Source: Planctomycetota bacterium
GTDB lineage: Bacteria > Planctomycetota > UBA8742 > UBA2392
NCBI GenBank assembly: GCA_027493625.1
Contig: JAOSKM010000002.1
Coordinates: 682,001-746,000 of the forward strand
Direction: 5' to 3'
Length of the DNA stretch: 64,000 nucleotides
In this document: in pieces, positions 1 to 64,000 of the stretch
How the letters are laid out: the number at the start of each line of letters is the position of its first letter
Position numbering within the stretch: the first letter of the stretch is position 1
Notes under the pieces: generated by a model
Database searches by the model: none
Told to the model about the DNA's origin: nothing
The model's input: the letters and a program-made list of their open reading frames with translations, nothing else
Position numbers and translations under genes: made by a program

Positions 1-1
1 C

Positions 2-76
2 GGGCAGGACCTGTGCTGGTTCGGCTCGCGCATACCGGGGGCACTGCGGCGGCTCGCGCCGGTGCTGGCCTGGTAG
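2..76 (+). CDS. C-terminal end of a CDS truncated by the window edge, unknown product
   Basis: Open frame GQDLCWFGSRIPGALRRLAPVLAW ending at TAG 74-76. Confidence 0.3.
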   Translation, partial: GQDLCWFGSRIPGALRRLAPVLAW

Positions 77-137
77 CGGGGCATGGCGGGCGGCGCGCCG
101 ATCGTTATATATGGAACGAACTGACGGAAATGCAGCC

Positions 138-881
138 ATGACGGAACCACTTGACCTGCTTGCCATCGGCGCGCACCCCGACGACGCCGAGATGACCTCC
201 GGCGGCTGGCTGTGCCTGGCCGCGAAACAGGGCTACCGCACCGGCGTGCTGCACCTGACCCGCGGCGAAATGGGCACCCACGGCACGCCCGAGCAGCGCG
301 AGCAGGAAGCCCGCGAAGCCGCAAAAATCATGGGCTGTGCGGCCATCGAGTTCGCGGGCATGCGCGACGGCTTCCTGGACGACGACGCCGACAGTGTGCG
401 CACGGTGGTCGGGATCATCCGCAGGCTGCAGCCCAAGGTGGTGATCGCGCCGCACGTCGTGTGCCACCACCCGGACCACGAGGCGGCCGCGCGCATGGCG
501 CGCAAGGCCGTGCACTTCGCCTCGCTGAAAGGCTACGAAGCCGGGCTGCCGGCGCACCGCATCCAGCGCCTGGTGACGGCGCGCTACAGCCAGCACTTCG
601 AGCCCAGCTTTTACATCGATGTCAGTGGTGTGATCGAGCAGAAGAAGCAGGCGATCCTGGCCTACAAGAGCCAGTTCCAGACCGTGATGGTCGAAGACGG
701 CAAGCCACTCACGCGCATGAGCAAGGACGGCTTCATCGACCAGTTCCTGAGCATCACAGCCATGTTCGGCCTGAAGTGCGGCTGCCTGCACGCCGAGGCC
801 TACCGCGTCGAGGTCGCGCCGCTGGTCAACGACCCGATCAAGCTGTTCGGCGAAGGCCCCGCCCAGCACCTGATTCGTTAG
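138..881 (+). CDS. bshB1: PIG-L family deacetylase, BshB1-like (bacillithiol biosynthesis)
   Basis: AIGAHPDDAEMTSGG metal-binding motif; TRGEMGTHGT; HHPDHEAA; full-length BshB1-like layout. Confidence 0.87.
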   Translation: MTEPLDLLAIGAHPDDAEMTSGGWLCLAAKQGYRTGVLHLTRGEMGTHGTPEQREQEAREAAKIMGCAAIEFAGMRDGFLDDDADSVRTVVGIIRRLQPKVVIAPHVVCHHPDHEAAARMARKAVHFASLKGYEAGLPAHRIQRLVTARYSQHFEPSFYIDVSGVIEQKKQAILAYKSQFQTVMVEDGKPLTRMSKDGFIDQFLSITAMFGLKCGCLHAEAYRVEVAPLVNDPIKLFGEGPAQHLIR

Positions 882-884
882 AGG

Positions 885-1616
885 CTACTCGTCCAGCGGG
901 CCGTCGGGGAACAGCTCCTCGAAGCTGGCGTAGCCGTGCAGCGGCGCGAGGTCGAGGTCGTTGCGCATGTGGTCCCAGCCGTCGTAGCCGGCCGCGATGG
1001 CGAACTTCAGGTTGGCGATGGCCCGGCTGCGCTCCTTGGCGCGCTCGGTTTCATCCACCATGGTGGAATGCACGGCGTAGGCGCAGGCCAGCTGGTAGTA
1101 GGCGTCTTCCGATTGCTCGGCGCGGCGGCGCTGTTCTGTCAGCGCCAGCGCCAGCTCAATGTTCTTCAATGCCTCGGCCCTGTTGCCCGCCGCGAACTGG
1201 CAGGCCGCCAAACCGATGTAGCAGTCGCACAGCACCAGCCCGTCCTCTGAACCTTCCGCCAGCGCGCGCTGGATGGCCGCCTCGTAGGACTCGGCCGACA
1301 GCCGTGGCATGCCATGGCCGCGCAGGGCGTAGGCCTTGATCTCGTGGTTCAGGGGATCATCGGGGTCAAGCTGCAGCAGGCGCTCGGCGCGGGCCAGCAT
1401 CGCTGCGTAATCCCGCGTCTGCACCATGCGGAAGGCGTCGCGCTGCAACTCGGTGACGCTGCCATCGAAGGCCACGCCGCCCGGCAGCTGGCGTTCCACC
1501 CGGCAATCGCGGGTTTCACGTTTCTTCTTCTTGTGGTGCTTGTGGGCGGCGCCGACGAACACGGCCGCCATCATCGAGACAATGGAAAGCACCAGGTAAA
1601 TCCGCGACATCCGCAT
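885..1616 (-). CDS. TPR-like protein with N-terminal membrane/signal segment
   Basis: Hydrophobic N-terminus, basic HKHHKKKKR stretch, helical repeats (ALKNIELALALTEQ). Confidence 0.65.
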   Translation of the reverse strand: MRMSRIYLVLSIVSMMAAVFVGAAHKHHKKKKRETRDCRVERQLPGGVAFDGSVTELQRDAFRMVQTRDYAAMLARAERLLQLDPDDPLNHEIKAYALRGHGMPRLSAESYEAAIQRALAEGSEDGLVLCDCYIGLAACQFAAGNRAEALKNIELALALTEQRRRAEQSEDAYYQLACAYAVHSTMVDETERAKERSRAIANLKFAIAAGYDGWDHMRNDLDLAPLHGYASFEELFPDGPLDE

Positions 1617-1673
1617 GGCTGCCTCCACCGGAAAGCATACCACGCGACCGCCACCGGGGCGAACGTTACCCGG

Positions 1674-2483
1674 CTACTGGTTCACCAGCTGATGGATGGC
1701 GTCCAGGGTACGCAGCACGGCGGGCATTTCATTCAGCGGGATCATATTGGGGCCGTCGCTGAGCGCCTTGTCAGGCTCGGGGTGCGTCTCGGCGAAGATT
1801 CCGTCGGCGCCCGCCGCCACGGCCGCGCGCGCCAGCACGGGCGCGAACTCGCGCTGGCCGCCGGACTTGTCGCCCGAGCCGCCGGGCAGCTGCACGCTGT
1901 GGGTGGCGTCGAAGACGACCGGGCAGCCGGTGCGCTTCATGATGGGGATGCTGCGCATGTCGCTGACCAGGTTGTTGTAGCCGAAGCTTGCGCCGCGCTC
2001 GGTCAGCATCACTTTGCCTTCGCTGCCGAAGGCGTTCATCTTCTGCACGACCTGGGCCATGTCCCAGGGCGCCAGGAACTGGCCCTTCTTCACGTTGATC
2101 ACCGCGCCGGTACTGGCTGCTGCTTCCAGCAGGTCGGTCTGGCGGCACAGGAACGCCGGGATCTGCAGGATGTCGCAGACCTCGGCGGTGGGGGCGCAAT
2201 GCTCGGGCAGATGCACGTCGGTCAGCACCGGCACATCGAACTCTTTCTTGATGGCTTCTAGCTGCTTCAGCCCCGCCTCGATGCCGGGGCCGCGGAACGA
2301 CTTGCCGCTGGTGCGGTTGGCCTTGTCGAAGCTGGCCTTGAAGATGTAAGGCAGGCCCAACTCGGCGCACGCCTTCTTCATGGCGGCCGCGATGCGCCGT
2401 GGCGTGTCCTCGTTTTCGAGCACGCAGGGGCCGGCGATCAGGAAGAGCTTCTTGCCGTCCAGGTTGAACTTGCCGAGCTTCAT
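1674..2483 (-). CDS. kdsA: 3-deoxy-8-phosphooctulonate synthase
   Basis: [44 protein letters not shown] motifs. Confidence 0.95.
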
Positions 2484-2563
2484 GGGGTTGCTCCGGTTAG
2501 CCGCGGCCATCAAAGCAAAAAGGCGGCGAGCGCGCCAGCGCCCGCCACCTTCAGGGTTCCGGG

Positions 2564-3193
2564 CTACTTCGAGGCGCCGTCAGCGGGCGGGATGTCGCCC
2601 TTGCGCGCGGTTTCGAACACGATCTGGTTGGTGGCGCCCCGGCGTTCCGCGATCGGGGTGTCGCCGTTCTTGAGCAGCGTAAGCGACTGCGTGCCCGTGA
2701 GCGGGAACTCCTTGCCGTCCGGCGCGGACTTCAGCCAGGCGACGCGCGTGTCGCTCATGCCCCGGCGGTCCCATACCTCAAGCACGATCTGCTCGCCCTG
2801 CTGCCAGGTCACTTCGAACGGGCGGTCTGACCACGAGGCCGTCAGCGGGTCCTTGCCCACGGTGGCCAGGCGCTCGCCGTATTCGCGGCTGTCCCACAGG
2901 GTTTCTTCTTTGCCCTCGGAGTTGACGCGCTTGATCAGCACCTGCAGGTCCACCTTTTCGCCCTCGTCGAACTCATCCTTGTCCACGCTGACGCTGGTGA
3001 TCTTGACCGTGTAGACGCCGCTCTTGTCCACGCCCTTGGCGCCCGCGCTGAAGAAGCCGTGCACCAGGTCGCCGATTACCGGGGTGTCGGGGAAAACCAG
3101 CCGACCGCGCCGACGCCGATCACCGCCAGCAGCAGCACCAGCACCAGACCGCCGACCTTGCTGCCCTTTTTTGCCCTTCTTCGGGTCGCCCAT
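2564..3193 (-). CDS. Uncharacterised membrane-anchored protein; reading frame disrupted by two apparent compensating indels
   Basis: The +1 frame between about 3093 and 3167 encodes a perfect TM segment ([27 protein letters not shown]); breaks fall at poly-T/C (3164-3172) and GGGGAAAA (3089-3096). Confidence 0.6.
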
Positions 3194-3423
3194 GGCTTCT
3201 CCTTGGTTGTTCCTGATTGCTGCAGGATACCGCTTTCGGAGGGTCAGCCCAAGGCTTGAAACCCAAGTGGCATGGTCAGGCGTGTAAATCCGGCGCAATT
3301 GACTGGGCCTTTTGGCCTGCCTGTCCGTTCAATTTGACAGCAGACACTTTCTTGGAACGTCGAACAGCCCGGCTGTCGTGTTTACGGCAGCCGGACTCGG
3401 CACTCTGTACCTGGGACCTGCCC

Positions 3424-4911
3424 ATGCCGGACCTGCTGGTTGATCTCGAAACTCCGCAGAACGAAACGCCGTTGTACCAGCGCATCGCGGATTCGATCCG
3501 CGCCGACGTGCTCGCGGGGCGCCTGCGCCGGGGCGAGCGCGTGCCCTCGACGCGTACGCTGGCCAAAGAGCTGGACGTGAACCGAAACACGGTGGCCCAG
3601 GCCTACGAGCAACTGGTGGCCGAGGGTTTCCTGGAAGGCAAACATGGCAGCGGCACCTACGTCGCGCGCGAGCTGCCCCAGGCCAACTTCAACGTGAAGT
3701 CGGGCCTGCGTACACAGCAGAAACTGCGGCGCGTGGCGCTGGCCAATTCGCCGGTGCCGCCGGCGTTTTACCACCGCGTGCTGCAGGCCGAGAACCCGGC
3801 CCCCGTGCCCGGCGTGGACATCGACATGCGCCTGGGCGCACCCGACATCAGCGCCTTTCCCCTGCGCCAGTGGAGGCGCATCGTGGGCAATCAGTTGCTG
3901 GTCGCCCGCCGCGACCGCATGAACTACGGCAGCGCCTACGGCCTGCAGGAATTGCGCGAGCAGATTGCCGCCTACCTGGGGCGCGCGCGCGGCATTGATT
4001 GCGGCTATCGCAACGTGCTGGTCACCAGCGGCAGCCAGCAGGGCTTATGGCTGGCGGCTTCGCTGCTGGTCGGCGAAGGCGACGCCGTGATGGTGGAGGA
4101 CCCGGGCTACCTGGGCGCGCGCAGCATCTTCAGCGCGCTGGGCGCCAAGCAGGTTGCGATACCCGTGGACGACGCGGGGGCCGACGCCGCCGTGGTCGCG
4201 CGCAATCTGGCCGAGGGGCTGCAGCCCAAGCTGCTGCACCTGACCCCCAGCCACCAGTACCCGACGGGCGTGACGCTTTCCGCCGCGCGCCGCATGGAAA
4301 TGCTGGAGCTCGCGGCCGAGCACGGCTTCATGATCGTGGAGGACGACTACGACTCCGAGTTCCGTTACGAGGGCCGGCCGGTGCGTGCCTTGGCGGGCAT
4401 CGACGGCGCGGACTCGGTGATCTACGTGGGCAGCTTCAGCAAGGTGATGTACCCGAGCCTGCGGGTGGGCTATGTGGTTGCGCCGGAGTGGCTGATCGAG
4501 GCGATGGTGGGCCTGCGCTGGCACATCGACTTCATGCCGCCGATGCTGGAAAGCGCGGCGCTGGCGCAGTTCATCGAGGAGGGGCATTTCGAGCGCCATC
4601 TGCGCCGCATGCGCACCCTGTACGCCGAGAAACGCGCTGCCTTCAACGAGATCCTGCAGCAGAACCTGCCGACGGCGCTGCCGCAGCCCGTGCCCGCGGG
4701 CGGCATGAAAATGATGCTGAACGTGCCCGCGCACTTGACCCGTCAAGATGCATACCAGAAAGCAATGGAGGCGGGCGTGAGGGTTTACGACCAGAGCGCC
4801 TGCTACTTCGAGCAGGAGAAAGCGCCCAACCGCCTCACCATCGGCTTCACTGCCCTGCCGATCGAGAAAGTGCGAGAGGCCGCCCACAGGCTCGTCCGCG
4901 CCTGGACGTAG
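3424..4911 (+). CDS. MocR/PdxR-like transcriptional regulator (GntR HTH + class I aminotransferase domain)
   Basis: LYQRIADSIRADVLAGRLRRGERVPSTRTLAKELDVNRNTVAQAYEQL followed by PLP fold (YVGSFSKVMYPSLRVGY). Confidence 0.92.
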   Translation: MPDLLVDLETPQNETPLYQRIADSIRADVLAGRLRRGERVPSTRTLAKELDVNRNTVAQAYEQLVAEGFLEGKHGSGTYVARELPQANFNVKSGLRTQQKLRRVALANSPVPPAFYHRVLQAENPAPVPGVDIDMRLGAPDISAFPLRQWRRIVGNQLLVARRDRMNYGSAYGLQELREQIAAYLGRARGIDCGYRNVLVTSGSQQGLWLAASLLVGEGDAVMVEDPGYLGARSIFSALGAKQVAIPVDDAGADAAVVARNLAEGLQPKLLHLTPSHQYPTGVTLSAARRMEMLELAAEHGFMIVEDDYDSEFRYEGRPVRALAGIDGADSVIYVGSFSKVMYPSLRVGYVVAPEWLIEAMVGLRWHIDFMPPMLESAALAQFIEEGHFERHLRRMRTLYAEKRAAFNEILQQNLPTALPQPVPAGGMKMMLNVPAHLTRQDAYQKAMEAGVRVYDQSACYFEQEKAPNRLTIGFTALPIEKVREAAHRLVRAWT

Positions 4912-4921
4912 CAACACGGCC

Positions 4922-4960
4922 GCCAAGGTTCACCGGGCGAGACGCCCGATGAACCTTGGC
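4922..4960. terminator. Bidirectional hairpin between convergent genes
   Basis: 18-bp arms GCCAAGGTTCAcCGGGCG / CGCCCGaTGAACCTTGGC with 3-nt loop, one mismatch. Confidence 0.75.
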
Positions 4961-4972
4961 GGGACTTCGATG

Positions 4973-7900
4973 TCACTTGGCGGGCTTCTTCTTCGCCGGA
5001 GTTTTCCTGGTCGTGGTTTTGGCTGCGGCTGTCTTTTTTGCGGGCGTCTTCTTCGGAGCAGCGGCCTTTTTGGTAGCGGTCTTTTTTGCCGGGGTCTTCG
5101 GCTGGCTCTTCCTGGTTGTTGCCTTCGATGACTCCCCGGCTTTTCCTGCCTTTGCCGTGGATTCTGTGCGCTGGCGGCCGGAACTTCTGCCCGGCTTCTT
5201 TGCCGTCTCCTTTGCCGTCTCTTTCCCGGCCGGCTTGGCTGTCTTTGCCGGCTTTCGCGTGGCGGTTCTGCGCGGCTTGGTCTTGGCGGTCTCAGCAGGC
5301 TTGGCGGATTCGGTGACGTGGAGTGTGGCAGCCTGTGCCGGCGCGGCCTGCGGCTTCTCGACTGCCGCGGGCTCGGCCTTGCGTCCTGCCTCTGTCGGCG
5401 GCTGAGCGGCGCGCGCGGATTCACGCTCGCGGGCCTTGCGGCCTCCGCGCCTGCCACGGCGTCGCTTGCCTTCGCCGGCCTGGGCCGGCTCGCCCGGCTT
5501 TGCGGGCGCCGCTGCCTTGGGCGCTTCCTTCACGATTTCCATCTTCACTTCGGGCAGCTGGTCGCCGAAGCTGACAGCCTTGCCGGCGTCCTGCTTGATG
5601 CGCTGATCGCGCGCCTGGCGCTCCAGCTCACGTTCGCGCTGGCGGCGACCGCCGCGACGGCGGCGGCGACCTTTGGCGTCACCGGGGGCCTGGGCCGCAG
5701 CGGGGCTGGCGGCGCCGGACGGCGGCGGGGGCAGCGGTACGTTGGTCTTGGCCTTGGGGCCGCCCTGGGCGAAGCTGTTGATGCGCTGGTCCATGTCGTA
5801 CAGCACGCGCACGCCGCGGTCGTTCACATAGAAGAAGCGCGACTGGCCGAGCACCAGGTCCTTGGCGTACTCGAACACGATGCGCTTCTCGAAGGTGTCC
5901 TCGAGTTCGTTGATGTCGTCGCGGAATTCGCTGTGCAGGTGCGACAGCACGTGCGGATGAACCTGCACCGCCAGCTCAACCACGCGCTCCTCGAGCAGCG
6001 CCAGCTTCATGCGGCGCAGCAGCGACAGGCACATGGTCTCGGCGCTGCGCACCATGCCGAAGCCGCCGCAGGTGGGGCAGCCGACGTAAGTGTAGTTCTT
6101 GATGCTGGGGCGCACCCGTTGACGCGTCAACTCGATGACGCCGAAGGGGCTCATCTTCGCCACCTTGGTGCGGGCGCGGTCCTTGCGCAGCTCGCGGCGC
6201 AGGGCGTGCTCGACGTCGCTGCGGTGCTTGGCGCTGGCCATGTCGATCAGGTCGCAGCACACGATGCCGCCCAGGTCGCGCAGGCGCAGCTGGCGGCAGA
6301 TCTCGGGGATCGCCTCCATGTTGGTCTGGTAGGCGGTCTTCTCGGCGTCGCCCGCCGACGTGAACTTGCCGGAGTTCACGTCGATGCTGATCAGCGCTTC
6401 GGTCTGCTCGACGTAGAGGTAGCCGCCCGACTTCAGCGTCACCTTCTTGTCGAAGATGTGGTCGAGCTGGCTTTCCAGGCCGATGCTGAAGAACAGCGGC
6501 ACGTCGGATTCATACAGCTTCACACGGTCGCGGAAGCTGGGCATCAGCTGGTCGAAGAACGCCACCACGCGGTCGAACACCGTCTTGTCGTCGATCACGA
6601 TCTCGCTGGTGTCGGCCGTGAAGTAATCGCGCACCGCGCGGATGGCGGGGTCGCTGTCGGTGTACAGCAGCGCCGGGGCCTCGGCGTCGTGGATGCGCTC
6701 GCTGATCACGTTCCAGACGCGCAGCAGGTAGTTGAGGTCGCGGTTCAGGTCCTCGAAGCTGCGATTGATGGCGGCGGTGCGCACGATCACGCCCATTCCC
6801 TCGGGCACCGGCAGGCGGTCCAGCATCTTGCGCAGGTCGCTGCGCGCGCCGCCGTCTTCGATCTTGCGGCTCACGCCGCCGCGGTTGCTGTTGGGCGTAA
6901 GCACCATGTAACGGCCGGGCAGGCTGACGAATGTGCTCAGGCCCGGGCCCTTGCCGCCCTGGCTGGCCTTGGTGACCTGCACCACCACTTCCTGGTTGCG
7001 GCGCAGCAGGTTCTGCAGCTTGGGCAGCGGGGGCGGTGGTAGCGGTACATGGGGCCGGGCAGCGGGCCTTCGCCGCCGGAGCCCTGGCCGTCGATGTCTT
7101 TCGGTTTTTCGGGGACGGAGCGGGGGCTTCGGATGGGCCTGAGGTGCCGCCCAGCTCATCCGCAACGCGCCTGGGGAGCCTGCCGCCGCGGCGCTTGGGC
7201 GTGCGGCGCCGCCGTTTGCGGGCGGCCTCGGCCGGTTTGCTTTCCGCGGCCGGCGTCGAGGCAGCGGGCGCTTCGGGCTGGGCTGTTTGCGTCCCGGGTT
7301 GCTGGGCCGCAGGTGTCGCAGGCTCGGCGGGCGCCTGCGCTTCGGTCTGGGGCGGGGCCTCGGGTTGCGGCGCGGCCGGCGGGGCGGGCTCCGCACCGGG
7401 AGCGGGCTGCTGCGCCATCGCCTGGGGGCGCCGTTGCCGCTCTTCTTCTTGCGGCGCCTGCGGCGGCGCTTCTTGTCCGCGGCGGCGGGTTGGGCCTGCG
7501 GGGCGGCGGTTTCGGAGGTGGTGACGACCTCGGCCGTCACGGTCACCTCGGGTGCCGTCGTGGGGGCGGCCTCGGCCCTGGGGGCTTCTTTGTCCGGGGG
7601 CTCGATGTTGAGGGGCGAGTCCGAAACCTGGTGGCCCCGGTGTTCCTCTTCGAGCTTCTCAAGGAATTCGGCCTCGACGGCGCCGCTGCGCGCCTCGTGG
7701 ACGATGGTGCCGTCGCCCACATAGTCTTCGACCTGCTCGACGTCGCGTTCTTCCTCGGCGTGCAGCAGGGTTTCCTCGGGCAGAGACTCCTTGATGCGCA
7801 GGGTGCGCGGGTAGAGCTCGCGGATGTCGTTGTTGCCTTGGTAACTGTAGTTGACGTCGCTGACGTGCAGGAAGCCGTTGCGCTCGAGGCCGATGTCCAC

Positions 7901-8074
7901 GAACGCGGCCTGGATGCCGGGCTCGACGTTGTTGACGATGCCCTTGTAGATGTTGCCGACATGCTTGAGCTGGCTGGGGCGGTCGATGAAAAACTCGTAC
8001 AGTCGGCCGTCTTCAAGCACCGCGATGCGGCATTCGTCGCCCTCAGCGACATTCATGTAAATCTTGCGTGCCAT
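4973..8074 (-). CDS. Ribonuclease E/G family protein with long low-complexity S1 insert and Lys/Ala/Pro C-terminal tail
   Basis: MARKIYMNVAEGDECRIAVLEDGRLYEFFID; SIDVNSGKFT; DLIDMASAKHRSDVE; VGCPTCGGFGMV zinc-link-like; frame shifts within 7030-7440. Confidence 0.88.
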   Translation of the reverse strand: MARKIYMNVAEGDECRIAVLEDGRLYEFFIDRPSQLKHVGNIYKGIVNNVEPGIQAAFVDIGLERNGFLHVSDVNYSYQGNNDIRELYPRTLRIKESLPEETLLHAEEERDVEQVEDYVGDGTIVHEARSGAVEAEFLEKLEEEHRGHQVSDSPLNIEPPDKEAPRAEAAPTTAPEVTVTAEVVTTSETAAPQAQPAAADKKRRRRRRKKKSGNGAPRRWRSSPLPVRSPPRRPRRNPRPRPRPKRRRPPSLRHLRPSNPGRKQPSPKRPLPRRRPRKANRPRPPANGGAARPSAAAAGSPGALRMSWAAPQAHPKPPLRPRKTERHRRPGLRRRRPAARPHVPLPPPPLPKLQNLLRRNQEVVVQVTKASQGGKGPGLSTFVSLPGRYMVLTPNSNRGGVSRKIEDGGARSDLRKMLDRLPVPEGMGVIVRTAAINRSFEDLNRDLNYLLRVWNVISERIHDAEAPALLYTDSDPAIRAVRDYFTADTSEIVIDDKTVFDRVVAFFDQLMPSFRDRVKLYESDVPLFFSIGLESQLDHIFDKKVTLKSGGYLYVEQTEALISIDVNSGKFTSAGDAEKTAYQTNMEAIPEICRQLRLRDLGGIVCCDLIDMASAKHRSDVEHALRRELRKDRARTKVAKMSPFGVIELTRQRVRPSIKNYTYVGCPTCGGFGMVRSAETMCLSLLRRMKLALLEERVVELAVQVHPHVLSHLHSEFRDDINELEDTFEKRIVFEYAKDLVLGQSRFFYVNDRGVRVLYDMDQRINSFAQGGPKAKTNVPLPPPPSGAASPAAAQAPGDAKGRRRRRGGRRQRERELERQARDQRIKQDAGKAVSFGDQLPEVKMEIVKEAPKAAAPAKPGEPAQAGEGKRRRGRRGGRKARERESARAAQPPTEAGRKAEPAAVEKPQAAPAQAATLHVTESAKPAETAKTKPRRTATRKPAKTAKPAGKETAKETAKKPGRSSGRQRTESTAKAGKAGESSKATTRKSQPKTPAKKTATKKAAAPKKTPAKKTAAAKTTTRKTPAKKKPAK

Positions 8075-8084
8075 GTTCTTCCAT

Positions 8085-8755
8085 TCACTCGGACGACGAG
8101 TCGTCCTGTATTTCCGGAAGCTCGGCAAGGATGGTTCTGGTCTTGGTGACCAGGTGCCGGTTGGGATCGAGTTGCAGAACCTGCAGCAGGTCGGAGGGCT
8201 TCATGCCGCCCTGCTGGCTGACGGCCAGGCGCATCTTGAGCGTCCTGCCTTCCAGCCTTGCGCTTTGCGTGAAAGCGCGCGCGTCAAAGCTTCGGGGCGC
8301 CTTTCCCCTGCCGCGGCTGCGGGTGAAGGGGTGGCTGTCCGATTCGTTGAACCGATCCAGCCTGGCCTGAAGCTCAGTCAGTTCTGCAAAGTCCGGCGGA
8401 AGCTCGCACTCGTACTCGACCGCGATAACCCGCGGGCGGCCCTTCGCGATCTCGGCCCACAACAGCCTGAGACCCGGGGCATCACCGCCCCCAGCTGGTT
8501 CACAACCTGCTCGGGTGCGGGTGCTTCAGCCTCGTGCTCGATGTCGATATCGACGATCTCGTCGAGGCTTTCAACGCCCAGGGGAATCGCCAGTGCAAAC
8601 GAGACTTTGGGGTGAGGGTTGAAACCCTGCGTGTGTGCGACCCTCAGGCCGGACCTTCTCAGCGCCAGTTCAAACACCCGCATCAGGTCGTGGTGCGAGA
8701 TGAACCTCAGCGCTTCGCGCTTTTCAAAGCGCATGCGATACCGGCTGACGGTCAT
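8085..8755 (-). CDS. TIGR03936/DUF2344 radical-SAM-associated protein (frameshifted)
   Basis: YRMRFEKREALRFISHHDLMRVFELALRRSGL...GFNPHPKVSFALAIPLGVES; continuation in another frame after CCCGGGG at 8473-8479; next to rne/rng as is common. Confidence 0.78.
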
Positions 8756-8905
8756 CGTCCCGTTCGCGGGCGGGCCCTGGGGCCTTCCGTCGAACTTGTG
8801 ATCCTCCGGCCCATCCCGGGCCTTACGGGGGCGGCACTCCCGCCCCTAGCTCCGGAGTTCTTCCGGTAAACTCTGATGCGGCGGGACACGCGTCCCGCCC
8901 GCTTA

Positions 8906-10029
8906 CTATTCCTGCTTCGGGGCGCTCGCGCGCAGCGAAGCGGAGAAATCGAACTTCACGTCGAACACAGTCGCCAGTTCCGTGCCCGGCTGGCTGACCG
9001 TGCCGCCCAGTCTGTACTCCCACTGCACGTGGGCGGCCACGCCCTTCACCAGGTCGAGCAACAGCTGCCCGCCCTTGATGTCCGGCGCGCTGAAACGGGT
9101 CTTCAGTCCGTTCACCGTTACTTCGTGTTCACGCTTCACGGGCACCGCATCGAAGCTCAGGCGCGCGGCTGTGGGCTCGGCGACTGTGCCGTAAAGCTTT
9201 TCCAGCTTGTAGGTGAAGTCGTACTCGATGGCGCCGCCGAAGCTGGCGCCGACCGGGAAGCGACGGCGCACGGACAGGGTCTCGCCGATCTTCAGCTTTG
9301 CGTCCGCGCTGAATTCAGGCTGCACGCTGAGCGCAATGTGCAACGGGTCCTGCAGGCGACCGGGGTAGTTGGCCTGGTCGGCAAAGCCGTAGTCGGCGTA
9401 GTAGGTCTCGTGGTTCAGGCGCCCCGTCTCGGACGCACTGAACCAGGCGCTGGCGCTGAAGTCGCGCGCCTGTGTGCCGCGGTTCTGCTCAAGGCTGCTG
9501 GCGTTGACACCGACCCATCCCGGGATGTTGGTGACCTCGCTGCGCTCACCGCCGGGCAGCACTTCCTGGAAACCGGTCTTGTGCAGGTCGGATTGCGGCC
9601 CAATGAAACCGGTGTAGCGCGCCTCGCCGTTGTCGATCATGAACTGCATGACATCGAACTGGAAGCTCAGGCGCAGATCTTTGCGCCCTTCCAGCGGGTC
9701 TTCACCGGCGATCAGCGTGAAGTGATTGATCCAGTTCTCGCTGATGCGGAAACTCTCGACCGGCTTGCCGGCGTCGCTGACCGTGCCGCTGCGCACCGCG
9801 TTGGAGTAGCACTCATAGGCGAAGCGGTCGTCGGCGATGGCGCGGAAGCGCGGCTCAATCACCACCTCCGCGGCCTGGGCCGTGATCTCAGACCCGAGCT
9901 TGAACTCGTAGGGTTTGTTCAGGCCGTCCACGTCAGGCTGCGCCAGAACGAAGGCGGCCACGCCAGCGGCGATCAGCAGTGCCGGAATCCCGATGCGAAA
10001 AGCGTGTTTCAAGGCAACTTCCTTCACAA
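8906..10029 (-). CDS. Secreted/lipid-anchored hypothetical protein
   Basis: Long ORF, hydrophobic N-terminus LKHAFRIGIPALLIAAGVAAFVLAQP; alternative GTG/TTG starts. Confidence 0.6.
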
Positions 10030-10379
10030 ACGAATGCGGAATGGTAGCGGGGCAAGTCCGCCTGTCAATTGGGCGCAGGGGTTTTCCCGCCCAGGGGCTA
10101 CATCGTAAACCATTGATAATGAAACGCTTACGAAGCCAGATTCGCCGGACGAAAGCAACTGCATCCATCCGCCAAGGGCGGGCAGGTTGTCGAGCAGGAT
10201 GCGCGGCATCCTGCGGTTGCGCAGGCTGCCACCTTTCGCCGGGCGGGACGCCCGCCGGACGCATCGGCCGGAGGCCGATGTGCCCTGCCTGATCCGTCGT
10301 GCATCGGGATTTCGTTCTCGCGGCCGCAACCGCGCCGCTACAATAGGAAGTCCCTGAGTCCGCCCCCGCCGGACCCGCC

Positions 10380-12116
10380 ATGAAACTCGCCGCTGCCTTG
10401 TTACTCGTGCTGCTTGCGCCTTCGTGCCTGGCGCAAGGGCTGAGTCATGCGGAAGTCCTCGCCGCCATGGACGACGCTTCCGCCGCCGAAGCCCGCTGGA
10501 TTCTGGACTCGAACTTCCTGGCAACCGGTGCGGTCGGAATCGAAGGGCGCATGCCCCGCGCTGCCTACGCGTTCGAGCGCCTGGTCCGTGAAGGCAAGGC
10601 CGAGAACTTCGAGCTGCTGACCAAGTCCGCCAACGACGTGGCCGTGGCCTACGGAATCGAAGGCCTTGAGCAACTCGCGCCGGAGAAACTTCCGGAGTTG
10701 TTGCCGCAACTGGTGCTGCGGCGTCGCACGTTCGAAGAAGGCAGCGGCTGCATCGGCGGGGAGAACTGCGTAGTCCACATGCTCCTGAGTGCGATCGAGG
10801 ACATGGACCGCAACCGCACCGTGATCGGCCTCGCTTGGAAGAACTACCTTGCCGGGCTGCCGGATGCCGGAGGCAGCGCCGCGGACCCGGCCATCGTGCG
10901 CAATTTCAAGGCGTTGCTGGGCGACCTGCCCCATGCGGAACCGGCGCCGGCCTGCTGGCCCTACATCCTGGCCATGTTCGAAAGCGACCTGCGGGCCACG
11001 CTGAGGAAGACGCTTGCCGACGACCCGTCCGGGGTTGCCGGCCGCCTGGCCCTGGCTTGCCTGGCGGGATTCGAGAGTTCACGGGATGCAACCCGGCTGT
11101 TCACTCAAATCTGGCGCCGCCAGCCGCTCAGGGAAGACGCGGCGCTCGACATACAGGTTCACGCCGCGTTCTGGGCGCGCCGACTGGCCGACATCAAGGC
11201 AAGGATCGCGGCCGGCAAGACTCTCTCGATGGACGAAGCTTGCCCGTGGCAGGCCCTGACGCAGAAGGACTGGGAGTGGCTGTGCGCCCAGGCCGACCCA
11301 GGCGCTGCCGAGGCCGCCAGGCAACTGCACGCGAACCCGATCACCTGCTGGCGGTTGGACACCGATGCTCCAACGGATCCGGACGCGCGCAGAATCTGGC
11401 TGCTGCTGGCAGCCCGGGAATGCGCAAAGGAAGCCTCGCCCAACGCGGAGCGGGCCAGGGTGCTGCTGCTGGACCTGCTGCAAGCCGATGCGAACGCGCT
11501 CTACTCACCGGCGCTGATTGATGACGTGCCGCTGGAGGCCTCTCTGGCGGATGTCTTCACTCACGAACAGCTGCTGCCCGTGGCCGTGGAAGCGCTGAAG
11601 TCAAAGGAGTACCCCGTGACGCTCGCCGGCGCGCACATCGTTGCGGCCTTCTGTGAGCACGAACGCGACTGGGAGGACACGCTCGGGGAATCAGAATCGA
11701 CGCGAATCGCCGTCGAGCGACTGGGGACGCTGTGTAAGTCAGACTCCGATGACCGGGTGTGGGACCTGCGCCTTTCGTACATCACAATCGCTACGGGATT
11801 GTCTGGCTATCCCGTTGGCGGACGAGGGTTGGCAGATATCCAACGCCAGGACTGGGCACGCAAACTTGCCACGAGAATGGTTAACGACCCACGTGCCATG
11901 CCCGTGCCAATTCGTCCGGTGTCCGACCTGGGCGATACTGCCTTGCATGAACTCGCTGAAGACAGAACGGCGGAACTGCTTGGCGGCATCTACAGTGGAG
12001 GGTCGGATTTTCTGCCAGTGCACGAAGTGCCCCATCGCGCCAAAGAAGAGCAACTTCCCACGGCAAGCATGATCTACAAACGCATGCAGGATGCGCTGGC
12101 GAAGCTGGATGAGTAG
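10380..12116 (+). CDS. Secreted hypothetical protein, helical repeat-like
   Basis: Signal peptide MKLAAALLLVLLAPSCLAQ; 578 aa. Confidence 0.65.
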   Translation: MKLAAALLLVLLAPSCLAQGLSHAEVLAAMDDASAAEARWILDSNFLATGAVGIEGRMPRAAYAFERLVREGKAENFELLTKSANDVAVAYGIEGLEQLAPEKLPELLPQLVLRRRTFEEGSGCIGGENCVVHMLLSAIEDMDRNRTVIGLAWKNYLAGLPDAGGSAADPAIVRNFKALLGDLPHAEPAPACWPYILAMFESDLRATLRKTLADDPSGVAGRLALACLAGFESSRDATRLFTQIWRRQPLREDAALDIQVHAAFWARRLADIKARIAAGKTLSMDEACPWQALTQKDWEWLCAQADPGAAEAARQLHANPITCWRLDTDAPTDPDARRIWLLLAARECAKEASPNAERARVLLLDLLQADANALYSPALIDDVPLEASLADVFTHEQLLPVAVEALKSKEYPVTLAGAHIVAAFCEHERDWEDTLGESESTRIAVERLGTLCKSDSDDRVWDLRLSYITIATGLSGYPVGGRGLADIQRQDWARKLATRMVNDPRAMPVPIRPVSDLGDTALHELAEDRTAELLGGIYSGGSDFLPVHEVPHRAKEEQLPTASMIYKRMQDALAKLDE

Positions 12117-12192
12117 GTACCCTGGCGGCTCGCCGAAGGCCGGCCATGCGCTTGAAGCGCATGGCACTTTGCAGGCGGGACGCCTGCGCTCC

Positions 12193-13677
12193 TTAGTCGT
12201 GCCTTAGGGCCTTTACCGGGTCGATTCTGGCAGCGCGTCTAGCCGGCACTATGGCTGCGAGCACGGCCGTTACTGCGCCGATTGCCGGGCCGGCCACGGC
12301 CAGCCACAGGGGCAGCACGAACACGTTGCCGCGGTACGGTATCGCCGCGCGTTCTGCGATCATGGCACCGCCGATCGCGTCACCGGGGATCATCGCCAGC
12401 ACCGCCAGGCCCAGGCCCAGCAGGCCGCCCACCAGGCCGATCATCGCGCTCTCGGTCAGGAACACCGCCATCACCTGCGCGTTGGTGGCGCCGACGGCCT
12501 TGAAGATGCCGATCTCGCGGGTGCGCTCCAGCACGCTGGTGATCATGGTGTTCACGATGCCGAGGGTGCTCACGATCAGCGCGATGCCGGTCAGGAACGC
12601 GATGATCACCGTGATCACCGTCAGCATCGTCTCTACCTGTTTGAGCACACTCGCCACGCTGAAGGCCGTGAAACCCTTGTCGCGCACGGCCTGCTCGACG
12701 CCCGGCGCGTTGTCCGGCGAATCGACGATCACCACCGCGGCCGGGTAGCCCAACTGCGCGTTGACGGCGCTTTCCTCAAACATGGCGCGGGCGGTGTCCA
12801 CGGGCAGGAACACGTCGGCCTGCACGCTCTGGCCGTCTTCGATCACGTTCAGCGAATCGCCGGGCACGGTCTCGCGCATCACGCCCACCACGGTGAGTTC
12901 GCGCTCCACGGGTTTGCGGGCCTGGGCCGCCATGCCCATCAGCTTGGGCAGCAGCTTCATGGCGGCCTCGCGCTCTTCGGGCGTCAGGCCTTCGATGAAG
13001 CCCTGCATCTGGGGCGGGGTGTTGGCGGCCGGGTCGTCCTCGTTGATGATGCTCTTCAGGCTGATCTTCTGGCCCAGCACCTTGCTGTAATCATCCCCCT
13101 CGAGCATTCCCCATTTGAACAGCAAATACTCGTGCAGGATCACCTCGGGCGCGTCGGGTGCGCTGAAGTAGCTGCCGGCGATCACGCGGTCTTTGTAGCG
13201 CTGGTTCGCCACGTCCACGCCGAAGCTGAGTTTGGGGCCGCTTTCGAATTCGGCCACCTTCAGCTCGTAGCGCTCGACGATCATGGGCGAGATGCTTTCC
13301 ACGTGGGGCACGGCCGCCAGCTCGGTCATGGTGTCGGCGGTCACCTGCGTGACGCGGCGCCCGTACCACTGGCGGATCTGGCGGCGGTTCACGGCCGCGC
13401 GGCGCAGGCGGTCGCGGCGGTCTTCGGGCATTTCGCCCTCGATGGTGACGTCGAAGGGGTCGTTGGAAAGCTCGATGCCGAAGCCGCCGGTGACGCCGAC
13501 CTGGCGCAGGTTGTCCTGGCCGGAAACGGTGTCGGTGACGGCGTGTGCCAGGCCCTCGCCGAGGCTGACGATCATGGTGAGGGCGAACACGCCGATCAGC
13601 ACGCCCGACATGGTCAGCAGGTTGCGGCCCTTCTTGCGCAGCAGCCCCTCAAAGGCCAGGCCCAGGATGCCCTTCAT
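12193..13677 (-). CDS. MacB/FtsX-type ABC transporter permease
   Basis: N-terminal TM, large MacB periplasmic core, C-terminal FtsX TMs (LVSTLGIVNTMITSVLERTREIGIFKAVGAT). Confidence 0.9.
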   Translation of the reverse strand: MKGILGLAFEGLLRKKGRNLLTMSGVLIGVFALTMIVSLGEGLAHAVTDTVSGQDNLRQVGVTGGFGIELSNDPFDVTIEGEMPEDRRDRLRRAAVNRRQIRQWYGRRVTQVTADTMTELAAVPHVESISPMIVERYELKVAEFESGPKLSFGVDVANQRYKDRVIAGSYFSAPDAPEVILHEYLLFKWGMLEGDDYSKVLGQKISLKSIINEDDPAANTPPQMQGFIEGLTPEEREAAMKLLPKLMGMAAQARKPVERELTVVGVMRETVPGDSLNVIEDGQSVQADVFLPVDTARAMFEESAVNAQLGYPAAVVIVDSPDNAPGVEQAVRDKGFTAFSVASVLKQVETMLTVITVIIAFLTGIALIVSTLGIVNTMITSVLERTREIGIFKAVGATNAQVMAVFLTESAMIGLVGGLLGLGLAVLAMIPGDAIGGAMIAERAAIPYRGNVFVLPLWLAVAGPAIGAVTAVLAAIVPARRAARIDPVKALRHD

Positions 13678-13693
13678 GCGGCCTCCCGGACAA

Positions 13694-14054
13694 TTATGGA
13701 TTTTCGATTTTGGATTTTGGATTGATGGTTAACGGGTTCGTACCAATCCAAAACGCAGAGCGTCCTCGTGCTGCGCACTTGCGTCGGTTTTTTACGCGAA
13801 GGAGCGAAGGGGGCGAAGTTCGCGAAGAGTCTTCCCTGTAGGGAAAGCCCTTTGCGCCTCCGCGCCTCCGCGTGGCTTTGTAAAACTGCGGCATCGCGCA
13901 GAGCACGCAGAGTACGCAGAGGTCTTCCTGTCATTTTCTCTGCGAACTCTGCGTGCTCCCGCCTTCGCCGAGGCTTCGTCGTGCAGGCTGCGCGAGGTTG
14001 CTGTTGCCTTTCCTGCTCTTCGCGTCCCTTCGCTCCTTCGCTTCTTCGCGTTAA
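13694..14054. repeat. Nested inverted micro-repeats between ABC permease and ATPase genes
   Basis: Outer arms 13794-13818 (acgcgaaggagcgaagggggcgaag) and about 14018-14051 (cttcgctccttcgcttcttcgcgt); inner arms 13898-13922 and 13938-13958; adjacent GATTTTG heptamers. Confidence 0.8.
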
Positions 14055-14122
14055 ATCAGCTGCGGGAGCGCGGGCCTTCTTGCTTAGTGCATCTTCGTGT
14101 GTCTTCGTGGGCCCAACGCAAT

Positions 14123-14806
14123 TCATGCGGCCACCTCCGAAAGGAACTGGCCGTCGGCCATCTTCAGTGTTCGCTGGGTGTGTTTCTCGGCCAGCTCGGG
14201 GTCGTGGGTGACCATCACCAGCGTGGTGCCGGCGCGGTGCGATTCATCCAGCAGCGCCATGATCTGCTCGCTGGTGGCGGTGTCGAGGTTGCCCGTGGGC
14301 TCGTCGCACAGCAGCAGCTTGGGGTCGTTCACCAGCGCCCGCGCGATCGCCACGCGCTGCTGCTCGCCGCCGGACATCTCGCTGGGCACGTGGTTGGCGC
14401 GCTTGCCGAGGCCCACGCGCTCAAGCAGCGCGTGCGCGCGTTTTTTGCGCTCAAAGCGCCCGATGCCCTGGAACACCAGCGGCAGGGCCACGTTTTCCCA
14501 GGCGCGCAGCGAAGTCACGAGGTTGAAGCTCTGGAAGATGAAGCCGACGGTGGTGCGGCGATACAGGCTGAGCTCGGTCTTGGACATCTCGGCCAGCTCG
14601 GTGCCGTTCACGCGTATGCTGCCGCGCGAGGGGCGGTCCAGGCCGCCCAGCAGGTTCAGCAGCGTGCTCTTGCCCGAGCCGCTGCGCCCCAGCAGGGCCA
14701 CGAATTCGCCCTGTTCGATGTTCAGGTCAATCCCGCGCAGAGCCTCAACCACCTCGCCGCCGAGGTGGTATTCGCGCCACAAGCGTGTTGCCTCAACCAG
14801 TGCCAT
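14123..14806 (-). CDS. ABC transporter ATP-binding protein (LolD/MacB type)
   Basis: [43 protein letters not shown]. Confidence 0.94.
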   Translation of the reverse strand: MALVEATRLWREYHLGGEVVEALRGIDLNIEQGEFVALLGRSGSGKSTLLNLLGGLDRPSRGSIRVNGTELAEMSKTELSLYRRTTVGFIFQSFNLVTSLRAWENVALPLVFQGIGRFERKKRAHALLERVGLGKRANHVPSEMSGGEQQRVAIARALVNDPKLLLCDEPTGNLDTATSEQIMALLDESHRAGTTLVMVTHDPELAEKHTQRTLKMADGQFLSEVAA

Positions 14807-14891
14807 TGCGAACCTGCGGCCAGACAATACGTTATTTCAGTATTGCACGCGGCGATTTCTGCACCTGTGTCGCCGAGCCCGAGGGGAACGC

Positions 14892-15350
14892 ATGAAAACG
14901 GCGGCGCTATTCCTTTTATCCATCTGCCTGCTGGCAGGCTGCGGCGGCGATAACAAGCCGGCCGGCGACGGCGGCGACCCCCTGCGCGAGCGCGCCAAGG
15001 CCGCCGAGGCCAACCTGGTGAAGGTGCGCGACGCGGTGGCCGCGTATTACGCCAAGCACAACAAGGCGCCGGAATCGGTCAGCGACCTGGCGGCCTTCGG
15101 CATCAAGGAAGCCGAGCTGGCCAACGAGGATTACTCCGAGCTCGGCTATGCCTTCTACAACCTGGAATTCGACCCGGCCGGCAAGCTGACGCGCGGCTGG
15201 CTGATCGCCACGCCGATGGCCGACCGCGAGGCGCTGAAGGTGCGCATGAACGCCGTGAGCGGCGAGTTTGATTACGTGGGCCGCGACGAAGACTTCGGCC
15301 GTGCCCCCAGCGACAACGGCTGGAGCAACACGCCGCCGGCAAACGAATAA
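14892..15350 (+). CDS. Lipoprotein, pilin/GspG-like soluble domain
   Basis: MKTAALFLLSICLLAGCGGD lipobox. Confidence 0.65.
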   Translation: MKTAALFLLSICLLAGCGGDNKPAGDGGDPLRERAKAAEANLVKVRDAVAAYYAKHNKAPESVSDLAAFGIKEAELANEDYSELGYAFYNLEFDPAGKLTRGWLIATPMADREALKVRMNAVSGEFDYVGRDEDFGRAPSDNGWSNTPPANE

Positions 15351-15371
15351 CCGCGCGGGGTCTGCCCGACC

Positions 15372-16064
15372 CTAGGCGCCTTCGCTGCGGGTGCCCTGGC
15401 GGAACGGCTGCAGGCCGTGGGTTACGTCCGGGCCCATGCCGGCCGGGCTCAGCGGATAGCGGCCGTCCTTGTCTTTGCCGCTGCGGGCCAGGCCCAGGCT
15501 TTCCATGAACTCGTCGTTGTTCTTGAGCAGGCGTGCCTTGTCGTAGATGAAGTCGCCGCGCTTGACGCCCACCTGGTTGTAGGTGGTGCTCATGGCGATG
15601 GCATCCTTGGGGCAGGCCTCGACGCACATGCCGCAGTAGATGCATTTAAGCATGTCGATTTCGAACACCTCGGGCGCCTTGAAGCGCTGGGCGCCGAACT
15701 GGTCGACGTCGGTGGCGTCGCCCACGATGGTGATGCACTCGGCCGGGCAGGCCGTGCTGCACATGAAGCAGGCGACACACTTGATGTTGCCCTTGTCGTC
15801 GACCTTCAGGTAGTGCTCGCCGCGATAGCCGACGGCCGGCACGTGGCGCTGGCGCTCGGTGGATTTTTCGCCCACGTAGTCGATGGTGGTGCTGGGGCGG
15901 AACATCATCTTGAAGGTGTTGACGAGGCCTTTGACGATCTCGACCAGGTAGATGCGTTCCCAGAAGTTGAGCTTGCGCTCGTCCCCGTAGTCTTTCTTCG
16001 GCTTCTCGCCGGTCATGATAGACCGCACGTCGCCGTGTTCCGTATGTTCGGTATGGGTGCTCAC
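15372..16064 (-). CDS. nuoI: NADH-quinone oxidoreductase subunit I (2x[4Fe-4S] ferredoxin)
   Basis: CVACFMCSTACPAECI and CIYCGMCVEACPKDAI. Confidence 0.92.
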   Translation of the reverse strand: MSTHTEHTEHGDVRSIMTGEKPKKDYGDERKLNFWERIYLVEIVKGLVNTFKMMFRPSTTIDYVGEKSTERQRHVPAVGYRGEHYLKVDDKGNIKCVACFMCSTACPAECITIVGDATDVDQFGAQRFKAPEVFEIDMLKCIYCGMCVEACPKDAIAMSTTYNQVGVKRGDFIYDKARLLKNNDEFMESLGLARSGKDKDGRYPLSPAGMGPDVTHGLQPFRQGTRSEGA

Positions 16065-16154
16065 AACGGTGTCCTCAAACCCGTACTGCCCGACCCGCGA
16101 CTATAGAAACCCCCCGCCCCCTGTCATGGGGGTTGGGGCGGGCGCGGTGTGACC

Positions 16155-17067
16155 CTAGTGGGCATGGGGCGGGCGTGGCTGTGGCGGCCTGGGACCAGCT
16201 TGTGGCGGGCGCGCCGCGCCAGGAGCCGGTCTCGGGCCTGGCTGCGGCGGTCGCTGGGCGCCGGGGGCCGGTCGCGGGCCTGCCTGGGGCGGGCGCGGAC
16301 CGCCCTGCATGGGCTGCGGACCGCGGGTTGCCGGGCGCGGACCTGCCTGCGGCCCGGGGCCGGGGCCATGCGGCATACCCGGGCCCTGCGGCATGCCGGG
16401 GCCAGGCGGCGGACCGAAGTTTCCTCGCGGCGGAAGCTGCGGCATGGGGGGCGTCTTCTTCTTGCGGCCGAGCACGAACACGCCCACGCCGCCGCCGGTG
16501 CCGGCCAGGCCCAGCACCAGCAGGATGGCGCCGAAGCCGCCCTGGGGTTCCTTGTTCAGCTCGATGATCTTGAAGTTGTTGTCGACGTGGCCCAGGCTCT
16601 TGAGCAGACGCTGGTCCTCGCTGCTGAGGTCAAGCCCGGTCTGCACCAGGCCGCGCATGGTGCGCACTTCGTAGATGCGGTTGGCGTTGGCGATGAGCCA
16701 TTTTTTCGTCGTTTTCGTGGTTCCAGCACTGCTCCATGAGCTGCTGTTTTTCCTTGTCATCGACCTTCACGAAGGCGCGCACGGGGTTGGGGTCCTCGTC
16801 GCTGGCCCAGCAGGCGACGTAGTAGTCGTGGGTGGTATGGGTGGTGACGCCCTTGCGCTTGTGCTCGATGTCGATGCGCGCGCTGGCGCCCCAGTCGATG
16901 TGCACTTCGCTGAGTTCAAGCCATTCGGCGTCGGGCGGGCTGGCGCACCAGTCGGCGTACTTCATCTGTACGGGCGACGAGTTGCGCATCGCCACCATCA
17001 GCTTGTGTCCGCCGACCACGATGCCGGCAATGCCTGCCACGATAAGCCCCAGAGCGATGCGCCACAT
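16155..17067 (-). CDS. Membrane protein with Pro/Gly-rich C-terminus (frameshifted at A6)
   Basis: ORF 16630-17067 continues in the frame of ORF 16155-16760 across T6 at 16701-16706; NDEK/KWLIANANRIYEV. Confidence 0.6.
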
Positions 17068-17312
17068 GGTTGGTCCCCCAACGGTCTCACAAGCCGAAAG
17101 AGCGGAGTATATTCCGCGGAGGCGCAGAGCGGGAACAAGTTTTTCAGAAGTCGCGCAAACCCGCCCGGATCAGCGGCTTTCGACACGGTCGGCACCCCGC
17201 CCCCCTGTCATGGGGGTTGGATTGCACGAAACAGGAGCCCGGCCTGCGCGACGTTGCCCTGGCGTAGTCGTGAGCGCAAGCGACGGGTGGACATGCGATG
17301 ACGTGCCTGGCG

Positions 17313-17654
17313 TCATTTCCCCAACTCGGCCAGCACCTGGCCGATCCGGCTGAACTGGAGCTTGCTGCAGGCGGCGTCCGCTCCGGCCTTCAGCATGGCC
17401 TGGTTCTTTTCGTCGAACGCGCTGACGGCCACCAGTTTCGGGCGTGGGTTGCGGCTGGCAAACTCCTGCACGAGTTCGACGCCCTTGCCGTCATCCAGGT
17501 CGAAGTCGATCAGCAATACATCCCACGGAGCGCCAGCCAGCAAGTCGCGCGCTTGAGCCAGTGAAGGTGTCACGGTTACTTCGTCGTTGCGGAGGAAGGC
17601 AGGGCAGACCTGCTGCGCGAACGTCGCGTGGTTTTCGACGAACAGAATGCGCAT
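17313..17654 (-). CDS. Single-domain response regulator receiver
   Basis: MRILFVENHATF..., VLLIDFDLDDGKGVEL. Confidence 0.82.
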   Translation of the reverse strand: MRILFVENHATFAQQVCPAFLRNDEVTVTPSLAQARDLLAGAPWDVLLIDFDLDDGKGVELVQEFASRNPRPKLVAVSAFDEKNQAMLKAGADAACSKLQFSRIGQVLAELGK

Positions 17655-17706
17655 GTTCGCTTACCGGTCGCTTGCGCTCCCGGCTCCTGTCTCGTGGTTC
17701 GCGGGC

Positions 17707-18390
17707 TTATCCGAGGCCGCTGGTGGACATCTGCAGTAGCGGGATGATTACGGCCGCTACTATGCCGCCTACCACTACCGCCATGAAGACGATCATGATG
17801 GGTTCGATCAGGCCGGTCATCCTTTGGATGCTGATGTCGATCTCTTCATTATAGGCGTGGGCGATGCGCTCCAGCAGCTGCTCCAGCTCGCCGGTCTGTT
17901 CGCCCACCGCCACCATGTAGCCCACCACGGGCGGGAAGATGCCGCTCTTCTTGATCGGCGTGCTGATGTCCGTGCCCTCCACGATGCTGTCGTGGATGCC
18001 CTGGATCACCTCCTGCATCGCGCGGTTGCCCACGATCTTCTTCACGATCCGCAGCGCCTCCAGGGCCGGCATGCGTGAGCGCAGCAGCACCGCAAAAGTG
18101 ATGGCGAAGCGGCTGACGGCCGTCTTCTTCAGCAGGTCGCCGAACAGGGGCGTCTTGAGCTTGAGTGTGTCCCACTTGAGGCGGAAGGCGTCCTGCTGCA
18201 AAGCGCCCTGCAGGAAGAACACGCCGATCAGGGGGCCCTTGATCAGCACCTGCCAGTAGGTGGACATGAAGGTGCTGAGGGTGATCAGGATCTGCGTGGG
18301 GAGCGGCAGCGGCACGTTCTGGGCGACCAGGGTTTCCGTGATGCGTGGCACCACAAAGGTCATCAGCAGAATCACCACCAGGGTGCTCAC
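17707..18390 (-). pseudogene. Partial duplicate of pilC/gspF (C-terminal half)
   Basis: Near-identical to 19214-19905; homology stops abruptly at about 18383. Confidence 0.85.
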
Positions 18391-18440
18391 CGTCGCGTGC
18401 GCTCCGGTATTCTGGTTCCGGGTAGCCGCCTGAATGATTT

Positions 18441-19001
18441 CTATTTCACATCCGCGCGGACTGTCAACGTCTCGTCGGTGCCGTTCGGCACCTGTCGCGT
18501 TAACGTGATTTCAATTTCGGTGGACTTGGAGTCTTTGGCGTTTCGGATTGCCGACTCAAGATTTGACTTCGACGTGATCGGGACACCGCCAGCAGAAGTC
18601 ATAATATCACCCTTTTTAATCACCGACGACTCCGGCACCTTGGCTCGTGGACTGATCCCCAAGATAGTTTTCATGTCTGCCGCATATATGACGGCATACT
18701 CCATTGCCAGCAATTCCGTCGTCGTGATACGACTACTTCCTCCGGCATCATCGAGTGCGCCCCGGGTTTTGATTCGAATCCACTCGGGTTCCCTGGGATC
18801 CTCTACGGTGAGCAGAAAGCTCTCACCAGTTTGTTGATTGATTCGAATGACGCCGGTCGAGGTATCCACAATCCGCCACGGCAGCATTACCGGACTCTCA
18901 CTGTCCCCTTGTGCCGATGTGGAATTAACCGCGCAAGCCACGAATACGACGATACCGAGCGCGAGAGGCGCAAGAACTCCACGTTTTATCGTCATGTGCA
19001 T
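18441..19001 (-). CDS. Secreted PDZ-like protein in a lower-GC segment
   Basis: Signal peptide; VIKKGDIMTSAGGVPITSKSNLESAIRNAKDSKSTEIEITLTR PDZ-like. Confidence 0.6.
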   Translation of the reverse strand: MHMTIKRGVLAPLALGIVVFVACAVNSTSAQGDSESPVMLPWRIVDTSTGVIRINQQTGESFLLTVEDPREPEWIRIKTRGALDDAGGSSRITTTELLAMEYAVIYAADMKTILGISPRAKVPESSVIKKGDIMTSAGGVPITSKSNLESAIRNAKDSKSTEIEITLTRQVPNGTDETLTVRADVK

Positions 19002-19213
19002 GACCCCATACGTGTGTTTGATAAATACTTATTTCATGCAAGTAACGAGGAGCGTAGCCCAGACGCTATGCACCCAGCGTACAAGCACCTGATACCCAAC
19101 ATCCTCGGTCGAGCCATTCGTTTTGACGGCAACAAGCACGAACATCGTTCCTACCCATACATGGTGGTAATATGAGGTAACCTCTATGCAGACTACCGCG
19201 TTCAGGCAACAAA

Positions 19214-20854
19214 CTACCCCAGGCCGCTGGTGGACATCTGTAGTAGCGGGATGATTACGGCCGCTACTATGCCGCCTACCACTACCGCCATGAAGACGAT
19301 CATGATGGGCTCGATCAGGCCGGTCATTCTTTGGATGCTGATGTCGATCTCTTCATTATAGGCGTGGGCGATGCGCTCCAGCAGCTGCTCCAGCTCGCCG
19401 GTCTGTTCGCCCACCGCCACCATGTAGCCCACCACGGGCGGGAAGATGCCGCTCTTCTTGATCGGCGTGCTGATGTCCGTGCCCTCCACGATGCTGTCGT
19501 GGATACCCTGGATCACCTCCTGCATCGCGCGGTTGCCCACGATCTTCTTCACGATCCGCAGTGCCTCCAGGGCCGGCATGCCCGAGCGCAGCAGCACTGC
19601 AAAGGTGATGGCGAAGCGCGAGACGGCCGTCTTCTTCAGCAGGTCGCCGAACAGGGGCGTCTTGAGCTTGAGTGTGTCCCACTTGATGCGGAAGGCGTCC
19701 TGCTGCAACGCGCCCTGCAGGAAGAACACGCCGATCAGGGGGCCCTTGATCATCAGCTGCCAGTAGGTGGACATGAAGCTGCTGATGGTGATCAGGATCT
19801 GCGTGGGCAGGGGCAGCGGCACGTTCTGGGCGATCAGGATCTCGGTAATCTTGGGCACCACGAAGGTCATCAGCAGGATCACCACCAGGGTGCTGACGGT
19901 CAGCATGATGGCGGGGTACATCATGGCGTTGATGACCTTGTTGCGCAGGCGGTTCTGGTTCGCCAGGTACTCGGCGATGCGCGTCAGCACGTCGTCAAGC
20001 TGGCCCGAGGCCTGGCCCGCGCGCACCATGTTCACGAACAGGGTGTTGAAGTAGCCGGGGCAGGTCTCCAGCGCGCTGGCGAAGTCGAGGCCCTGGCTGA
20101 CCTGCTCACGCAGGTGGCGCAGGGTCTTCTGCATGCCCGGGCTTTCCGCCTGTTCGATACATGCGGTCAGGGCCTGGGCCAGCGGAATACCGGAGTGCAG
20201 CAGGGTGGCGAGCTGGCGGGTGAAGCTGCTGACCTCATTGAGGTTCTGGATCTTGTCCGTGCCCTCGCTGCTGCCGGTGTCTTTCATGCGCGCGATCGAC
20301 AGGATGCACATCGCCGCCAGCACGCCGTACACCAGGGCGAATGCGCCCGACACGTAGTTGTTCTCGCTGACCAGCAGGATGAACGGCGGCACGCCGTCCA
20401 GGATCGCGAACAGCGTGGTCACGGCCAGCGCCCAGGTGCGGCCCTTCAATATCACATAGCCGAACATGCCCGTCGCGATCGCGGAAACCACCCGCACGGC
20501 AACGTCGATGCCGGTGAGCGCGCCCTCGACAGCCTCGCCCCCGACGCTGACGGCCGGCTGGTTACGCCAGTCCAGCACCAGCTGCAGCAGCATCACGCCG
20601 GCCGCGATGATGGCCAGGGTGCCGGTGTACTGCACGACCTTGGGCAGCTCGGCCGAGACGACGACCTTCTTGCGACCCATTTCGTCCTGCACGACCTCGC
20701 GCTTGGCGGTGCTGCCGCGCACTTCGCTGATGTCGGTGACATAGATTTTCTGGTTACGCAGCTTTTCGCGCGCGTCACGGGCGGTGTCGGCGTCGATCAC
20801 GCCGCTGGCGGCCTTGCCTTTGGCGTTGAGGGCTTTGTATTCGAAAACCGGCAC
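19214..20854 (-). CDS. pilC: Type IV pilus / type II secretion inner-membrane platform protein
   Basis: MPVFEYKALNAKGKAASGVIDADTARDAREKLR; FTRQLATLLHSGIPLAQAL; duplicated T2SSF domain. Confidence 0.92.
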   Translation of the reverse strand: MPVFEYKALNAKGKAASGVIDADTARDAREKLRNQKIYVTDISEVRGSTAKREVVQDEMGRKKVVVSAELPKVVQYTGTLAIIAAGVMLLQLVLDWRNQPAVSVGGEAVEGALTGIDVAVRVVSAIATGMFGYVILKGRTWALAVTTLFAILDGVPPFILLVSENNYVSGAFALVYGVLAAMCILSIARMKDTGSSEGTDKIQNLNEVSSFTRQLATLLHSGIPLAQALTACIEQAESPGMQKTLRHLREQVSQGLDFASALETCPGYFNTLFVNMVRAGQASGQLDDVLTRIAEYLANQNRLRNKVINAMMYPAIMLTVSTLVVILLMTFVVPKITEILIAQNVPLPLPTQILITISSFMSTYWQLMIKGPLIGVFFLQGALQQDAFRIKWDTLKLKTPLFGDLLKKTAVSRFAITFAVLLRSGMPALEALRIVKKIVGNRAMQEVIQGIHDSIVEGTDISTPIKKSGIFPPVVGYMVAVGEQTGELEQLLERIAHAYNEEIDISIQRMTGLIEPIMIVFMAVVVGGIVAAVIIPLLQMSTSGLG

Positions 20855-21051
20855 TCAAGTTCTCCGGGTGTGGCGCAGTCACGCAGGCTGTAATCGTATG
20901 TAACGCACAAGGGGGCGGGTAGTTGTAAGCAAATGCCTGCCCGCCGCAGCATTGTGTGCCATGCTGTTTCCCACTAGACTTACAGTGCAATAATTCTCAA
21001 GCGGTCACTGCAAACCCGAGCCGGCCCGCAAACCGGCATGAAGGAGCGTCC

Positions 21052-22313
21052 ATGTCAGGTGCGCATCCCGATTCGAACCCGCAATACCTTCGTCAGCCGA
21101 GCGGCGCTTATCCCCAGCAGCAGGGTGGGGGCTGGGACCAGGGCGGCTGGGAGTCCCCGGCGCCGGCGCCCCAGGGCGGCAGCCAGGGCGGCAGTCAGGG
21201 CTACGCCGACCAGGGCGGCAACGCCTTTGCCACCAGCGGGCTGATGAACCAACTGCTCGAGATCGCCGAGTCGGAAGACGCCTCGGACCTGCACCTGACC
21301 GCCGGGGCGCCCCGGTGCTGCGCATCAACGGCAAGCTGGTGCCGGTTGAGGCCAAGGTGCTGACGCCGGACGACACCGAGGCGGCGCTGCGCATCATCCT
21401 GTCGGATCGCGACATGGACCGCTTCTATGAGCGGCGCGCGATCGACTGCACCCACACCACGCCCGACGGCAAGGGGCGTTTCCGCGTCAGCGCCTACGTG
21501 CAGCGCGGCGCGGTGACGGTCGTGTACCGGCGCATCCCCAGCAACGTCAAGCCGTTCAACAGCCTGGGCCTGCCGCCCGCCGCGGCCAAGCTGCACACGC
21601 TGAATGACGGCATGGTGCTCTGCGTAGGCCCCACCGGCTGCGGCAAGAGCACCACGCTGGCCACGATCATCGACCAGATCAACGAGAACTTCAACGAGAA
21701 CATCATCACGATCGAAGACCCGATCGAGTTCGTCCACCGCCACAAGCGCAGCCTGGTCAACCAGCGCGAGTTGTACAGCGACACCAACAGCTTCGCCGAG
21801 GCCCTGCACTTCGCCCTGCGTGAAGACCCCGACGTCATCATGGTCGGCGAAATGCGCGACCTGGAAACCATGCGCACGGCCATCACGGCCGCCGAGACGG
21901 GCCACCTGGTGTTCAGTACCCTGCACGCGATCGACTGTATTTCCACCATCGACCGCATCTGCGCCATGTTCCCCACTGAGGAACAGGACTACGTGCGCAT
22001 GCAGCTTTCGATGGTACTGCGTGCGGTGGTCGCCCAGCGCCTGCTGCCCACGCGCAACGAGCAGGGCCGCGTGATGTGCGCCGAGCTGCTGATCGTGACG
22101 CCGGGCGTGGCCAACATGATCCGCCAGGGCCAGATGGCGCTGATCTACCAGGCCATGGAAACGGGCGCCCAGTCCGGCATGGTCAGCTTTGACAAGCAGC
22201 TGGTGGCCATGGCGCGCAAGGGTCTGATTGACCCGGACCTCGCCGTGCGCCAGGCCCGCCACCAGAAGGGCGTGGCCGACGCGCTGGGACGCGCCTCCGT
22301 ATTGAAGACTTAA
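21052..22313 (+). CDS. pilT: Twitching motility ATPase (frameshifted)
   Basis: ASDLHLTAGAP / VLRINGKLVPVE joined across C4 at 21310-21313; GPTGCGKSTTLATIID Walker A; AAETGHLVFSTLHAIDC. Confidence 0.92.
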
Positions 22314-22335
22314 GGCGACTTTGGATCTGGCATTC

Positions 22336-22359
22336 AGCGGCGCGGGAAACCGCGCCGCT
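22336..22359 (+). terminator. Hairpin downstream of pilT
   Basis: AGCGGCGCGG-GAAA-CCGCGCCGCT. Confidence 0.6.
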
Positions 22360-22477
22360 TGGTATTGCCCGGCGGTAACTCATCGCATGCGGCAATGGTA
22401 AGCTGCTTGCGGTGTGGACCACTCGTGGTACATAGCCGGTAATCGAAATTCCTGAATCCTGAATCCGAAATCAACCC

Positions 22478-23635
22478 ATGATCAATTTCGACCAGAACGC
22501 CACGACCCCCGTTGACGAGGAAGTCCTCACCGAGCTGATCCGCGCCACCCGCGACTTCTCGGGCAACAGCAGCTCGGGCCACAGCCTCGGCACCAGGGCC
22601 GGCAAGTACCTGCGCGACTGCCGCGAACGGGTGGCGAAGATCCTGGGCGCTGAAGACCCCGACGAAATCGTGTTCACCAGCGGCGGCACCGAAAGCGACA
22701 ACGCCGCGGTGCGCGGCATCGCTTACGCCATGCGCGAGCAGCAGGGCCGCAACGAGGTGATCACCAGCGCCATCGAGCACCGGGCGGTGCTGTCGCCCTG
22801 CGACTGGCTGCGGGAGCAGGGGTTCAAGTCCACGGTGCTGCCGGTGGACCGCGACGGCGTGGTGGACATGGGCGCCTTGCGCGACAACCTGGGGCCGAAA
22901 ACCGCCCTGGTCTCGATCATGCTGGCCAACAACGAGATCGGCACCATCCAGCCGATCGCCGAGATCAGCAGGCTGGCGCACGAGATCGGCGCCAGGGTGC
23001 ATTCCGACGCCGTGCAGGCCGCCGGCAAGCTGAAGGTGGACGTGCAGGAGCTGGGCGTCGATTCGCTCAGCCTGTCCGCCCACAAGTTCTACGGCCCCAA
23101 GGGCGTGGGCGTGCTTTACCTGCGCCGGGGCACGCCCTACCAGTGCTTCATGCTGGGCGGCACCCACGAGGGCGGCAAACGCGCCGGCACGGTGCCGCTG
23201 CCGCAGATTGCCGCGCTGACCAAGGCCCTGGAAGTGTCCGAGCGCAAGCGCATCGAGCACGGCGCCGAGCTGCTGGCGCTGCGCGACCAGCTGGTGCGCG
23301 AGATCCTGGCCAAGGTGCCCGGCAGCCACCTGAACGGCGACCTGGCAAAGTGCACGCCCAACACCGCCAGCATCCGTTTCGACGGCGTTTACGGCGGCCA
23401 CCTGCTGCGCCGCATGGACGAGGCCGGGATCCTGGCCAGCGCCGGCAGCGCCTGCATGTGGGAGATCACCAAGCCCAGCCACGTGCTGACGGCGCTCGGA
23501 CTCAACGATGAAGAGGGCGGCGGCACCATCCGCTACAGCCTGGGCTACGGCAACACGGCGCAGGAGGTGACGCAGGTGGCCGACATCATGGCCAGGCTGG
23601 TTCCCGAAATGCGCGCCCAGCCGGCGCAGAAATAG
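22478..23635 (+). CDS. Cysteine desulfurase (NifS/IscS-like)
   Basis: FDQNATTPVDEEV, FTSGGTESDNAA, SLSAHKFYGPKGVGVLYLRRG, SAGSACMW. Confidence 0.92.
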   Translation: MINFDQNATTPVDEEVLTELIRATRDFSGNSSSGHSLGTRAGKYLRDCRERVAKILGAEDPDEIVFTSGGTESDNAAVRGIAYAMREQQGRNEVITSAIEHRAVLSPCDWLREQGFKSTVLPVDRDGVVDMGALRDNLGPKTALVSIMLANNEIGTIQPIAEISRLAHEIGARVHSDAVQAAGKLKVDVQELGVDSLSLSAHKFYGPKGVGVLYLRRGTPYQCFMLGGTHEGGKRAGTVPLPQIAALTKALEVSERKRIEHGAELLALRDQLVREILAKVPGSHLNGDLAKCTPNTASIRFDGVYGGHLLRRMDEAGILASAGSACMWEITKPSHVLTALGLNDEEGGGTIRYSLGYGNTAQEVTQVADIMARLVPEMRAQPAQK

Positions 23636-23760
23636 CCGGTTTTACCGCCGGGAGCAGGGACATGCACCTGCGGTGCATGAGACTATGTAGCGATGGGTCA
23701 TCCTGGAGGGGTAGCCTCACGTTTGGCAGTTCGAGGTCTACCCCAACCAGGAGACAAAAC

Positions 23761-24768
23761 ATGACTACATATGTTGGTGTCGACGTGCATTCCTCGCAAT
23801 CCACAATCGCAGTCATCACATCCGGCCAGCCCAAGCCCTCGATCATCACGGTCCGCGGCGGCCCCGAGGAAGTCAAAAAGCAGCTTTTAAGAATCGAAGC
23901 TCCCTTCGACTTGTGCTTCGAGGCCAGCTGCGGCTACGGCAAGTGGTTTGAAACCCTCTCAAGCGTCGCTCGTTCGGTCACCGTCGCGCATCCCGGCCAC
24001 CTTCGGCTGATCTACGCTTCCAAGCGCAAGAACGACCGTGTCGACGCAAGCAAGCTGGCCAAGCTGCTCTCGGTTGGCGCTGTGCCCGCCGTCTACGTCC
24101 CGAATGTGCAGGTCCGCGAGTGGCGCGGGCTGATCCGTCACCGCGGCCGCACGGTTGCCAAGTGCACTGCGGTGAAGAACAGCATCCGCGCGTTGCTGCG
24201 TGAGCAGGCGATCAAGGCGCCACGCGGGCTGTGGACGAAGAAGGGGATCCTGTGGCTGACGCAGCTTGATCTGCCGGAGACCACACGTTGGCGGATGGAC
24301 GAGCACCTGGAGGACCTCGAGTTGCTGAAGCAGCGGGTGTCGCGCTTCACGCGCCAGCTCGACCAGATTGCCGCCCGTCACCCGGGCGTGGCGCTGCTGC
24401 GAACGATTCCCGGCGTCGGCACCCGCACGGCCGAGGCGTTCGTGGCCTGGGTGGATGACGCCAGGCGCTTTGCGCGCACCAGCCAGATCGGCGACTACTT
24501 CGGGTTGGTGCCACGCCAGGACGCCAGCGCAAGGCGCAACCACCTCGGGCACATCACCAAGGACGGGCCGGGCTGCGTCCGCCAGTTGCTGGTCGAGGCG
24601 GCCTGGCAGGGCATCCGTCGCAGCGGCGTGATCCGCGCCAAGTACGAACAGTTCAGGCGCGGGGACAAAGAGCGCACCAAGAAGGCCATCGTCGCCACGG
24701 CGCACTGGCTGGCACGGGTGATGCTGAGCATGCTGCGCAGCGGGGAGGTGTGGCGGCAGGCAGAGTAG
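23761..24768 (+). CDS. IS110-family transposase (DEDD + transposase_20)
   Basis: MTTYVGVDVHSSQSTIAV; KNDRVDASKLAKLL; LLRTIPGVGTRTAEAFVAWVDDARRFARTSQIGDYFGLVPRQ. Confidence 0.95.
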   Translation: MTTYVGVDVHSSQSTIAVITSGQPKPSIITVRGGPEEVKKQLLRIEAPFDLCFEASCGYGKWFETLSSVARSVTVAHPGHLRLIYASKRKNDRVDASKLAKLLSVGAVPAVYVPNVQVREWRGLIRHRGRTVAKCTAVKNSIRALLREQAIKAPRGLWTKKGILWLTQLDLPETTRWRMDEHLEDLELLKQRVSRFTRQLDQIAARHPGVALLRTIPGVGTRTAEAFVAWVDDARRFARTSQIGDYFGLVPRQDASARRNHLGHITKDGPGCVRQLLVEAAWQGIRRSGVIRAKYEQFRRGDKERTKKAIVATAHWLARVMLSMLRSGEVWRQAE

Positions 24769-24952
24769 GGACAACTAAGGCGTGAGGCAGGGGGAGCTGC
24801 GGGTTGGATAAGCCGGACCTCGGACTGGGGACATGACCCTGAGAGGTCGAGTGCCTGAGTGAGGCCGGCGCGAACTCGTCAAGTGATGCCCGCTCAGGCG
24901 GTGACATCGAATAGATGTTTGGACCAACCCCGCAAGCAACCCTCAGCCCCCT
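24769..24952 (+). ncRNA. Candidate bridge/seekRNA region of the IS1111-like element
   Basis: 184-bp non-coding right end between transposase stop and IRR with hairpins (GACCTC 24816-24821 / GAGGTC 24843-24848; GATGcCCGCtcagGCGGtgaCATC 24885-24908). Confidence 0.35.
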
Positions 24953-24999
24953 TGACCCAATCGCTCATAGATGTCCCCTTTGTTGCGAGCTTCGAAAAC

Positions 25000-25028
25000 G
25001 GGGACAGTCCCGTTCCGGGACTGTCCCC
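25000..25028. repeat. Dispersed palindrome GGGGACAGTCCC-N5-GGGACTGTCCCC
   Basis: Perfect 12-bp inverted repeat; related copies at 45732, 45751, 51807, 51923, 51942, 59594, 59613 and about 60642. Confidence 0.85.
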
Positions 25029-25058
25029 AGCCAGGCAGACAGGCTGTCTGCCCCGCGA

Positions 25059-26196
25059 TTACTTCTGCTCGCCCTCTTTCTTTTCGCCTTCCTTTTCGCC
25101 CTCACCTTCCTTTTCGCCCTCGCCTTCCTTCTTTTCTTCATCCTTCTCTTCAGCGGGCGGGGTGGGCTTTACTTTTTTCCTTGGGCTTGGGTGCCACGTC
25201 CTTCTCGAACTCCCAGTGCAACTCGTCCTGCAGCAGCGCCAGGCCGAGGCCTTCGTCCGCGTCGATGTCGCGGCCGAAGAAACGGTAGACGAACACCTTG
25301 CCCGTGCGCAGCGCCTTGAGGTCCGGCGAGCCGTCGGCGATCGCGCGGGCGCTTTCCGGCAGCTTGACGTAGCTGGTTTCGCGGTTCTGCTGCTGGTCGC
25401 TGTCGCTGATCTGCTCGGCCGTCTCGATCCCGAACTGGCGGCTCTTGGTCAGGTCCACGGCCTCGCGCGTCACCAGCCACAGCTCCAGGTCGAACTCGCC
25501 GCGCTTGTCGTGAATCTTGAAGGGGTACACCGGGCGCGGCGTCTTGAAGCTGATCTGCAGCGGCTTCACGCTGCCGTCCGCGGGCAGGCCGGCGTCGGCG
25601 CTCAGCTTCACGGCCAGCCAGTAGTAGCCGCCCTGCAGGTAAAAGCGCAGCACGCGCTCGTCGAGCTCGCCGAAGCCGTTGCTCTTCAGCCAGGCGGCCA
25701 GCTCTTTGCCGCCCTGCTCGCCCTTTGCCTTGATGGGCTGGATGCTGTAGCTGCCGACCTCCAGCGGCTCAAAGAACTCCACGTCCTCGTCGCCCTCGTC
25801 GAACACCATGGGCGGGCCGTCGTCGGCGTCTTTCTCGGGGCTGGGGATGCGCGGCACGATGGGCGTGAACTCGTCCAGGTCCGCGAACAGCGCCGGCTCA
25901 ACCTCGGCGTAGCTGTCCGGCAGCGAGGGCAGCGGCACGATCCAGGCGAACGCCTGGAAATTCTTGAGCATGCCGTCTTCCGTAAACTCGTCGGCATCGA
26001 GCTCGCTGGTGTTTACGCTGAAGCCGGGCTGCAGCACCAACTCCTGGCGGCCGTTGTCAAAGAAGATCAGTCCGCGCTGGGCGGCGGAATCGACCACGCC
26101 CTTGAAGCCCTTGGGCGGGTGGATGCAGGCGTCACCGTTGCCCGGGGCGAGCGCGAGCAGGCAGAGGGTGGCCGACAGCAGCACGGTCTTCTTCAT
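25059..26196 (-). CDS. DUF2330 family secreted protein with E/K/G-rich C-terminal tail (frameshifted at A6)
   Basis: Signal peptide, DACIHPPKGFKGVVDSAAQRGLIFFDNGRQELVLQPGF; tail EKVKPTPPAEEKDEEKKEGEGEKEGEGEKEGEKKEGEQK restored across T6 at 25173-25178. Confidence 0.8.
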
Positions 26197-26210
26197 TTCG
26201 ACTCCAAAAG

Positions 26211-26235
26211 AAAAGGGGCGCGGCGCGCCCCTTTT
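26211..26235 (-). terminator. Hairpin between DUF2330 paralogues
   Basis: AAAAGGGGCGC-GGC-GCGCCCCTTTT. Confidence 0.65.
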
Positions 26236-26251
26236 CGTCGTGGCACGCGAG

Positions 26252-27283
26252 CTAGTCCTTCTTCTCTTCCTGCGGCTGTTCCTTGAAGCTGAAGCTCAGG
26301 TCAGCTTCCAGCTTGGACAGGTCGATGTCCTTGTCCACGCCGACGCCGAAGAAGCGGTAGCAGTATAGTTCGCCGGCCTTGAGTTTCTTCAGCCCTTCGT
26401 CGTCAGAGGCCACATCTTTGACCACCTGGGGCAGGTCGCTGAAGCGGGTCTTGCGGTTCTTCTGCAACATCGTGGAGTCCTGCTGCTCGACGGTTTCCAA
26501 GCCGAGCGCCTTGGTTTTCTCGGTGTCGATCTCCTGCGCGGTGATCAGCCACAGCTCGAGGTCGAAGCTGCCGCGGCCCTGGTTGATCTTGATGGGGTAG
26601 ACCGGCTTGTCGGTGTCGAAGCCGATGCGCAGGGGCTTGACCTCGCCGTTGGCGGGCAGGCCCTTGTCATTCTTGAGCTTGATCGCGAGCCAATAGTGGT
26701 TGTTGTCGATGTAGTACTTCATCACCTTCTCATCGACCGAGCCGAAGCCGTTGGTGCTGAGCCAGTTGTTCAGCTCCAGCGCACCCATTTCGCCCTTGGC
26801 CTTCACCGGCTGGATCGAGTAGTCGCCCACCTTCACTTCTTCCAGGAACTCGACGCCGTTGGCCGAGTCCTCTTCGTCGGACCAGTTCTTGCCCAGGCTG
26901 CGCCTGCCGTCACGGGTCGCGCGCTCCTGCGGCCTGGTAAAGTCTTCCAGTTCGCTGAACAGCTTGGCGTCGGCTTCCTTGTACGTGTCCGGCAGGTTCG
27001 GCACCGGCACCAGCCACGCCAGCGTGGTGAAACCTTCCACGGCGTCGTTCTTCACCTTCAGGCCTTCGCCCTCAACCTTGTAGCTGGGGCGGATCACAAG
27101 CTCTTCGCGGCCGTCGGCAAAGAAGATCAGGCCCTTCTGGGCGCCGGCCTTGATCGGGAACTTGAACTCGCGTTCCGGGTGCAGGCAGGCCTGTGCGTCA
27201 CGGGTTTCAATGAAAAGGGCCGCGCCGAAGGCGAATGCGCCAACCAGCGAACCGGCCACCAGCAGATTGCGGAAAGAAATCAT
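26252..27283 (-). CDS. DUF2330 family secreted protein (paralogue)
   Basis: AQACLHPEREFKFPIKAGAQKGLIFFADGREELVIRPSYKV; same architecture as neighbour. Confidence 0.85.
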   Translation of the reverse strand: MISFRNLLVAGSLVGAFAFGAALFIETRDAQACLHPEREFKFPIKAGAQKGLIFFADGREELVIRPSYKVEGEGLKVKNDAVEGFTTLAWLVPVPNLPDTYKEADAKLFSELEDFTRPQERATRDGRRSLGKNWSDEEDSANGVEFLEEVKVGDYSIQPVKAKGEMGALELNNWLSTNGFGSVDEKVMKYYIDNNHYWLAIKLKNDKGLPANGEVKPLRIGFDTDKPVYPIKINQGRGSFDLELWLITAQEIDTEKTKALGLETVEQQDSTMLQKNRKTRFSDLPQVVKDVASDDEGLKKLKAGELYCYRFFGVGVDKDIDLSKLEADLSFSFKEQPQEEKKD

Positions 27284-27395
27284 GATTCCTCCAGGTAAGG
27301 TCAAAGGATATGCGCGGATAGGACGCCCAAGGTCCCGGCCAGGTTCCGGAAAAACCAATGTGAATTTAGTCCTGGAGCAGCCCGCCAGTTTGAGA

Positions 27396-27525
27396 TTTTC
27401 GTGGCCTTGCCTTTCGTGTTTTCGTGTTTTTGTGGCCCGATTGCCCTTCAACATGAAGCGAACCACGGAATCAGCCACAAAAACACGAAAACACCAAAGA
27501 TACTGCCACAAAAGGCTACAGCACT
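27396..27525. repeat. Inverted micro-repeat, 8-nt unit (CACGAAAA)
   Basis: tttcgtgttttcgtgtttttgtggc ... gccacaaaaacacgaaaacaccaaag; abuts mutY stop. Confidence 0.8.
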
Positions 27526-28550
27526 CCCAGGGCTTGCAGCAGTTTGCGTGTGGCGGATGACATGGCGGCTTGGTCTGCCTGCTGGGCCGTGTGCCACTTG
27601 CGGTTGGTTGTTTCCTTTATAGTGCCCTGTGGCTTGGCGTTGCGGGCGCTCAGTTGCAGGCGGTAGTTCATGATGCTGTGAGTGCGCGTGACCGGCCTGC
27701 CCCGGCTGACTGCGCCCAGCGCTTCGGCCGCTTCCTGTTGCGGCAGCTCCCACAACCCGGCCGGCAAAAGGCTGGAACTGTCGCCCTCCGGCCGTCGCAC
27801 CAGCAGCACGCGGCCGTTGTCGTCCCGCGGCGCGATGAACCGATAACGCTTTGATTTCGCCTTGGCGCGGGCTGGCAGCACGGGGAACTCGCGTTCACGG
27901 CCGGCCTTGCGCGCGGCGCAGTACGTGCGCACGGGGCAGGCGGCGCAATCCGGCGCGGCGGGCAGGCAGACCATGGCGCCCAGCTCCATCAGCGCCTGGT
28001 TCAGGGCGCTGGGGCTGTGGCCCTCGGCGTGGCCCTTTTCCACGTGCTCGCGGGCCAGCTGCCAGATCACCTCGCGCCCGGCCTTGGACTTCACGTCGTG
28101 GTCAATCGCCGCCAGGCGGCTGAACACGCGCTCCACGTTGCCGTCCACGATCGGCTCAGGCTGGTCAAAGGCGATGCTCAGGATCGCCCCCGCGCTGTAG
28201 GGGCCGATGCCCGGCAGCTCCAGCAGGGCATGGCGTTCGCGCGGGAAGCGGCCGTTGTGCCGCTGCACGACTTGCCGCGCCGCCGCATGCAGCATGCGCG
28301 CGCGCCGGTAGTAGCCGAGGCCGGACCACGCCTGCAGCACGGCCTCAAGCTCCGCGGCGGCCAGGGCGCGCAGGCTGGGGAAGCGTTTCATGAAGCGGGC
28401 GAAGTGGCCGCGCACGGCCTCAACGCGGGTCTGCTGCAGCATGATCTCGCTGACCCACACGCGGTACGGGCTGGGATTGGAACGCCAGGGCAGCTCGCGG
28501 GCGTGGCGGGCGTACCATTGCAGCAGCTGGCGGCGGAACGCGGGGCGCAT
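27516..28550 (-). CDS. mutY: A/G-specific adenine glycosylase
   Basis: WYARHARELPWRSNPSPYRVWVSEIMLQQTRVEAV; GIGPYSAGAILSIAF; C-x6-C-x2-C-x5-C cluster. Confidence 0.93.
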   Translation of the reverse strand: MRPAFRRQLLQWYARHARELPWRSNPSPYRVWVSEIMLQQTRVEAVRGHFARFMKRFPSLRALAAAELEAVLQAWSGLGYYRRARMLHAAARQVVQRHNGRFPRERHALLELPGIGPYSAGAILSIAFDQPEPIVDGNVERVFSRLAAIDHDVKSKAGREVIWQLAREHVEKGHAEGHSPSALNQALMELGAMVCLPAAPDCAACPVRTYCAARKAGREREFPVLPARAKAKSKRYRFIAPRDDNGRVLLVRRPEGDSSSLLPAGLWELPQQEAAEALGAVSRGRPVTRTHSIMNYRLQLSARNAKPQGTIKETTNRKWHTAQQADQAAMSSATRKLLQALGVL

Positions 28551-29728
28551 CAGCGTTCAATCACACCAGTGCCGTCCGAAATTTCGTCGCTGGGGTGGAC
28601 CACAACCGTGTCGCCCTCGTTGATTGCGCTCAGCACCTCGGCCTCGAGGCCGTTGCGGTCGCCCAGGTCCACGCGGGTCAGGCGGGCCTTGCCGTCCGCC
28701 ACCACGAACACGGCCGTGCCCTCAGGCGTGTTGAAGATGGCGCCGGTGGGCACCTTGATCACGCCCTTGCGCTCGGAGGTGATGACGCGGGCCTCGACGC
28801 GGAAGGCGTCGCCGAGGCGGGTCCATTGCTCGGGCTTGCCGACGAAGTCGATGATTACGTTGACGCGCTGCTCTTCCACGCCGAGCGAGCTGATCTTGGT
28901 AAAGCCCGCGGGCTCCACGCGCCGCACGCTGCCCTGCAGGGGCTGGTCGCCGCCCCAGCGCTCGATGCTGACTGGCATGCCGGTCTTCACGCGTACGGCG
29001 TCGCTGCTGAGCAGGTCCACCACCACCTCGAGCGAGGCCGGGTCGCCGATCTCGACCAGCATTTCGGCGGGCATCACGGGCCCCTCGCTTTCGCGGTAGA
29101 CGCGCAGCACGGCGCCCGCGACCGGCGAGCGGATCTCCAGCGTCTGCAGCTCGCCGTCTTCCTCGATCAGCGCCGCGCGCGCCATCTGCAGCTGGAATTC
29201 CGCGGCCTGGCGCCCGAACTCGGCCGAGTCCTGCGCAGCCTTGGCCGCGATCTCGCGGGTGGCGGCCGCATCCACCTGCTCCTGCGAGACGTGCTTGCCC
29301 TGAAACAATGTCTTCGCGCGGTTGTGCTCCTTGATCGCCAGCTCAAGCTCGGCTTTGGCGGCGTCCAGGTTGGCCTGGGCCTGCTTGAGGGTCGCCTCGG
29401 CCGCCTTGATGTTGGCCTCGGCCTGGGCCTTGCTGCGGGCGTCCAGCAGCAGCGGGCGGCTGGGGCGCAAAGTGGCGATCAGGCTGCCGACCTCGAGCTT
29501 GTCGCCGACCTTGAGGCTGATGCGCGACAGCACGCCGCCCAGCGGCGCTGAGACCGTGAAGCGGTCTTTCACGCGGGTGCGGGCTTCCTCGTCGATGGTG
29601 ACGCGCAGGTCGCCGCGCGACGCGCGCGCGAACTCGGAGGGCACGGGCTTGGGCACGAAGCCATAGGCGATCGCGCCGGCGACGGCCAGCACGAACACGA
29701 TCATGGCTGCGCGCTTCACCCACTTCAT
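28550..29728 (-). CDS. HlyD/MacA-like periplasmic adaptor
   Basis: N-terminal TM, coiled-coil AEANIKAAEATLKQAQANLDAAKAEL, beta-barrel domain. Confidence 0.88.
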   Translation of the reverse strand: MKWVKRAAMIVFVLAVAGAIAYGFVPKPVPSEFARASRGDLRVTIDEEARTRVKDRFTVSAPLGGVLSRISLKVGDKLEVGSLIATLRPSRPLLLDARSKAQAEANIKAAEATLKQAQANLDAAKAELELAIKEHNRAKTLFQGKHVSQEQVDAAATREIAAKAAQDSAEFGRQAAEFQLQMARAALIEEDGELQTLEIRSPVAGAVLRVYRESEGPVMPAEMLVEIGDPASLEVVVDLLSSDAVRVKTGMPVSIERWGGDQPLQGSVRRVEPAGFTKISSLGVEEQRVNVIIDFVGKPEQWTRLGDAFRVEARVITSERKGVIKVPTGAIFNTPEGTAVFVVADGKARLTRVDLGDRNGLEAEVLSAINEGDTVVVHPSDEISDGTGVIER

Positions 29729-29734
29729 GGGCGC

Positions 29735-32098
29735 TTACTCCCGTGACTTCAGCACTTCCACCAGGTCCAGCCGGTCCAGGCGCTCGCGCACGATCAGCCC
29801 GGAAACCGTGGCGGCGACGATAACGGAGGTGGCCGCCAATGCATAGGTCGTGCCGCTGACCACGCGCGGGAAGCGCATCACCTCGCTGTTGAGGGTCAGC
29901 ATCACCGCGTCGATCAGCCAGTTGCCGAGCAGAAAGCCGATCGGCAGCGAGATCAACGTCAAGATCGCCAGCTCGCCCAGCAGGATGTAGCTGATCTCGC
30001 CGCGCGTGAGGCCCAGCACGCGCAGGCTGGCCAGTTCCCGCGCGCGTTCACTGAGGCTCACGCGCGCGCTGTTGTAGATCACGCCGAACGCGATGATCGC
30101 CGCGAACAGCACGTTGATGCCGATGGTGATGGCCAGGTTCTCCTCGATCATGCGCTTGAGATTGCCGATGATCGCGTCTTTCGATACTACGCCAGCCACC
30201 AGCGGGCGTTCGCGCAGGGCGTCGTACAGCTCGCGGTCGTGGCGCCCGTCGGTCAGCAGGTTGGCGCCGCTGATCACGTCGCCCTCGCGCATCAGGCGGT
30301 TCAGCGCCCTGATCTCCATGTAGGCGGCGATGCCCATGAAGTCATCGATCAGCGCGGCCACCTTCACCTGCCGCACCGGGCGCGGGCCTTCCAGCACCTC
30401 CACCGTGAGCTGGTCGCCGGCGCTGATGCCCAGCTTCTCGCCAAGCACGCGCGACAGCAGGATGCCGTCCTTCGGCAGCTCGAAGGGCTCAAGGTCGATG
30501 TTCAGCACGCGGTCGAGGCGCGTGTCGGCCGGCACGCCGTTGATGCCGATGCGCCTTGAGCGATGGCCGAAGCGTACGCGCGCGGGAACGCTGCGGAAGG
30601 GCTCGGCGTAGGTCACGCCGGGCAGGCGCTCGAGCTCGTGCAGGCTGCGCATGCTGCGCGGCTCATGGAAGCTGACCTGCACGTGCTCGCGGTGGATCAC
30701 GTTCGACTGCATGTCGATCACGTAATAGATGATGTCCATGAACGCCGTGCCCATCACCAGCATCGCCACCGCCATGCTCATGCCCAGCACGCTCAGGCCC
30801 GCCTTCATTGGCCGGCGCTCCAGGTGGCGCAGGATCATGCGCGAGGGCTGCGCAAGCAGTCGCTGCAGACCCAGGCGCTCGATGGTGGTGGCGCGGTAGG
30901 TGGGCGGCGCTTCCGGGCGCATCGCCTCGGCGGGCGGCAACGCGGCCGCGCGGCGCACGGCGTTCAGCGTGCCGGCAAACGAGGCCGCCGCGGTGATCAG
31001 CAGCCCGGCCACCGGCACCCAGCCCGCCATGCGGAAGGTCAGCACCGGGAAGTGGTAGTAGGCGGTGTAGAGGTCGATCATCATCACGCCCAGCCAGTAG
31101 CCCACGGCCGTGCCGACCAGCGCGCCGACCAGCACGATGCCCGCCACCATCTGGCTGAAATGCAGGGCGACCTGCAGGTTGGAGTAGCCGAAGGCCTTCA
31201 GGGCGGCGATCTGGTCGCGCTGGGTGGCGATCACGCGGTTCAGCACCACGTTCAGCAGGAAGGCCGCCACGCCGATGAAGATCAGCGGGATGAACACGCC
31301 GAAGGTCTCGAGCTGCGTCAGCTCGTTCTGCAAGAACCAGTGCGAGACCTGCTCCTTGCGCGCGTAGGCGCCCAGGCCGCCGTAGGGGCGCAGCACCTCG
31401 TCCACCCGCGCGATCACCTCGCCCTCGCTGGCGTGCGGCGCCAGGGTCAGCGCGACATCGTTGAACGCGCCTTCCATGTTGTAGGCCGCGGCCAGTTCGC
31501 GCTCGTTCATCCACAGCACCGCGTAGCGGCGGTCGTCGGGGATCATCTCGCCGGGCGCGATCGAGTACACGTATTCGGGCGACAGGCCGATGCCCACGAT
31601 GGTCAGGCGCTGGTGACGGCCGTTGATGACCGCCGTGATGGTGTCATTCAGGTGGTAGTTGTTGGCCTTGGCGAACATCTCGATCACCACCACCTCGCCC
31701 TGGGCCTGCGGGTCGGGCATGCGGCCATCGCGCAGGAACAGGTCGTTGAGCGCCGGGCGGCGGCCGTCGGGCACGCTGAGCAGGCGGCCCTTGGCGGGCT
31801 CGGCCAGGCCGGGGACATCGAGCATGACTTCGACAATCACGCGCGACTGCACGACATCAACGCCCGGCAGCTCGCGGATGCGCTGCAGGGCCGGGGCGGG
31901 CGCGCGCTTGCAGTTGGCGAACACGTCGGCGAAGCGTTTCTCGGCGTAGTAGCTGTCGCGCGTGAACGTGAGCGAATCCAGCGTGGCAAGCTGGGTCACG
32001 AACAGGGCCACGCCGCTGGCAATGATCATCACGATCGCCAGGGCCTGGCCCTTCATGTGCCACAGGTCGCGCAGCAGTTTCCGGTTGATCGCCCGCAC
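29735..32098 (-). CDS. FtsX-family ABC transporter permease (two FtsX modules)
   Basis: RDLWHMKGQALAIVMIIASGVALFV; ELASLRVLGLTRGEISYILLGELAIL. Confidence 0.92.
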   Translation of the reverse strand: MRAINRKLLRDLWHMKGQALAIVMIIASGVALFVTQLATLDSLTFTRDSYYAEKRFADVFANCKRAPAPALQRIRELPGVDVVQSRVIVEVMLDVPGLAEPAKGRLLSVPDGRRPALNDLFLRDGRMPDPQAQGEVVVIEMFAKANNYHLNDTITAVINGRHQRLTIVGIGLSPEYVYSIAPGEMIPDDRRYAVLWMNERELAAAYNMEGAFNDVALTLAPHASEGEVIARVDEVLRPYGGLGAYARKEQVSHWFLQNELTQLETFGVFIPLIFIGVAAFLLNVVLNRVIATQRDQIAALKAFGYSNLQVALHFSQMVAGIVLVGALVGTAVGYWLGVMMIDLYTAYYHFPVLTFRMAGWVPVAGLLITAAASFAGTLNAVRRAAALPPAEAMRPEAPPTYRATTIERLGLQRLLAQPSRMILRHLERRPMKAGLSVLGMSMAVAMLVMGTAFMDIIYYVIDMQSNVIHREHVQVSFHEPRSMRSLHELERLPGVTYAEPFRSVPARVRFGHRSRRIGINGVPADTRLDRVLNIDLEPFELPKDGILLSRVLGEKLGISAGDQLTVEVLEGPRPVRQVKVAALIDDFMGIAAYMEIRALNRLMREGDVISGANLLTDGRHDRELYDALRERPLVAGVVSKDAIIGNLKRMIEENLAITIGINVLFAAIIAFGVIYNSARVSLSERARELASLRVLGLTRGEISYILLGELAILTLISLPIGFLLGNWLIDAVMLTLNSEVMRFPRVVSGTTYALAATSVIVAATVSGLIVRERLDRLDLVEVLKSRE

Positions 32099-32103
32099 GG
32101 TTA

Positions 32104-32219
32104 TCCAGGTTACAGGGTACAGGTTTCAGGTTTCAGGGTTTCAGCCACTCGATGCTCCAGCGTTGATCGTATGTCTTGGTCTGAGCCGGCAGTTTCTGCC
32201 GCCTGCCTACTGCCGCCTC
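32104..32219. repeat. Period-7 micro-repeats (CAGGTTT and CTGCCGC words)
   Basis: caggtta|cagggta|caggttt|caggttt|cagggtt and ctgccgc|ctgccta|ctgccgc. Confidence 0.7.
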
Positions 32220-32222
32220 AAC

Positions 32223-32975
<753 letters not shown>

Positions 32976-33069
32976 GGGCGGCGTGGGGCTTGGGACTTTG
33001 GGCCGTTACCCTGACCCTGAGAAGACAACTCAATAGACCGAACAACTGGTTTCGTGCGGCGAGCGTGGG

Positions 33070-33152
33070 AACCACGGGTAAACACAGGTAAACACGAGTG
33101 AGCACGAGTCGCGTGCGAACCTGAGCGTGTGCACCTGTGTTTACCTGTGGTT
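33070..33152. repeat. Inverted micro-repeat, 10-nt unit (GGTAAACACA)
   Basis: aaccacgggtaaacacaggtaaacacg ... gtgtttacctgtggtt. Confidence 0.75.
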
Positions 33153-33231
33153 CCATCGTAGTCGGTGATGCTCTGCGATCGCTGCGCTCCCCACGCGAGG
33201 TCTCTTTTGAGGCCATGCCTAGGACACGCCT

Positions 33232-34068
33232 TTAATCCCTCGCGCGTTTGCGGATCGAATCCTCGTCGATCTCCTTCTCACTCCAGAGCGTGCGGCCTTC
33301 CATGCCGCCCGCCACGGTCAGCACCTCGCCGCTGACATGCCGCGAGACGCCCGGCGCGCTGAGCATCACCACCGTGCGCGCGATGTCGGCCGCGCGCGCG
33401 AGTTGCCGCAACGCGGCGGTCTTCACGATGTGGGTGATCTTGCCGGGCTGGTCCAGCGCCTCGCGGGCCATTTCAGTGACCGTCCAGCCGGGCTCCACCA
33501 TGTTTACGCGCGCGAAGGGGTCCAGCTTCACCACCTCGTTTTTCAGCGAGCGCACCAGCCCGTACAGCCCGGCCTTGCTGGCGCTGTAGTCGCAGTGCAT
33601 GGCTTCGCCGTGGCGGCCGGCGGTGCTGCCGATGAAGGTCAGGCTGGCGCCGTGGCCGTCGTCGCGGGGCTTGAGTTGGCGCATGAAGGCCTTTGCGGTC
33701 CAGGCGGCGCCCAGCAGGTTGACGGCGATGGTCTGCTGGAAGCGCTCAACCGGCAGCTCGCTCAGCAGCTCGTCGGGTTTGGGCCAGCGGCCGGCGTTGG
33801 CCACGCACACGTCCACGCGGCCGAAGCGGGCGACGGCGGCGTCCATGGCGCGCTGCATGGATGTCGCGTCGCTGACGTCAGCCTGCACGGCCAGCGCGCG
33901 GTCTTTCCAGGACTGCTTGGCAATGAACTCTTCCAGCCAGGCCAGGTTGCTGTTGGCGTGCAGGGCCAGGTTGCAGCCTTCTTCGGCGAACGCGCGAGCA
34001 AGCGCGCGCCCAATGCCGCCCGAAGCGCCGGTAATGAATGCGGTTTTCCCGTTCAGTTGCAGGTCCAC
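33232..34068 (-). CDS. SDR family NAD(P)-dependent oxidoreductase
   Basis: GKTAFITGASGGIGRALARAFAEEG; CDYSASKAGLYGLVRSL. Confidence 0.9.
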   Translation of the reverse strand: MDLQLNGKTAFITGASGGIGRALARAFAEEGCNLALHANSNLAWLEEFIAKQSWKDRALAVQADVSDATSMQRAMDAAVARFGRVDVCVANAGRWPKPDELLSELPVERFQQTIAVNLLGAAWTAKAFMRQLKPRDDGHGASLTFIGSTAGRHGEAMHCDYSASKAGLYGLVRSLKNEVVKLDPFARVNMVEPGWTVTEMAREALDQPGKITHIVKTAALRQLARAADIARTVVMLSAPGVSRHVSGEVLTVAGGMEGRTLWSEKEIDEDSIRKRARD

Positions 34069-34104
34069 GACTTTGCCGCTCCAGGATTGTTGAACTGCGA
34101 ATGC

Positions 34105-34566
34105 AACCACGAAGGGCCACTAAGGGCCACGAAGAGCTTCTCTACAGAACGCGCCTGATCCACTCCAGCTTGCCTTTTGAGTTGAAGTTGATCAGCAGAC
34201 CAACCTTCTTGCCGGTCGCGCGGAGATAGTTGAACAGCTGTGCTCCTTCATCAGGCCCGATCTTCTTGATCGCCTTGATCTCCACCACGATCTCGCCAAA
34301 GCACAGGAAGTCCGGAATGTACTTCTTCTTGAGCTTGCGTTTCTTGTACTTCACGTGCAGTTCGGGTTGCTCCGTGAAAGGCGCGTCGCGGTCGAACATC
34401 TCGTAGCCGAAGGCTTCGTGGTACACGCCCTCCAGGAAACCGTGTCCGAGTTCGCGGTGTACTTCAATCGCCGCACCGATGATCGCGAACACTTCATTCT
34501 TCATGATCAGTTCCGCCATCTCGCCTGCCCGCCTTTCTTCGTGGCCCTTGGTGGCCCTTCGTGGTT
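34105..34566. mobile_element. TIR-bounded cassette carrying a GxxExxY gene
   Basis: AACCACGAAGGGCCACTAAGGGCCACGAAG (34105-34134) vs reverse complement of 34537-34566 AACCACGAAGGGCCACCAAGGGCCACGAAG (29/30). Confidence 0.7.
34142..34519 (-). CDS. GxxExxY protein (TIGR04256, PD-(D/E)XK-like)
   Basis: AAIEVHRELGHGFLEGVYHEAFGYE ... YIPDFLCFGEIVVEIKAIKKI ... QLFNYLRATGKKVGLLINFNSKGKLEWIRRV. Confidence 0.88.
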   Translation of the reverse strand: MAELIMKNEVFAIIGAAIEVHRELGHGFLEGVYHEAFGYEMFDRDAPFTEQPELHVKYKKRKLKKKYIPDFLCFGEIVVEIKAIKKIGPDEGAQLFNYLRATGKKVGLLINFNSKGKLEWIRRVL

Positions 34567-34599
34567 CTAAAACAAGCAAAGCAATCGGCTCCGAAACCC

Positions 34600-34727
34600 G
34601 TAGTTGCCGCCCTGTTCGGCAATGGCGCGAGCCAAATCACGCCTGATGCTCCAGTGATGCAGACGGTTAGTTCGTTCAGATGCGGGTCCAGGTTTTCGCT
34701 GCTCCAGGGTTGTCGAACTGCCAGTGC
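34600..34727 (-). pseudogene. Degenerate duplicate of the SDR 5' end
   Basis: Reverse translation ...LDPHLNELTVCITGASGVIWLAP resembles VDLQLNGKTAFITGASGGIGRA; shared flank gctccagg(a/g)ttgt(t/c)gaactg. Confidence 0.65.
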
Positions 34728-34939
34728 AACCACGAAGGGCCACAAAGGGCCACGAAGAGCTTCTCCTCAGTACACGCCGGATCCACTCCAGCTTGCCTTT
34801 TGAGTTGAAGTTGATCAGCAGATCAACCTTCTTGCCGGTCGCGTGCTGGTAGCGAAACACTGTGTTGCCTCGTTCCTGATTTGTGGCGGCATGTGCTACT
34901 CCCGCCTTTCTTCGTGGCCCTTGGTGGCCCTTCGTGGTT
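34728..34939. repeat. Internally deleted copy of the GxxExxY cassette
   Basis: Same 30-bp TIRs (34728-34757, 34910-34939); retains gatccactccagcttgccttttgagttgaagttgatcagcaga. Confidence 0.75.
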
Positions 34940-34970
34940 CCAAACCGGAGCGTGAAGCCGGCTCCGAAAA

Positions 34971-36227
34971 CTAGAACTCTTCCTCTTCTTCCTTGTCCGG
35001 GGCGGGTTTGAGGGCTACTACCCGGTAGATGGTGCCGTTGCGGTGGCCGCAGGCGAACAGCTCGCCCTTGGCGTCTTCGCCGAAGCTGCTGATGGTGGCG
35101 CGCGGGAAGTGGCCCAGCAGTTCGTGCGCCTTGGTTTTCTTGTTTTCGTGGTCGTACTCGAGGCCCCACACGCGGCCGCTGCCGTAGTCGGCGTAGACGT
35201 ACAGCCCCTTCAGGCCCGCCTGCATGGCGCCGCGGTAGACGTAGCCGCCGGTGACGGACAGGCCCATGTCACGGCCGTAATCGATCACGGGGTCGATCAT
35301 GTCGTCGGCCTTCTCGCCGCCCCTGAAGGCGTGCAGGCCTTCGCGGGTGTTCCAGCCGTAGTTTCCGCCCTTCACTATGATGTCGATTTCCTCGTAGGCG
35401 TTCTGGCCCACGTCGCCGCCCCACAGCGCGCCGGTTTCGCGGTCGAAGCTCATGCGCCACACGTTGCGCAGGCCGTAGGCCCAGATCTCCGGCGCGGCGC
35501 CGGCCTTGTCCACGAAGGGATTGTCACTGGGTATGGCGTAGGGTTTGCCCTTTTCTTCTTTATCAATGTCGATGCGCAGCACCGTGGCCAGCAGTGTCCC
35601 GAGGTTTTGGCCGTGGCCGTGGGGGTCGTTGGCGGCGCCGCCGTCGCCGAAGCTGGCGTACAGGTAGCCGTCCGTGCCGAACAGCAGCATGCAGCCGTTG
35701 TGGTTGCCGTAGGGCTGCTCGACCTCGAGGATGATTTTCTCGGAGGCCGGGTCCACGCTGTCTTTCTTGCGGTCCCAGGTGAAGCGCGAGGTCACGCCGC
35801 GGCGCTTCTTGCCGCCGCCCTCGTGCTGCGAGTAGTTCACGAAGAAGTAACCGTTTTCCTTGAACTTGGGGTGGAAGGCCAGCGCCAGCAGGCCCTCTTC
35901 GTTGTGGCGACGGCGCGGGATGCGCTCGCTGATGTCGAGGAACAGGTCCTTCTTGTCCGTCGCGGCGTCGTTCTTGAAGCGCCAGATCTTGCCGTCCTGC
36001 TCGACCACGTACACCAGCTCGTCGTCGGCGCCGTCCGCGCACAGGTACAGCGGCAGCGCGAAACCCAGCTTGGGAAACGCGTTCTCGAGCTCAATGGCCG
36101 GCAGCGGCCCCGGGTCCGGCTTCTGCTGCGCGGCCGTGCAGCCGCCCGCCGGCACGCACACGAAGGCGAAGGCGCACAGCGCCACGCACAGCATCAGTCG
36201 CCTCAGCATCACGGACTCCTTCATCAC
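34971..36227 (-). CDS. PQQ-dependent sugar (glucose/sorbosone) dehydrogenase family, secreted
   Basis: ERIPRRRHNEEGLLALAFHPKFKENGYFFVNYS; NHNGCMLLFGTDGYLYASFGDGG; GGNYGWNTREGLH. Confidence 0.9.
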   Translation of the reverse strand: MMKESVMLRRLMLCVALCAFAFVCVPAGGCTAAQQKPDPGPLPAIELENAFPKLGFALPLYLCADGADDELVYVVEQDGKIWRFKNDAATDKKDLFLDISERIPRRRHNEEGLLALAFHPKFKENGYFFVNYSQHEGGGKKRRGVTSRFTWDRKKDSVDPASEKIILEVEQPYGNHNGCMLLFGTDGYLYASFGDGGAANDPHGHGQNLGTLLATVLRIDIDKEEKGKPYAIPSDNPFVDKAGAAPEIWAYGLRNVWRMSFDRETGALWGGDVGQNAYEEIDIIVKGGNYGWNTREGLHAFRGGEKADDMIDPVIDYGRDMGLSVTGGYVYRGAMQAGLKGLYVYADYGSGRVWGLEYDHENKKTKAHELLGHFPRATISSFGEDAKGELFACGHRNGTIYRVVALKPAPDKEEEEEF

Positions 36228-36264
36228 GCCCGCAGCATAGCAGCAACCGGAAAGCGGCGCAGCG

Positions 36265-37572
36265 TCAGCCGGCGACGGCCGGCACGGGGCCCGCGTCGCG
36301 CGTTTCGAGGTGGTCTATCACTCCCGCGCCGATGGCGTCGCCGGCCACGTTCACGGCCGTGCGGAAACGGTCCAGGAACCAGTCTACCGCGAGGATCAGC
36401 CCGGCGTTGGCGGGGTCGATGCCCACGGCCGTGAGCACGATCGCCATCATCACCAGGCCGGCCTCGGGTATGCCCGCGGCGCCGATCGCGGCCAGGGTAG
36501 CGGTGAAGAACACCACCACCATCTGCCCGGCGCTCAGGTCCATGCCCAGGCTTTGCGCGATGAAGATGACGGCCACGGCCTCGTAGAGTGCCGTACCGTC
36601 CATGTTGATGGTGGCGCCGAGCGGCAGCACGAAGCCGGCGGCGCGGTCGCCGACCTTGTTGTTGGTCTTGGCGCACTCCATGGTGATGGGCAGGGTGGCG
36701 GAGCTGCTGGCGGTGCTGAAGGCGGTCAGCAGCGCCTGCGCCATGCCCAGCATGTACTTGAAGGGATTTTGCTTCTTCACCAGCCAGTAGATGCCGGGCA
36801 GCACGATCAGCACGTGGATGCCGAGGCCGAGGATTACCGTCAGCATGTACTTGGCCAGGCGCGGGATGTCCTGCGTGAAGAACGCGTCACCCGCCTTGCC
36901 CATGCGCGCCATCAGCAGGCTGGCGATGCCGATCGGCGCGAACCACACCACCAGGTGCACGATCTTCATGATCGCTTCGTTGAAGCTCTCGAAGAAGCGC
37001 GTCACGGGCCGCCCGCGCTCGCCCATGGTGGACAGCACGGCGCCCAGCACCACGCTGAATACGATCAGGCCCAGCACGTTCATCTCGGCGCCGGCCTGGA
37101 TCAGGTTGGGCGGGAACATGCCCTTCACCACCTGCAGCAGGCTTTCCAGCGCGCCCTTGGGCTCGCGCAGGGATTGAGGCAGCTCGCCCGCAGCCTGCAG
37201 GTTCTCAGCCCCGGCGCCGGGCTGGATCAGGTTGACCAGGATGATGCCCAGCAGCACCGACATGCCGGTGGTGAGCGCGTAGTAGCCCACGGTGCGGTAG
37301 CCGATCTTGCCGGCCTTGCGGATGTCGCCCAGCGACGCGACGCCGACCACCATGGTTGCCACCACCAGCGGCACCACCATCATCTTCAGCATCTGCATCA
37401 GCAGGTCGCCGGGGAAGCCGATCACCATCAGCGCGGTGTTGCGCGCGGACGCGTCGTCAGGCAGCCAGCCGGGCAGCATCCAGCCCAGCAGCCCGCCCAG
37501 CGCGACGGCCGAGGCCGTGAAGATCACCAGCGCGTTGGCGCGGCGGCGCAGCTTGGCCGGGTCTTCGGTCAT
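36265..37572 (-). CDS. Dicarboxylate/amino acid:cation symporter (DAACS)
   Basis: TAFSTASSSATLPITMECA; GFVLPLGATINMDGTALYEAVAVIFIAQ. Confidence 0.94.
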   Translation of the reverse strand: MTEDPAKLRRRANALVIFTASAVALGGLLGWMLPGWLPDDASARNTALMVIGFPGDLLMQMLKMMVVPLVVATMVVGVASLGDIRKAGKIGYRTVGYYALTTGMSVLLGIILVNLIQPGAGAENLQAAGELPQSLREPKGALESLLQVVKGMFPPNLIQAGAEMNVLGLIVFSVVLGAVLSTMGERGRPVTRFFESFNEAIMKIVHLVVWFAPIGIASLLMARMGKAGDAFFTQDIPRLAKYMLTVILGLGIHVLIVLPGIYWLVKKQNPFKYMLGMAQALLTAFSTASSSATLPITMECAKTNNKVGDRAAGFVLPLGATINMDGTALYEAVAVIFIAQSLGMDLSAGQMVVVFFTATLAAIGAAGIPEAGLVMMAIVLTAVGIDPANAGLILAVDWFLDRFRTAVNVAGDAIGAGVIDHLETRDAGPVPAVAG

Positions 37573-37705
37573 GGCATCTCCGCTGAGAACGTTTCGGGAA
37601 TGCGTACCCTAAGGGCTGCTGTTTTGAGGTGCAAGAAATTGAGCTTTTCTTTGACCGCACGGGCGTGATCCGTAGGGTCCGATGTAGAGCCGACGAGAGG
37701 ACCGC

Positions 37706-38878
37706 ATGAGCAGGGCGGACATCCTTGCGCGCTACCGGGCCGTGCGCGCCCACACGGGCGAGCTGTGCGCGCCCCTGCGCACCGAAGATTACGTGGTGCA
37801 GCCGATCACGGACGTCAGCCCGCCGCGCTGGCACATCGCCCACGTGACCTGGTTCTTTGAGCAGTTCGTGCTCGGCCGCTTCGCCGCGGGCTATCAGCCG
37901 TTCCACCCGCAGTACGCTTTCCTTTTTAATAGCTACTACAACCTGGTCGGCGAACGCACGGAGCGCCCCAAGCGCGGCCTGCTGACGCGCCCCACGGTGG
38001 ACGAGCTTTGGGCCTACCGCGCAGAAATCGACGCGCGCATGGGCCGGCTGATTGAAAGCTGCGACGACGCCACGCTGGCGGAGTTGCTGCCGGTGCTGGA
38101 AATCGGCCTGAACCACGAGCAGCAGCACCAGGAGCTGCTGCTGACCGACATCAAGTACATCCTGTTCCAGGCGCCGCTGTACCCTGCGTACCAAGACGGC
38201 GAGCCCGCCGTTGCCCAGCCCGCGGCCGAAGGCTGGAGCGGGTTCGAAGGCGGCCTGGTGGAGATCGGTTACACAGGCGATGGCTTCGCCTTCGACAACG
38301 AGGGGCCGCGACACCAACAGTTCCTGCGGCCGTATCGGATGGCCGACGGCCTGGTGAGCAACGCCGATTACCTGCGGTTCATTGAAGACGGCGCCTACGC
38401 TCGTCCAGAGTTCTGGTTGAGCGACGGCTGGGACGTCGCGCAGCGTGAAGGCTGGCGGGCGCCGCTGTACTGGCTGGAACGCGAAGGCCGGCGCGTGAGC
38501 TTCACACTGCACGGCCTGCGCGAGCTGCAACCCGAGGCGCCCGTCACGCATGTCAGCTACTACGAGGCCGACGCCTACGCGCGCTGGGCCGGCAAGCGCC
38601 TGCCAACGGAGTTCGAGTGGGAGCACGCGGCCGAAAGGCTCAAAGGCAGCGGCCAGGTTTGGGAGTGGACGGGCAGTGCCTACCTGCCCTACCCCGGCTA
38701 CCGCGCGCCCGAGGGGGCGATCGGCGAGTACAACGGCAAGTTCATGGTCAACCAGATGGTGCTGCGCGGCGGCAGTGTCGCCACGCCGGCCGGGCACCTG
38801 CGGCCGACCTACCGCAACTTCTGGCACCCGGACAAGCGCTGGCAGTTCACGGGCATCCGCCTCGCGGAGGACGCTTAG
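37706..38878 (+). CDS. egtB: Ergothioneine biosynthesis protein EgtB
   Basis: DVSPPRWHIAHVTWFFEQFVL (DinB-type His); LNHEQQHQELLLTDIKY; FGE-sulfatase domain. Confidence 0.93.
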   Translation: MSRADILARYRAVRAHTGELCAPLRTEDYVVQPITDVSPPRWHIAHVTWFFEQFVLGRFAAGYQPFHPQYAFLFNSYYNLVGERTERPKRGLLTRPTVDELWAYRAEIDARMGRLIESCDDATLAELLPVLEIGLNHEQQHQELLLTDIKYILFQAPLYPAYQDGEPAVAQPAAEGWSGFEGGLVEIGYTGDGFAFDNEGPRHQQFLRPYRMADGLVSNADYLRFIEDGAYARPEFWLSDGWDVAQREGWRAPLYWLEREGRRVSFTLHGLRELQPEAPVTHVSYYEADAYARWAGKRLPTEFEWEHAAERLKGSGQVWEWTGSAYLPYPGYRAPEGAIGEYNGKFMVNQMVLRGGSVATPAGHLRPTYRNFWHPDKRWQFTGIRLAEDA

Positions 38879-38881
38879 GTG

Positions 38882-38986
38882 ATTTTGGATTTTGGATTCT
38901 GGATTTTGGATTGGGTCGAGACACGGAGTTCACGGGCACGATGGAGGATTTGCGGTGACTGACAATCCAAAATCGCCGACCGGCTA
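38882..38986. repeat. Period-7 inverted micro-repeat (GATTTTG)
   Basis: gattttg|gattttg|gattctg|gattttg|gattggg ... caatccaaaatc; overlaps egtD start. Confidence 0.8.
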
Positions 38987-39977
38987 TCGCGTGCTGAAAC
39001 CGGCCGACCTGGAGGCTGCCCACGGCCTGCGGGCGTTCGCGCTGGATGTGCTGAACGGCCTCAGCGAAACGCCCAAGCGCCTGTCCTCGCGCTGGATCTA
39101 TGACGAAGACGGCAGCCGCCTGTTTTCACGCATCTGCGAGCTGGACGAGTACTACCCCACGCGCAGCGAGGCCGAAATCCTGCGCAACCACACCGAGGAC
39201 ATCCTGAACCGCGCGGGCGTGGACGCTCTCGACATCGTTGACCTCGGCGCCGGCGACGGCCGCAAGACCGACATCGTGCTCGAGGCCGCGCTGGGGCAGG
39301 TGAAAGACGTGCGCTACGTGCCGATCGACATCAGCGAGGCCAGCATGCAGGGGCTGGTGAAACGCACCGGCGCGAAGTTCCCGCGCCTGAAGCTGGGCGG
39401 CATCGTGGGCGAGTACTTCGACGGCCTGCACTGGCTGAGCCACGGCAACGGGCGCCGCAACCTGGTGCTGTTCCTGGGCAGCAACATCGGCAACTTCAAC
39501 AAGGTGCAGGCGCGGGTGTTTCTGCGCCAGTTGTGGGAGGCGCTCAACGACGGCGACCAGGTGCTGATCGGCTTCGACCTGAAGAAAGACATCGAGCTGC
39601 TGCTGGCCGCCTACAACGACAAGCAGGGCGTCACGGCCGCGTTCAACAAGAACCTGCTGAAGCGCGTGAACCGCGAACTGGGGGGCGACTTCGACCTCGG
39701 CGCGTACCGGCACTTCGCCACCTACGACGTGTTCAGCGGCGCGATGGAAAGCTACATCGTGAGCCTGAAGCGCCAGACCGTGACGATCCGCGACCTGCAG
39801 AGCACCTTCGAGTTCGAGGAGTGGGAGCCGCTCCACACGGAGTACAGCTACAAGTACCTGCAGCGCGACATCGACGACCTGGCGGCCAAGACCGGTTTTA
39901 GAATCGTCGAGCAGTACTACGACAACAACGGCTGGTTCACCGACAGCCTGTGGCAGGTGGAGAAGCCGAGCTTGTAG
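38955..39977 (+). CDS. egtD: L-histidine N-alpha-methyltransferase EgtD
   Basis: SSRWIYDEDGSRLFSRICELDEYYPTRSEAEIL; VDLGAGDGRKT; LFLGSNIGNF; GTG start. Confidence 0.93.
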   Translation: MTDNPKSPTGYRVLKPADLEAAHGLRAFALDVLNGLSETPKRLSSRWIYDEDGSRLFSRICELDEYYPTRSEAEILRNHTEDILNRAGVDALDIVDLGAGDGRKTDIVLEAALGQVKDVRYVPIDISEASMQGLVKRTGAKFPRLKLGGIVGEYFDGLHWLSHGNGRRNLVLFLGSNIGNFNKVQARVFLRQLWEALNDGDQVLIGFDLKKDIELLLAAYNDKQGVTAAFNKNLLKRVNRELGGDFDLGAYRHFATYDVFSGAMESYIVSLKRQTVTIRDLQSTFEFEEWEPLHTEYSYKYLQRDIDDLAAKTGFRIVEQYYDNNGWFTDSLWQVEKPSL

Positions 39978-40027
39978 GGGCCGCCCCATGTGGCGGCCCC
40001 GGGCGGGCACATGGGCCCGCCCCTACG
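39975..40027. terminator. Tandem hairpins between convergent genes
   Basis: GGGGCCGCC-N6-GGCGGCCCC and GGGCGGGC-N4-GGGCCCGCCC, enclosed by gtaggggc/gcccctac. Confidence 0.6.
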
Positions 40028-40764
40028 CCTTCAACCGGTTCAGCACACGCCGGCACTTTGCGACCAGCTTGGCAGGCTCGTCCTTGACACCCTTGCGCGC
40101 CAGCAGCTTACCCATGACGCGGGCCTGATCGGGGCTCAGCGCGACCTCCATAACGCCGGCGTGGTCGCGGTGCAGCAGCATGTGCAGCGGCGCGGGCTTT
40201 TCGTCCACGGGGGAAAAGCTGCTTGTCCAGCAGGGCGTCGATCAGCCCACCCACGTCCCACTCGAAGGTTTCCAGGCGCGGGTTGGTCGCGTCGGGCCAG
40301 TGGCCGCGGATCAGCCGCTCGTAGCGCAGCAGCTCCGGCAGCCAGGGCGCGCGGTGCAGCGGCGGCTGCGGTTTGGGCTTACCCGGCGGCTTGCGCGGTT
40401 TGCTGTCGGCCAGCTTCTGCACCCAGGCCGCCAGCGCGCGGCCGTCGGCGTCGTCGTTTTCGCGCAGCTCGAACTCGTCGCTGTCGGTCAGGCGCTTGGT
40501 CAACTCGGCCTGGTCGCAGTCCAGAGCGACCTGCAGGGCAATCCAGCTGGCGGGGAAGCGCGGGTTGTACCAGTTGTTGCCGATGTCGTTGGCGTGCAGG
40601 CGCACCACGGCCTCAAGGCGCGACAGGCTCAGCGCGCGGATCTGCTCGTTCTCGGCGTCGTCGAGGTCGGTGAAGCGGTCGAACTTGGCCTGGCCCCAGG
40701 CGTCACGGATCCAGTTCTTGTAGAGCAGCTCATAAACCGCGCGGTACTGTGCTTCCAACGACAT
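40023..40764 (-). CDS. Uncharacterised protein downstream of DUF692 (frameshifted)
   Basis: ORF 40108-40764 (..LLDKQLFP) continues as VDEKPAPLHMLLHRDHAGVMEVALSPDQA in ORF 40023-40208 across GGGGGAAAA at 40209-40217. Confidence 0.6.
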
Positions 40765-40775
40765 AACTGCCTTTC

Positions 40776-40905
40776 AACCACGAAGGGCCACGAAGGACCA
40801 CGAAGTGGCTGGTTGGTAATCGTTTCCTGAGCTGTGCATTCGCTTTCTCATTCAGCAATCCGCCACGAAAAGGACCTTAGTGGCCCTTGGTGGCCCTTCG
40901 TGGTT
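40776..40905. repeat. Empty mini-element with TIRs of the GxxExxY-cassette type
   Basis: AACCACGAAGGGCCACGAAGGACCACGAAG (40776-40805) and inverted partner 40876-40905. Confidence 0.75.
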
Positions 40906-41755
40906 CCCCGCTGCTCGCATTCAGCAGCCATTCCGGCCGAAGCTCATTCACTACTTTGCGTACCTGCTGGGCCTGCTTCACGGCGCCTTGCTCGGTGGCG
41001 TCTTCCACCTCGATGGTGATGGCCTTCAGGTTGGGCAGCTGTGGCAGCAGCTCGCGCAGCAGGTAAAGGCTTTCCTCGGGGATCGGTCCCGCGCCGTGCA
41101 GGTCGCGGTAGATACGGCCGCCATGGCAGGGCTCAATGCGCGCACCGGCCAGGTGCACCTCGATGATTCTTGACAGGTCAAGCTTTTCGATCGCGTGGTC
41201 CGGCTGGTCGCCCTTGCCGACGCAGAGCTGGTAGGACCACACATGGCCCAGGTCCAGCACCAGGCCGCAATCAGCGCCATGCGCGACTTCGTTCAGGTAG
41301 TCGAACAGGTGCATGTCGCCGACCACCAGCTCGTAGGGCGCGTTCTCGGGCAGCAGCGGGCCGGGGATGCGTTTTGCAAGCGCCTTCAGGTTCGCCACAG
41401 TCGCCTTCACGCACTGGGCGTTCAGGATCGCGGGGAAAAAGAAGTCCGTGTAGCGGCCGTCGATGTGGCGCACAGCCAGTTCCTCCACGGTCCAGGGCGG
41501 GTTGAGCAGGGCCTGGTTTCTGGCGCAGCCTTCAATGGGGCCGTCCGGGCAGAGCGCCGGGCCCACCGGGTCGAGGCCCTCGTGGTGGTAGGTTCGCGGC
41601 ACGTCGTCGGGGATGTCGGCAAAGTGCGCGGCCGTATGCTCATAGTCGCCGCGCGAATAGACCTCAAGGAAATCGAAGCCGCTGCGGTGGTGCTTGATCA
41701 GCTTTCGGAAATCCGGCTGGCTGTCGAAGATGTCGATGCCCAAACCCACGCCCAT
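40877..41755 (-). CDS. DUF692 family protein (putative multinuclear non-heme iron oxidase, MNIO)
   Basis: MGVGLGIDIFDS.., FDFLEVYSRGDY, LPENAPYELVVGDMHLFDYLNEV, GLVLDLGHVWSYQL, IEVHLAGARIE. Confidence 0.75.
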   Translation of the reverse strand: MGVGLGIDIFDSQPDFRKLIKHHRSGFDFLEVYSRGDYEHTAAHFADIPDDVPRTYHHEGLDPVGPALCPDGPIEGCARNQALLNPPWTVEELAVRHIDGRYTDFFFPAILNAQCVKATVANLKALAKRIPGPLLPENAPYELVVGDMHLFDYLNEVAHGADCGLVLDLGHVWSYQLCVGKGDQPDHAIEKLDLSRIIEVHLAGARIEPCHGGRIYRDLHGAGPIPEESLYLLRELLPQLPNLKAITIEVEDATEQGAVKQAQQVRKVVNELRPEWLLNASSGEPRRATKGH

Positions 41756-41828
41756 GATCGGCGCGCTGAGGACCTGCTGGAACGCGGATGACTGCGACAA
41801 GGTGTACCTCAAGTGCAGAGCAAACAGC

Positions 41829-41908
41829 AAATTACCAATAACCAATTAGCAATTACCAATTCAAGCGGTGTGCAGCCTGCATTGGTAATTGGTCATTGGT
41901 TATTGTTC
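41829..41908. repeat. Period-7 inverted micro-repeat (ATTGGTA), interrupted by IS4-type element
   Basis: ccaataa|ccaatta|gcaatta|ccaat and attggta|attggtc|attggtt|attgttc. Confidence 0.85.
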
Positions 41909-41910
41909 AT

Positions 41911-43238
41911 CACTACTGTCCGGTTAACTTTTCAGCTGTTGGCTGGCAAGGCTTTGGTTTAGGGGTGTTTCGGTTCATGGGCTAGTGTATCGATTTCATT
42001 TTGCGGTGCCTTTGTCGGCATGATCCTTCCACCTCATGGTGGAGGGTACGCGCCTATGAACCGCGGCCGAACGGTCATTGCCCAACTTCTCGACTTCCTG
42101 CCCAAGCGCGAGTTCGACCGATTCGTCGCCCAACGCGGTGGCAACCACCGGGTCAAGCGTTTCTCCTGCTTCGACCAGTTTCTCGCGCTGGCCTTCGCGC
42201 AGTTGACCTCCCGCGACAGCCTGCGCGACATCGTCACTTGCCTCGGCGCGATGAAGCCCAAACTTTATCACGCCGGCTTTCGCGGCAGCGTGTCGCGCAG
42301 CACCCTGGCCGACGCCAACGAGCGTCGCGACTGGCGCATCTTCAGCGACCTGGCGCAAACCCTGATCACCCGTGCGAGATCGCTCTACGCGGGCGAGCCC
42401 TTCGCCTTCGATCTGGACCGGACCGTCTACGCCTTCGACTCCACCACCATAGACCTCTGCCTCTCGCTGTTTCCCTGGGCGCAGTTCCGCCGCCGCAAGA
42501 GCGCGGTCAAGCTCCACACGCTGCTGGACCTGCGCGGCAACATCCCGACATTCGTGCATGTCTCCAGCGGCGCCATGGCCGACGTGCGAGCCCTGGACGT
42601 TCTGCCGCTCGAGGCCGGCGCGATCTACGTGCTGGACCGCGGCTACATCGACTTCGCGCGCCTGTACCGCTTCACCGGGCACGGCGCCTTCTTCATCGTG
42701 CGCTCCAGGAAGAAGCTCGACTTCGCCACCCGCAACTACAGCAGAGTGGACAAGTCAACCGGCGTGTGCAGCGACAGTGTCATCCGGCTGCGTGGCCCAA
42801 AGAGCAAGGGACTGTACCCGGAGCGGCTGCGGCGGATCAGCTTCTTTGCCGAGGACATCGGCAAGCGGCTGGTGTTCCTGACCAACAACTTCACGCTGCC
42901 CGCGGAGGTGATCGCTGCGCTGTACAAACAGCGCTGGCAGGTGGAGCTGTTCTTCAAGTGGATCAAGCAGAACCTGAGGATCAAGGCGTTCTACGGCACT
43001 TCGCCGAACGCGGTGAAGACGCAGGTTTGGATTGCGGTGTGCGTGTATCTGCTGGTGGCGATCGCGCGCAAGGAGTTGAAGGTGGAGCGAAGCCTGAGTG
43101 AAATGATGCAAATCCTCAGCATTTCACTTTTCGAGCGAACGCCTATTTCAACGGCCTTCGCAGCCGATCCGCCGGAAACGGAAGCAAGCGAGTGTCGTAA
43201 CCAGCGGTCACTGTTTAACTTATGACCGGACAGTAGTG
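41911..43238 (+). mobile_element. IS4-family insertion sequence with 9-bp target duplication
   Basis: TIR CACTACTGTCCGGT / ACCGGACAGTAGTG; TSD ATTGTTCAT at 41902-41910 and 43239-43247. Confidence 0.93.
42056..43225 (+). CDS. IS4-family transposase (DDE, DUF4372-type N-terminus)
   Basis: VAQRGGNHRVKRFSCFDQFLALAFAQLTSRDSLRDI; YAFDSTTIDLCLSLF; YVLDRGYIDFARLY; YKQRWQVELFFKWIKQNLRIKAFYGTS. Confidence 0.94.
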   Translation: MNRGRTVIAQLLDFLPKREFDRFVAQRGGNHRVKRFSCFDQFLALAFAQLTSRDSLRDIVTCLGAMKPKLYHAGFRGSVSRSTLADANERRDWRIFSDLAQTLITRARSLYAGEPFAFDLDRTVYAFDSTTIDLCLSLFPWAQFRRRKSAVKLHTLLDLRGNIPTFVHVSSGAMADVRALDVLPLEAGAIYVLDRGYIDFARLYRFTGHGAFFIVRSRKKLDFATRNYSRVDKSTGVCSDSVIRLRGPKSKGLYPERLRRISFFAEDIGKRLVFLTNNFTLPAEVIAALYKQRWQVELFFKWIKQNLRIKAFYGTSPNAVKTQVWIAVCVYLLVAIARKELKVERSLSEMMQILSISLFERTPISTAFAADPPETEASECRNQRSLFNL

Positions 43239-43256
43239 ATTGTTCATTGCTTTTGT

Positions 43257-45635
43257 TTATGTCGCTGCGTCGCCTTCTCCGCCTTCGCTGCGTTCGGCCG
43301 GGATCAGCACGCCTTCCTTCTCGCTCTCGATCAGCAGTTCCTCGAGGCTGCGGCTGACCTTGCCGCTGCGTTTGAGCAATTCGCCCAGCACGCGTGACAG
43401 GAAGCGCACGCCCAGGATGCTGGCGTGTTTCACCGTCTCGCGCACTTCCGGGCTCAGCCGGTCGATGCGCGCCGTGACCAGCGAGCTCAGCGAGCCCGGC
43501 AGGCGCGCGGTGTCGCTGCTCTTCATGCGCAGCTTGCTGCGGCGCTTGGTGGATTCGTCGGCGCTTTCGGGCGCCTTCACGTTCTCGAGCTCGCCGGTTT
43601 CGTGCAGGTGCAGGATCAGCTGCTCCGTGAAGAACGGGTTACCCTTGGCCTTGCCGCTGATCAGGCGGCAGGCCTCGGTCTCGAGTTCCTTGTCGCCGCC
43701 CAGCAGGGCCTTGGCCATGGCCTGGGTGAACTCGTCGCCGGTGATGGGCTGCAGCTCGAAGTCTTTCAGTTCAGTGTCCTGGGCAATCTGCAGCTCCGGC
43801 TTGCTGCCGTCGTCCGTGAAGCGCGAGGTCGCCAGGATCGCCAGCGGCAGGCTGGCGATGTTGCGCGTCATGGCCGTCAGCCACGCGGCCGTTGACGCGT
43901 CAATCCAGTGGGTGTCCTCCACTTCCAGCACCGTGGGCGCGGTGTGGGCCAGCGCTCGCAGCAGCTCCTTCACCGCGATGATGCGGTTCTCGTGGCGCAG
44001 CTTGGGATCGTCCAGCTTGGCGAACGGCGAGTCGTCCCAGTGGCAGTCCACAAGGTCGGCCGCGAAGCTGAGCGTGCGCTTGAGCTCGGAGCGCGTGCCC
44101 TCGGGGATCTTGTCGTTGCCTTCGAACTGCGCGTAGTGGGCCTCGATAGCCTTGCGCTTGTCCTCCTGGCTGGCGCTTTCGGCGATGCCGAACCAGCTGC
44201 GCAGCCAGGTGCTGACGGCGTTCCAGCCGCTGCGGTGCACGCCGTCGCAGGGCATGGTGATCCAGTGGAAGGGCTCGCCCATTTCCTCAAGCTTCGCGCG
44301 CAGGGCCGCCACCAGGCGGGTTTTGCCCAGGCCCGGCTCACCCAGCAGGCGCATGACGCCCGCGAACTTGGGCTCATCTGCATGGATCGGCGCGATGAAA
44401 TCCAGCAGCGCGGCCAGTTCTTTGTCACGGCCGAGCATCGGGTTGCGGTACACGAAGCCGCGTACGCGCCCGCGCATGCCGGTGGGCTGGAACACCTGCT
44501 CTTCTTTCTCTTTGCCTTTCAGGATGCGGGTGCCCTTGTCCTGGAACTCCCAGCGCTTCTCAGCGGCCTTGGAAACCCGCGAGCTGGCCAGCACCTGGCC
44601 CGCCTCGGCCGCGGACATCAGGCGCGCGCTGGTGTTGACGGCGTCGCCGATGCAGGTCCACTCGTTGCGGCGCTCGCCGCCGAGCAGACCGGAGTACACC
44701 AGGCCGGCGTCGATGCCCGCAGAAACCGTGGCACCCTTGACCTTCTCCAGGCCGCCGGACTGCAGGGTCTGGGCGAAGGCCACGGCCTGGGCCTCGGCGT
44801 TTTCGGAGGCCACGGGCGCGCCGAAGAACACCAGCGAGGTGAAGCCCTTGTCGCCGAAGTCGATCTTGTTGATGGTGCCGCCGTGGCGCTTGGCGGCGTC
44901 CAGCATGGCGCGGAACACCTTCTCGATGGCGGCATGGGTCTTCACGCCGTCGAAGCGCAGGAACAGGCTGACCACGTGGCGCAGCTCCGCGCGCTCGCCG
45001 GCGTCGATCACCTGGTCGCTGAAGAACTCGCCCAGCGCCGCTCGGGTGTGCACGGCCTTGGTCTTCTTGCCCTTGCCGGCCTTCTTTTCGCGCTCCGGGT
45101 GCTTGGCCAGCTTCTTGCCCAGCTTGACCGTGCCGCGCTCGGCCCCGTGCTCGGCCTCGGCGGCGCCCTCCACGGCCGGGCCGCGGAAGTACCAGTTGCG
45201 GGCGTTGTTTTCCGGGTCGTGGGGAATGCCCCATTCGAGGCTGCCGTGCTCGGCGCCGATCTTCACGCCGAAGGCCAGTTCGCCGTGGCGGGTCTTGCTG
45301 ACGCCGTGCTGCTTGAACCACTCCACGATCTCGTTGGCCGCGTCGATCGCCCGGTGCACCGAGCCGGGCTCGTCGGGGAACACGGCCGTGAAGGCGTCGC
45401 CCATGAAGTTGGCGATGAAACCGCCGCGCTCGTGCACGGCGTTGACCATGGGGTCGAAGATGCGGGTCAGTTCGCGGCTCATGAGTTCCGCGCCGGCGTC
45501 GCCCAGCTTGAAGGCCACTTCGGTCAGGGACGTGAAGCCGCTGACGTCCACGAACAGCACGGTGGCTTTCAGCTTGCCGTGCTTTTCGCCGGCCTTGCGC
45601 TGCTCGTCGATGAACGCAGGTACGAAGTTCTGCAT
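43257..45635 (-). CDS. Twin class III nucleotidyl cyclase + AAA ATPase (soluble adenylyl cyclase-like architecture)
   Basis: ATVLFVDVSGFTSLTE..GGFIANFMGDAFTAVF; second domain GLLGGERRNEWTCIGDAVNTSARLMSAA; LGEPGLGKTRLVAALRAK Walker A. Confidence 0.86.
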   Translation of the reverse strand: MQNFVPAFIDEQRKAGEKHGKLKATVLFVDVSGFTSLTEVAFKLGDAGAELMSRELTRIFDPMVNAVHERGGFIANFMGDAFTAVFPDEPGSVHRAIDAANEIVEWFKQHGVSKTRHGELAFGVKIGAEHGSLEWGIPHDPENNARNWYFRGPAVEGAAEAEHGAERGTVKLGKKLAKHPEREKKAGKGKKTKAVHTRAALGEFFSDQVIDAGERAELRHVVSLFLRFDGVKTHAAIEKVFRAMLDAAKRHGGTINKIDFGDKGFTSLVFFGAPVASENAEAQAVAFAQTLQSGGLEKVKGATVSAGIDAGLVYSGLLGGERRNEWTCIGDAVNTSARLMSAAEAGQVLASSRVSKAAEKRWEFQDKGTRILKGKEKEEQVFQPTGMRGRVRGFVYRNPMLGRDKELAALLDFIAPIHADEPKFAGVMRLLGEPGLGKTRLVAALRAKLEEMGEPFHWITMPCDGVHRSGWNAVSTWLRSWFGIAESASQEDKRKAIEAHYAQFEGNDKIPEGTRSELKRTLSFAADLVDCHWDDSPFAKLDDPKLRHENRIIAVKELLRALAHTAPTVLEVEDTHWIDASTAAWLTAMTRNIASLPLAILATSRFTDDGSKPELQIAQDTELKDFELQPITGDEFTQAMAKALLGGDKELETEACRLISGKAKGNPFFTEQLILHLHETGELENVKAPESADESTKRRSKLRMKSSDTARLPGSLSSLVTARIDRLSPEVRETVKHASILGVRFLSRVLGELLKRSGKVSRSLEELLIESEKEGVLIPAERSEGGEGDAAT

Positions 45636-45727
45636 GATTGTCCCCTTGAACGGGCCGATTATTGCTTGGCCGGTGCGATAGGCAAACCCCTTTGCCGCTT
45701 CCAATCGAGTCTCGCGGCGTCTCAAGG

Positions 45728-46145
45728 CGCAGGGGACTGTCCCCGAATCTGGGGACTGTCCCCGTTCTGGCACGCTCACCCCGCCGTCCAACTGCCCGTG
45801 AGCCACGAAAACACAAAAGCACAAAAGAACTACCCACGAAATGCCAACTGCAAAAAGCGGTTGTCCACCAAGTGCACGAAGTTCACCAAGAACTGCAACG
45901 GCTTAAGCCACGCGGGGCGTGGAGGCGCTAAGGGCTCTTTTGCAGCTCGAAAGCCGCTTGTGCTCAGGGAACGTGGCTCATGGGCGTCGCGCACCCGGGC
46001 GCCCTGGCGTTGTTTGCCGCTCGGCCCCACAAGTGACCGCCGAGCGCAAATCAGCCCTTTGCGCCCCCGCGCCCCGCGTGGCGAATGCTCTTCTTCGTGT
46101 TCCTTCGTGCCCTTCGTGGGCAACCGCAGTTGCTTTTCCCGCCGG
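45728..46145. repeat. Composite intergenic repeat cluster
   Basis: GGGGACTGTCCCC x2, CACAAAAG units, actgcaaaaagcggttgtccacc / gtgggcaaccgcagttgctttt inverted pair, ccccacaagtgaccgccgagc module. Confidence 0.8.
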
Positions 46146-46282
46146 GCGCGGCTTCTGGTCAGGGGCGTGACACATCGCCCACAGCGCGGGTGACTGACCC
46201 GGCGCAGCGCTCGAATTCAGCGGCAGGTTTTGTCCGGCGCGCTACTTCACAGCCCCGGGATGGCCGGTACGATGAAACGGTT

Positions 46283-48289
46283 ATGAACATACTCTACGTT
46301 CTGCAGGTTCTGATCGGTTTCGGCTTCGTGATCGCAATCCACGAGGCCGGCCACTTCTTCGCCGCCAAGCGCGTGGGCATCACCTGCCCCGCCTTCAGCA
46401 TCGGATTCCCCTTCCCGGTACCGGGCAAGGGCGGCTGGAAGGCCTACAATATCTTCCGCTACAAGTGGCGCGGCACGGAGTACCGCCTGGGATGGATCCC
46501 CTTCGGCGGCTACGTCACCATGCAGGGCCAAAGCGACTCGCCCGGCCAGCTCGAGAAAGCTAAGGAAGACGACCCCGGCGACTACCGCAACAAGACCTAC
46601 TGGCAGAAGACCCAGGTGCTGCTGGGCGGCGTTACCATGAACGCCATCACGGCCGTGATCTTCTTCGTGATTGCTTTCCAGGTTGGCGTCACGTTCATCG
46701 AGCCCACGGTCGGCATGGTTGACCAGAGCAGCCAGGCCTGGGTGGACAACGAAATCCAGGTCGGCGACCGCATCCTGAAGGTCAACGGGCGCGACGTGGT
46801 GGACTTTGAAGACGTGGTCTACGCCGGCATCTTCGACGGCGGCGACAGCATCGACCTGGTGGTCGAGCGCGACGAAGACGGCAAGAAGGTCCAGAAGGAC
46901 GTCACCATCAAGCTGGATGAAGACCCCACCTTCGGCATCAAGCTGCCGGCCATCAAGGCCAAGCACCGCGTGATCCTCACTGAGGAAGAAGCCGCCCTGT
47001 TCCCCGAGGAACTGGGTGAGGACCGCCCCCAGGAAGGGGACGAGATCCTGAAGGTCAACGGCCAGAAGATACGCAACGCGCAGGACGCCCAGGGCTTCAT
47101 TGAGGCCAGCCGCGGAGTGATCAAGCTGACCATGCAGCGCGGTTTTGATGAAGACGCCCGCCAGTGGGAGGTCAGCTACACCCCGCGCCGCAAGTTTTAC
47201 GCTGAGGGCTCAGCCTACAAGGCCGGCATCTCCGAGCTGCCGGCGCCCTGGGTCGACCGGGTGCGCAAGGACGGTCCCGCCGCCAAGGCCGGCCTGAAAA
47301 GCGGCGACCGCTTCGTGGCCGTGGTAGGCCCCAACGGCGCGGAACTCAAGCTGGAAAGCTTCGGCGACCTGACCCGCCTGGTCGATGCGGCCGGCGGCTC
47401 GGCCATGACCCTGCTGGTCGAGCGCGACGGCAAGCGCGAGCAGCTCAGCATCACGCCCGAGCCGCGCGAGAGCCGCCCCGGCCGTTACCAGCTTGGCGTC
47501 ACCGTTTCACCGTTCGCGCCGGGCAGCGACAAGACTGAGGAAGAACAGGCCGCCGAGCTGAACCGCACGGTGGTCGCCTACGGCGTTCGCCCCGGCAGCG
47601 AGGCCGAGAAGGCCGGCCTGAAGCCGGGCGACAAGATCGTCGGCGTGAAGGTCAACGGAGCTGCCAAGACCAATCCCAAGACCGGCGAGTTCGACCGCCT
47701 GGCGCTGGCGACGGCCCTGCAGGACGCGGCGAAGCTGGAAGACCCCGCCGAAATCACTTACGAGGTCGAGCGCGCGGACGGCATCCAGGCAATCAGCTTC
47801 AAGACCGACAACGAGGGGCCCGATTCCGGGGCGATGATGTCCATCGCCGCCGCCGAGCAGCGCAGCGCGCCGGTCACCTACGGCCTTGGCGAAAGCGTGG
47901 TGCAGGGTTTCTACCACAGCAAGAAGGTGGGCTACAAAATCATCATGACCCTGGCCGCGCTGTTCACGGGGCGCGTGAAGGTTTGGCACCTGGGCGGGCC
48001 GGTGGTGATTGCCAAGCGCAGCTACAGCCTGGCCCAGTGGGGCATCGGCACGCTGCTGTTCTTCCTGGCCTTCATCAGCATCAACCTGGCGATCGTCAAC
48101 ATGCTGCCCCTGCCGGTGCTGGACGGCGGCCAGTGGCTGGTCGTCACCATCGAGGCGCTGCGAGGCAAGCCGTTGCCGGAAAAGGCCATGGGCTGGGTGC
48201 AGCTGGCCAGCTTCATCCTGGTCGTGGGCCTGATGCTGTTCGTGCTGGCCAACGACATCATCACCGTGGCCTGGCGAAAATGGGTGTGA
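46283..48289 (+). CDS. rseP: M50 site-2 protease with multiple PDZ-like modules (RseP-type)
   Basis: FVIAIHEAGHFFAAKRVGI; NMLPLPVLDGGQWL; several PDZ-like segments. Confidence 0.92.
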   Translation: MNILYVLQVLIGFGFVIAIHEAGHFFAAKRVGITCPAFSIGFPFPVPGKGGWKAYNIFRYKWRGTEYRLGWIPFGGYVTMQGQSDSPGQLEKAKEDDPGDYRNKTYWQKTQVLLGGVTMNAITAVIFFVIAFQVGVTFIEPTVGMVDQSSQAWVDNEIQVGDRILKVNGRDVVDFEDVVYAGIFDGGDSIDLVVERDEDGKKVQKDVTIKLDEDPTFGIKLPAIKAKHRVILTEEEAALFPEELGEDRPQEGDEILKVNGQKIRNAQDAQGFIEASRGVIKLTMQRGFDEDARQWEVSYTPRRKFYAEGSAYKAGISELPAPWVDRVRKDGPAAKAGLKSGDRFVAVVGPNGAELKLESFGDLTRLVDAAGGSAMTLLVERDGKREQLSITPEPRESRPGRYQLGVTVSPFAPGSDKTEEEQAAELNRTVVAYGVRPGSEAEKAGLKPGDKIVGVKVNGAAKTNPKTGEFDRLALATALQDAAKLEDPAEITYEVERADGIQAISFKTDNEGPDSGAMMSIAAAEQRSAPVTYGLGESVVQGFYHSKKVGYKIIMTLAALFTGRVKVWHLGGPVVIAKRSYSLAQWGIGTLLFFLAFISINLAIVNMLPLPVLDGGQWLVVTIEALRGKPLPEKAMGWVQLASFILVVGLMLFVLANDIITVAWRKWV

Positions 48290-48355
48290 CCGCGGCCGCT
48301 GGCTGTTGGCTGTTGGCTATTAGCTGACCGCCATTGGCCAATAGCTGGGAGCGCA

Positions 48356-50323
48356 ATGCCTGAAGAACCCAACGAACCTGTACTCAAGCGCCGTGGCGGT
48401 GTCTGGGGCGTGATCGGCCTGCTTCTGGTGGCCGGCATCGTGGCCGTCAGCGTCATGAAGTACATGGACAAGGGTGAGGGCGACACCCCGCCGCCCGAGC
48501 CGCTCACCCCGCCGCGCCACCTGCTGGTGATCAGCATCGACACCCTGCGCGCCGACCACCTGGGCTGCTACGGCTACGGCAAACCCACCTCGCCCAGCAT
48601 CGACGCCCTCGCCAAAGAAGGCGTGCTGTTTGAGAACCACTACACCTGCTACCCGCTGACACTGCCCGCGCACCTGACGCAGCTGACCGGCGTCAGCACG
48701 CTCGGCCACCGCGTGCGCGACAACCTGTACCATCAGCTGCCCTCCGAGCTCGCCACCCTGCCCGAAACCATGAAGGTGCAGGGCTTCCGCACCGGCGCTT
48801 TCGTCAGCGCCCACACCATGAAAGCCGGCAGCGGCATCGAGCGCGGCTTTGAAGTCTACGACGACAAGGACGTCCGCACCCTCGAGCCCGGGCGCCTCAC
48901 GGTGCGCGAGCGCAGCGCACCGGAGACCCTGAAGCTGGCCGGCGACTGGATCGCCACCCTGGGCAGCGACCGCTTCTTCTGTTTCGTCCACCTGTTCGAC
49001 CCCCACGCGCCCTACCTGCCCCACGCCGACGTCGGCGAGCAGTTCCAGGGCGACAACACCGCCCGCTACGACGGCGAGATCGCCTACACCGACCGCGAGA
49101 TCGGCCGCTTCCTGCTGCGCCTCACCGAGCTGGGGCTGCTCAAGGACACCCTGGTGGTGATCACCGCCGACCACGGCGAGGGCCTGGGCCGGCACGACGA
49201 GCTGACCCACGGCTACTACTGCTACGACACCACCACCCGCGTGCCCCTGATCATCCGCGGCGCGCCGGGCATGAAGGCCGGCACCCGCGTGCCGTATCTG
49301 GCCGCGAACTACGACCTGGCGCCCACGCTGCTGGAGCTGATGGGCGTGGAAGCCCCCGAGTTCCGCAAGCAGATGCACGGCATCAGCCTGGCAAGCGCCA
49401 TGCGCGACGGCACGGACCCCGGCCGCGCCGGCATATTCATCGAAAGCCACTACGCCTGGCTGAACGCAAGCTGGGCCAAGATCCGCGCCCTGCGCACGCC
49501 CAAGGCGCTGGCTCTGTTCGCCGGCGACGAGGTGAAGTATCTGGCCGACGCCGAGCAGGAAAAAGACACCGCCGAGGACAACTCAACCGCACTGGCCGAG
49601 GCGCGCAGCGAGATCAACCGCCTGATGGCCGCATGGGTGCCGCCCCGCAAGGGCAAAGGAGCCGTGCGTGAAACCACGGCCGGCACACCCTACCCCGGCG
49701 AATCGGCGGTGGCCCAGGACTTCGAGCCGGAATCGCTGAGCGACACGCGCGAGCGTCCGTCGCCGCACACGAAGGCAAAGACCCTGCTGGCCTACCAGGC
49801 CGCCGAGCTGGAGTATGACTCGGAGCGTTTCGCCGCCTGCGCCGCCAAGCTGCGCGAGCTGCTGAAAAGCGAGCCGGACTTCCTGATGGCGCTCAAGCTG
49901 CTGGCGGCCGTGAACAAGGGCCAGGTGGTGGCTGACCGGGGCATGGGCATCGAGCAGGCCAAGCAGCTCACGCGCGAGGCGGCCGACTCGCTGCGGCGCG
50001 TGGATGAGCTGCAGGCGGCCCACGGCCAGGCCCAGGCGTCGCTGGACACGCGGCGCAACCGGGCACTGCTGCTGGTGTGGGTGAACGACATCGCCGCCAT
50101 GCGCAAGCTGGCGAAAGAGAGCGACGACCCGGCGATCGACTGGATGTTCCACCTCACGGCCTACCGCGTGGCGGGCAAACCCAACGAGCCGGCGGCCGCG
50201 GAAGAGGCCGCCCGTTTCCTGCAGCAGGCGCCGCAGGGTCTGCCGTTCATGAAGGAAGCGCAGCAGGATCTGCAGAGGATGCAGGCCGGTGAGCCGCTGA
50301 AGCTTGCGCCCTGGGAGCAGTAG
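48356..50323 (+). CDS. Membrane-anchored sulfatase with C-terminal TPR-like region
   Basis: VISIDTLRADHLGCYGYGKPTSPSIDALAKEG; ADHGEGLGRHDE. Confidence 0.92.
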   Translation: MPEEPNEPVLKRRGGVWGVIGLLLVAGIVAVSVMKYMDKGEGDTPPPEPLTPPRHLLVISIDTLRADHLGCYGYGKPTSPSIDALAKEGVLFENHYTCYPLTLPAHLTQLTGVSTLGHRVRDNLYHQLPSELATLPETMKVQGFRTGAFVSAHTMKAGSGIERGFEVYDDKDVRTLEPGRLTVRERSAPETLKLAGDWIATLGSDRFFCFVHLFDPHAPYLPHADVGEQFQGDNTARYDGEIAYTDREIGRFLLRLTELGLLKDTLVVITADHGEGLGRHDELTHGYYCYDTTTRVPLIIRGAPGMKAGTRVPYLAANYDLAPTLLELMGVEAPEFRKQMHGISLASAMRDGTDPGRAGIFIESHYAWLNASWAKIRALRTPKALALFAGDEVKYLADAEQEKDTAEDNSTALAEARSEINRLMAAWVPPRKGKGAVRETTAGTPYPGESAVAQDFEPESLSDTRERPSPHTKAKTLLAYQAAELEYDSERFAACAAKLRELLKSEPDFLMALKLLAAVNKGQVVADRGMGIEQAKQLTREAADSLRRVDELQAAHGQAQASLDTRRNRALLLVWVNDIAAMRKLAKESDDPAIDWMFHLTAYRVAGKPNEPAAAEEAARFLQQAPQGLPFMKEAQQDLQRMQAGEPLKLAPWEQ

Positions 50324-50328
50324 CCCAG

Positions 50329-50448
50329 GGGTCAGGTGGCAGGTTTCAGGGCACAGGGGACTGCCGACGGACAGCCTGCCCTTTCATCAGGCAGGCGAGA
50401 TGGGTAAGCACTGACCCCTGAAACCTGAAACCTGTAACCTGTAACCTG
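50329..50448. repeat. Period-7 inverted micro-repeat (CCTGAAA)
   Basis: caggtgg|caggttt|cagggca ... cctgaaa|cctgaaa|cctgtaa|cctgtaa|cctgATG; abuts start codon. Confidence 0.85.
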
Positions 50449-51273
50449 ATGCAGCTCGGCTACAACACCAACGGCTTCGCGTTCCACCGGCTGGAAGACG
50501 CCATCGAGATCATCGCCGAGCTGGGTTACTCGTGCGTTGCTTTGACGCTCGACGTTCACCACCTCAACCCGTTCACCGCTTCCGCCCTCGAGGTCAACGA
50601 GGTCGCGAAGCAGCTGCACCGGCTGAACCTCTCCTGCGTGATCGAGACCGGCTCGCGCTACCTGCTGGACGCGCGCCGCAAGCACCGCCCCACTCTGCTG
50701 GACGACGACTGCGACTCGCGCGTGCACTTCCTGTACCGCGCGGCCGAGATCGCCGGCGACCTCGGCGCCGGCGCGCTCTCGTACTGGTCGGGGGCACGGC
50801 CGGAAGGATGGAGCGGCGACGACGACGAGCTGTTCAAGCGGCTGGCCTATCACGTCGGCAAGATTGAAGAAGTCTGCAGCCTGCATGGCACGCGCGCGGC
50901 CCTTGAGCCCGAGCCCGGCATGCTGGTCGAGAAGATGAGCGACTACGAGCGACTGGCGCGGTTAGTTGGAAGTCGGCCGGGACTCACGCTGGACATTGGT
51001 CACCTGGAGTGCGTCGAGGAGAGGCCGGAGTGGGAGTACCTGTCGATTTATCAGGACGTGCTCTATAATGTTCAGCTTGATGACATGCTTCCCGGGCGTC
51101 ACCGTCATCTGTACTTCGGAGAAGGCAGCGTCGATTTCGCGCGCACGTTCGAGGCGCTGCGTGAAATCGGCTACGAGGGCCCCGCGTGCGTGGAGTTGAG
51201 CGAGGCCAGCCGTAACGCAGTAGAAACAGCGCGGCGGGCAAAGGCATTCCTGGATAGTTGCATTGGCACCTGA
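50449..51273 (+). CDS. Sugar phosphate isomerase/epimerase (xylose isomerase-like TIM barrel)
   Basis: QLGYNTNGFAFHRLEDAIEIIAELGYSCVALTLD; LEPEPGMLVEKMSDYERL; LDIGHLECV. Confidence 0.87.
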   Translation: MQLGYNTNGFAFHRLEDAIEIIAELGYSCVALTLDVHHLNPFTASALEVNEVAKQLHRLNLSCVIETGSRYLLDARRKHRPTLLDDDCDSRVHFLYRAAEIAGDLGAGALSYWSGARPEGWSGDDDELFKRLAYHVGKIEEVCSLHGTRAALEPEPGMLVEKMSDYERLARLVGSRPGLTLDIGHLECVEERPEWEYLSIYQDVLYNVQLDDMLPGRHRHLYFGEGSVDFARTFEALREIGYEGPACVELSEASRNAVETARRAKAFLDSCIGT

Positions 51274-51802
51274 GAACGAAAAACCGGACGAAGACGAACG
51301 CACGATCACCGAGGTCGGGCGTGAGCTGCTGAAGTACCTGCACCGCCGCCTGGAAGAGCTGGGCACCAACCAGGCCAGCTATCGCCAGGCGCGCATGGAG
51401 CTGCTGAAGCAACTCGAGGAAAACCGGGCGCGCAAGCGCTTCAACTGGGGCTTCGAGGCCGTGTTCACCCAGGAAATCCATACCCTGGAAGAGCTGGGCC
51501 TGGTCAGCGTGAAGTACGGCTCGGGCGCGATCATGGCCGGGCGCACCAGCCCCAACCAGATCTACAACGTCAGCCTCACCGAGGACGGCAAAGACACCGC
51601 CCGCGTGATCCTTGAGCGCGAGTTGCAGCACCGCAAGGACACCGCGCGCCTCGAGGAAAGCAAGGCCGAAGAGCTGGTCGACGACGAGGACGAAGAAGAC
51701 CTCGACGACACCGACCAGGCGCCCGAGGAATCCACCAAGATCGACAAGCCACAGGGCCTGCCCGGCGACGCCGCGGCCCACGACGCACCCGAAGACGAAT
51801 AG
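51263..51802 (+). CDS. Hypothetical protein with acidic C-terminus
   Basis: Overlaps end of previous gene; non-ATG start; helical N-terminus. Confidence 0.5.
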   Translation: MAPENEKPDEDERTITEVGRELLKYLHRRLEELGTNQASYRQARMELLKQLEENRARKRFNWGFEAVFTQEIHTLEELGLVSVKYGSGAIMAGRTSPNQIYNVSLTEDGKDTARVILERELQHRKDTARLEESKAEELVDDEDEEDLDDTDQAPEESTKIDKPQGLPGDAAAHDAPEDE

Positions 51803-51804
51803 CG

Positions 51805-52180
51805 CCGGGGACTGTCCCCGTCTCGAGCCAAACTCGGCATGCCGCTGGGTGTTGAACAGCGAATTACCAATAACCAATTTTCAATTACCAATGGGCAGGT
51901 GCAGTGGCACGGCTCTCCCGCCGGGGACTGCCCCCGCTTTTAGGGACTGTCCCCGTCCTCACCCTCCGCGTGGCCTGATGCTTTTCTTCGTGACCCTTAG
52001 TGCCCTTAGTGGCCAACCGCAGTTGCTTTCCAGGAAAAGCCAACTGCAAAGGCGTTTGCCCACGAAGCCACACGAAGTTCACCAAGAACGACAACTGCAT
52101 AAACCACGCGGAGGCGCCAAGGGCTTTGCGCAGCTCGAACGCAGTTCCTGTTCAGGGAGCGGCATCCAACGCCACGCCGC
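51805..52180. repeat. Composite intergenic repeat cluster
   Basis: GGGGACTGTCCCC copies, ATTACCAATAACCAATTTTCAATTACCAAT (51861-51892), ggccaaccgcagttgctttcc / gccaactgcaaaggcgtttgcccac inverted pair. Confidence 0.8.
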
Positions 52181-52258
52181 GCTTCAAGCAGGCCGGGAAC
52201 CCAAAAGCCAGCAATCCCGGCGTTTCCTTTATGCCCGTGCGGGGTTACGCTTCCCGTC

Positions 52259-53617
52259 ATGCCTGACGATGCCGCCGAGCCGGTAGCCTTCTCCAGCCAC
52301 CTCGATGAGCTGCGCAAGCGGCTGATCTGGTCGCTGATCGGCGTGTTCATCGCTTTCTCATTTGTCTTCGCCACCTTCGCCGACGACATCGTGCGTTACA
52401 TCCTCGATATCGCCGTCGCCAGCCGCGACGGCCACCGCATCCAGTTCGTCGTCATCAACCCCATGGAAACCTTCAGCACCACCATGCGCGTCAGTCTGTA
52501 CGCGGCCGTGGTGTTTGCTTACCCGTGGGTGATGCTGCAGGCCTACCTGTTCATAGCGCCCGGCCTGTATCGCCACGAGCGCAGCTTCTTCCGTTTTGCC
52601 ATTCCCTCGATTTTTGTGCTGTTCATGGGCGGCGCGGCGTTCGGGCGCTACCTGCTGCTGCCTATCAGCATTCCGTTCCTGCTGGAGTTCAACGTCAACG
52701 AGTTCGGCGTGCGGGAAAACTACACCCTCGGCCAGTACCTGGGGCTGGTCTTCGCCATGACCTTCGGCCTTGGCTTCATCTTCCAGATTCCGCTGATCGT
52801 GGCGCCGCTGATCCGCTTCGGCCTGCTGTCGCCCGAGTTCTTCAAGAGCAAACGACGCTACACGCTGCTGATCGCCGTGATCATCGGCGCCGTGGTTTCG
52901 CCCACCGGCAGCCCGATCGACATGCTGCTGGCCGGCCTGCCGGTGTTCTTCCTGGTGGAGGGCGGGGTCTGGATCGGCCGACTGTGGAAGCGCCGGGTGC
53001 TGAAACGCGCCGAGAAAGAGGCGCTGGCCGCGGCCGAGCGCGGCGAGAAAGTGGACCCGGAGGCGCTGGTGGGCGGGCTGGCGGTTGACCTGGAGAAGAA
53101 GCTGCTCGAGTTCAGCCAGGGCGGGGCGCGCAAGTTCGCGCGCGAGCTGGTGGCTGGCTTCCGCGAAAGCGGCAAGGACATCGAGACGATCTTCGACGAC
53201 GACTACAAAGACAGCGACAAGCCGCCGGTAGAAGTGAAGCTCAAGCCCCGCAAGCCGAAGTTCGAGCAGGAAACGGCAACGGCGAGTGCCGAGTCCCGTG
53301 TCCCGAGTCCCGTGTCAACAGCGACTGCGGAGCAGCCATCCGAACCGCAAGACACGGGACCCGGGACCCGGGACACAGGACTTGCCGCAACCGACCCGGG
53401 ACCCGGGACACGGGACGCTGGACAAGCGGTACCCGACACGGAACAGGACTACCCCGACCGTCCCTGGGACGAAAACGTAGACGAGCAGCTGGCCCGCTAC
53501 ATCGAGGACCGCATCAGCCAGCGCATGGAGCAGTTCTTCGAGCGCGAGCTGCGCCCCTGGATGGACCGCATCGAGCACGAGCTGCAGGACCGCAACGGCA
53601 ACGGAAAGCACGAGTAG
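52259..53617 (+). CDS. tatC: Twin-arginine translocase subunit TatC with long C-terminal extension
   Basis: SHLDELRKRLIWSLIGVFIAF; MTFGLGFIFQIPLIV; AVVSPTGSPIDMLLAGLPVFFL. Confidence 0.92.
   Translation: MPDDAAEPVAFSSHLDELRKRLIWSLIGVFIAFSFVFATFADDIVRYILDIAVASRDGHRIQFVVINPMETFSTTMRVSLYAAVVFAYPWVMLQAYLFIAPGLYRHERSFFRFAIPSIFVLFMGGAAFGRYLLLPISIPFLLEFNVNEFGVRENYTLGQYLGLVFAMTFGLGFIFQIPLIVAPLIRFGLLSPEFFKSKRRYTLLIAVIIGAVVSPTGSPIDMLLAGLPVFFLVEGGVWIGRLWKRRVLKRAEKEALAAAERGEKVDPEALVGGLAVDLEKKLLEFSQGGARKFARELVAGFRESGKDIETIFDDDYKDSDKPPVEVKLKPRKPKFEQETATASAESRVPSPVSTATAEQPSEPQDTGPGTRDTGLAATDPGPGTRDAGQAVPDTEQDYPDRPWDENVDEQLARYIEDRISQRMEQFFERELRPWMDRIEHELQDRNGNGKHE
53289..53440 (+). repeat. Period-7 micro-repeat pair (GGGACAC) inside the tatC reading frame
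   Basis: cccgtgt|cccgagt|cccgtgt ... gggaccc|gggaccc|gggacac ... gggaccc|gggacac|gggacgc. Confidence 0.85.
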
Positions 53618-54067
53618 GCGAACTGGGTGGCGCCGACAATCCTGTCGGCGGTCGCGCCGATTCTGGCGCGACGATGTCGGCTTCGCTCCACTCAGCCGGC
53701 CCGACAAGATTGTCGGGCCCACCCCAATGGCAGCTATCGATGTCCAACAGTTACCGGCAGTTTTTTGTGGCAGTACCTTTGGTGTTTTCGTGTTTTCGTG
53801 GCCCATTGACGCGAAGAGCGCGAAGCTCGCGAAGAACAGCGTGTGCTTGCACGCGGACCGTTGCAGACCTTCGTGGCCCTTGGTGGCGCTTCGTGGTTCA
53901 CCTGTAGTTGCTTCTCGTAATCCGGTATGCTTCGGCCAGGTTTGCAGTGGCACGGGCATTCTTGCCCGCGCAAGCATTGGAACACGAAGGAGCGCAGAGA
54001 CATTCGCCCCCTTCGCTTCTTCGCGTAAAAGGACGAAGTTTCCCGCACCTCAAGGAGCAGCCGTCTC

Positions 54068-54625
54068 ATGAGCATCACCACCGATGAATGGCGCAACGTC
54101 AAACTCTTCGTCTGCGATGTGGACGGCGTGCTGACCGACGGCACCGTGATCTACGGCCCCGACGGCGAGCTGGCCAAACCCTTCTACATCCGCGACGGCA
54201 TGGGCCTGCGCCTGCTTGAGGCCGCGGGCGTGCGCGTCTGCATCATCACCAGCGAAGACAGCCCCGTGGTCGCCGGCCGTGTCAAACGCCTGATGCTCAG
54301 CGCCTACAAGCCGGGCATGAAGCGCAAGGGTGAGGCGCTGAAGGGCCTGATGAAGCAGTTCGGCGCCGAGGCAATGCAGACCGTCTACGTGGGCGATGAC
54401 GTGAATGACGCCGAAGCCTTCGAGGTCGCGGGCATCCCCTGCGCACCGGGCGACGCCTCAAGTTTCGCCATTGAACGCGCGCGCCACGTGACCGGCAAAC
54501 CTGGCGGGCGCGGCGCCGTGCGCGAGCTGGCCGACCTGGTGATCGCCAGCAAGGGGCTCGATCCCGACCAGCTCTGGCGCGGCATCCACCGCGCCGCGGA
54601 ATCCCACGACGCAGGCTCAGTCTGA
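54068..54625 (+). CDS. kdsC: HAD-IIIA phosphatase, KdsC-like
   Basis: VKLFVCDVDGVLTDGTVIYGPDGE; IRDGMGLRLLEAAGV; VYVGDDVNDAEAFEVAGI. Confidence 0.88.
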   Translation: MSITTDEWRNVKLFVCDVDGVLTDGTVIYGPDGELAKPFYIRDGMGLRLLEAAGVRVCIITSEDSPVVAGRVKRLMLSAYKPGMKRKGEALKGLMKQFGAEAMQTVYVGDDVNDAEAFEVAGIPCAPGDASSFAIERARHVTGKPGGRGAVRELADLVIASKGLDPDQLWRGIHRAAESHDAGSV

Positions 54626-56367
54626 TCAGGCCGCCCGGTTCAGCCCGGGCGGTGTTTCGCTTAGCGCCTGCACCGCGCGCTGCGTGCTCAGGAACACGCG
54701 GCCGGGGGCGAGGTGCTGTGTGAATCCGACCTTGTCGAAGCGGTCCATCACCGGGCCCTTTACCTCGGCCAGGTGCAGGGTGATGCCCAGGCCGCGCAGG
54801 GTGTGGGCCAGGCTTTCCAGGGCTTCCAGCGCGCTGGCGTCCACGCTGTTGACCGCGCTGAAGATCAGCACGATGTGCCGCAACTCGGGCTGCTCGGCGA
54901 CCTGCCTGGTCAGGCGGTCCACGATGTTGCGTGTGTTCGCGAAGAACAGGCTCTCGTCGATGCGCACCAGCAGCAGCCCGGGGAAGGTCTCCACCGCGTG
55001 GCGCTTCACGTTGCGGAAGTGCTCGCTGCCCGCCAGGCGGCCCACCACCGCGATGTGCGGCCGGCTGCTGCGCGCGATGTAGGCCAGCAGCGAGGCGCCC
55101 ACGCCCACGCCGATGCCGATCTCCACGCCCAGGCCCAGCACGGCCGCGATCGTCACGCCCATCAGCGCGCCGTCGGCCTTGCTGTAACGCCACAGGCGCA
55201 GCAGCTCTTTGAAGTTCACCAGTCCCGCGACCGCGACGATCACCGTGGCCGCCAGCACCACCTGCGGCAGGCTGGCGAACATGGGCGCTAAAAACAGCGC
55301 GATGGCGGCGATCAGCGCCGCGGTGATCAGGCTTGCCAGGCCGGTGTTGGCGCCGGCGTCGTAGTTCACCACCGAGCGGCTGAACCCGCCGGTGACCGGG
55401 AAGCCGCCCGTGAAGCCGCTCGCCACGTTGGCCGCGCCCAGGGCCAGCAGCTCCTGGTTCGGCTCAATGGTCTGCCTGCGCTTGGCGCCCAGGGAGCGCC
55501 CGACCGACACGCTTTCCACGTAGCCCGCCAGCACGATCGCCAGCGCGGCCGGCACCAGCGCGCCGATCACCGGCAGGTCCAGCGACGGCAGCGTCAGGCC
55601 CGGCAGGCCGGTGGGGAATTCGCCCACCACCTTCACGCCGAAGCGCGCATCCAGGCCGAAGAAGAAGATCGCGCCCATACCCGCCAGCACCAGCAGGGCG
55701 GGGCCGATGCGCGACACCAGTTGCGCGGCGCCCGCGGACAAGCCGATGCGCTTCAGCAGCTTGCGCAGCGGGCTGCGCATCAGCACCAGCAGCGCGATTG
55801 CCGCCGCACCCATGGCCAGCGTCACCCAGTTGGTGCCGGGCAGCGCATTGGCCAGCGACAGCACCGCTTCATAAGGAAGGTGCCCGGCCGCGGCCTGCAC
55901 GCCGAAGATGTGCTTGAGCTGGCTGATCACGATCAGAATGCTGGAGCCGGTGATGAAGCCCGCCACTACGGGGTGAGAAAGCAGGTTGGCGACAAAGCCT
56001 GCGCGGAATGCGCCCAGCACCAGCTGGATCACGCCGGTCATCACCGCCAGCAGCAGCGCCAGCTTGATGTATTGCTCTGAATAGGGCTCGGCGAAGGGGG
56101 CCAGCGCCGTTGCGGTCATCAGGCTCAGCACCGCCACCGGGCCGACGCTCAGTACGCGGCTGCTACCCAGCAGGCCGTAAACGAACAGGGGCACGATGCT
56201 GGCGTACAGGCCGTATTCGGGGGCAAACCGGCGAGCATGGCGTAGGCCAGGCTCTGGGGAATCAGCATGACGGTGACGATCAGGCCGGCGGTGATGTCGC
56301 CGCCGAGGTTCTTGCGTTCGTAGCGGAACAGCCAGTTGGTGAAGGGCAGGAGGTTCTGGAGTTTCAT
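54626..56367 (-). CDS. SulP family anion transporter with STAS domain (frameshifted near N-terminus)
   Basis: [50 protein letters not shown] joins [21 protein letters not shown] across G5 at 56219-56223. Confidence 0.9.
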
Positions 56368-56406
56368 AGTCTTTCCTTACTGCGTGCGGGCGTGACGCCC
56401 GGGTGC

Positions 56407-56745
56407 TTACGCGATGGCCTGCAGGTCCTGGCCGAGCTTCTTGGCAATGCTGCTGCACATCAGGTCGCAGAGCTGGAAGACGCTGTCGTCACTGATGCTG
56501 TAGACCGTGAACAGGCCGTCCTTGCGGCGGTTGACGTAGCCCGCGTCGGCGAGCTGCGAAAGGTGCTTGCTGACGTTGGCCTGGCTGAGGCTGGTGCTTT
56601 CCACCAGCTCGTTGACGTTCTGCTCGCGGCTCATCAGCGAGTTCAGCAGGGCCAGCCGGGCGGGCTCTCCCAGCAGCTTGAAGCGGGCGGCAACCAGGCC
56701 GAGTGCCGCGGGGCTGAGGGGTTTGTTTTCCTTTTTACGTGCCAT
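56407..56745 (-). CDS. ArsR-family regulator
   Basis: RFKLLGEPARLALLNSL; LSQANVSKHLSQLADAGYVNRRKDGLFTVYSI; CDLMC near C-terminus. Confidence 0.92.
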   Translation of the reverse strand: MARKKENKPLSPAALGLVAARFKLLGEPARLALLNSLMSREQNVNELVESTSLSQANVSKHLSQLADAGYVNRRKDGLFTVYSISDDSVFQLCDLMCSSIAKKLGQDLQAIA

Positions 56746-56777
56746 GGGTCGCTCCTTGAAATTTCGTGCTTCCGCCT

Positions 56778-56811
56778 ATTGACTATATAACCATCAGGGA
56801 ATATAGTCAAT
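56778..56811. promoter_or_regulatory. Probable ArsR operator in divergent promoter region
   Basis: Perfect 11-bp dyad ATTGACTATAT-N12-ATATAGTCAAT. Confidence 0.75.
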
Positions 56812-56864
56812 TCCATAGATGTTCCTATAGCAACACCGGAACACGGTAACAAAAGGAGAAAGAC

Positions 56865-58190
56865 ATGACTGCCATCGCGACCAAGCCGTTCATCAAGCAG
56901 GTCACCATCGAGGGGGAAGGCTGCCTGGGCTACATCATCGGCGACCGCGCCAGCGGCAAGGCCGCCATCATCGACCCCCGCCACGACCTGGTGGATGAAT
57001 TCCTGGCCATCCTGAAGAAGGAAGGCCTCAAGCTCGAGCTGGTGATCGACACCCACACCCACGCCGACCACCTGTCCGGCGCCGCTGACCTCAAGAAGCG
57101 CACCGGCGCGAAGTACGGCATGATCCAGGGCACCCTGGTTGAGCCCGCCGACAAGGCGTTCGCCGACGGCGAGGTCTATCACCTCGGTGAAACCGAGTTG
57201 CGCGTCATCGCCAGCCCGGGACACACCCCGGACAGCCTGACCGTCTACGTCGACGGCAACCTGTTCACCGGCGACACCATGCTGATCGGCGGCTCCGGCC
57301 GTACCGACTTCATGGGCGGCGACGCCGGCGAGCTGTACGACAGCTTCCAGAAGTTCAGTGAATTCGGCGACGACGTGACCGTGTGGCCGGGCCACGACTA
57401 CCAGGGCCGCACACACAGCACGCTGGGCAAAGAGCGCGAGCACAACCTGATCTTCACGCTCGGCACCCGCGAGGCGGTGGTCGAGAAGCTTTCCGTGCGC
57501 GGCCCGCTGCCGCAGGGCATGGCCGAGATCCTGACCTTTAACCGCAAGGGCACCGACAGCGCCTCGCACATCGAGTGCAAGACCGTGCACGAGATGCTGA
57601 AGGATGACCCGCACGCCCTGCAGATCGTGGACGTGCGCAGCGCGCTGGAGTTCAGCGGCGACCACATCGAGGGCGCCTGGAACATCCCGCTCGAGGAACT
57701 GGAAAAACGCGTCACCGAGCTGAACACCGCCAAGGGCACCGTGGTGCTGACCTGCGCCACCGGCAACCGCGCCCTGATGGCCAGCCAGATCCTGCAGCGC
57801 CGCAAGTTCAACAACTTCAAGATCATGGACAGCGGCATGAACGGCTGGATCAAGAAGAAACTGCCCTACAACAAGGGCCGCCGCGTGCTCAGCCTGATGC
57901 GCCAGGTGCAAATCGGTGCAGGCCTGCTGGTGCTGCTTGGCATGGTGCTGGGGACCTTCGTGAATCCCTGGTTCTACGTCATCAGCGCGTTCGTGGGGGC
58001 AGGCCTCACCGTCGCCGGCACCACCGGTTTCTGCGGCATGGCGCTGGTGCTGATGCAGCTGCCCTGGAACAAAGTCGCGCCAACACCGGGCGGCGGCACC
58101 AGCGGCGGCTGCAGCGTGGGAGGCACGGCCTCCGGCGGCTGCGGAGTCGGCGGCGGGGCCGTCAGCGGCGGCTGCTCAGTCGGCGGCTAA
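56865..58190 (+). CDS. MBL-fold (persulfide dioxygenase-like) + rhodanese + DUF2892-like TM protein with Gly/Cys tail
   Basis: IDTHTHADHLSG; VDVRSALEFSGDHIEGAWNIPL; CATGNRA; GTTGFCGMALVLMQLPWN; GGCSVGGTASGGCGVGGGAVSGGCSVGG. Confidence 0.9.
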   Translation: MTAIATKPFIKQVTIEGEGCLGYIIGDRASGKAAIIDPRHDLVDEFLAILKKEGLKLELVIDTHTHADHLSGAADLKKRTGAKYGMIQGTLVEPADKAFADGEVYHLGETELRVIASPGHTPDSLTVYVDGNLFTGDTMLIGGSGRTDFMGGDAGELYDSFQKFSEFGDDVTVWPGHDYQGRTHSTLGKEREHNLIFTLGTREAVVEKLSVRGPLPQGMAEILTFNRKGTDSASHIECKTVHEMLKDDPHALQIVDVRSALEFSGDHIEGAWNIPLEELEKRVTELNTAKGTVVLTCATGNRALMASQILQRRKFNNFKIMDSGMNGWIKKKLPYNKGRRVLSLMRQVQIGAGLLVLLGMVLGTFVNPWFYVISAFVGAGLTVAGTTGFCGMALVLMQLPWNKVAPTPGGGTSGGCSVGGTASGGCGVGGGAVSGGCSVGG

Positions 58191-58263
58191 CTGAAACCGG
58201 CCGGTGGTCAGCCAAAGCGCTGGCCACCGGCCCAGGTTTCCGGGTCTGCGCCGTCTACCGGTC

Positions 58264-58362
58264 TGATGGCCACGAAAACACGAAAACACAAAAGGCACCA
58301 CACAAAAAGGACAAGGCAGTCTTTCGTGGCTTTCCTTTTGTGATTTTGTGTTTTTGTGGCCC
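58264..58362. repeat. Inverted micro-repeat, 8-nt unit (CACGAAAA)
   Basis: ggccacgaaaacacgaaaacacaaaagg ... ccttttgtgattttgtgtttttgtggcc. Confidence 0.8.
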
Positions 58363-58497
58363 CTACCATCGGGCGTCAGCACAGTCTGTCGCGCACTCGC
58401 TGAAGCGTTTCTGACTTGCCCGGCGGGAAGCGAAACTGCCGCCTCGACGTTTCCTGTATGGGCCCCGAAGCTATCGTGGAGCACCAAGGAGAAGCAC

Positions 58498-59586
58498 ATG
58501 CCCGTTGCTACGCTGGAGATGAAGGTCGTTGACTTCGGCCGTGACTGCAAGACCTACCTGCTGTGGGACGCCGCCAGTAAAGAGGCCGCGCTGATCGACC
58601 CGCGCTTCGACTACACGGCGGCGTACCTGAAAGAGCTGCAGGGCGCGGGCCTGAAGCTGAAGTACGCGATCGATACCCACACCCACGCCGACCACCTGTC
58701 CGGCGCCGACCGCCTGCGCAACCTGACCGGCTGCGCGATCGTGATGAGCGAGCACACCAAGTCCAAGGTCGCCGATTACAAGGTAAGCGACGGGGAGAAA
58801 CTCAAGCTCGGCGAGCACGAGCTGACCTTCGTGCTGACCCCCGGCCACACGCCCGACAGCATGAGCATCTTCGACGGCGCGCGCGTCTACACCGGCGACA
58901 CCCTGTTCATCGGCAGCGCCGCGCGCACCGACTTCATGGGCGGCGACGCCGGCAAGCTGTACGACAGCTTCCGCAAGCTGGAGGCGCTGGGCAAAGACGT
59001 CGAGGTCTGGCCCGGCCACGACTACAACGGCAAGCACAGCAGCACCATCGCCGCCGAGCTGCAGAACAACCCGCACTTCAAGGCCGACAAGGACGGTCTC
59101 AAGGCCATGCACCGCATGAAGGGCGAGCTGCCGGCCAACATGGCCGAAATCCTGAGCTTCAACAGCGAGGCCGGCCTGCCGGAAGACAAGATCATCCGCC
59201 CCGCCGACGTTGCGAAGCTGGGCACGCCGGGCAAGGACTTCACCCTGCTGGATTCGCGCTTTATCGACGAGTTCGAGGCCGGGCGCATCGAGGGCGCGGT
59301 GCTGATCCCGCTGCCGGAAATGCGCGATCGCTGGGCCGAGGTCGAGAAGCTGCCGCACCCCATCGTGAGTGTCTGCCGCAGCGGCGTGCGCGCCACCATG
59401 GCGATGATGACCGCGCGCCACGCCAACGATAAGGACTGGCTGCTGCTGGAAGGCGGCATGCAGGCCTGGCAGAAAGACGGCAAGCCGATGGTCAGCGACA
59501 GCGGCAAGCCGGACGTGATCAATTCAAAGTTCGCCACCGGGGGCAGCTGCGCCGCCGGCGGCGGGACATGCTCGACTGTGGGGTAG
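58498..59586 (+). CDS. MBL-fold (persulfide dioxygenase-like) + rhodanese protein with Gly/Cys tail
   Basis: IDTHTHADHLSGADRL; TGDTLFIGSAARTDFMGGDA; VSVCRSGVRA; GGSCAAGGGTCSTVG. Confidence 0.9.
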   Translation: MPVATLEMKVVDFGRDCKTYLLWDAASKEAALIDPRFDYTAAYLKELQGAGLKLKYAIDTHTHADHLSGADRLRNLTGCAIVMSEHTKSKVADYKVSDGEKLKLGEHELTFVLTPGHTPDSMSIFDGARVYTGDTLFIGSAARTDFMGGDAGKLYDSFRKLEALGKDVEVWPGHDYNGKHSSTIAAELQNNPHFKADKDGLKAMHRMKGELPANMAEILSFNSEAGLPEDKIIRPADVAKLGTPGKDFTLLDSRFIDEFEAGRIEGAVLIPLPEMRDRWAEVEKLPHPIVSVCRSGVRATMAMMTARHANDKDWLLLEGGMQAWQKDGKPMVSDSGKPDVINSKFATGGSCAAGGGTCSTVG

Positions 59587-59591
59587 AGAAC

Positions 59592-60672
59592 AAGGGGACT
59601 GTCCCCGCAGTTGGGGACTGTCCCCGTCTTCGAGCCTGGCGTCGAACAGCGAGTTACCAATAACCAATTTTCAATTGGCTGGCGTGCAGTAGCGCGGACA
59701 TTCTTGTCCGCGCTTTGAAACTGCATAGGCCACGCGGGAGCGCGAAGGCGCCAGGAGCCTCGCGGCACTTGAGCGCGACTCGTGTTCAGGGGGCGTCAGA
59801 CAACGCTGTGGCGCACCCTGGCGCCTTGGCGTTGTTTGCCGCTCAGCCCCACAAGTGACCGCCGAGCACCAATCAGCCCTCCGCGCCTCCGCGTGGCCTT
59901 AAGTAGTTCTTCGTGAACCTTCGTGCCCTTAGTGGGCAACCGCAGTTGCTTTCCAACCCGGGCGCGGCGCACGAAAGCCAACTGCAAAGGCGTTTGCCCA
60001 CGAAGCCACACGAAGTTCACTAAGAACTGCAACGGCATTAGCAACGCGAAGGAACTAAGAAGCGAAGAGTCCTTCGTTGTTCGAAACCGGTTTCTGTTCA
60101 GGGACGGGGATTCAACGCCAGGACGTAAAGAACGCCACGGCCTTCGCGTTACTCGCCTGACCATCGGCCGAACGACGGGCCGTAACGAAGGAGCCGTGGC
60201 GCGACTTGGCGGCCTGGCGTTGATCGCCGATCAGCCCCACAAGTGACCGCCGAGCACCAATCAGCCCTTTGCGCCTCCGCGCCTCCGCGTGGCCTGAAGT
60301 AGTTCTTCGTGAACCTTCGTGTCCTTGGTGGGCAACCGCAGTTGCTTTTCAAAGCGTGCGCGGCGCGCGCAAGGCGAACTGCAAAAAGCGATTGCCCACG
60401 AAGCCACACGAAGTTCACGAAGCACTTCAAACTGCATAGGCCACGCGGGGGCGCGAAGGCGCCAGGAGCCTCGCGGCACTTGAGCGCGACTCGTGTTCAG
60501 GGGGCGTCAGACAACGCCGTGGCGCACCTTGGCGCCCTGGCGTTGTATGCCGCTCAGCCCCACAAGTGACCGCCGCGCACCATTCAGCCCTCCGCGCCTC
60601 CCCGTGGCCTGTTGCCGTTTGCTTTTTTGGGGATTTGACGACAGGGACAGTCCCCTTCGGGGGCAGTCACTG
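59592..60672. repeat. Roughly 1.1-kb array of composite intergenic repeats
   Basis: Two near-identical modules about 59718-59880 and 60428-60590 with a diverged middle copy; ccccacaagtgaccgcc(g) at about 59847, 60235 and 60558; GGGGACTGTCCCC at 59594 and 59613. Confidence 0.85.
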
Positions 60673-60821
60673 GCCTGCCTCGAAAAACTTTCGGCTGGCG
60701 AGGCGCTTGGTTACGGGCTTTGCGGGCGATTGCTGGTTGCTGTGCCGGAAAACATCCCGCACCCCCGATTTTTGTCGCACTGGTCGGGATACTGCCGGGG
60801 TGACCAGAACAGGAGTTCGCT

Positions 60822-61244
60822 ATGTCCCGTTACCCCCATGTCAGACCCAGGCCGCAGCAGCACAAGCCGGCGCCCGCAAAGCCGGCCGAACAGACGCTGG
60901 ACCAGGACGCGCTGCGGCTCTACCGGCTGAAAGGCGGCGAGTTCATTGAGGCGGCCATCAAACGCCTCGAGAAGCTGCTCGCCCTGCACGACCGCGAAAT
61001 GGCCGAGCCCGACATCGAGAGCCTGGGCAAGAAGCGCTGGCTGGTTTCGCCCTCCATGGTGCTGCGCCTGCAGCGCGAGCTTGAGCGCTACCTCAAGATC
61101 CGCGCCGACCTGATCCAGCAGGTCTTCCAGCTCACGGCCGAGGGCTCCTCCGCCCCGGACGTGCCGCAGGTCACCCCGCCGCAGGCGAAGCAAGAGCGGC
61201 CGGAAAGGAGGCAGGCCGAATCGGCCGCCAGCGCTGTGGCGTGA
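60822..61244 (+). CDS. Hypothetical protein
   Basis: 140 aa ORF, helical, immediately upstream of rdgB. Confidence 0.55.
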   Translation: MSRYPHVRPRPQQHKPAPAKPAEQTLDQDALRLYRLKGGEFIEAAIKRLEKLLALHDREMAEPDIESLGKKRWLVSPSMVLRLQRELERYLKIRADLIQQVFQLTAEGSSAPDVPQVTPPQAKQERPERRQAESAASAVA

Positions 61245-61321
61245 CGGGCGGGAAGTGGTCAATAGAGGCTTTTCAAGGGCGGGCGGTAAGCCTAAATTCT
61301 GCCGCAACCCAGAAGGCCGTA

Positions 61322-62203
61322 ATGACCGCCAATCCCGTGAACATCGTTGTCGCCACCAACAACCGGCACAAGTTCCGTGAGATCAACCAGATTCTGCACG
61401 GTCTGCCGGGCATTGAGCTGCAGGCGCTGACAGCCTACACGGGCGTGCCGGACGTGCGGGAAGACGCCAGCACCTTCGCGGGCAACGCGCAGAAGAAGGC
61501 GCTCGAGATCGCGCGTTTCATCGCGCTGGTGGGGCACGTGGGTTTTGCCAGCCAGTCCACGGCGATCGACGACGACGATGAAACGGATTTCGAAGAGCTG
61601 TCCGCCAAGCGCCACCGCAGCACCAGCGGGCGCCAGCGCAAGGTAAGCCTGACGCCCGAAAGCATGCCGAAGGTGGAGCGGCCCCGCAGCCTCGAGCTGC
61701 TGGTGATGGCCGACGACAGCGGGCTTGAGGTGGACGCGCTGGGCGGCGCGCCGGGCGTGATCAGCGCGCGCTACGCCGGCCGACAGGGCGACGACGCGGC
61801 CAACAACGCGCTGCTGTTGAAGAACCTGAAGGGCGTGCCGCCGGAGAAGCGCAAGGCGCGGTTCGTGTGCGAGATCGCGCTGGCATGCCCGGAAGGCATA
61901 CTGTTCACGGTGCGCGGCACGGTGGAGGGCACGATCATTGACGAGCCGCGCGGCAAGGGCGGCTTCGGCTACGACCCGTTGTTCATGTATCCGCCGCTGG
62001 GCAGGACTTTCGGCGAGCTTCCGGCGGAAGAAAAGAACAAGATCAGCCACCGGGCAAACGCGCTGGCGAAGTTCAGGCTGGAGCTGGAGAAGCTGTTAGG
62101 GGAGGCGGCAGTTAACGGCGACTGCGGGAGTTCTCAATGGCGCGGCGGGAACGGAGCGGTTTTCGGAACCTCAACGTGTGGAAGAAGGCGATGGTCGCCG
62201 TAA
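61322..62203 (+). CDS. rdgB: XTP/dITP diphosphatase (RdgB/HAM1) with internal insert and altered C-terminus
   Basis: IVVATNNRHKFREI; VMADDSGLEVDALGGAPGVISARYAG; GKGGFGYDPLFMYPPLGRTFGEL; KNKISHRANAL. Confidence 0.9.
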   Translation: MTANPVNIVVATNNRHKFREINQILHGLPGIELQALTAYTGVPDVREDASTFAGNAQKKALEIARFIALVGHVGFASQSTAIDDDDETDFEELSAKRHRSTSGRQRKVSLTPESMPKVERPRSLELLVMADDSGLEVDALGGAPGVISARYAGRQGDDAANNALLLKNLKGVPPEKRKARFVCEIALACPEGILFTVRGTVEGTIIDEPRGKGGFGYDPLFMYPPLGRTFGELPAEEKNKISHRANALAKFRLELEKLLGEAAVNGDCGSSQWRGGNGAVFGTSTCGRRRWSP

Positions 62204-62559
62204 AACAGATCTACCAACTGACCCGCAGGTTCCCGAAAGACGAGCTGTACGCCCTGACCAGCCAGATTCGCCGCGCGGCCGCCTCGGTACCGATGAACAT
62301 CGCCGAGGGCTATAAGCGCCGGCGATACCCTGAAGACTATGTGCGGCTGCTGGTCACCGCACACGGTTCCCAGGGTGAAGTCGAAACAGCGATTGAGATA
62401 GCATTCATGCTTGAGTACATCACCGAGGCGGACTGCGAGAGACTGCTGGACGTGTACGACGAACTCGGACGTATGCTGAATGGCCTGATTGACAGCGTCG
62501 ACAAAGGCGCCAGTAAAAGTGACCGGTAGACCAGGGTAGTCAGCGGTGAACTGCCGCCT
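62103..62559. mobile_element. TIR-bounded cassette carrying a four-helix-bundle gene
   Basis: AGGCGGCAGTTAACGGCGACTGC (62103-62125) vs reverse complement of 62536-62559 AGGCGGCAGTTCACCGCTGACTAC. Confidence 0.6.
62137..62529 (+). CDS. Four-helix-bundle protein (S23/23S rRNA IVP family, TIGR02436)
   Basis: FRNLNVWKKAMVAVKQIYQLTRRFPKDELYALTSQIRRAAASVPMNIAEGYKRR. Confidence 0.92.
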   Translation: MARRERSGFRNLNVWKKAMVAVKQIYQLTRRFPKDELYALTSQIRRAAASVPMNIAEGYKRRRYPEDYVRLLVTAHGSQGEVETAIEIAFMLEYITEADCERLLDVYDELGRMLNGLIDSVDKGASKSDR

Positions 62560-62590
62560 GCGGCCTGCCGCCTGATCCAGGAGAAGCACC

Positions 62591-63511
62591 ATGACTCAAA
62601 AACTATGCGAAAAGATCTGGCGCAACGGCGAGTTCATCGCCTGGGAAGACGCCACCGTGCACGTCTGCGCGCACGTGCTGCATTACGGCAGCTCGGTGTT
62701 CGAGGGCATCCGGGCCTATGACGTCGGCGGCCAGCCCGGCATCTTTCGCCTGAAAGAACACATCCGCCGCCTGTTCGACAGCGCCAAGATCTACCGCATG
62801 GAGCTGAAGTTCACGCCCGAGCAGGTGGAGCAGGCCTGTGTGCAGGCCGTACGCGAGAACAACTTCAAGGCCTGCTACCTGCGTCCGATCGCGTACCGCG
62901 ACCTGGGGCCCATGGGTGTGAACCCGCTCAAGAACCCGGTCACGCTCGACATCATCACCTGGCACTGGGGAGCCTATCTGGGCGCCGAGGCGCTGGAGAA
63001 GGGCGTCGACATGCAGATCAGCACCTGGACCCGCAACCGGCCGAACACCACGCCGGCGATGGCCAAGGCGGGCGCGAACTACGCCAGCGGGGCGCTGATT
63101 AAAATGGAAGCGATCCTGAACGGTTACAGTGAGGGCATCGCGCTGGACAACAACGGTCTGCTGAGTGAAGGCAGCGGCGAGAACATCTTCGTGGTGCGCG
63201 ACGGCATGATCGCCACGCCCAGCGGCGGCCACTCGATTCTCAAGGGCATCACGCGCGACACGGTAATCCGCCTGGCGCGCGACATGGGCATCGAAGTCGT
63301 CGAAACCAACCTCACGCGCGAACAGCTGTACATGGCCGATGAGGTATTCGCGGTGGGCACGGCCGCCGAGGTGACTCCGATCCGCAGCCTGGACAAGATC
63401 ACGATCGGCATCGGCAGCCGCGGGCCGATCACGGAGAAGATCCAGAAGGCATACCTTGACCTGGTGCAGGGCCGCGGCGAGGACAAGTGGGGCTTCATCA
63501 CGCGGGTGTGA
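62591..63511 (+). CDS. ilvE: Branched-chain amino acid aminotransferase
   Basis: HVLHYGSSVFEGIRAY; YLRPIAYRDLGPMGVNP; GYSEGIALDNNGLLSEGSGENIFVV; EVFAVGTAAEVTPIRSLD. Confidence 0.94.
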   Translation: MTQKLCEKIWRNGEFIAWEDATVHVCAHVLHYGSSVFEGIRAYDVGGQPGIFRLKEHIRRLFDSAKIYRMELKFTPEQVEQACVQAVRENNFKACYLRPIAYRDLGPMGVNPLKNPVTLDIITWHWGAYLGAEALEKGVDMQISTWTRNRPNTTPAMAKAGANYASGALIKMEAILNGYSEGIALDNNGLLSEGSGENIFVVRDGMIATPSGGHSILKGITRDTVIRLARDMGIEVVETNLTREQLYMADEVFAVGTAAEVTPIRSLDKITIGIGSRGPITEKIQKAYLDLVQGRGEDKWGFITRV

Positions 63512-63529
63512 TCACACCCGGGAAACTGA

Positions 63530-63553
63530 CGACCCGCGCTGTTGCGCGGGTCG
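63530..63553 (+). terminator. Rho-independent-like terminator after ilvE
   Basis: CGACCCGCGC-TGTT-GCGCGGGTCG-TTTC. Confidence 0.75.
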
Positions 63554-63657
63554 TTTCATATCCAATTGATATAGCCGGAAATTATTTCTTACGTTCTGAT
63601 TGGAATTTGCGGGTTTGAGGCGGTAACCTCTTCTTTAATTGCACATACTGTCTCTAT

Positions 63658-63671
63658 TGACCGGTTGGTCA
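63658..63671. promoter_or_regulatory. Likely TetR-type autoregulatory operator
   Basis: Palindrome TGACC-GGTT-GGTCA directly upstream of the TetR ATG. Confidence 0.55.
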
Positions 63672-63672
63672 G

Positions 63673-64000
63673 ATGCGCCTTACTTCCCCCAAGCGCGAGG
63701 CTCGATACCGCCAGTTGCTGCAGGCGGCGCTCAGGATTTTCGCGCGTGACGGAATCGACGGTGCATCCGTCGCCGACATCGCCGACGCAGCGGGCGTCGC
63801 CAAGGGCAGCGTTTACCTTTACTTCGACAGCAAGGAGGCGCTGGCCGGCGACCTGGTCCGCCACCTGTTCACCTTTGAGGACGACGGTCTGCGCCTGTCG
63901 CAGGAGTCCGAGCCGCTGGCCCGCATCCTGCAGTTCTGCGAGTCCCACGAAAAACGCATCCTGGACCTCGGCGAAGACGCCAGCGTGGTGCTGCACATGT
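63673..64000 (+). CDS. TetR family regulator, truncated by window edge
   Basis: Manual translation MRLTSPKREARYRQLLQAALRIFARDGIDGASVADIADAAGVAKGSVYLYFDSKEALAGDLV. Confidence 0.9.
   Translation, partial: MRLTSPKREARYRQLLQAALRIFARDGIDGASVADIADAAGVAKGSVYLYFDSKEALAGDLVRHLFTFEDDGLRLSQESEPLARILQFCESHEKRILDLGEDASVVLHM

What the first reader, a model, noticed from the sequence alone, without database searches (positions are those of the whole stretch)
13694..62559. Hypothesis: one superfamily of micro-repeat-terminated elements with interchangeable repeat words
At least ten intergenic loci share one architecture: an inverted pair of short tandem arrays around a small centre. The words differ: ATTGGTA, GATTTTG, CCTGAAA, GGGACAC, GGCTGTT and CTGCCGC (period 7); CACGAAAA (8); GCAGAGCAC (9); CCACGAAGGG and GGTAAACACA (10). 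The phase is kept while single bases vary. Only two copies carry genes (GxxExxY and four-helix bundle). This resembles a two-part system: rare coding cassettes and many empty derivatives, possibly acting or spreading at the RNA hairpin level. Cyanobacterial STRR heptamers are a partial precedent, but not with this diversity of words or linked genes.
Basis: inference. Interest (0 to 1): 0.88.

Follow-up and report, generated by a model that had tools for sequence, protein, structure and literature searches.

The report
Micro-repeat hairpin elements with class-specific genes
Small DNA insertions, bounded by mirrored runs of a 7-letter or an 8-10-letter word, are scattered between the genes of this planctomycete and many other bacteria; the 7-letter kind carries a gene for the protein known from 23S rRNA insertions and the longer-word kind a gene for a putative nuclease, which ties puzzling bacterial "heptamer repeats" to particular genes.

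Summary
The window and 400 kb more of the genome hold inverted pairs of short arrays far above shuffled and wrong-strand controls. The key result is the gene link. Across Planctomycetota, Cyanobacteria, Bacteroidota, Verrucomicrobia and CPR bacteria, 53 of 72 four-helix-bundle genes (PF05635, 23S rRNA intervening-sequence protein) and 34 of 43 GxxExxY genes (PF13366, PD-(D/E)XK nuclease superfamily) lie between inverted repeats, against 5 of 174 ordinary genes. Four-helix-bundle arms have period 7 (44/53); GxxExxY arms have period 8-10 (23/34, none 7). So there are two parallel classes, not one superfamily with interchangeable words. Gene-less arrays use words of coding copies in the same genome (23/24 within one base; 23% expected). 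Congeners show empty sites. RAYT transposases in the same genome have ordinary REPs without arrays. Arm mismatches show no G-U bias (83 vs 84), so nothing supports maintenance at the RNA level. Best reading: small mobile hairpin elements that work like REPIN-RAYT, their arms being iterated DNA sites for the encoded protein, with gene-less copies moved in trans. Mobility and protein-arm binding are inferred; target-site duplications were not found.

The parts
62103..62574 (+). Four-helix-bundle (S23/IVP) element: 5' arm 62103-62123 (GGCGGCAGTTAAC..), gene, 3' arm 62538-62574 (..GTGAACTGCCGCCTGCGGCCTGCCGCCTG); period 7
   Evidence: absent in congeners G003 and G004
62137..62529 (+). four-helix-bundle gene, PF05635 23S rRNA-intervening sequence protein (TIGR02436)
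   Evidence: E=2e-35; PDB relative 2gsc, deposited with five chains
34107..34564 (-). GxxExxY element: arms CCACGAAGGGCCACTAAGGGCCACGAAG / CTTCGTGGCCCTTGGTGGCCCTTCGTGG, period 10
   Evidence: neighbours abut without it in G003, G004, G001
34142..34519 (-). GxxExxY gene, PF13366 PD-(D/E)XK nuclease superfamily, motif PDF..EIK intact
34730..34937 (-). second, internally deleted GxxExxY element with intact arms; one element only at this site in G002 and G005
13694..13753 (.). GATTTTG array with short partner AATCCAAAA; gene-less; word of coding copies L023/L024
13796..14049 (.). GCGAAG-type (period 8-9) inverted pair holding a nested GCAGAG (period 9) inverted pair 13897-13958
27412..27498 (.). 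CACGAAAA-type (period 8) inverted pair, arm order opposite to the coding copies
32106..32210 (.). CAGGTTT array at the start codon of the gene on the - strand, GGCGGCA-like array on the other side; 126-nt insertion absent from G003 and G006, whose neighbours overlap TAATG/TGATG
33067..33154 (.). GGTAAACACA (period 10) inverted pair; word of coding GxxExxY copy L005; absent in G003 and G005
38881..38973 (.). GATTTTG array with short partner; absent in G003, G004, G006, whose genes overlap ATGA/GTGA
40777..40903 (.). CCACGAAGGG inverted pair, gene-less; in G002 the loop holds a nested GGTAAACACA element; absent in G003, G004
41830..41905 (.). ATTGGTA inverted pair; word and arm order of coding copy L027
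45804..46118 (.). nested compound of CACGAAAA / CACGAAG-type arms
48294..48345 (.). GGCTGTT array with short partner; G001 has a CAGGTTT array at the same junction
50333..50448 (.). CAGGTTT / CCTGAAA inverted pair between stop and start codon of two + strand genes; absent in G003 and G004
53283..53441 (+). GGGACAC inverted arrays inside the 3' end of tatC (coding)
53778..53896 (.). compound of CACGAAAA, GCGAAG and CCACGAAG-type arms; absent from G003
58271..58358 (.). CACGAAAA (period 8) inverted pair, gene-less; word of coding GxxExxY copy L002

Best explanation
These are small intergenic mobile elements of two parallel classes. Each is a DNA inverted repeat whose arms (about 30-35 bp) are short tandem arrays. 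Class 1 has period-7 arms and, when coding, one four-helix-bundle gene of the 23S rRNA intervening-sequence family. Class 2 has period 8-10 arms and, when coding, one GxxExxY PD-(D/E)XK-type nuclease gene. Coding copies read in the direction of the upstream host gene and are presumably expressed by read-through. The protein probably recognises the iterated arms as DNA (duplex, cruciform or single-strand hairpin) and helps cut, copy or place the element; gene-less copies with the same word are moved in trans, as REPINs are proposed to be by RAYTs. Slippage and hairpin-templated copying would keep the two arms matched while the word drifts. Shown here: anatomy, gene-period link, word sharing, presence/absence between species, operon orientation. 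Inferred: protein-arm binding, mobilisation in trans, DNA rather than RNA substrate.
For: Inverted-repeat flanks at 53/72 four-helix-bundle and 34/43 GxxExxY genes against 5/174 ordinary genes (p=3e-42), two of the five being RAYTs. Period locked to gene family, 44/53 against 0/34 period 7 (p=3e-16). The same pairing in five phyla. Intergenic period-7 array words match a coding word of the same genome in 23/24 at <=1 base (23% by chance; p=5e-14). Genome-wide counts: CAGGTNNCAGGTNNCAGG 118 places and CCACNAAGNNCCACNAAG 146, against 0 for the reversed patterns; listed pairs always have the same arm order. A CCACGAAG subfamily of about 8 dispersed gene-less copies with conserved 19-nt loop and outer ends in both orientations. 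Empty sites in congeners and in the cas6-cas4 junction of cyanobacterial plasmids. FHB copies 2 to 14 per congeneric genome. Period-7 arrays 12 in 387 kb of FHB-rich against 0 in 315 kb of FHB-less planctomycetes (p=9e-4). In this genome intact armed GxxExxY proteins L001-L006 keep D..ExK, while arm-less L008 and L009 have lost ExK. No G-U excess in arm mismatches. Upstream neighbour co-directional in 70/76 (p=5e-6 against the 71% background).
Against: No target-site duplication or conserved target; junctions could not be read at base level because the closest congener is about 92% identical. The four-helix-bundle family has no known nuclease or recombinase activity. CAGGTTT gene-less copies share arms but not loops, and dispersed ATTGTCA copies in Anabaena are mostly single arrays, so a simple MITE picture does not fit all class-1 copies. 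About a quarter of coding genes lack clear arms. GxxExxY L007 keeps the motif without arms. Arm length is similar in both classes, which points to a stem-length constraint as much as to unit recognition. No near-identical coding copies were found at different sites in one genome.
Confidence: 0.5

Rival explanations
1. RNA-level elements like 23S rRNA IVSs: the transcribed arms form an RNA stem cut by RNase III, the four-helix-bundle protein binds the RNA, and spread is by an RNA intermediate with a host reverse transcriptase.
For: The class-1 protein is the 23S rRNA intervening-sequence protein and is related to bAvd; the Coxiella IVS has a 28-bp stem cut by RNase III and tandem GACAGAT heptamers that vary between strains (PMC4990558); coding copies lie in sense orientation in operons; one good RVT_1 match exists in the genome.
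Against: Arm mismatches show no excess of sense G-U pairs over A-C (83 vs 84); class 2 encodes a PD-(D/E)XK-type nuclease; 20 FHB loci contained no rRNA; sense orientation is also expected if intact genes need host transcription.
Confidence: 0.25
2. Passive products: arrays grow by replication slippage and are mirrored by template switching; the genes are incidental neighbours.
For: Unit-wise copy-number change between orthologous copies (window against G002); heptamer variation in Coxiella IVS (PMC4990558); many single arrays in Anabaena.
Against: Gene-period locking across five phyla, constant arm order, word sharing with coding copies, conserved loop and ends of the CCACGAAG family, whole-element presence/absence.
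Confidence: 0.1
3. Non-autonomous elements moved by an unrelated host transposase, above all the RAYT (Y1) transposases abundant in this genome.
For: 24 Y1_Tnp places in the genome.
Against: The 12 best RAYT loci: 11 have inverted-repeat flanks, none periodic, of ordinary REP type and about 90 nt long. No other shared transposase was seen beside the elements.
Confidence: 0.05
4. Host regulatory devices: intercistronic hairpins that tune translation or mRNA stability, as proposed for TAACTGA repeats.
For: Arrays sit right after stop codons and before start codons; PMC4679880 proposes translational regulation for TAACTGA heptamers.
Against: Element absent at orthologous junctions in congeners, different words at one junction, varied neighbouring genes; a junction is where insertion does least harm.
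Confidence: 0.1

Closest known systems
23S rRNA intervening sequences (IVS) with S23/IVP ORF (Leptospira, Coxiella)
   Same: Same protein family (PF05635) inside an inverted-repeat stem; the Coxiella IVS has tandem heptamers before the ORF with strain-variable copy number (PMC4990558)
   Different: Here outside rRNA, between protein genes, many per genome, both arms are arrays, many gene-less relatives; a second class encodes a different protein
REPIN-RAYT systems
   Same: Hairpin-forming doublets, many gene-less copies, a few distinct genes each with its own sequence type (PMC3116915)
   Different: Different proteins; arms are micro-repeat arrays, not REPs; RAYTs in the same genome have their own REPs
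Cyanobacterial STRR and Xanthomonas/Nostoc GGGAATC-type heptamers
   Same: Period 7, intergenic, variable words; about 70 inverted pairs per Xanthomonas genome (PMC4692102)
   Different: Described without any linked gene; here such arrays flank four-helix-bundle genes in Anabaena and Calothrix. XCC0516 of X. campestris is a member of the protein family, its flanks not checked
TAACTGA repeats of Beggiatoaceae
   Same: Intergenic heptamers with patchy distribution (PMC4679880)
   Different: Direct repeats of one word, interpreted as regulatory, no gene link reported
bAvd of diversity-generating retroelements
   Same: Weak sequence relation of the class-1 protein (PF22296, below cut-off); homology of 2GSC and BPP-1 Avd reported (PMC10053308)
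   Different: No RT, template repeat or variable repeat beside the elements examined

Membership tests
23S rRNA IVS | encodes PF05635 protein | tested here: met
   E=2e-35 (class 1 only)
23S rRNA IVS | terminal inverted repeats forming a stem around the ORF | tested here: met
23S rRNA IVS | located inside 23S or 16S rRNA genes | tested here: not met
   20 FHB loci scanned against Rfam, no rRNA
23S rRNA IVS | stem cut by RNase III | not testable with these tools
   needs RNA work
REPIN-RAYT | Y1 (RAYT) gene linked to the repeats | tested here: not met
   RAYT flanks carry ordinary REPs and no periodic arms
REPIN-RAYT | inverted doublets, many gene-less copies per coding gene with shared sequence type | tested here: met
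Cyanobacterial STRR | tandem intergenic heptamers in cyanobacteria | tested here: met
   Anabaena FHB arms TAGGGAA, ATTGTCA, GTCAGTT, TAGAATT and about 45 dispersed ATTGTCA arrays; identity with published STRR words is from memory
MITE | defined ends and repeated whole copies | tested here: inconclusive
   met for a CCACGAAG subfamily, not for CAGGTTT copies
MITE | target-site duplication | tested here: inconclusive
   none recognised; nearest congener too diverged
PD-(D/E)XK nucleases | D..ExK catalytic motif | tested here: met
   intact in L001-L006, lost in arm-less L008 and L009; activity not tested

The most novel reading that the evidence does not exclude
A new kind of small bacterial mobile element in which a protein that is not a known transposase (a four-helix-bundle oligomer, or a PD-(D/E)XK-type nuclease) reads iterated micro-repeat arms and moves gene-less hairpins in trans; cyanobacterial STRRs, Xanthomonas heptamers and 23S rRNA IVSs would be parts of one element class.
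Probability: 0.4. Interest if true: 0.9.

Novelty: new variant of a known kind. Interest (0 to 1): 0.8.

Why it matters
Heptamer arrays have been reported in cyanobacteria, Xanthomonas and Beggiatoaceae without a cause, and the four-helix-bundle and GxxExxY families are widely annotated without a function (both statements partly from general knowledge). The strict pairing of gene family with repeat period gives both problems one testable answer, offers candidate proteins that read a given array, and places the old 23S rRNA IVS puzzle inside a much wider element class.

Tried and rejected
RAYT as mobiliser: its flanks are REPs without arrays. RNA-stem selection: first mismatch count ignored gene strand; redone with strand it gave 83 against 84. 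TAG stop codons brought in by the elements: frequency equals the genome's. Arm order as strand marker: an inverted repeat reads the same on both strands, so orientation of gene-less copies relative to genes could not be tested; arm order was used as a fixed property instead. One unit per protomer of a pentamer: arm length is near 30-37 nt in both classes whatever the unit, so unit number is not singled out. Phages and viral contigs: no relatives. Rfam found nothing in the window. Literature searched only in open-access PMC; GxxExxY has no functional paper there. The small dispersed repeats of Nostoc (recalled from memory) could not be read.
Full report
What was checked. The window is C2:682001-746000 of a 4.7-Mb draft genome. 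Its four-helix-bundle protein is 98% identical to one from a Planctomycetota MAG, and the relatives used below are from the same genus and family. Every repeat word in the finding is in the sequence. In 464 kb of this genome, period-7 arrays (score >=12) number 24 against 0 in shuffles that keep local dinucleotides; reverse-complement partners were found 40 times against 8 and 3 in wrong-strand controls. Period-7 arrays are 25/28 intergenic and the arrays favour tandem gene gaps.

The gene link. The genome has 14 four-helix-bundle places (TIGR02436) and 13 GxxExxY matches at 11 places (TIGR04256). Comparing 250-350 nt on each side, 13/14 and 8/11 have inverted repeats, against 5 of 174 ordinary genes under 900 nt, two of which are RAYTs. 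The arms of the four-helix-bundle loci all have period 7, with many different words; GxxExxY arms have periods 8, 9 or 10. The same holds in Anabaena, Flavobacteriia, Verrucomicrobia and a CPR genome and in 26 further Planctomycetota loci. In all, 53/72 four-helix-bundle genes have inverted flanks, 44 of them period 7; 34/43 GxxExxY genes do, 23 with period 8-10 and none with 7 (p=3e-16). GxxExxY arms are usually about three units of a C(A/G)C(R)RAG-like core with linkers of varying length, which is why the period varies. Pfam names the first family '23S rRNA-intervening sequence protein' and the second 'PD-(D/E)XK nuclease superfamily'; PDB 2gsc and 2rld are relatives of the first, each with five chains.

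Gene-less copies. Intergenic period-7 arrays in the sample have words within one base of a coding copy's word in 23 of 24 cases after leaving out the window's own coding element (chance 23%). Genome-wide, CAGGTNNCAGGTNNCAGG occurs 118 times and CCACNAAGNNCCACNAAG 146 times, with no match for either reversed pattern; among the listed places that pair up, arm order never changes. Twenty CAGGTTT loci share arms but have unrelated loops of about 10 to 460 nt, some holding other elements. For CCACGAAG a subfamily of about eight copies has a conserved 19-nt loop (AACGGCGGGTCACGCTTTA), conserved ends (GCAACTGC..GCAGTTG) and both orientations, so whole copies have dispersed. In Anabaena the word of one coding copy recurs at roughly 45 places, mostly as single arrays. 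FHB-less planctomycetes had no period-7 array in 315 kb, FHB-rich ones 12 in 387 kb.

Presence and absence. The four-helix-bundle element at 62.1 kb is present in two congeners and missing in two others. The GxxExxY elements at 34.1-34.9 kb are missing in G003, G004 and G001, where the two flanking genes abut or overlap. CAGGTTT (32.1 and 50.3 kb), GATTTTG (38.9 kb) and CCACGAAG (40.8 kb) elements are likewise missing in congeners; G002 carries its own extra elements. Different words occupy the same junction in different species (48.29 kb; the cas6-cas4 junction of cyanobacterial plasmids). FHB copy number is 14, 11, 8, 4, 3 and 2 in six congeneric drafts.

How it may work. Coding copies have a co-directional gene upstream in 70/76 cases, against 71% for ordinary neighbours; this fits expression by read-through. 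If the stems were kept for the sake of RNA, mismatches in the arms should be richer in G-U (sense) than in A-C; they are 83 and 84. That favours a DNA-level cause, either a protein that reads the arms or hairpin-templated copying, though young mismatches would dilute a bias. In this genome, armed and intact GxxExxY proteins keep D..ExK; two arm-less ones have lost ExK, one keeps it. RAYT genes have their own REPs and no arrays, so three gene-repeat pairs coexist. I therefore propose REPIN-RAYT-like elements in which the four-helix-bundle protein or the nuclease acts on iterated arms and gene-less copies move in trans. Binding, cutting and trans-mobilisation are inferences; no target-site duplication was seen, and the class-1 protein has no known catalytic activity.

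What is known. The Coxiella 23S rRNA IVS carries the same protein family, a 28-bp stem and strain-variable GACAGAT heptamers (PMC4990558). GGGAATC heptamers of Xanthomonas, with about 70 inverted pairs per genome, and GGGGA(C/T)T heptamers of Nostoc were described without a linked gene (PMC4692102), as were TAACTGA repeats (PMC4679880). No held paper links heptamers outside rRNA to PF05635 or describes GxxExxY elements. By membership class 1 is not an rRNA IVS, since its location fails the test, but it looks like the same kind of element at other sites; class 2 has no described counterpart in what I could search.

Limits. Drafts are incomplete; the control genes are from the same genome; loci from the library searches are the best-scoring ones, so the 74-79% figures are not unbiased. 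Loci within a genome are not independent, and p-values are nominal.

Noticed in passing
window 61322-62203: The upstream gene (RdgB-like by context, not searched) reads through the 5' arm into the four-helix-bundle gene; the insertion seems to have removed its stop codon and given it a C-terminal extension.
   Followed up: partly
window 53220-53500: tatC has a C-terminal extension built of GGGACAC/GAGTCCC arrays in G000 and G002, replaced by unrelated low-complexity sequence in G004 and G001.
   Followed up: partly
window 59805-60520 and 45839-46152: A dispersed repeat of some 250-700 nt shared with many places in G000 and G002, including several tandem copies at G000:C1:126102-127726.
   Followed up: no
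L102-L113: At least a dozen RAYT-like Y1 transposase genes with different REP-type inverted repeats in one genome.
   Followed up: partly
L219, L225, L147: Four-helix-bundle genes lie between cas6 and cas4 of type I-D CRISPR operons in two cyanobacterial plasmids with different words, and beside a CRISPR array in Anabaena UHCC 0204.
   Followed up: partly
L228-L236: About eight copies of a dispersed repeat of about 165 bp (CTGATCTCTGCATTAGCCC..GCAGTTGTCAGTA) contain the CCACGAAG hairpin.
   Followed up: partly
L147:1374-1960: An Anabaena four-helix-bundle gene between 101-nt inverted repeats 97% alike that extend beyond the heptamer array, so perhaps young.
   Followed up: partly
L219:1100-1430: The 5' arm of the Anabaena sp. 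90 element has expanded to several dozen units of GGTGACA/GGGAACA.
   Followed up: no
L223:1300-1580: At that cas6-cas4 junction Dolichospermum UHCC 0315A has another hairpin element, GTAGGTTGGGTTGACGC..TTAACCCAACCTAC.
   Followed up: no
whole window: Micro-repeat arrays are about five times denser here than in 400 kb sampled from the rest of the genome.
   Followed up: no
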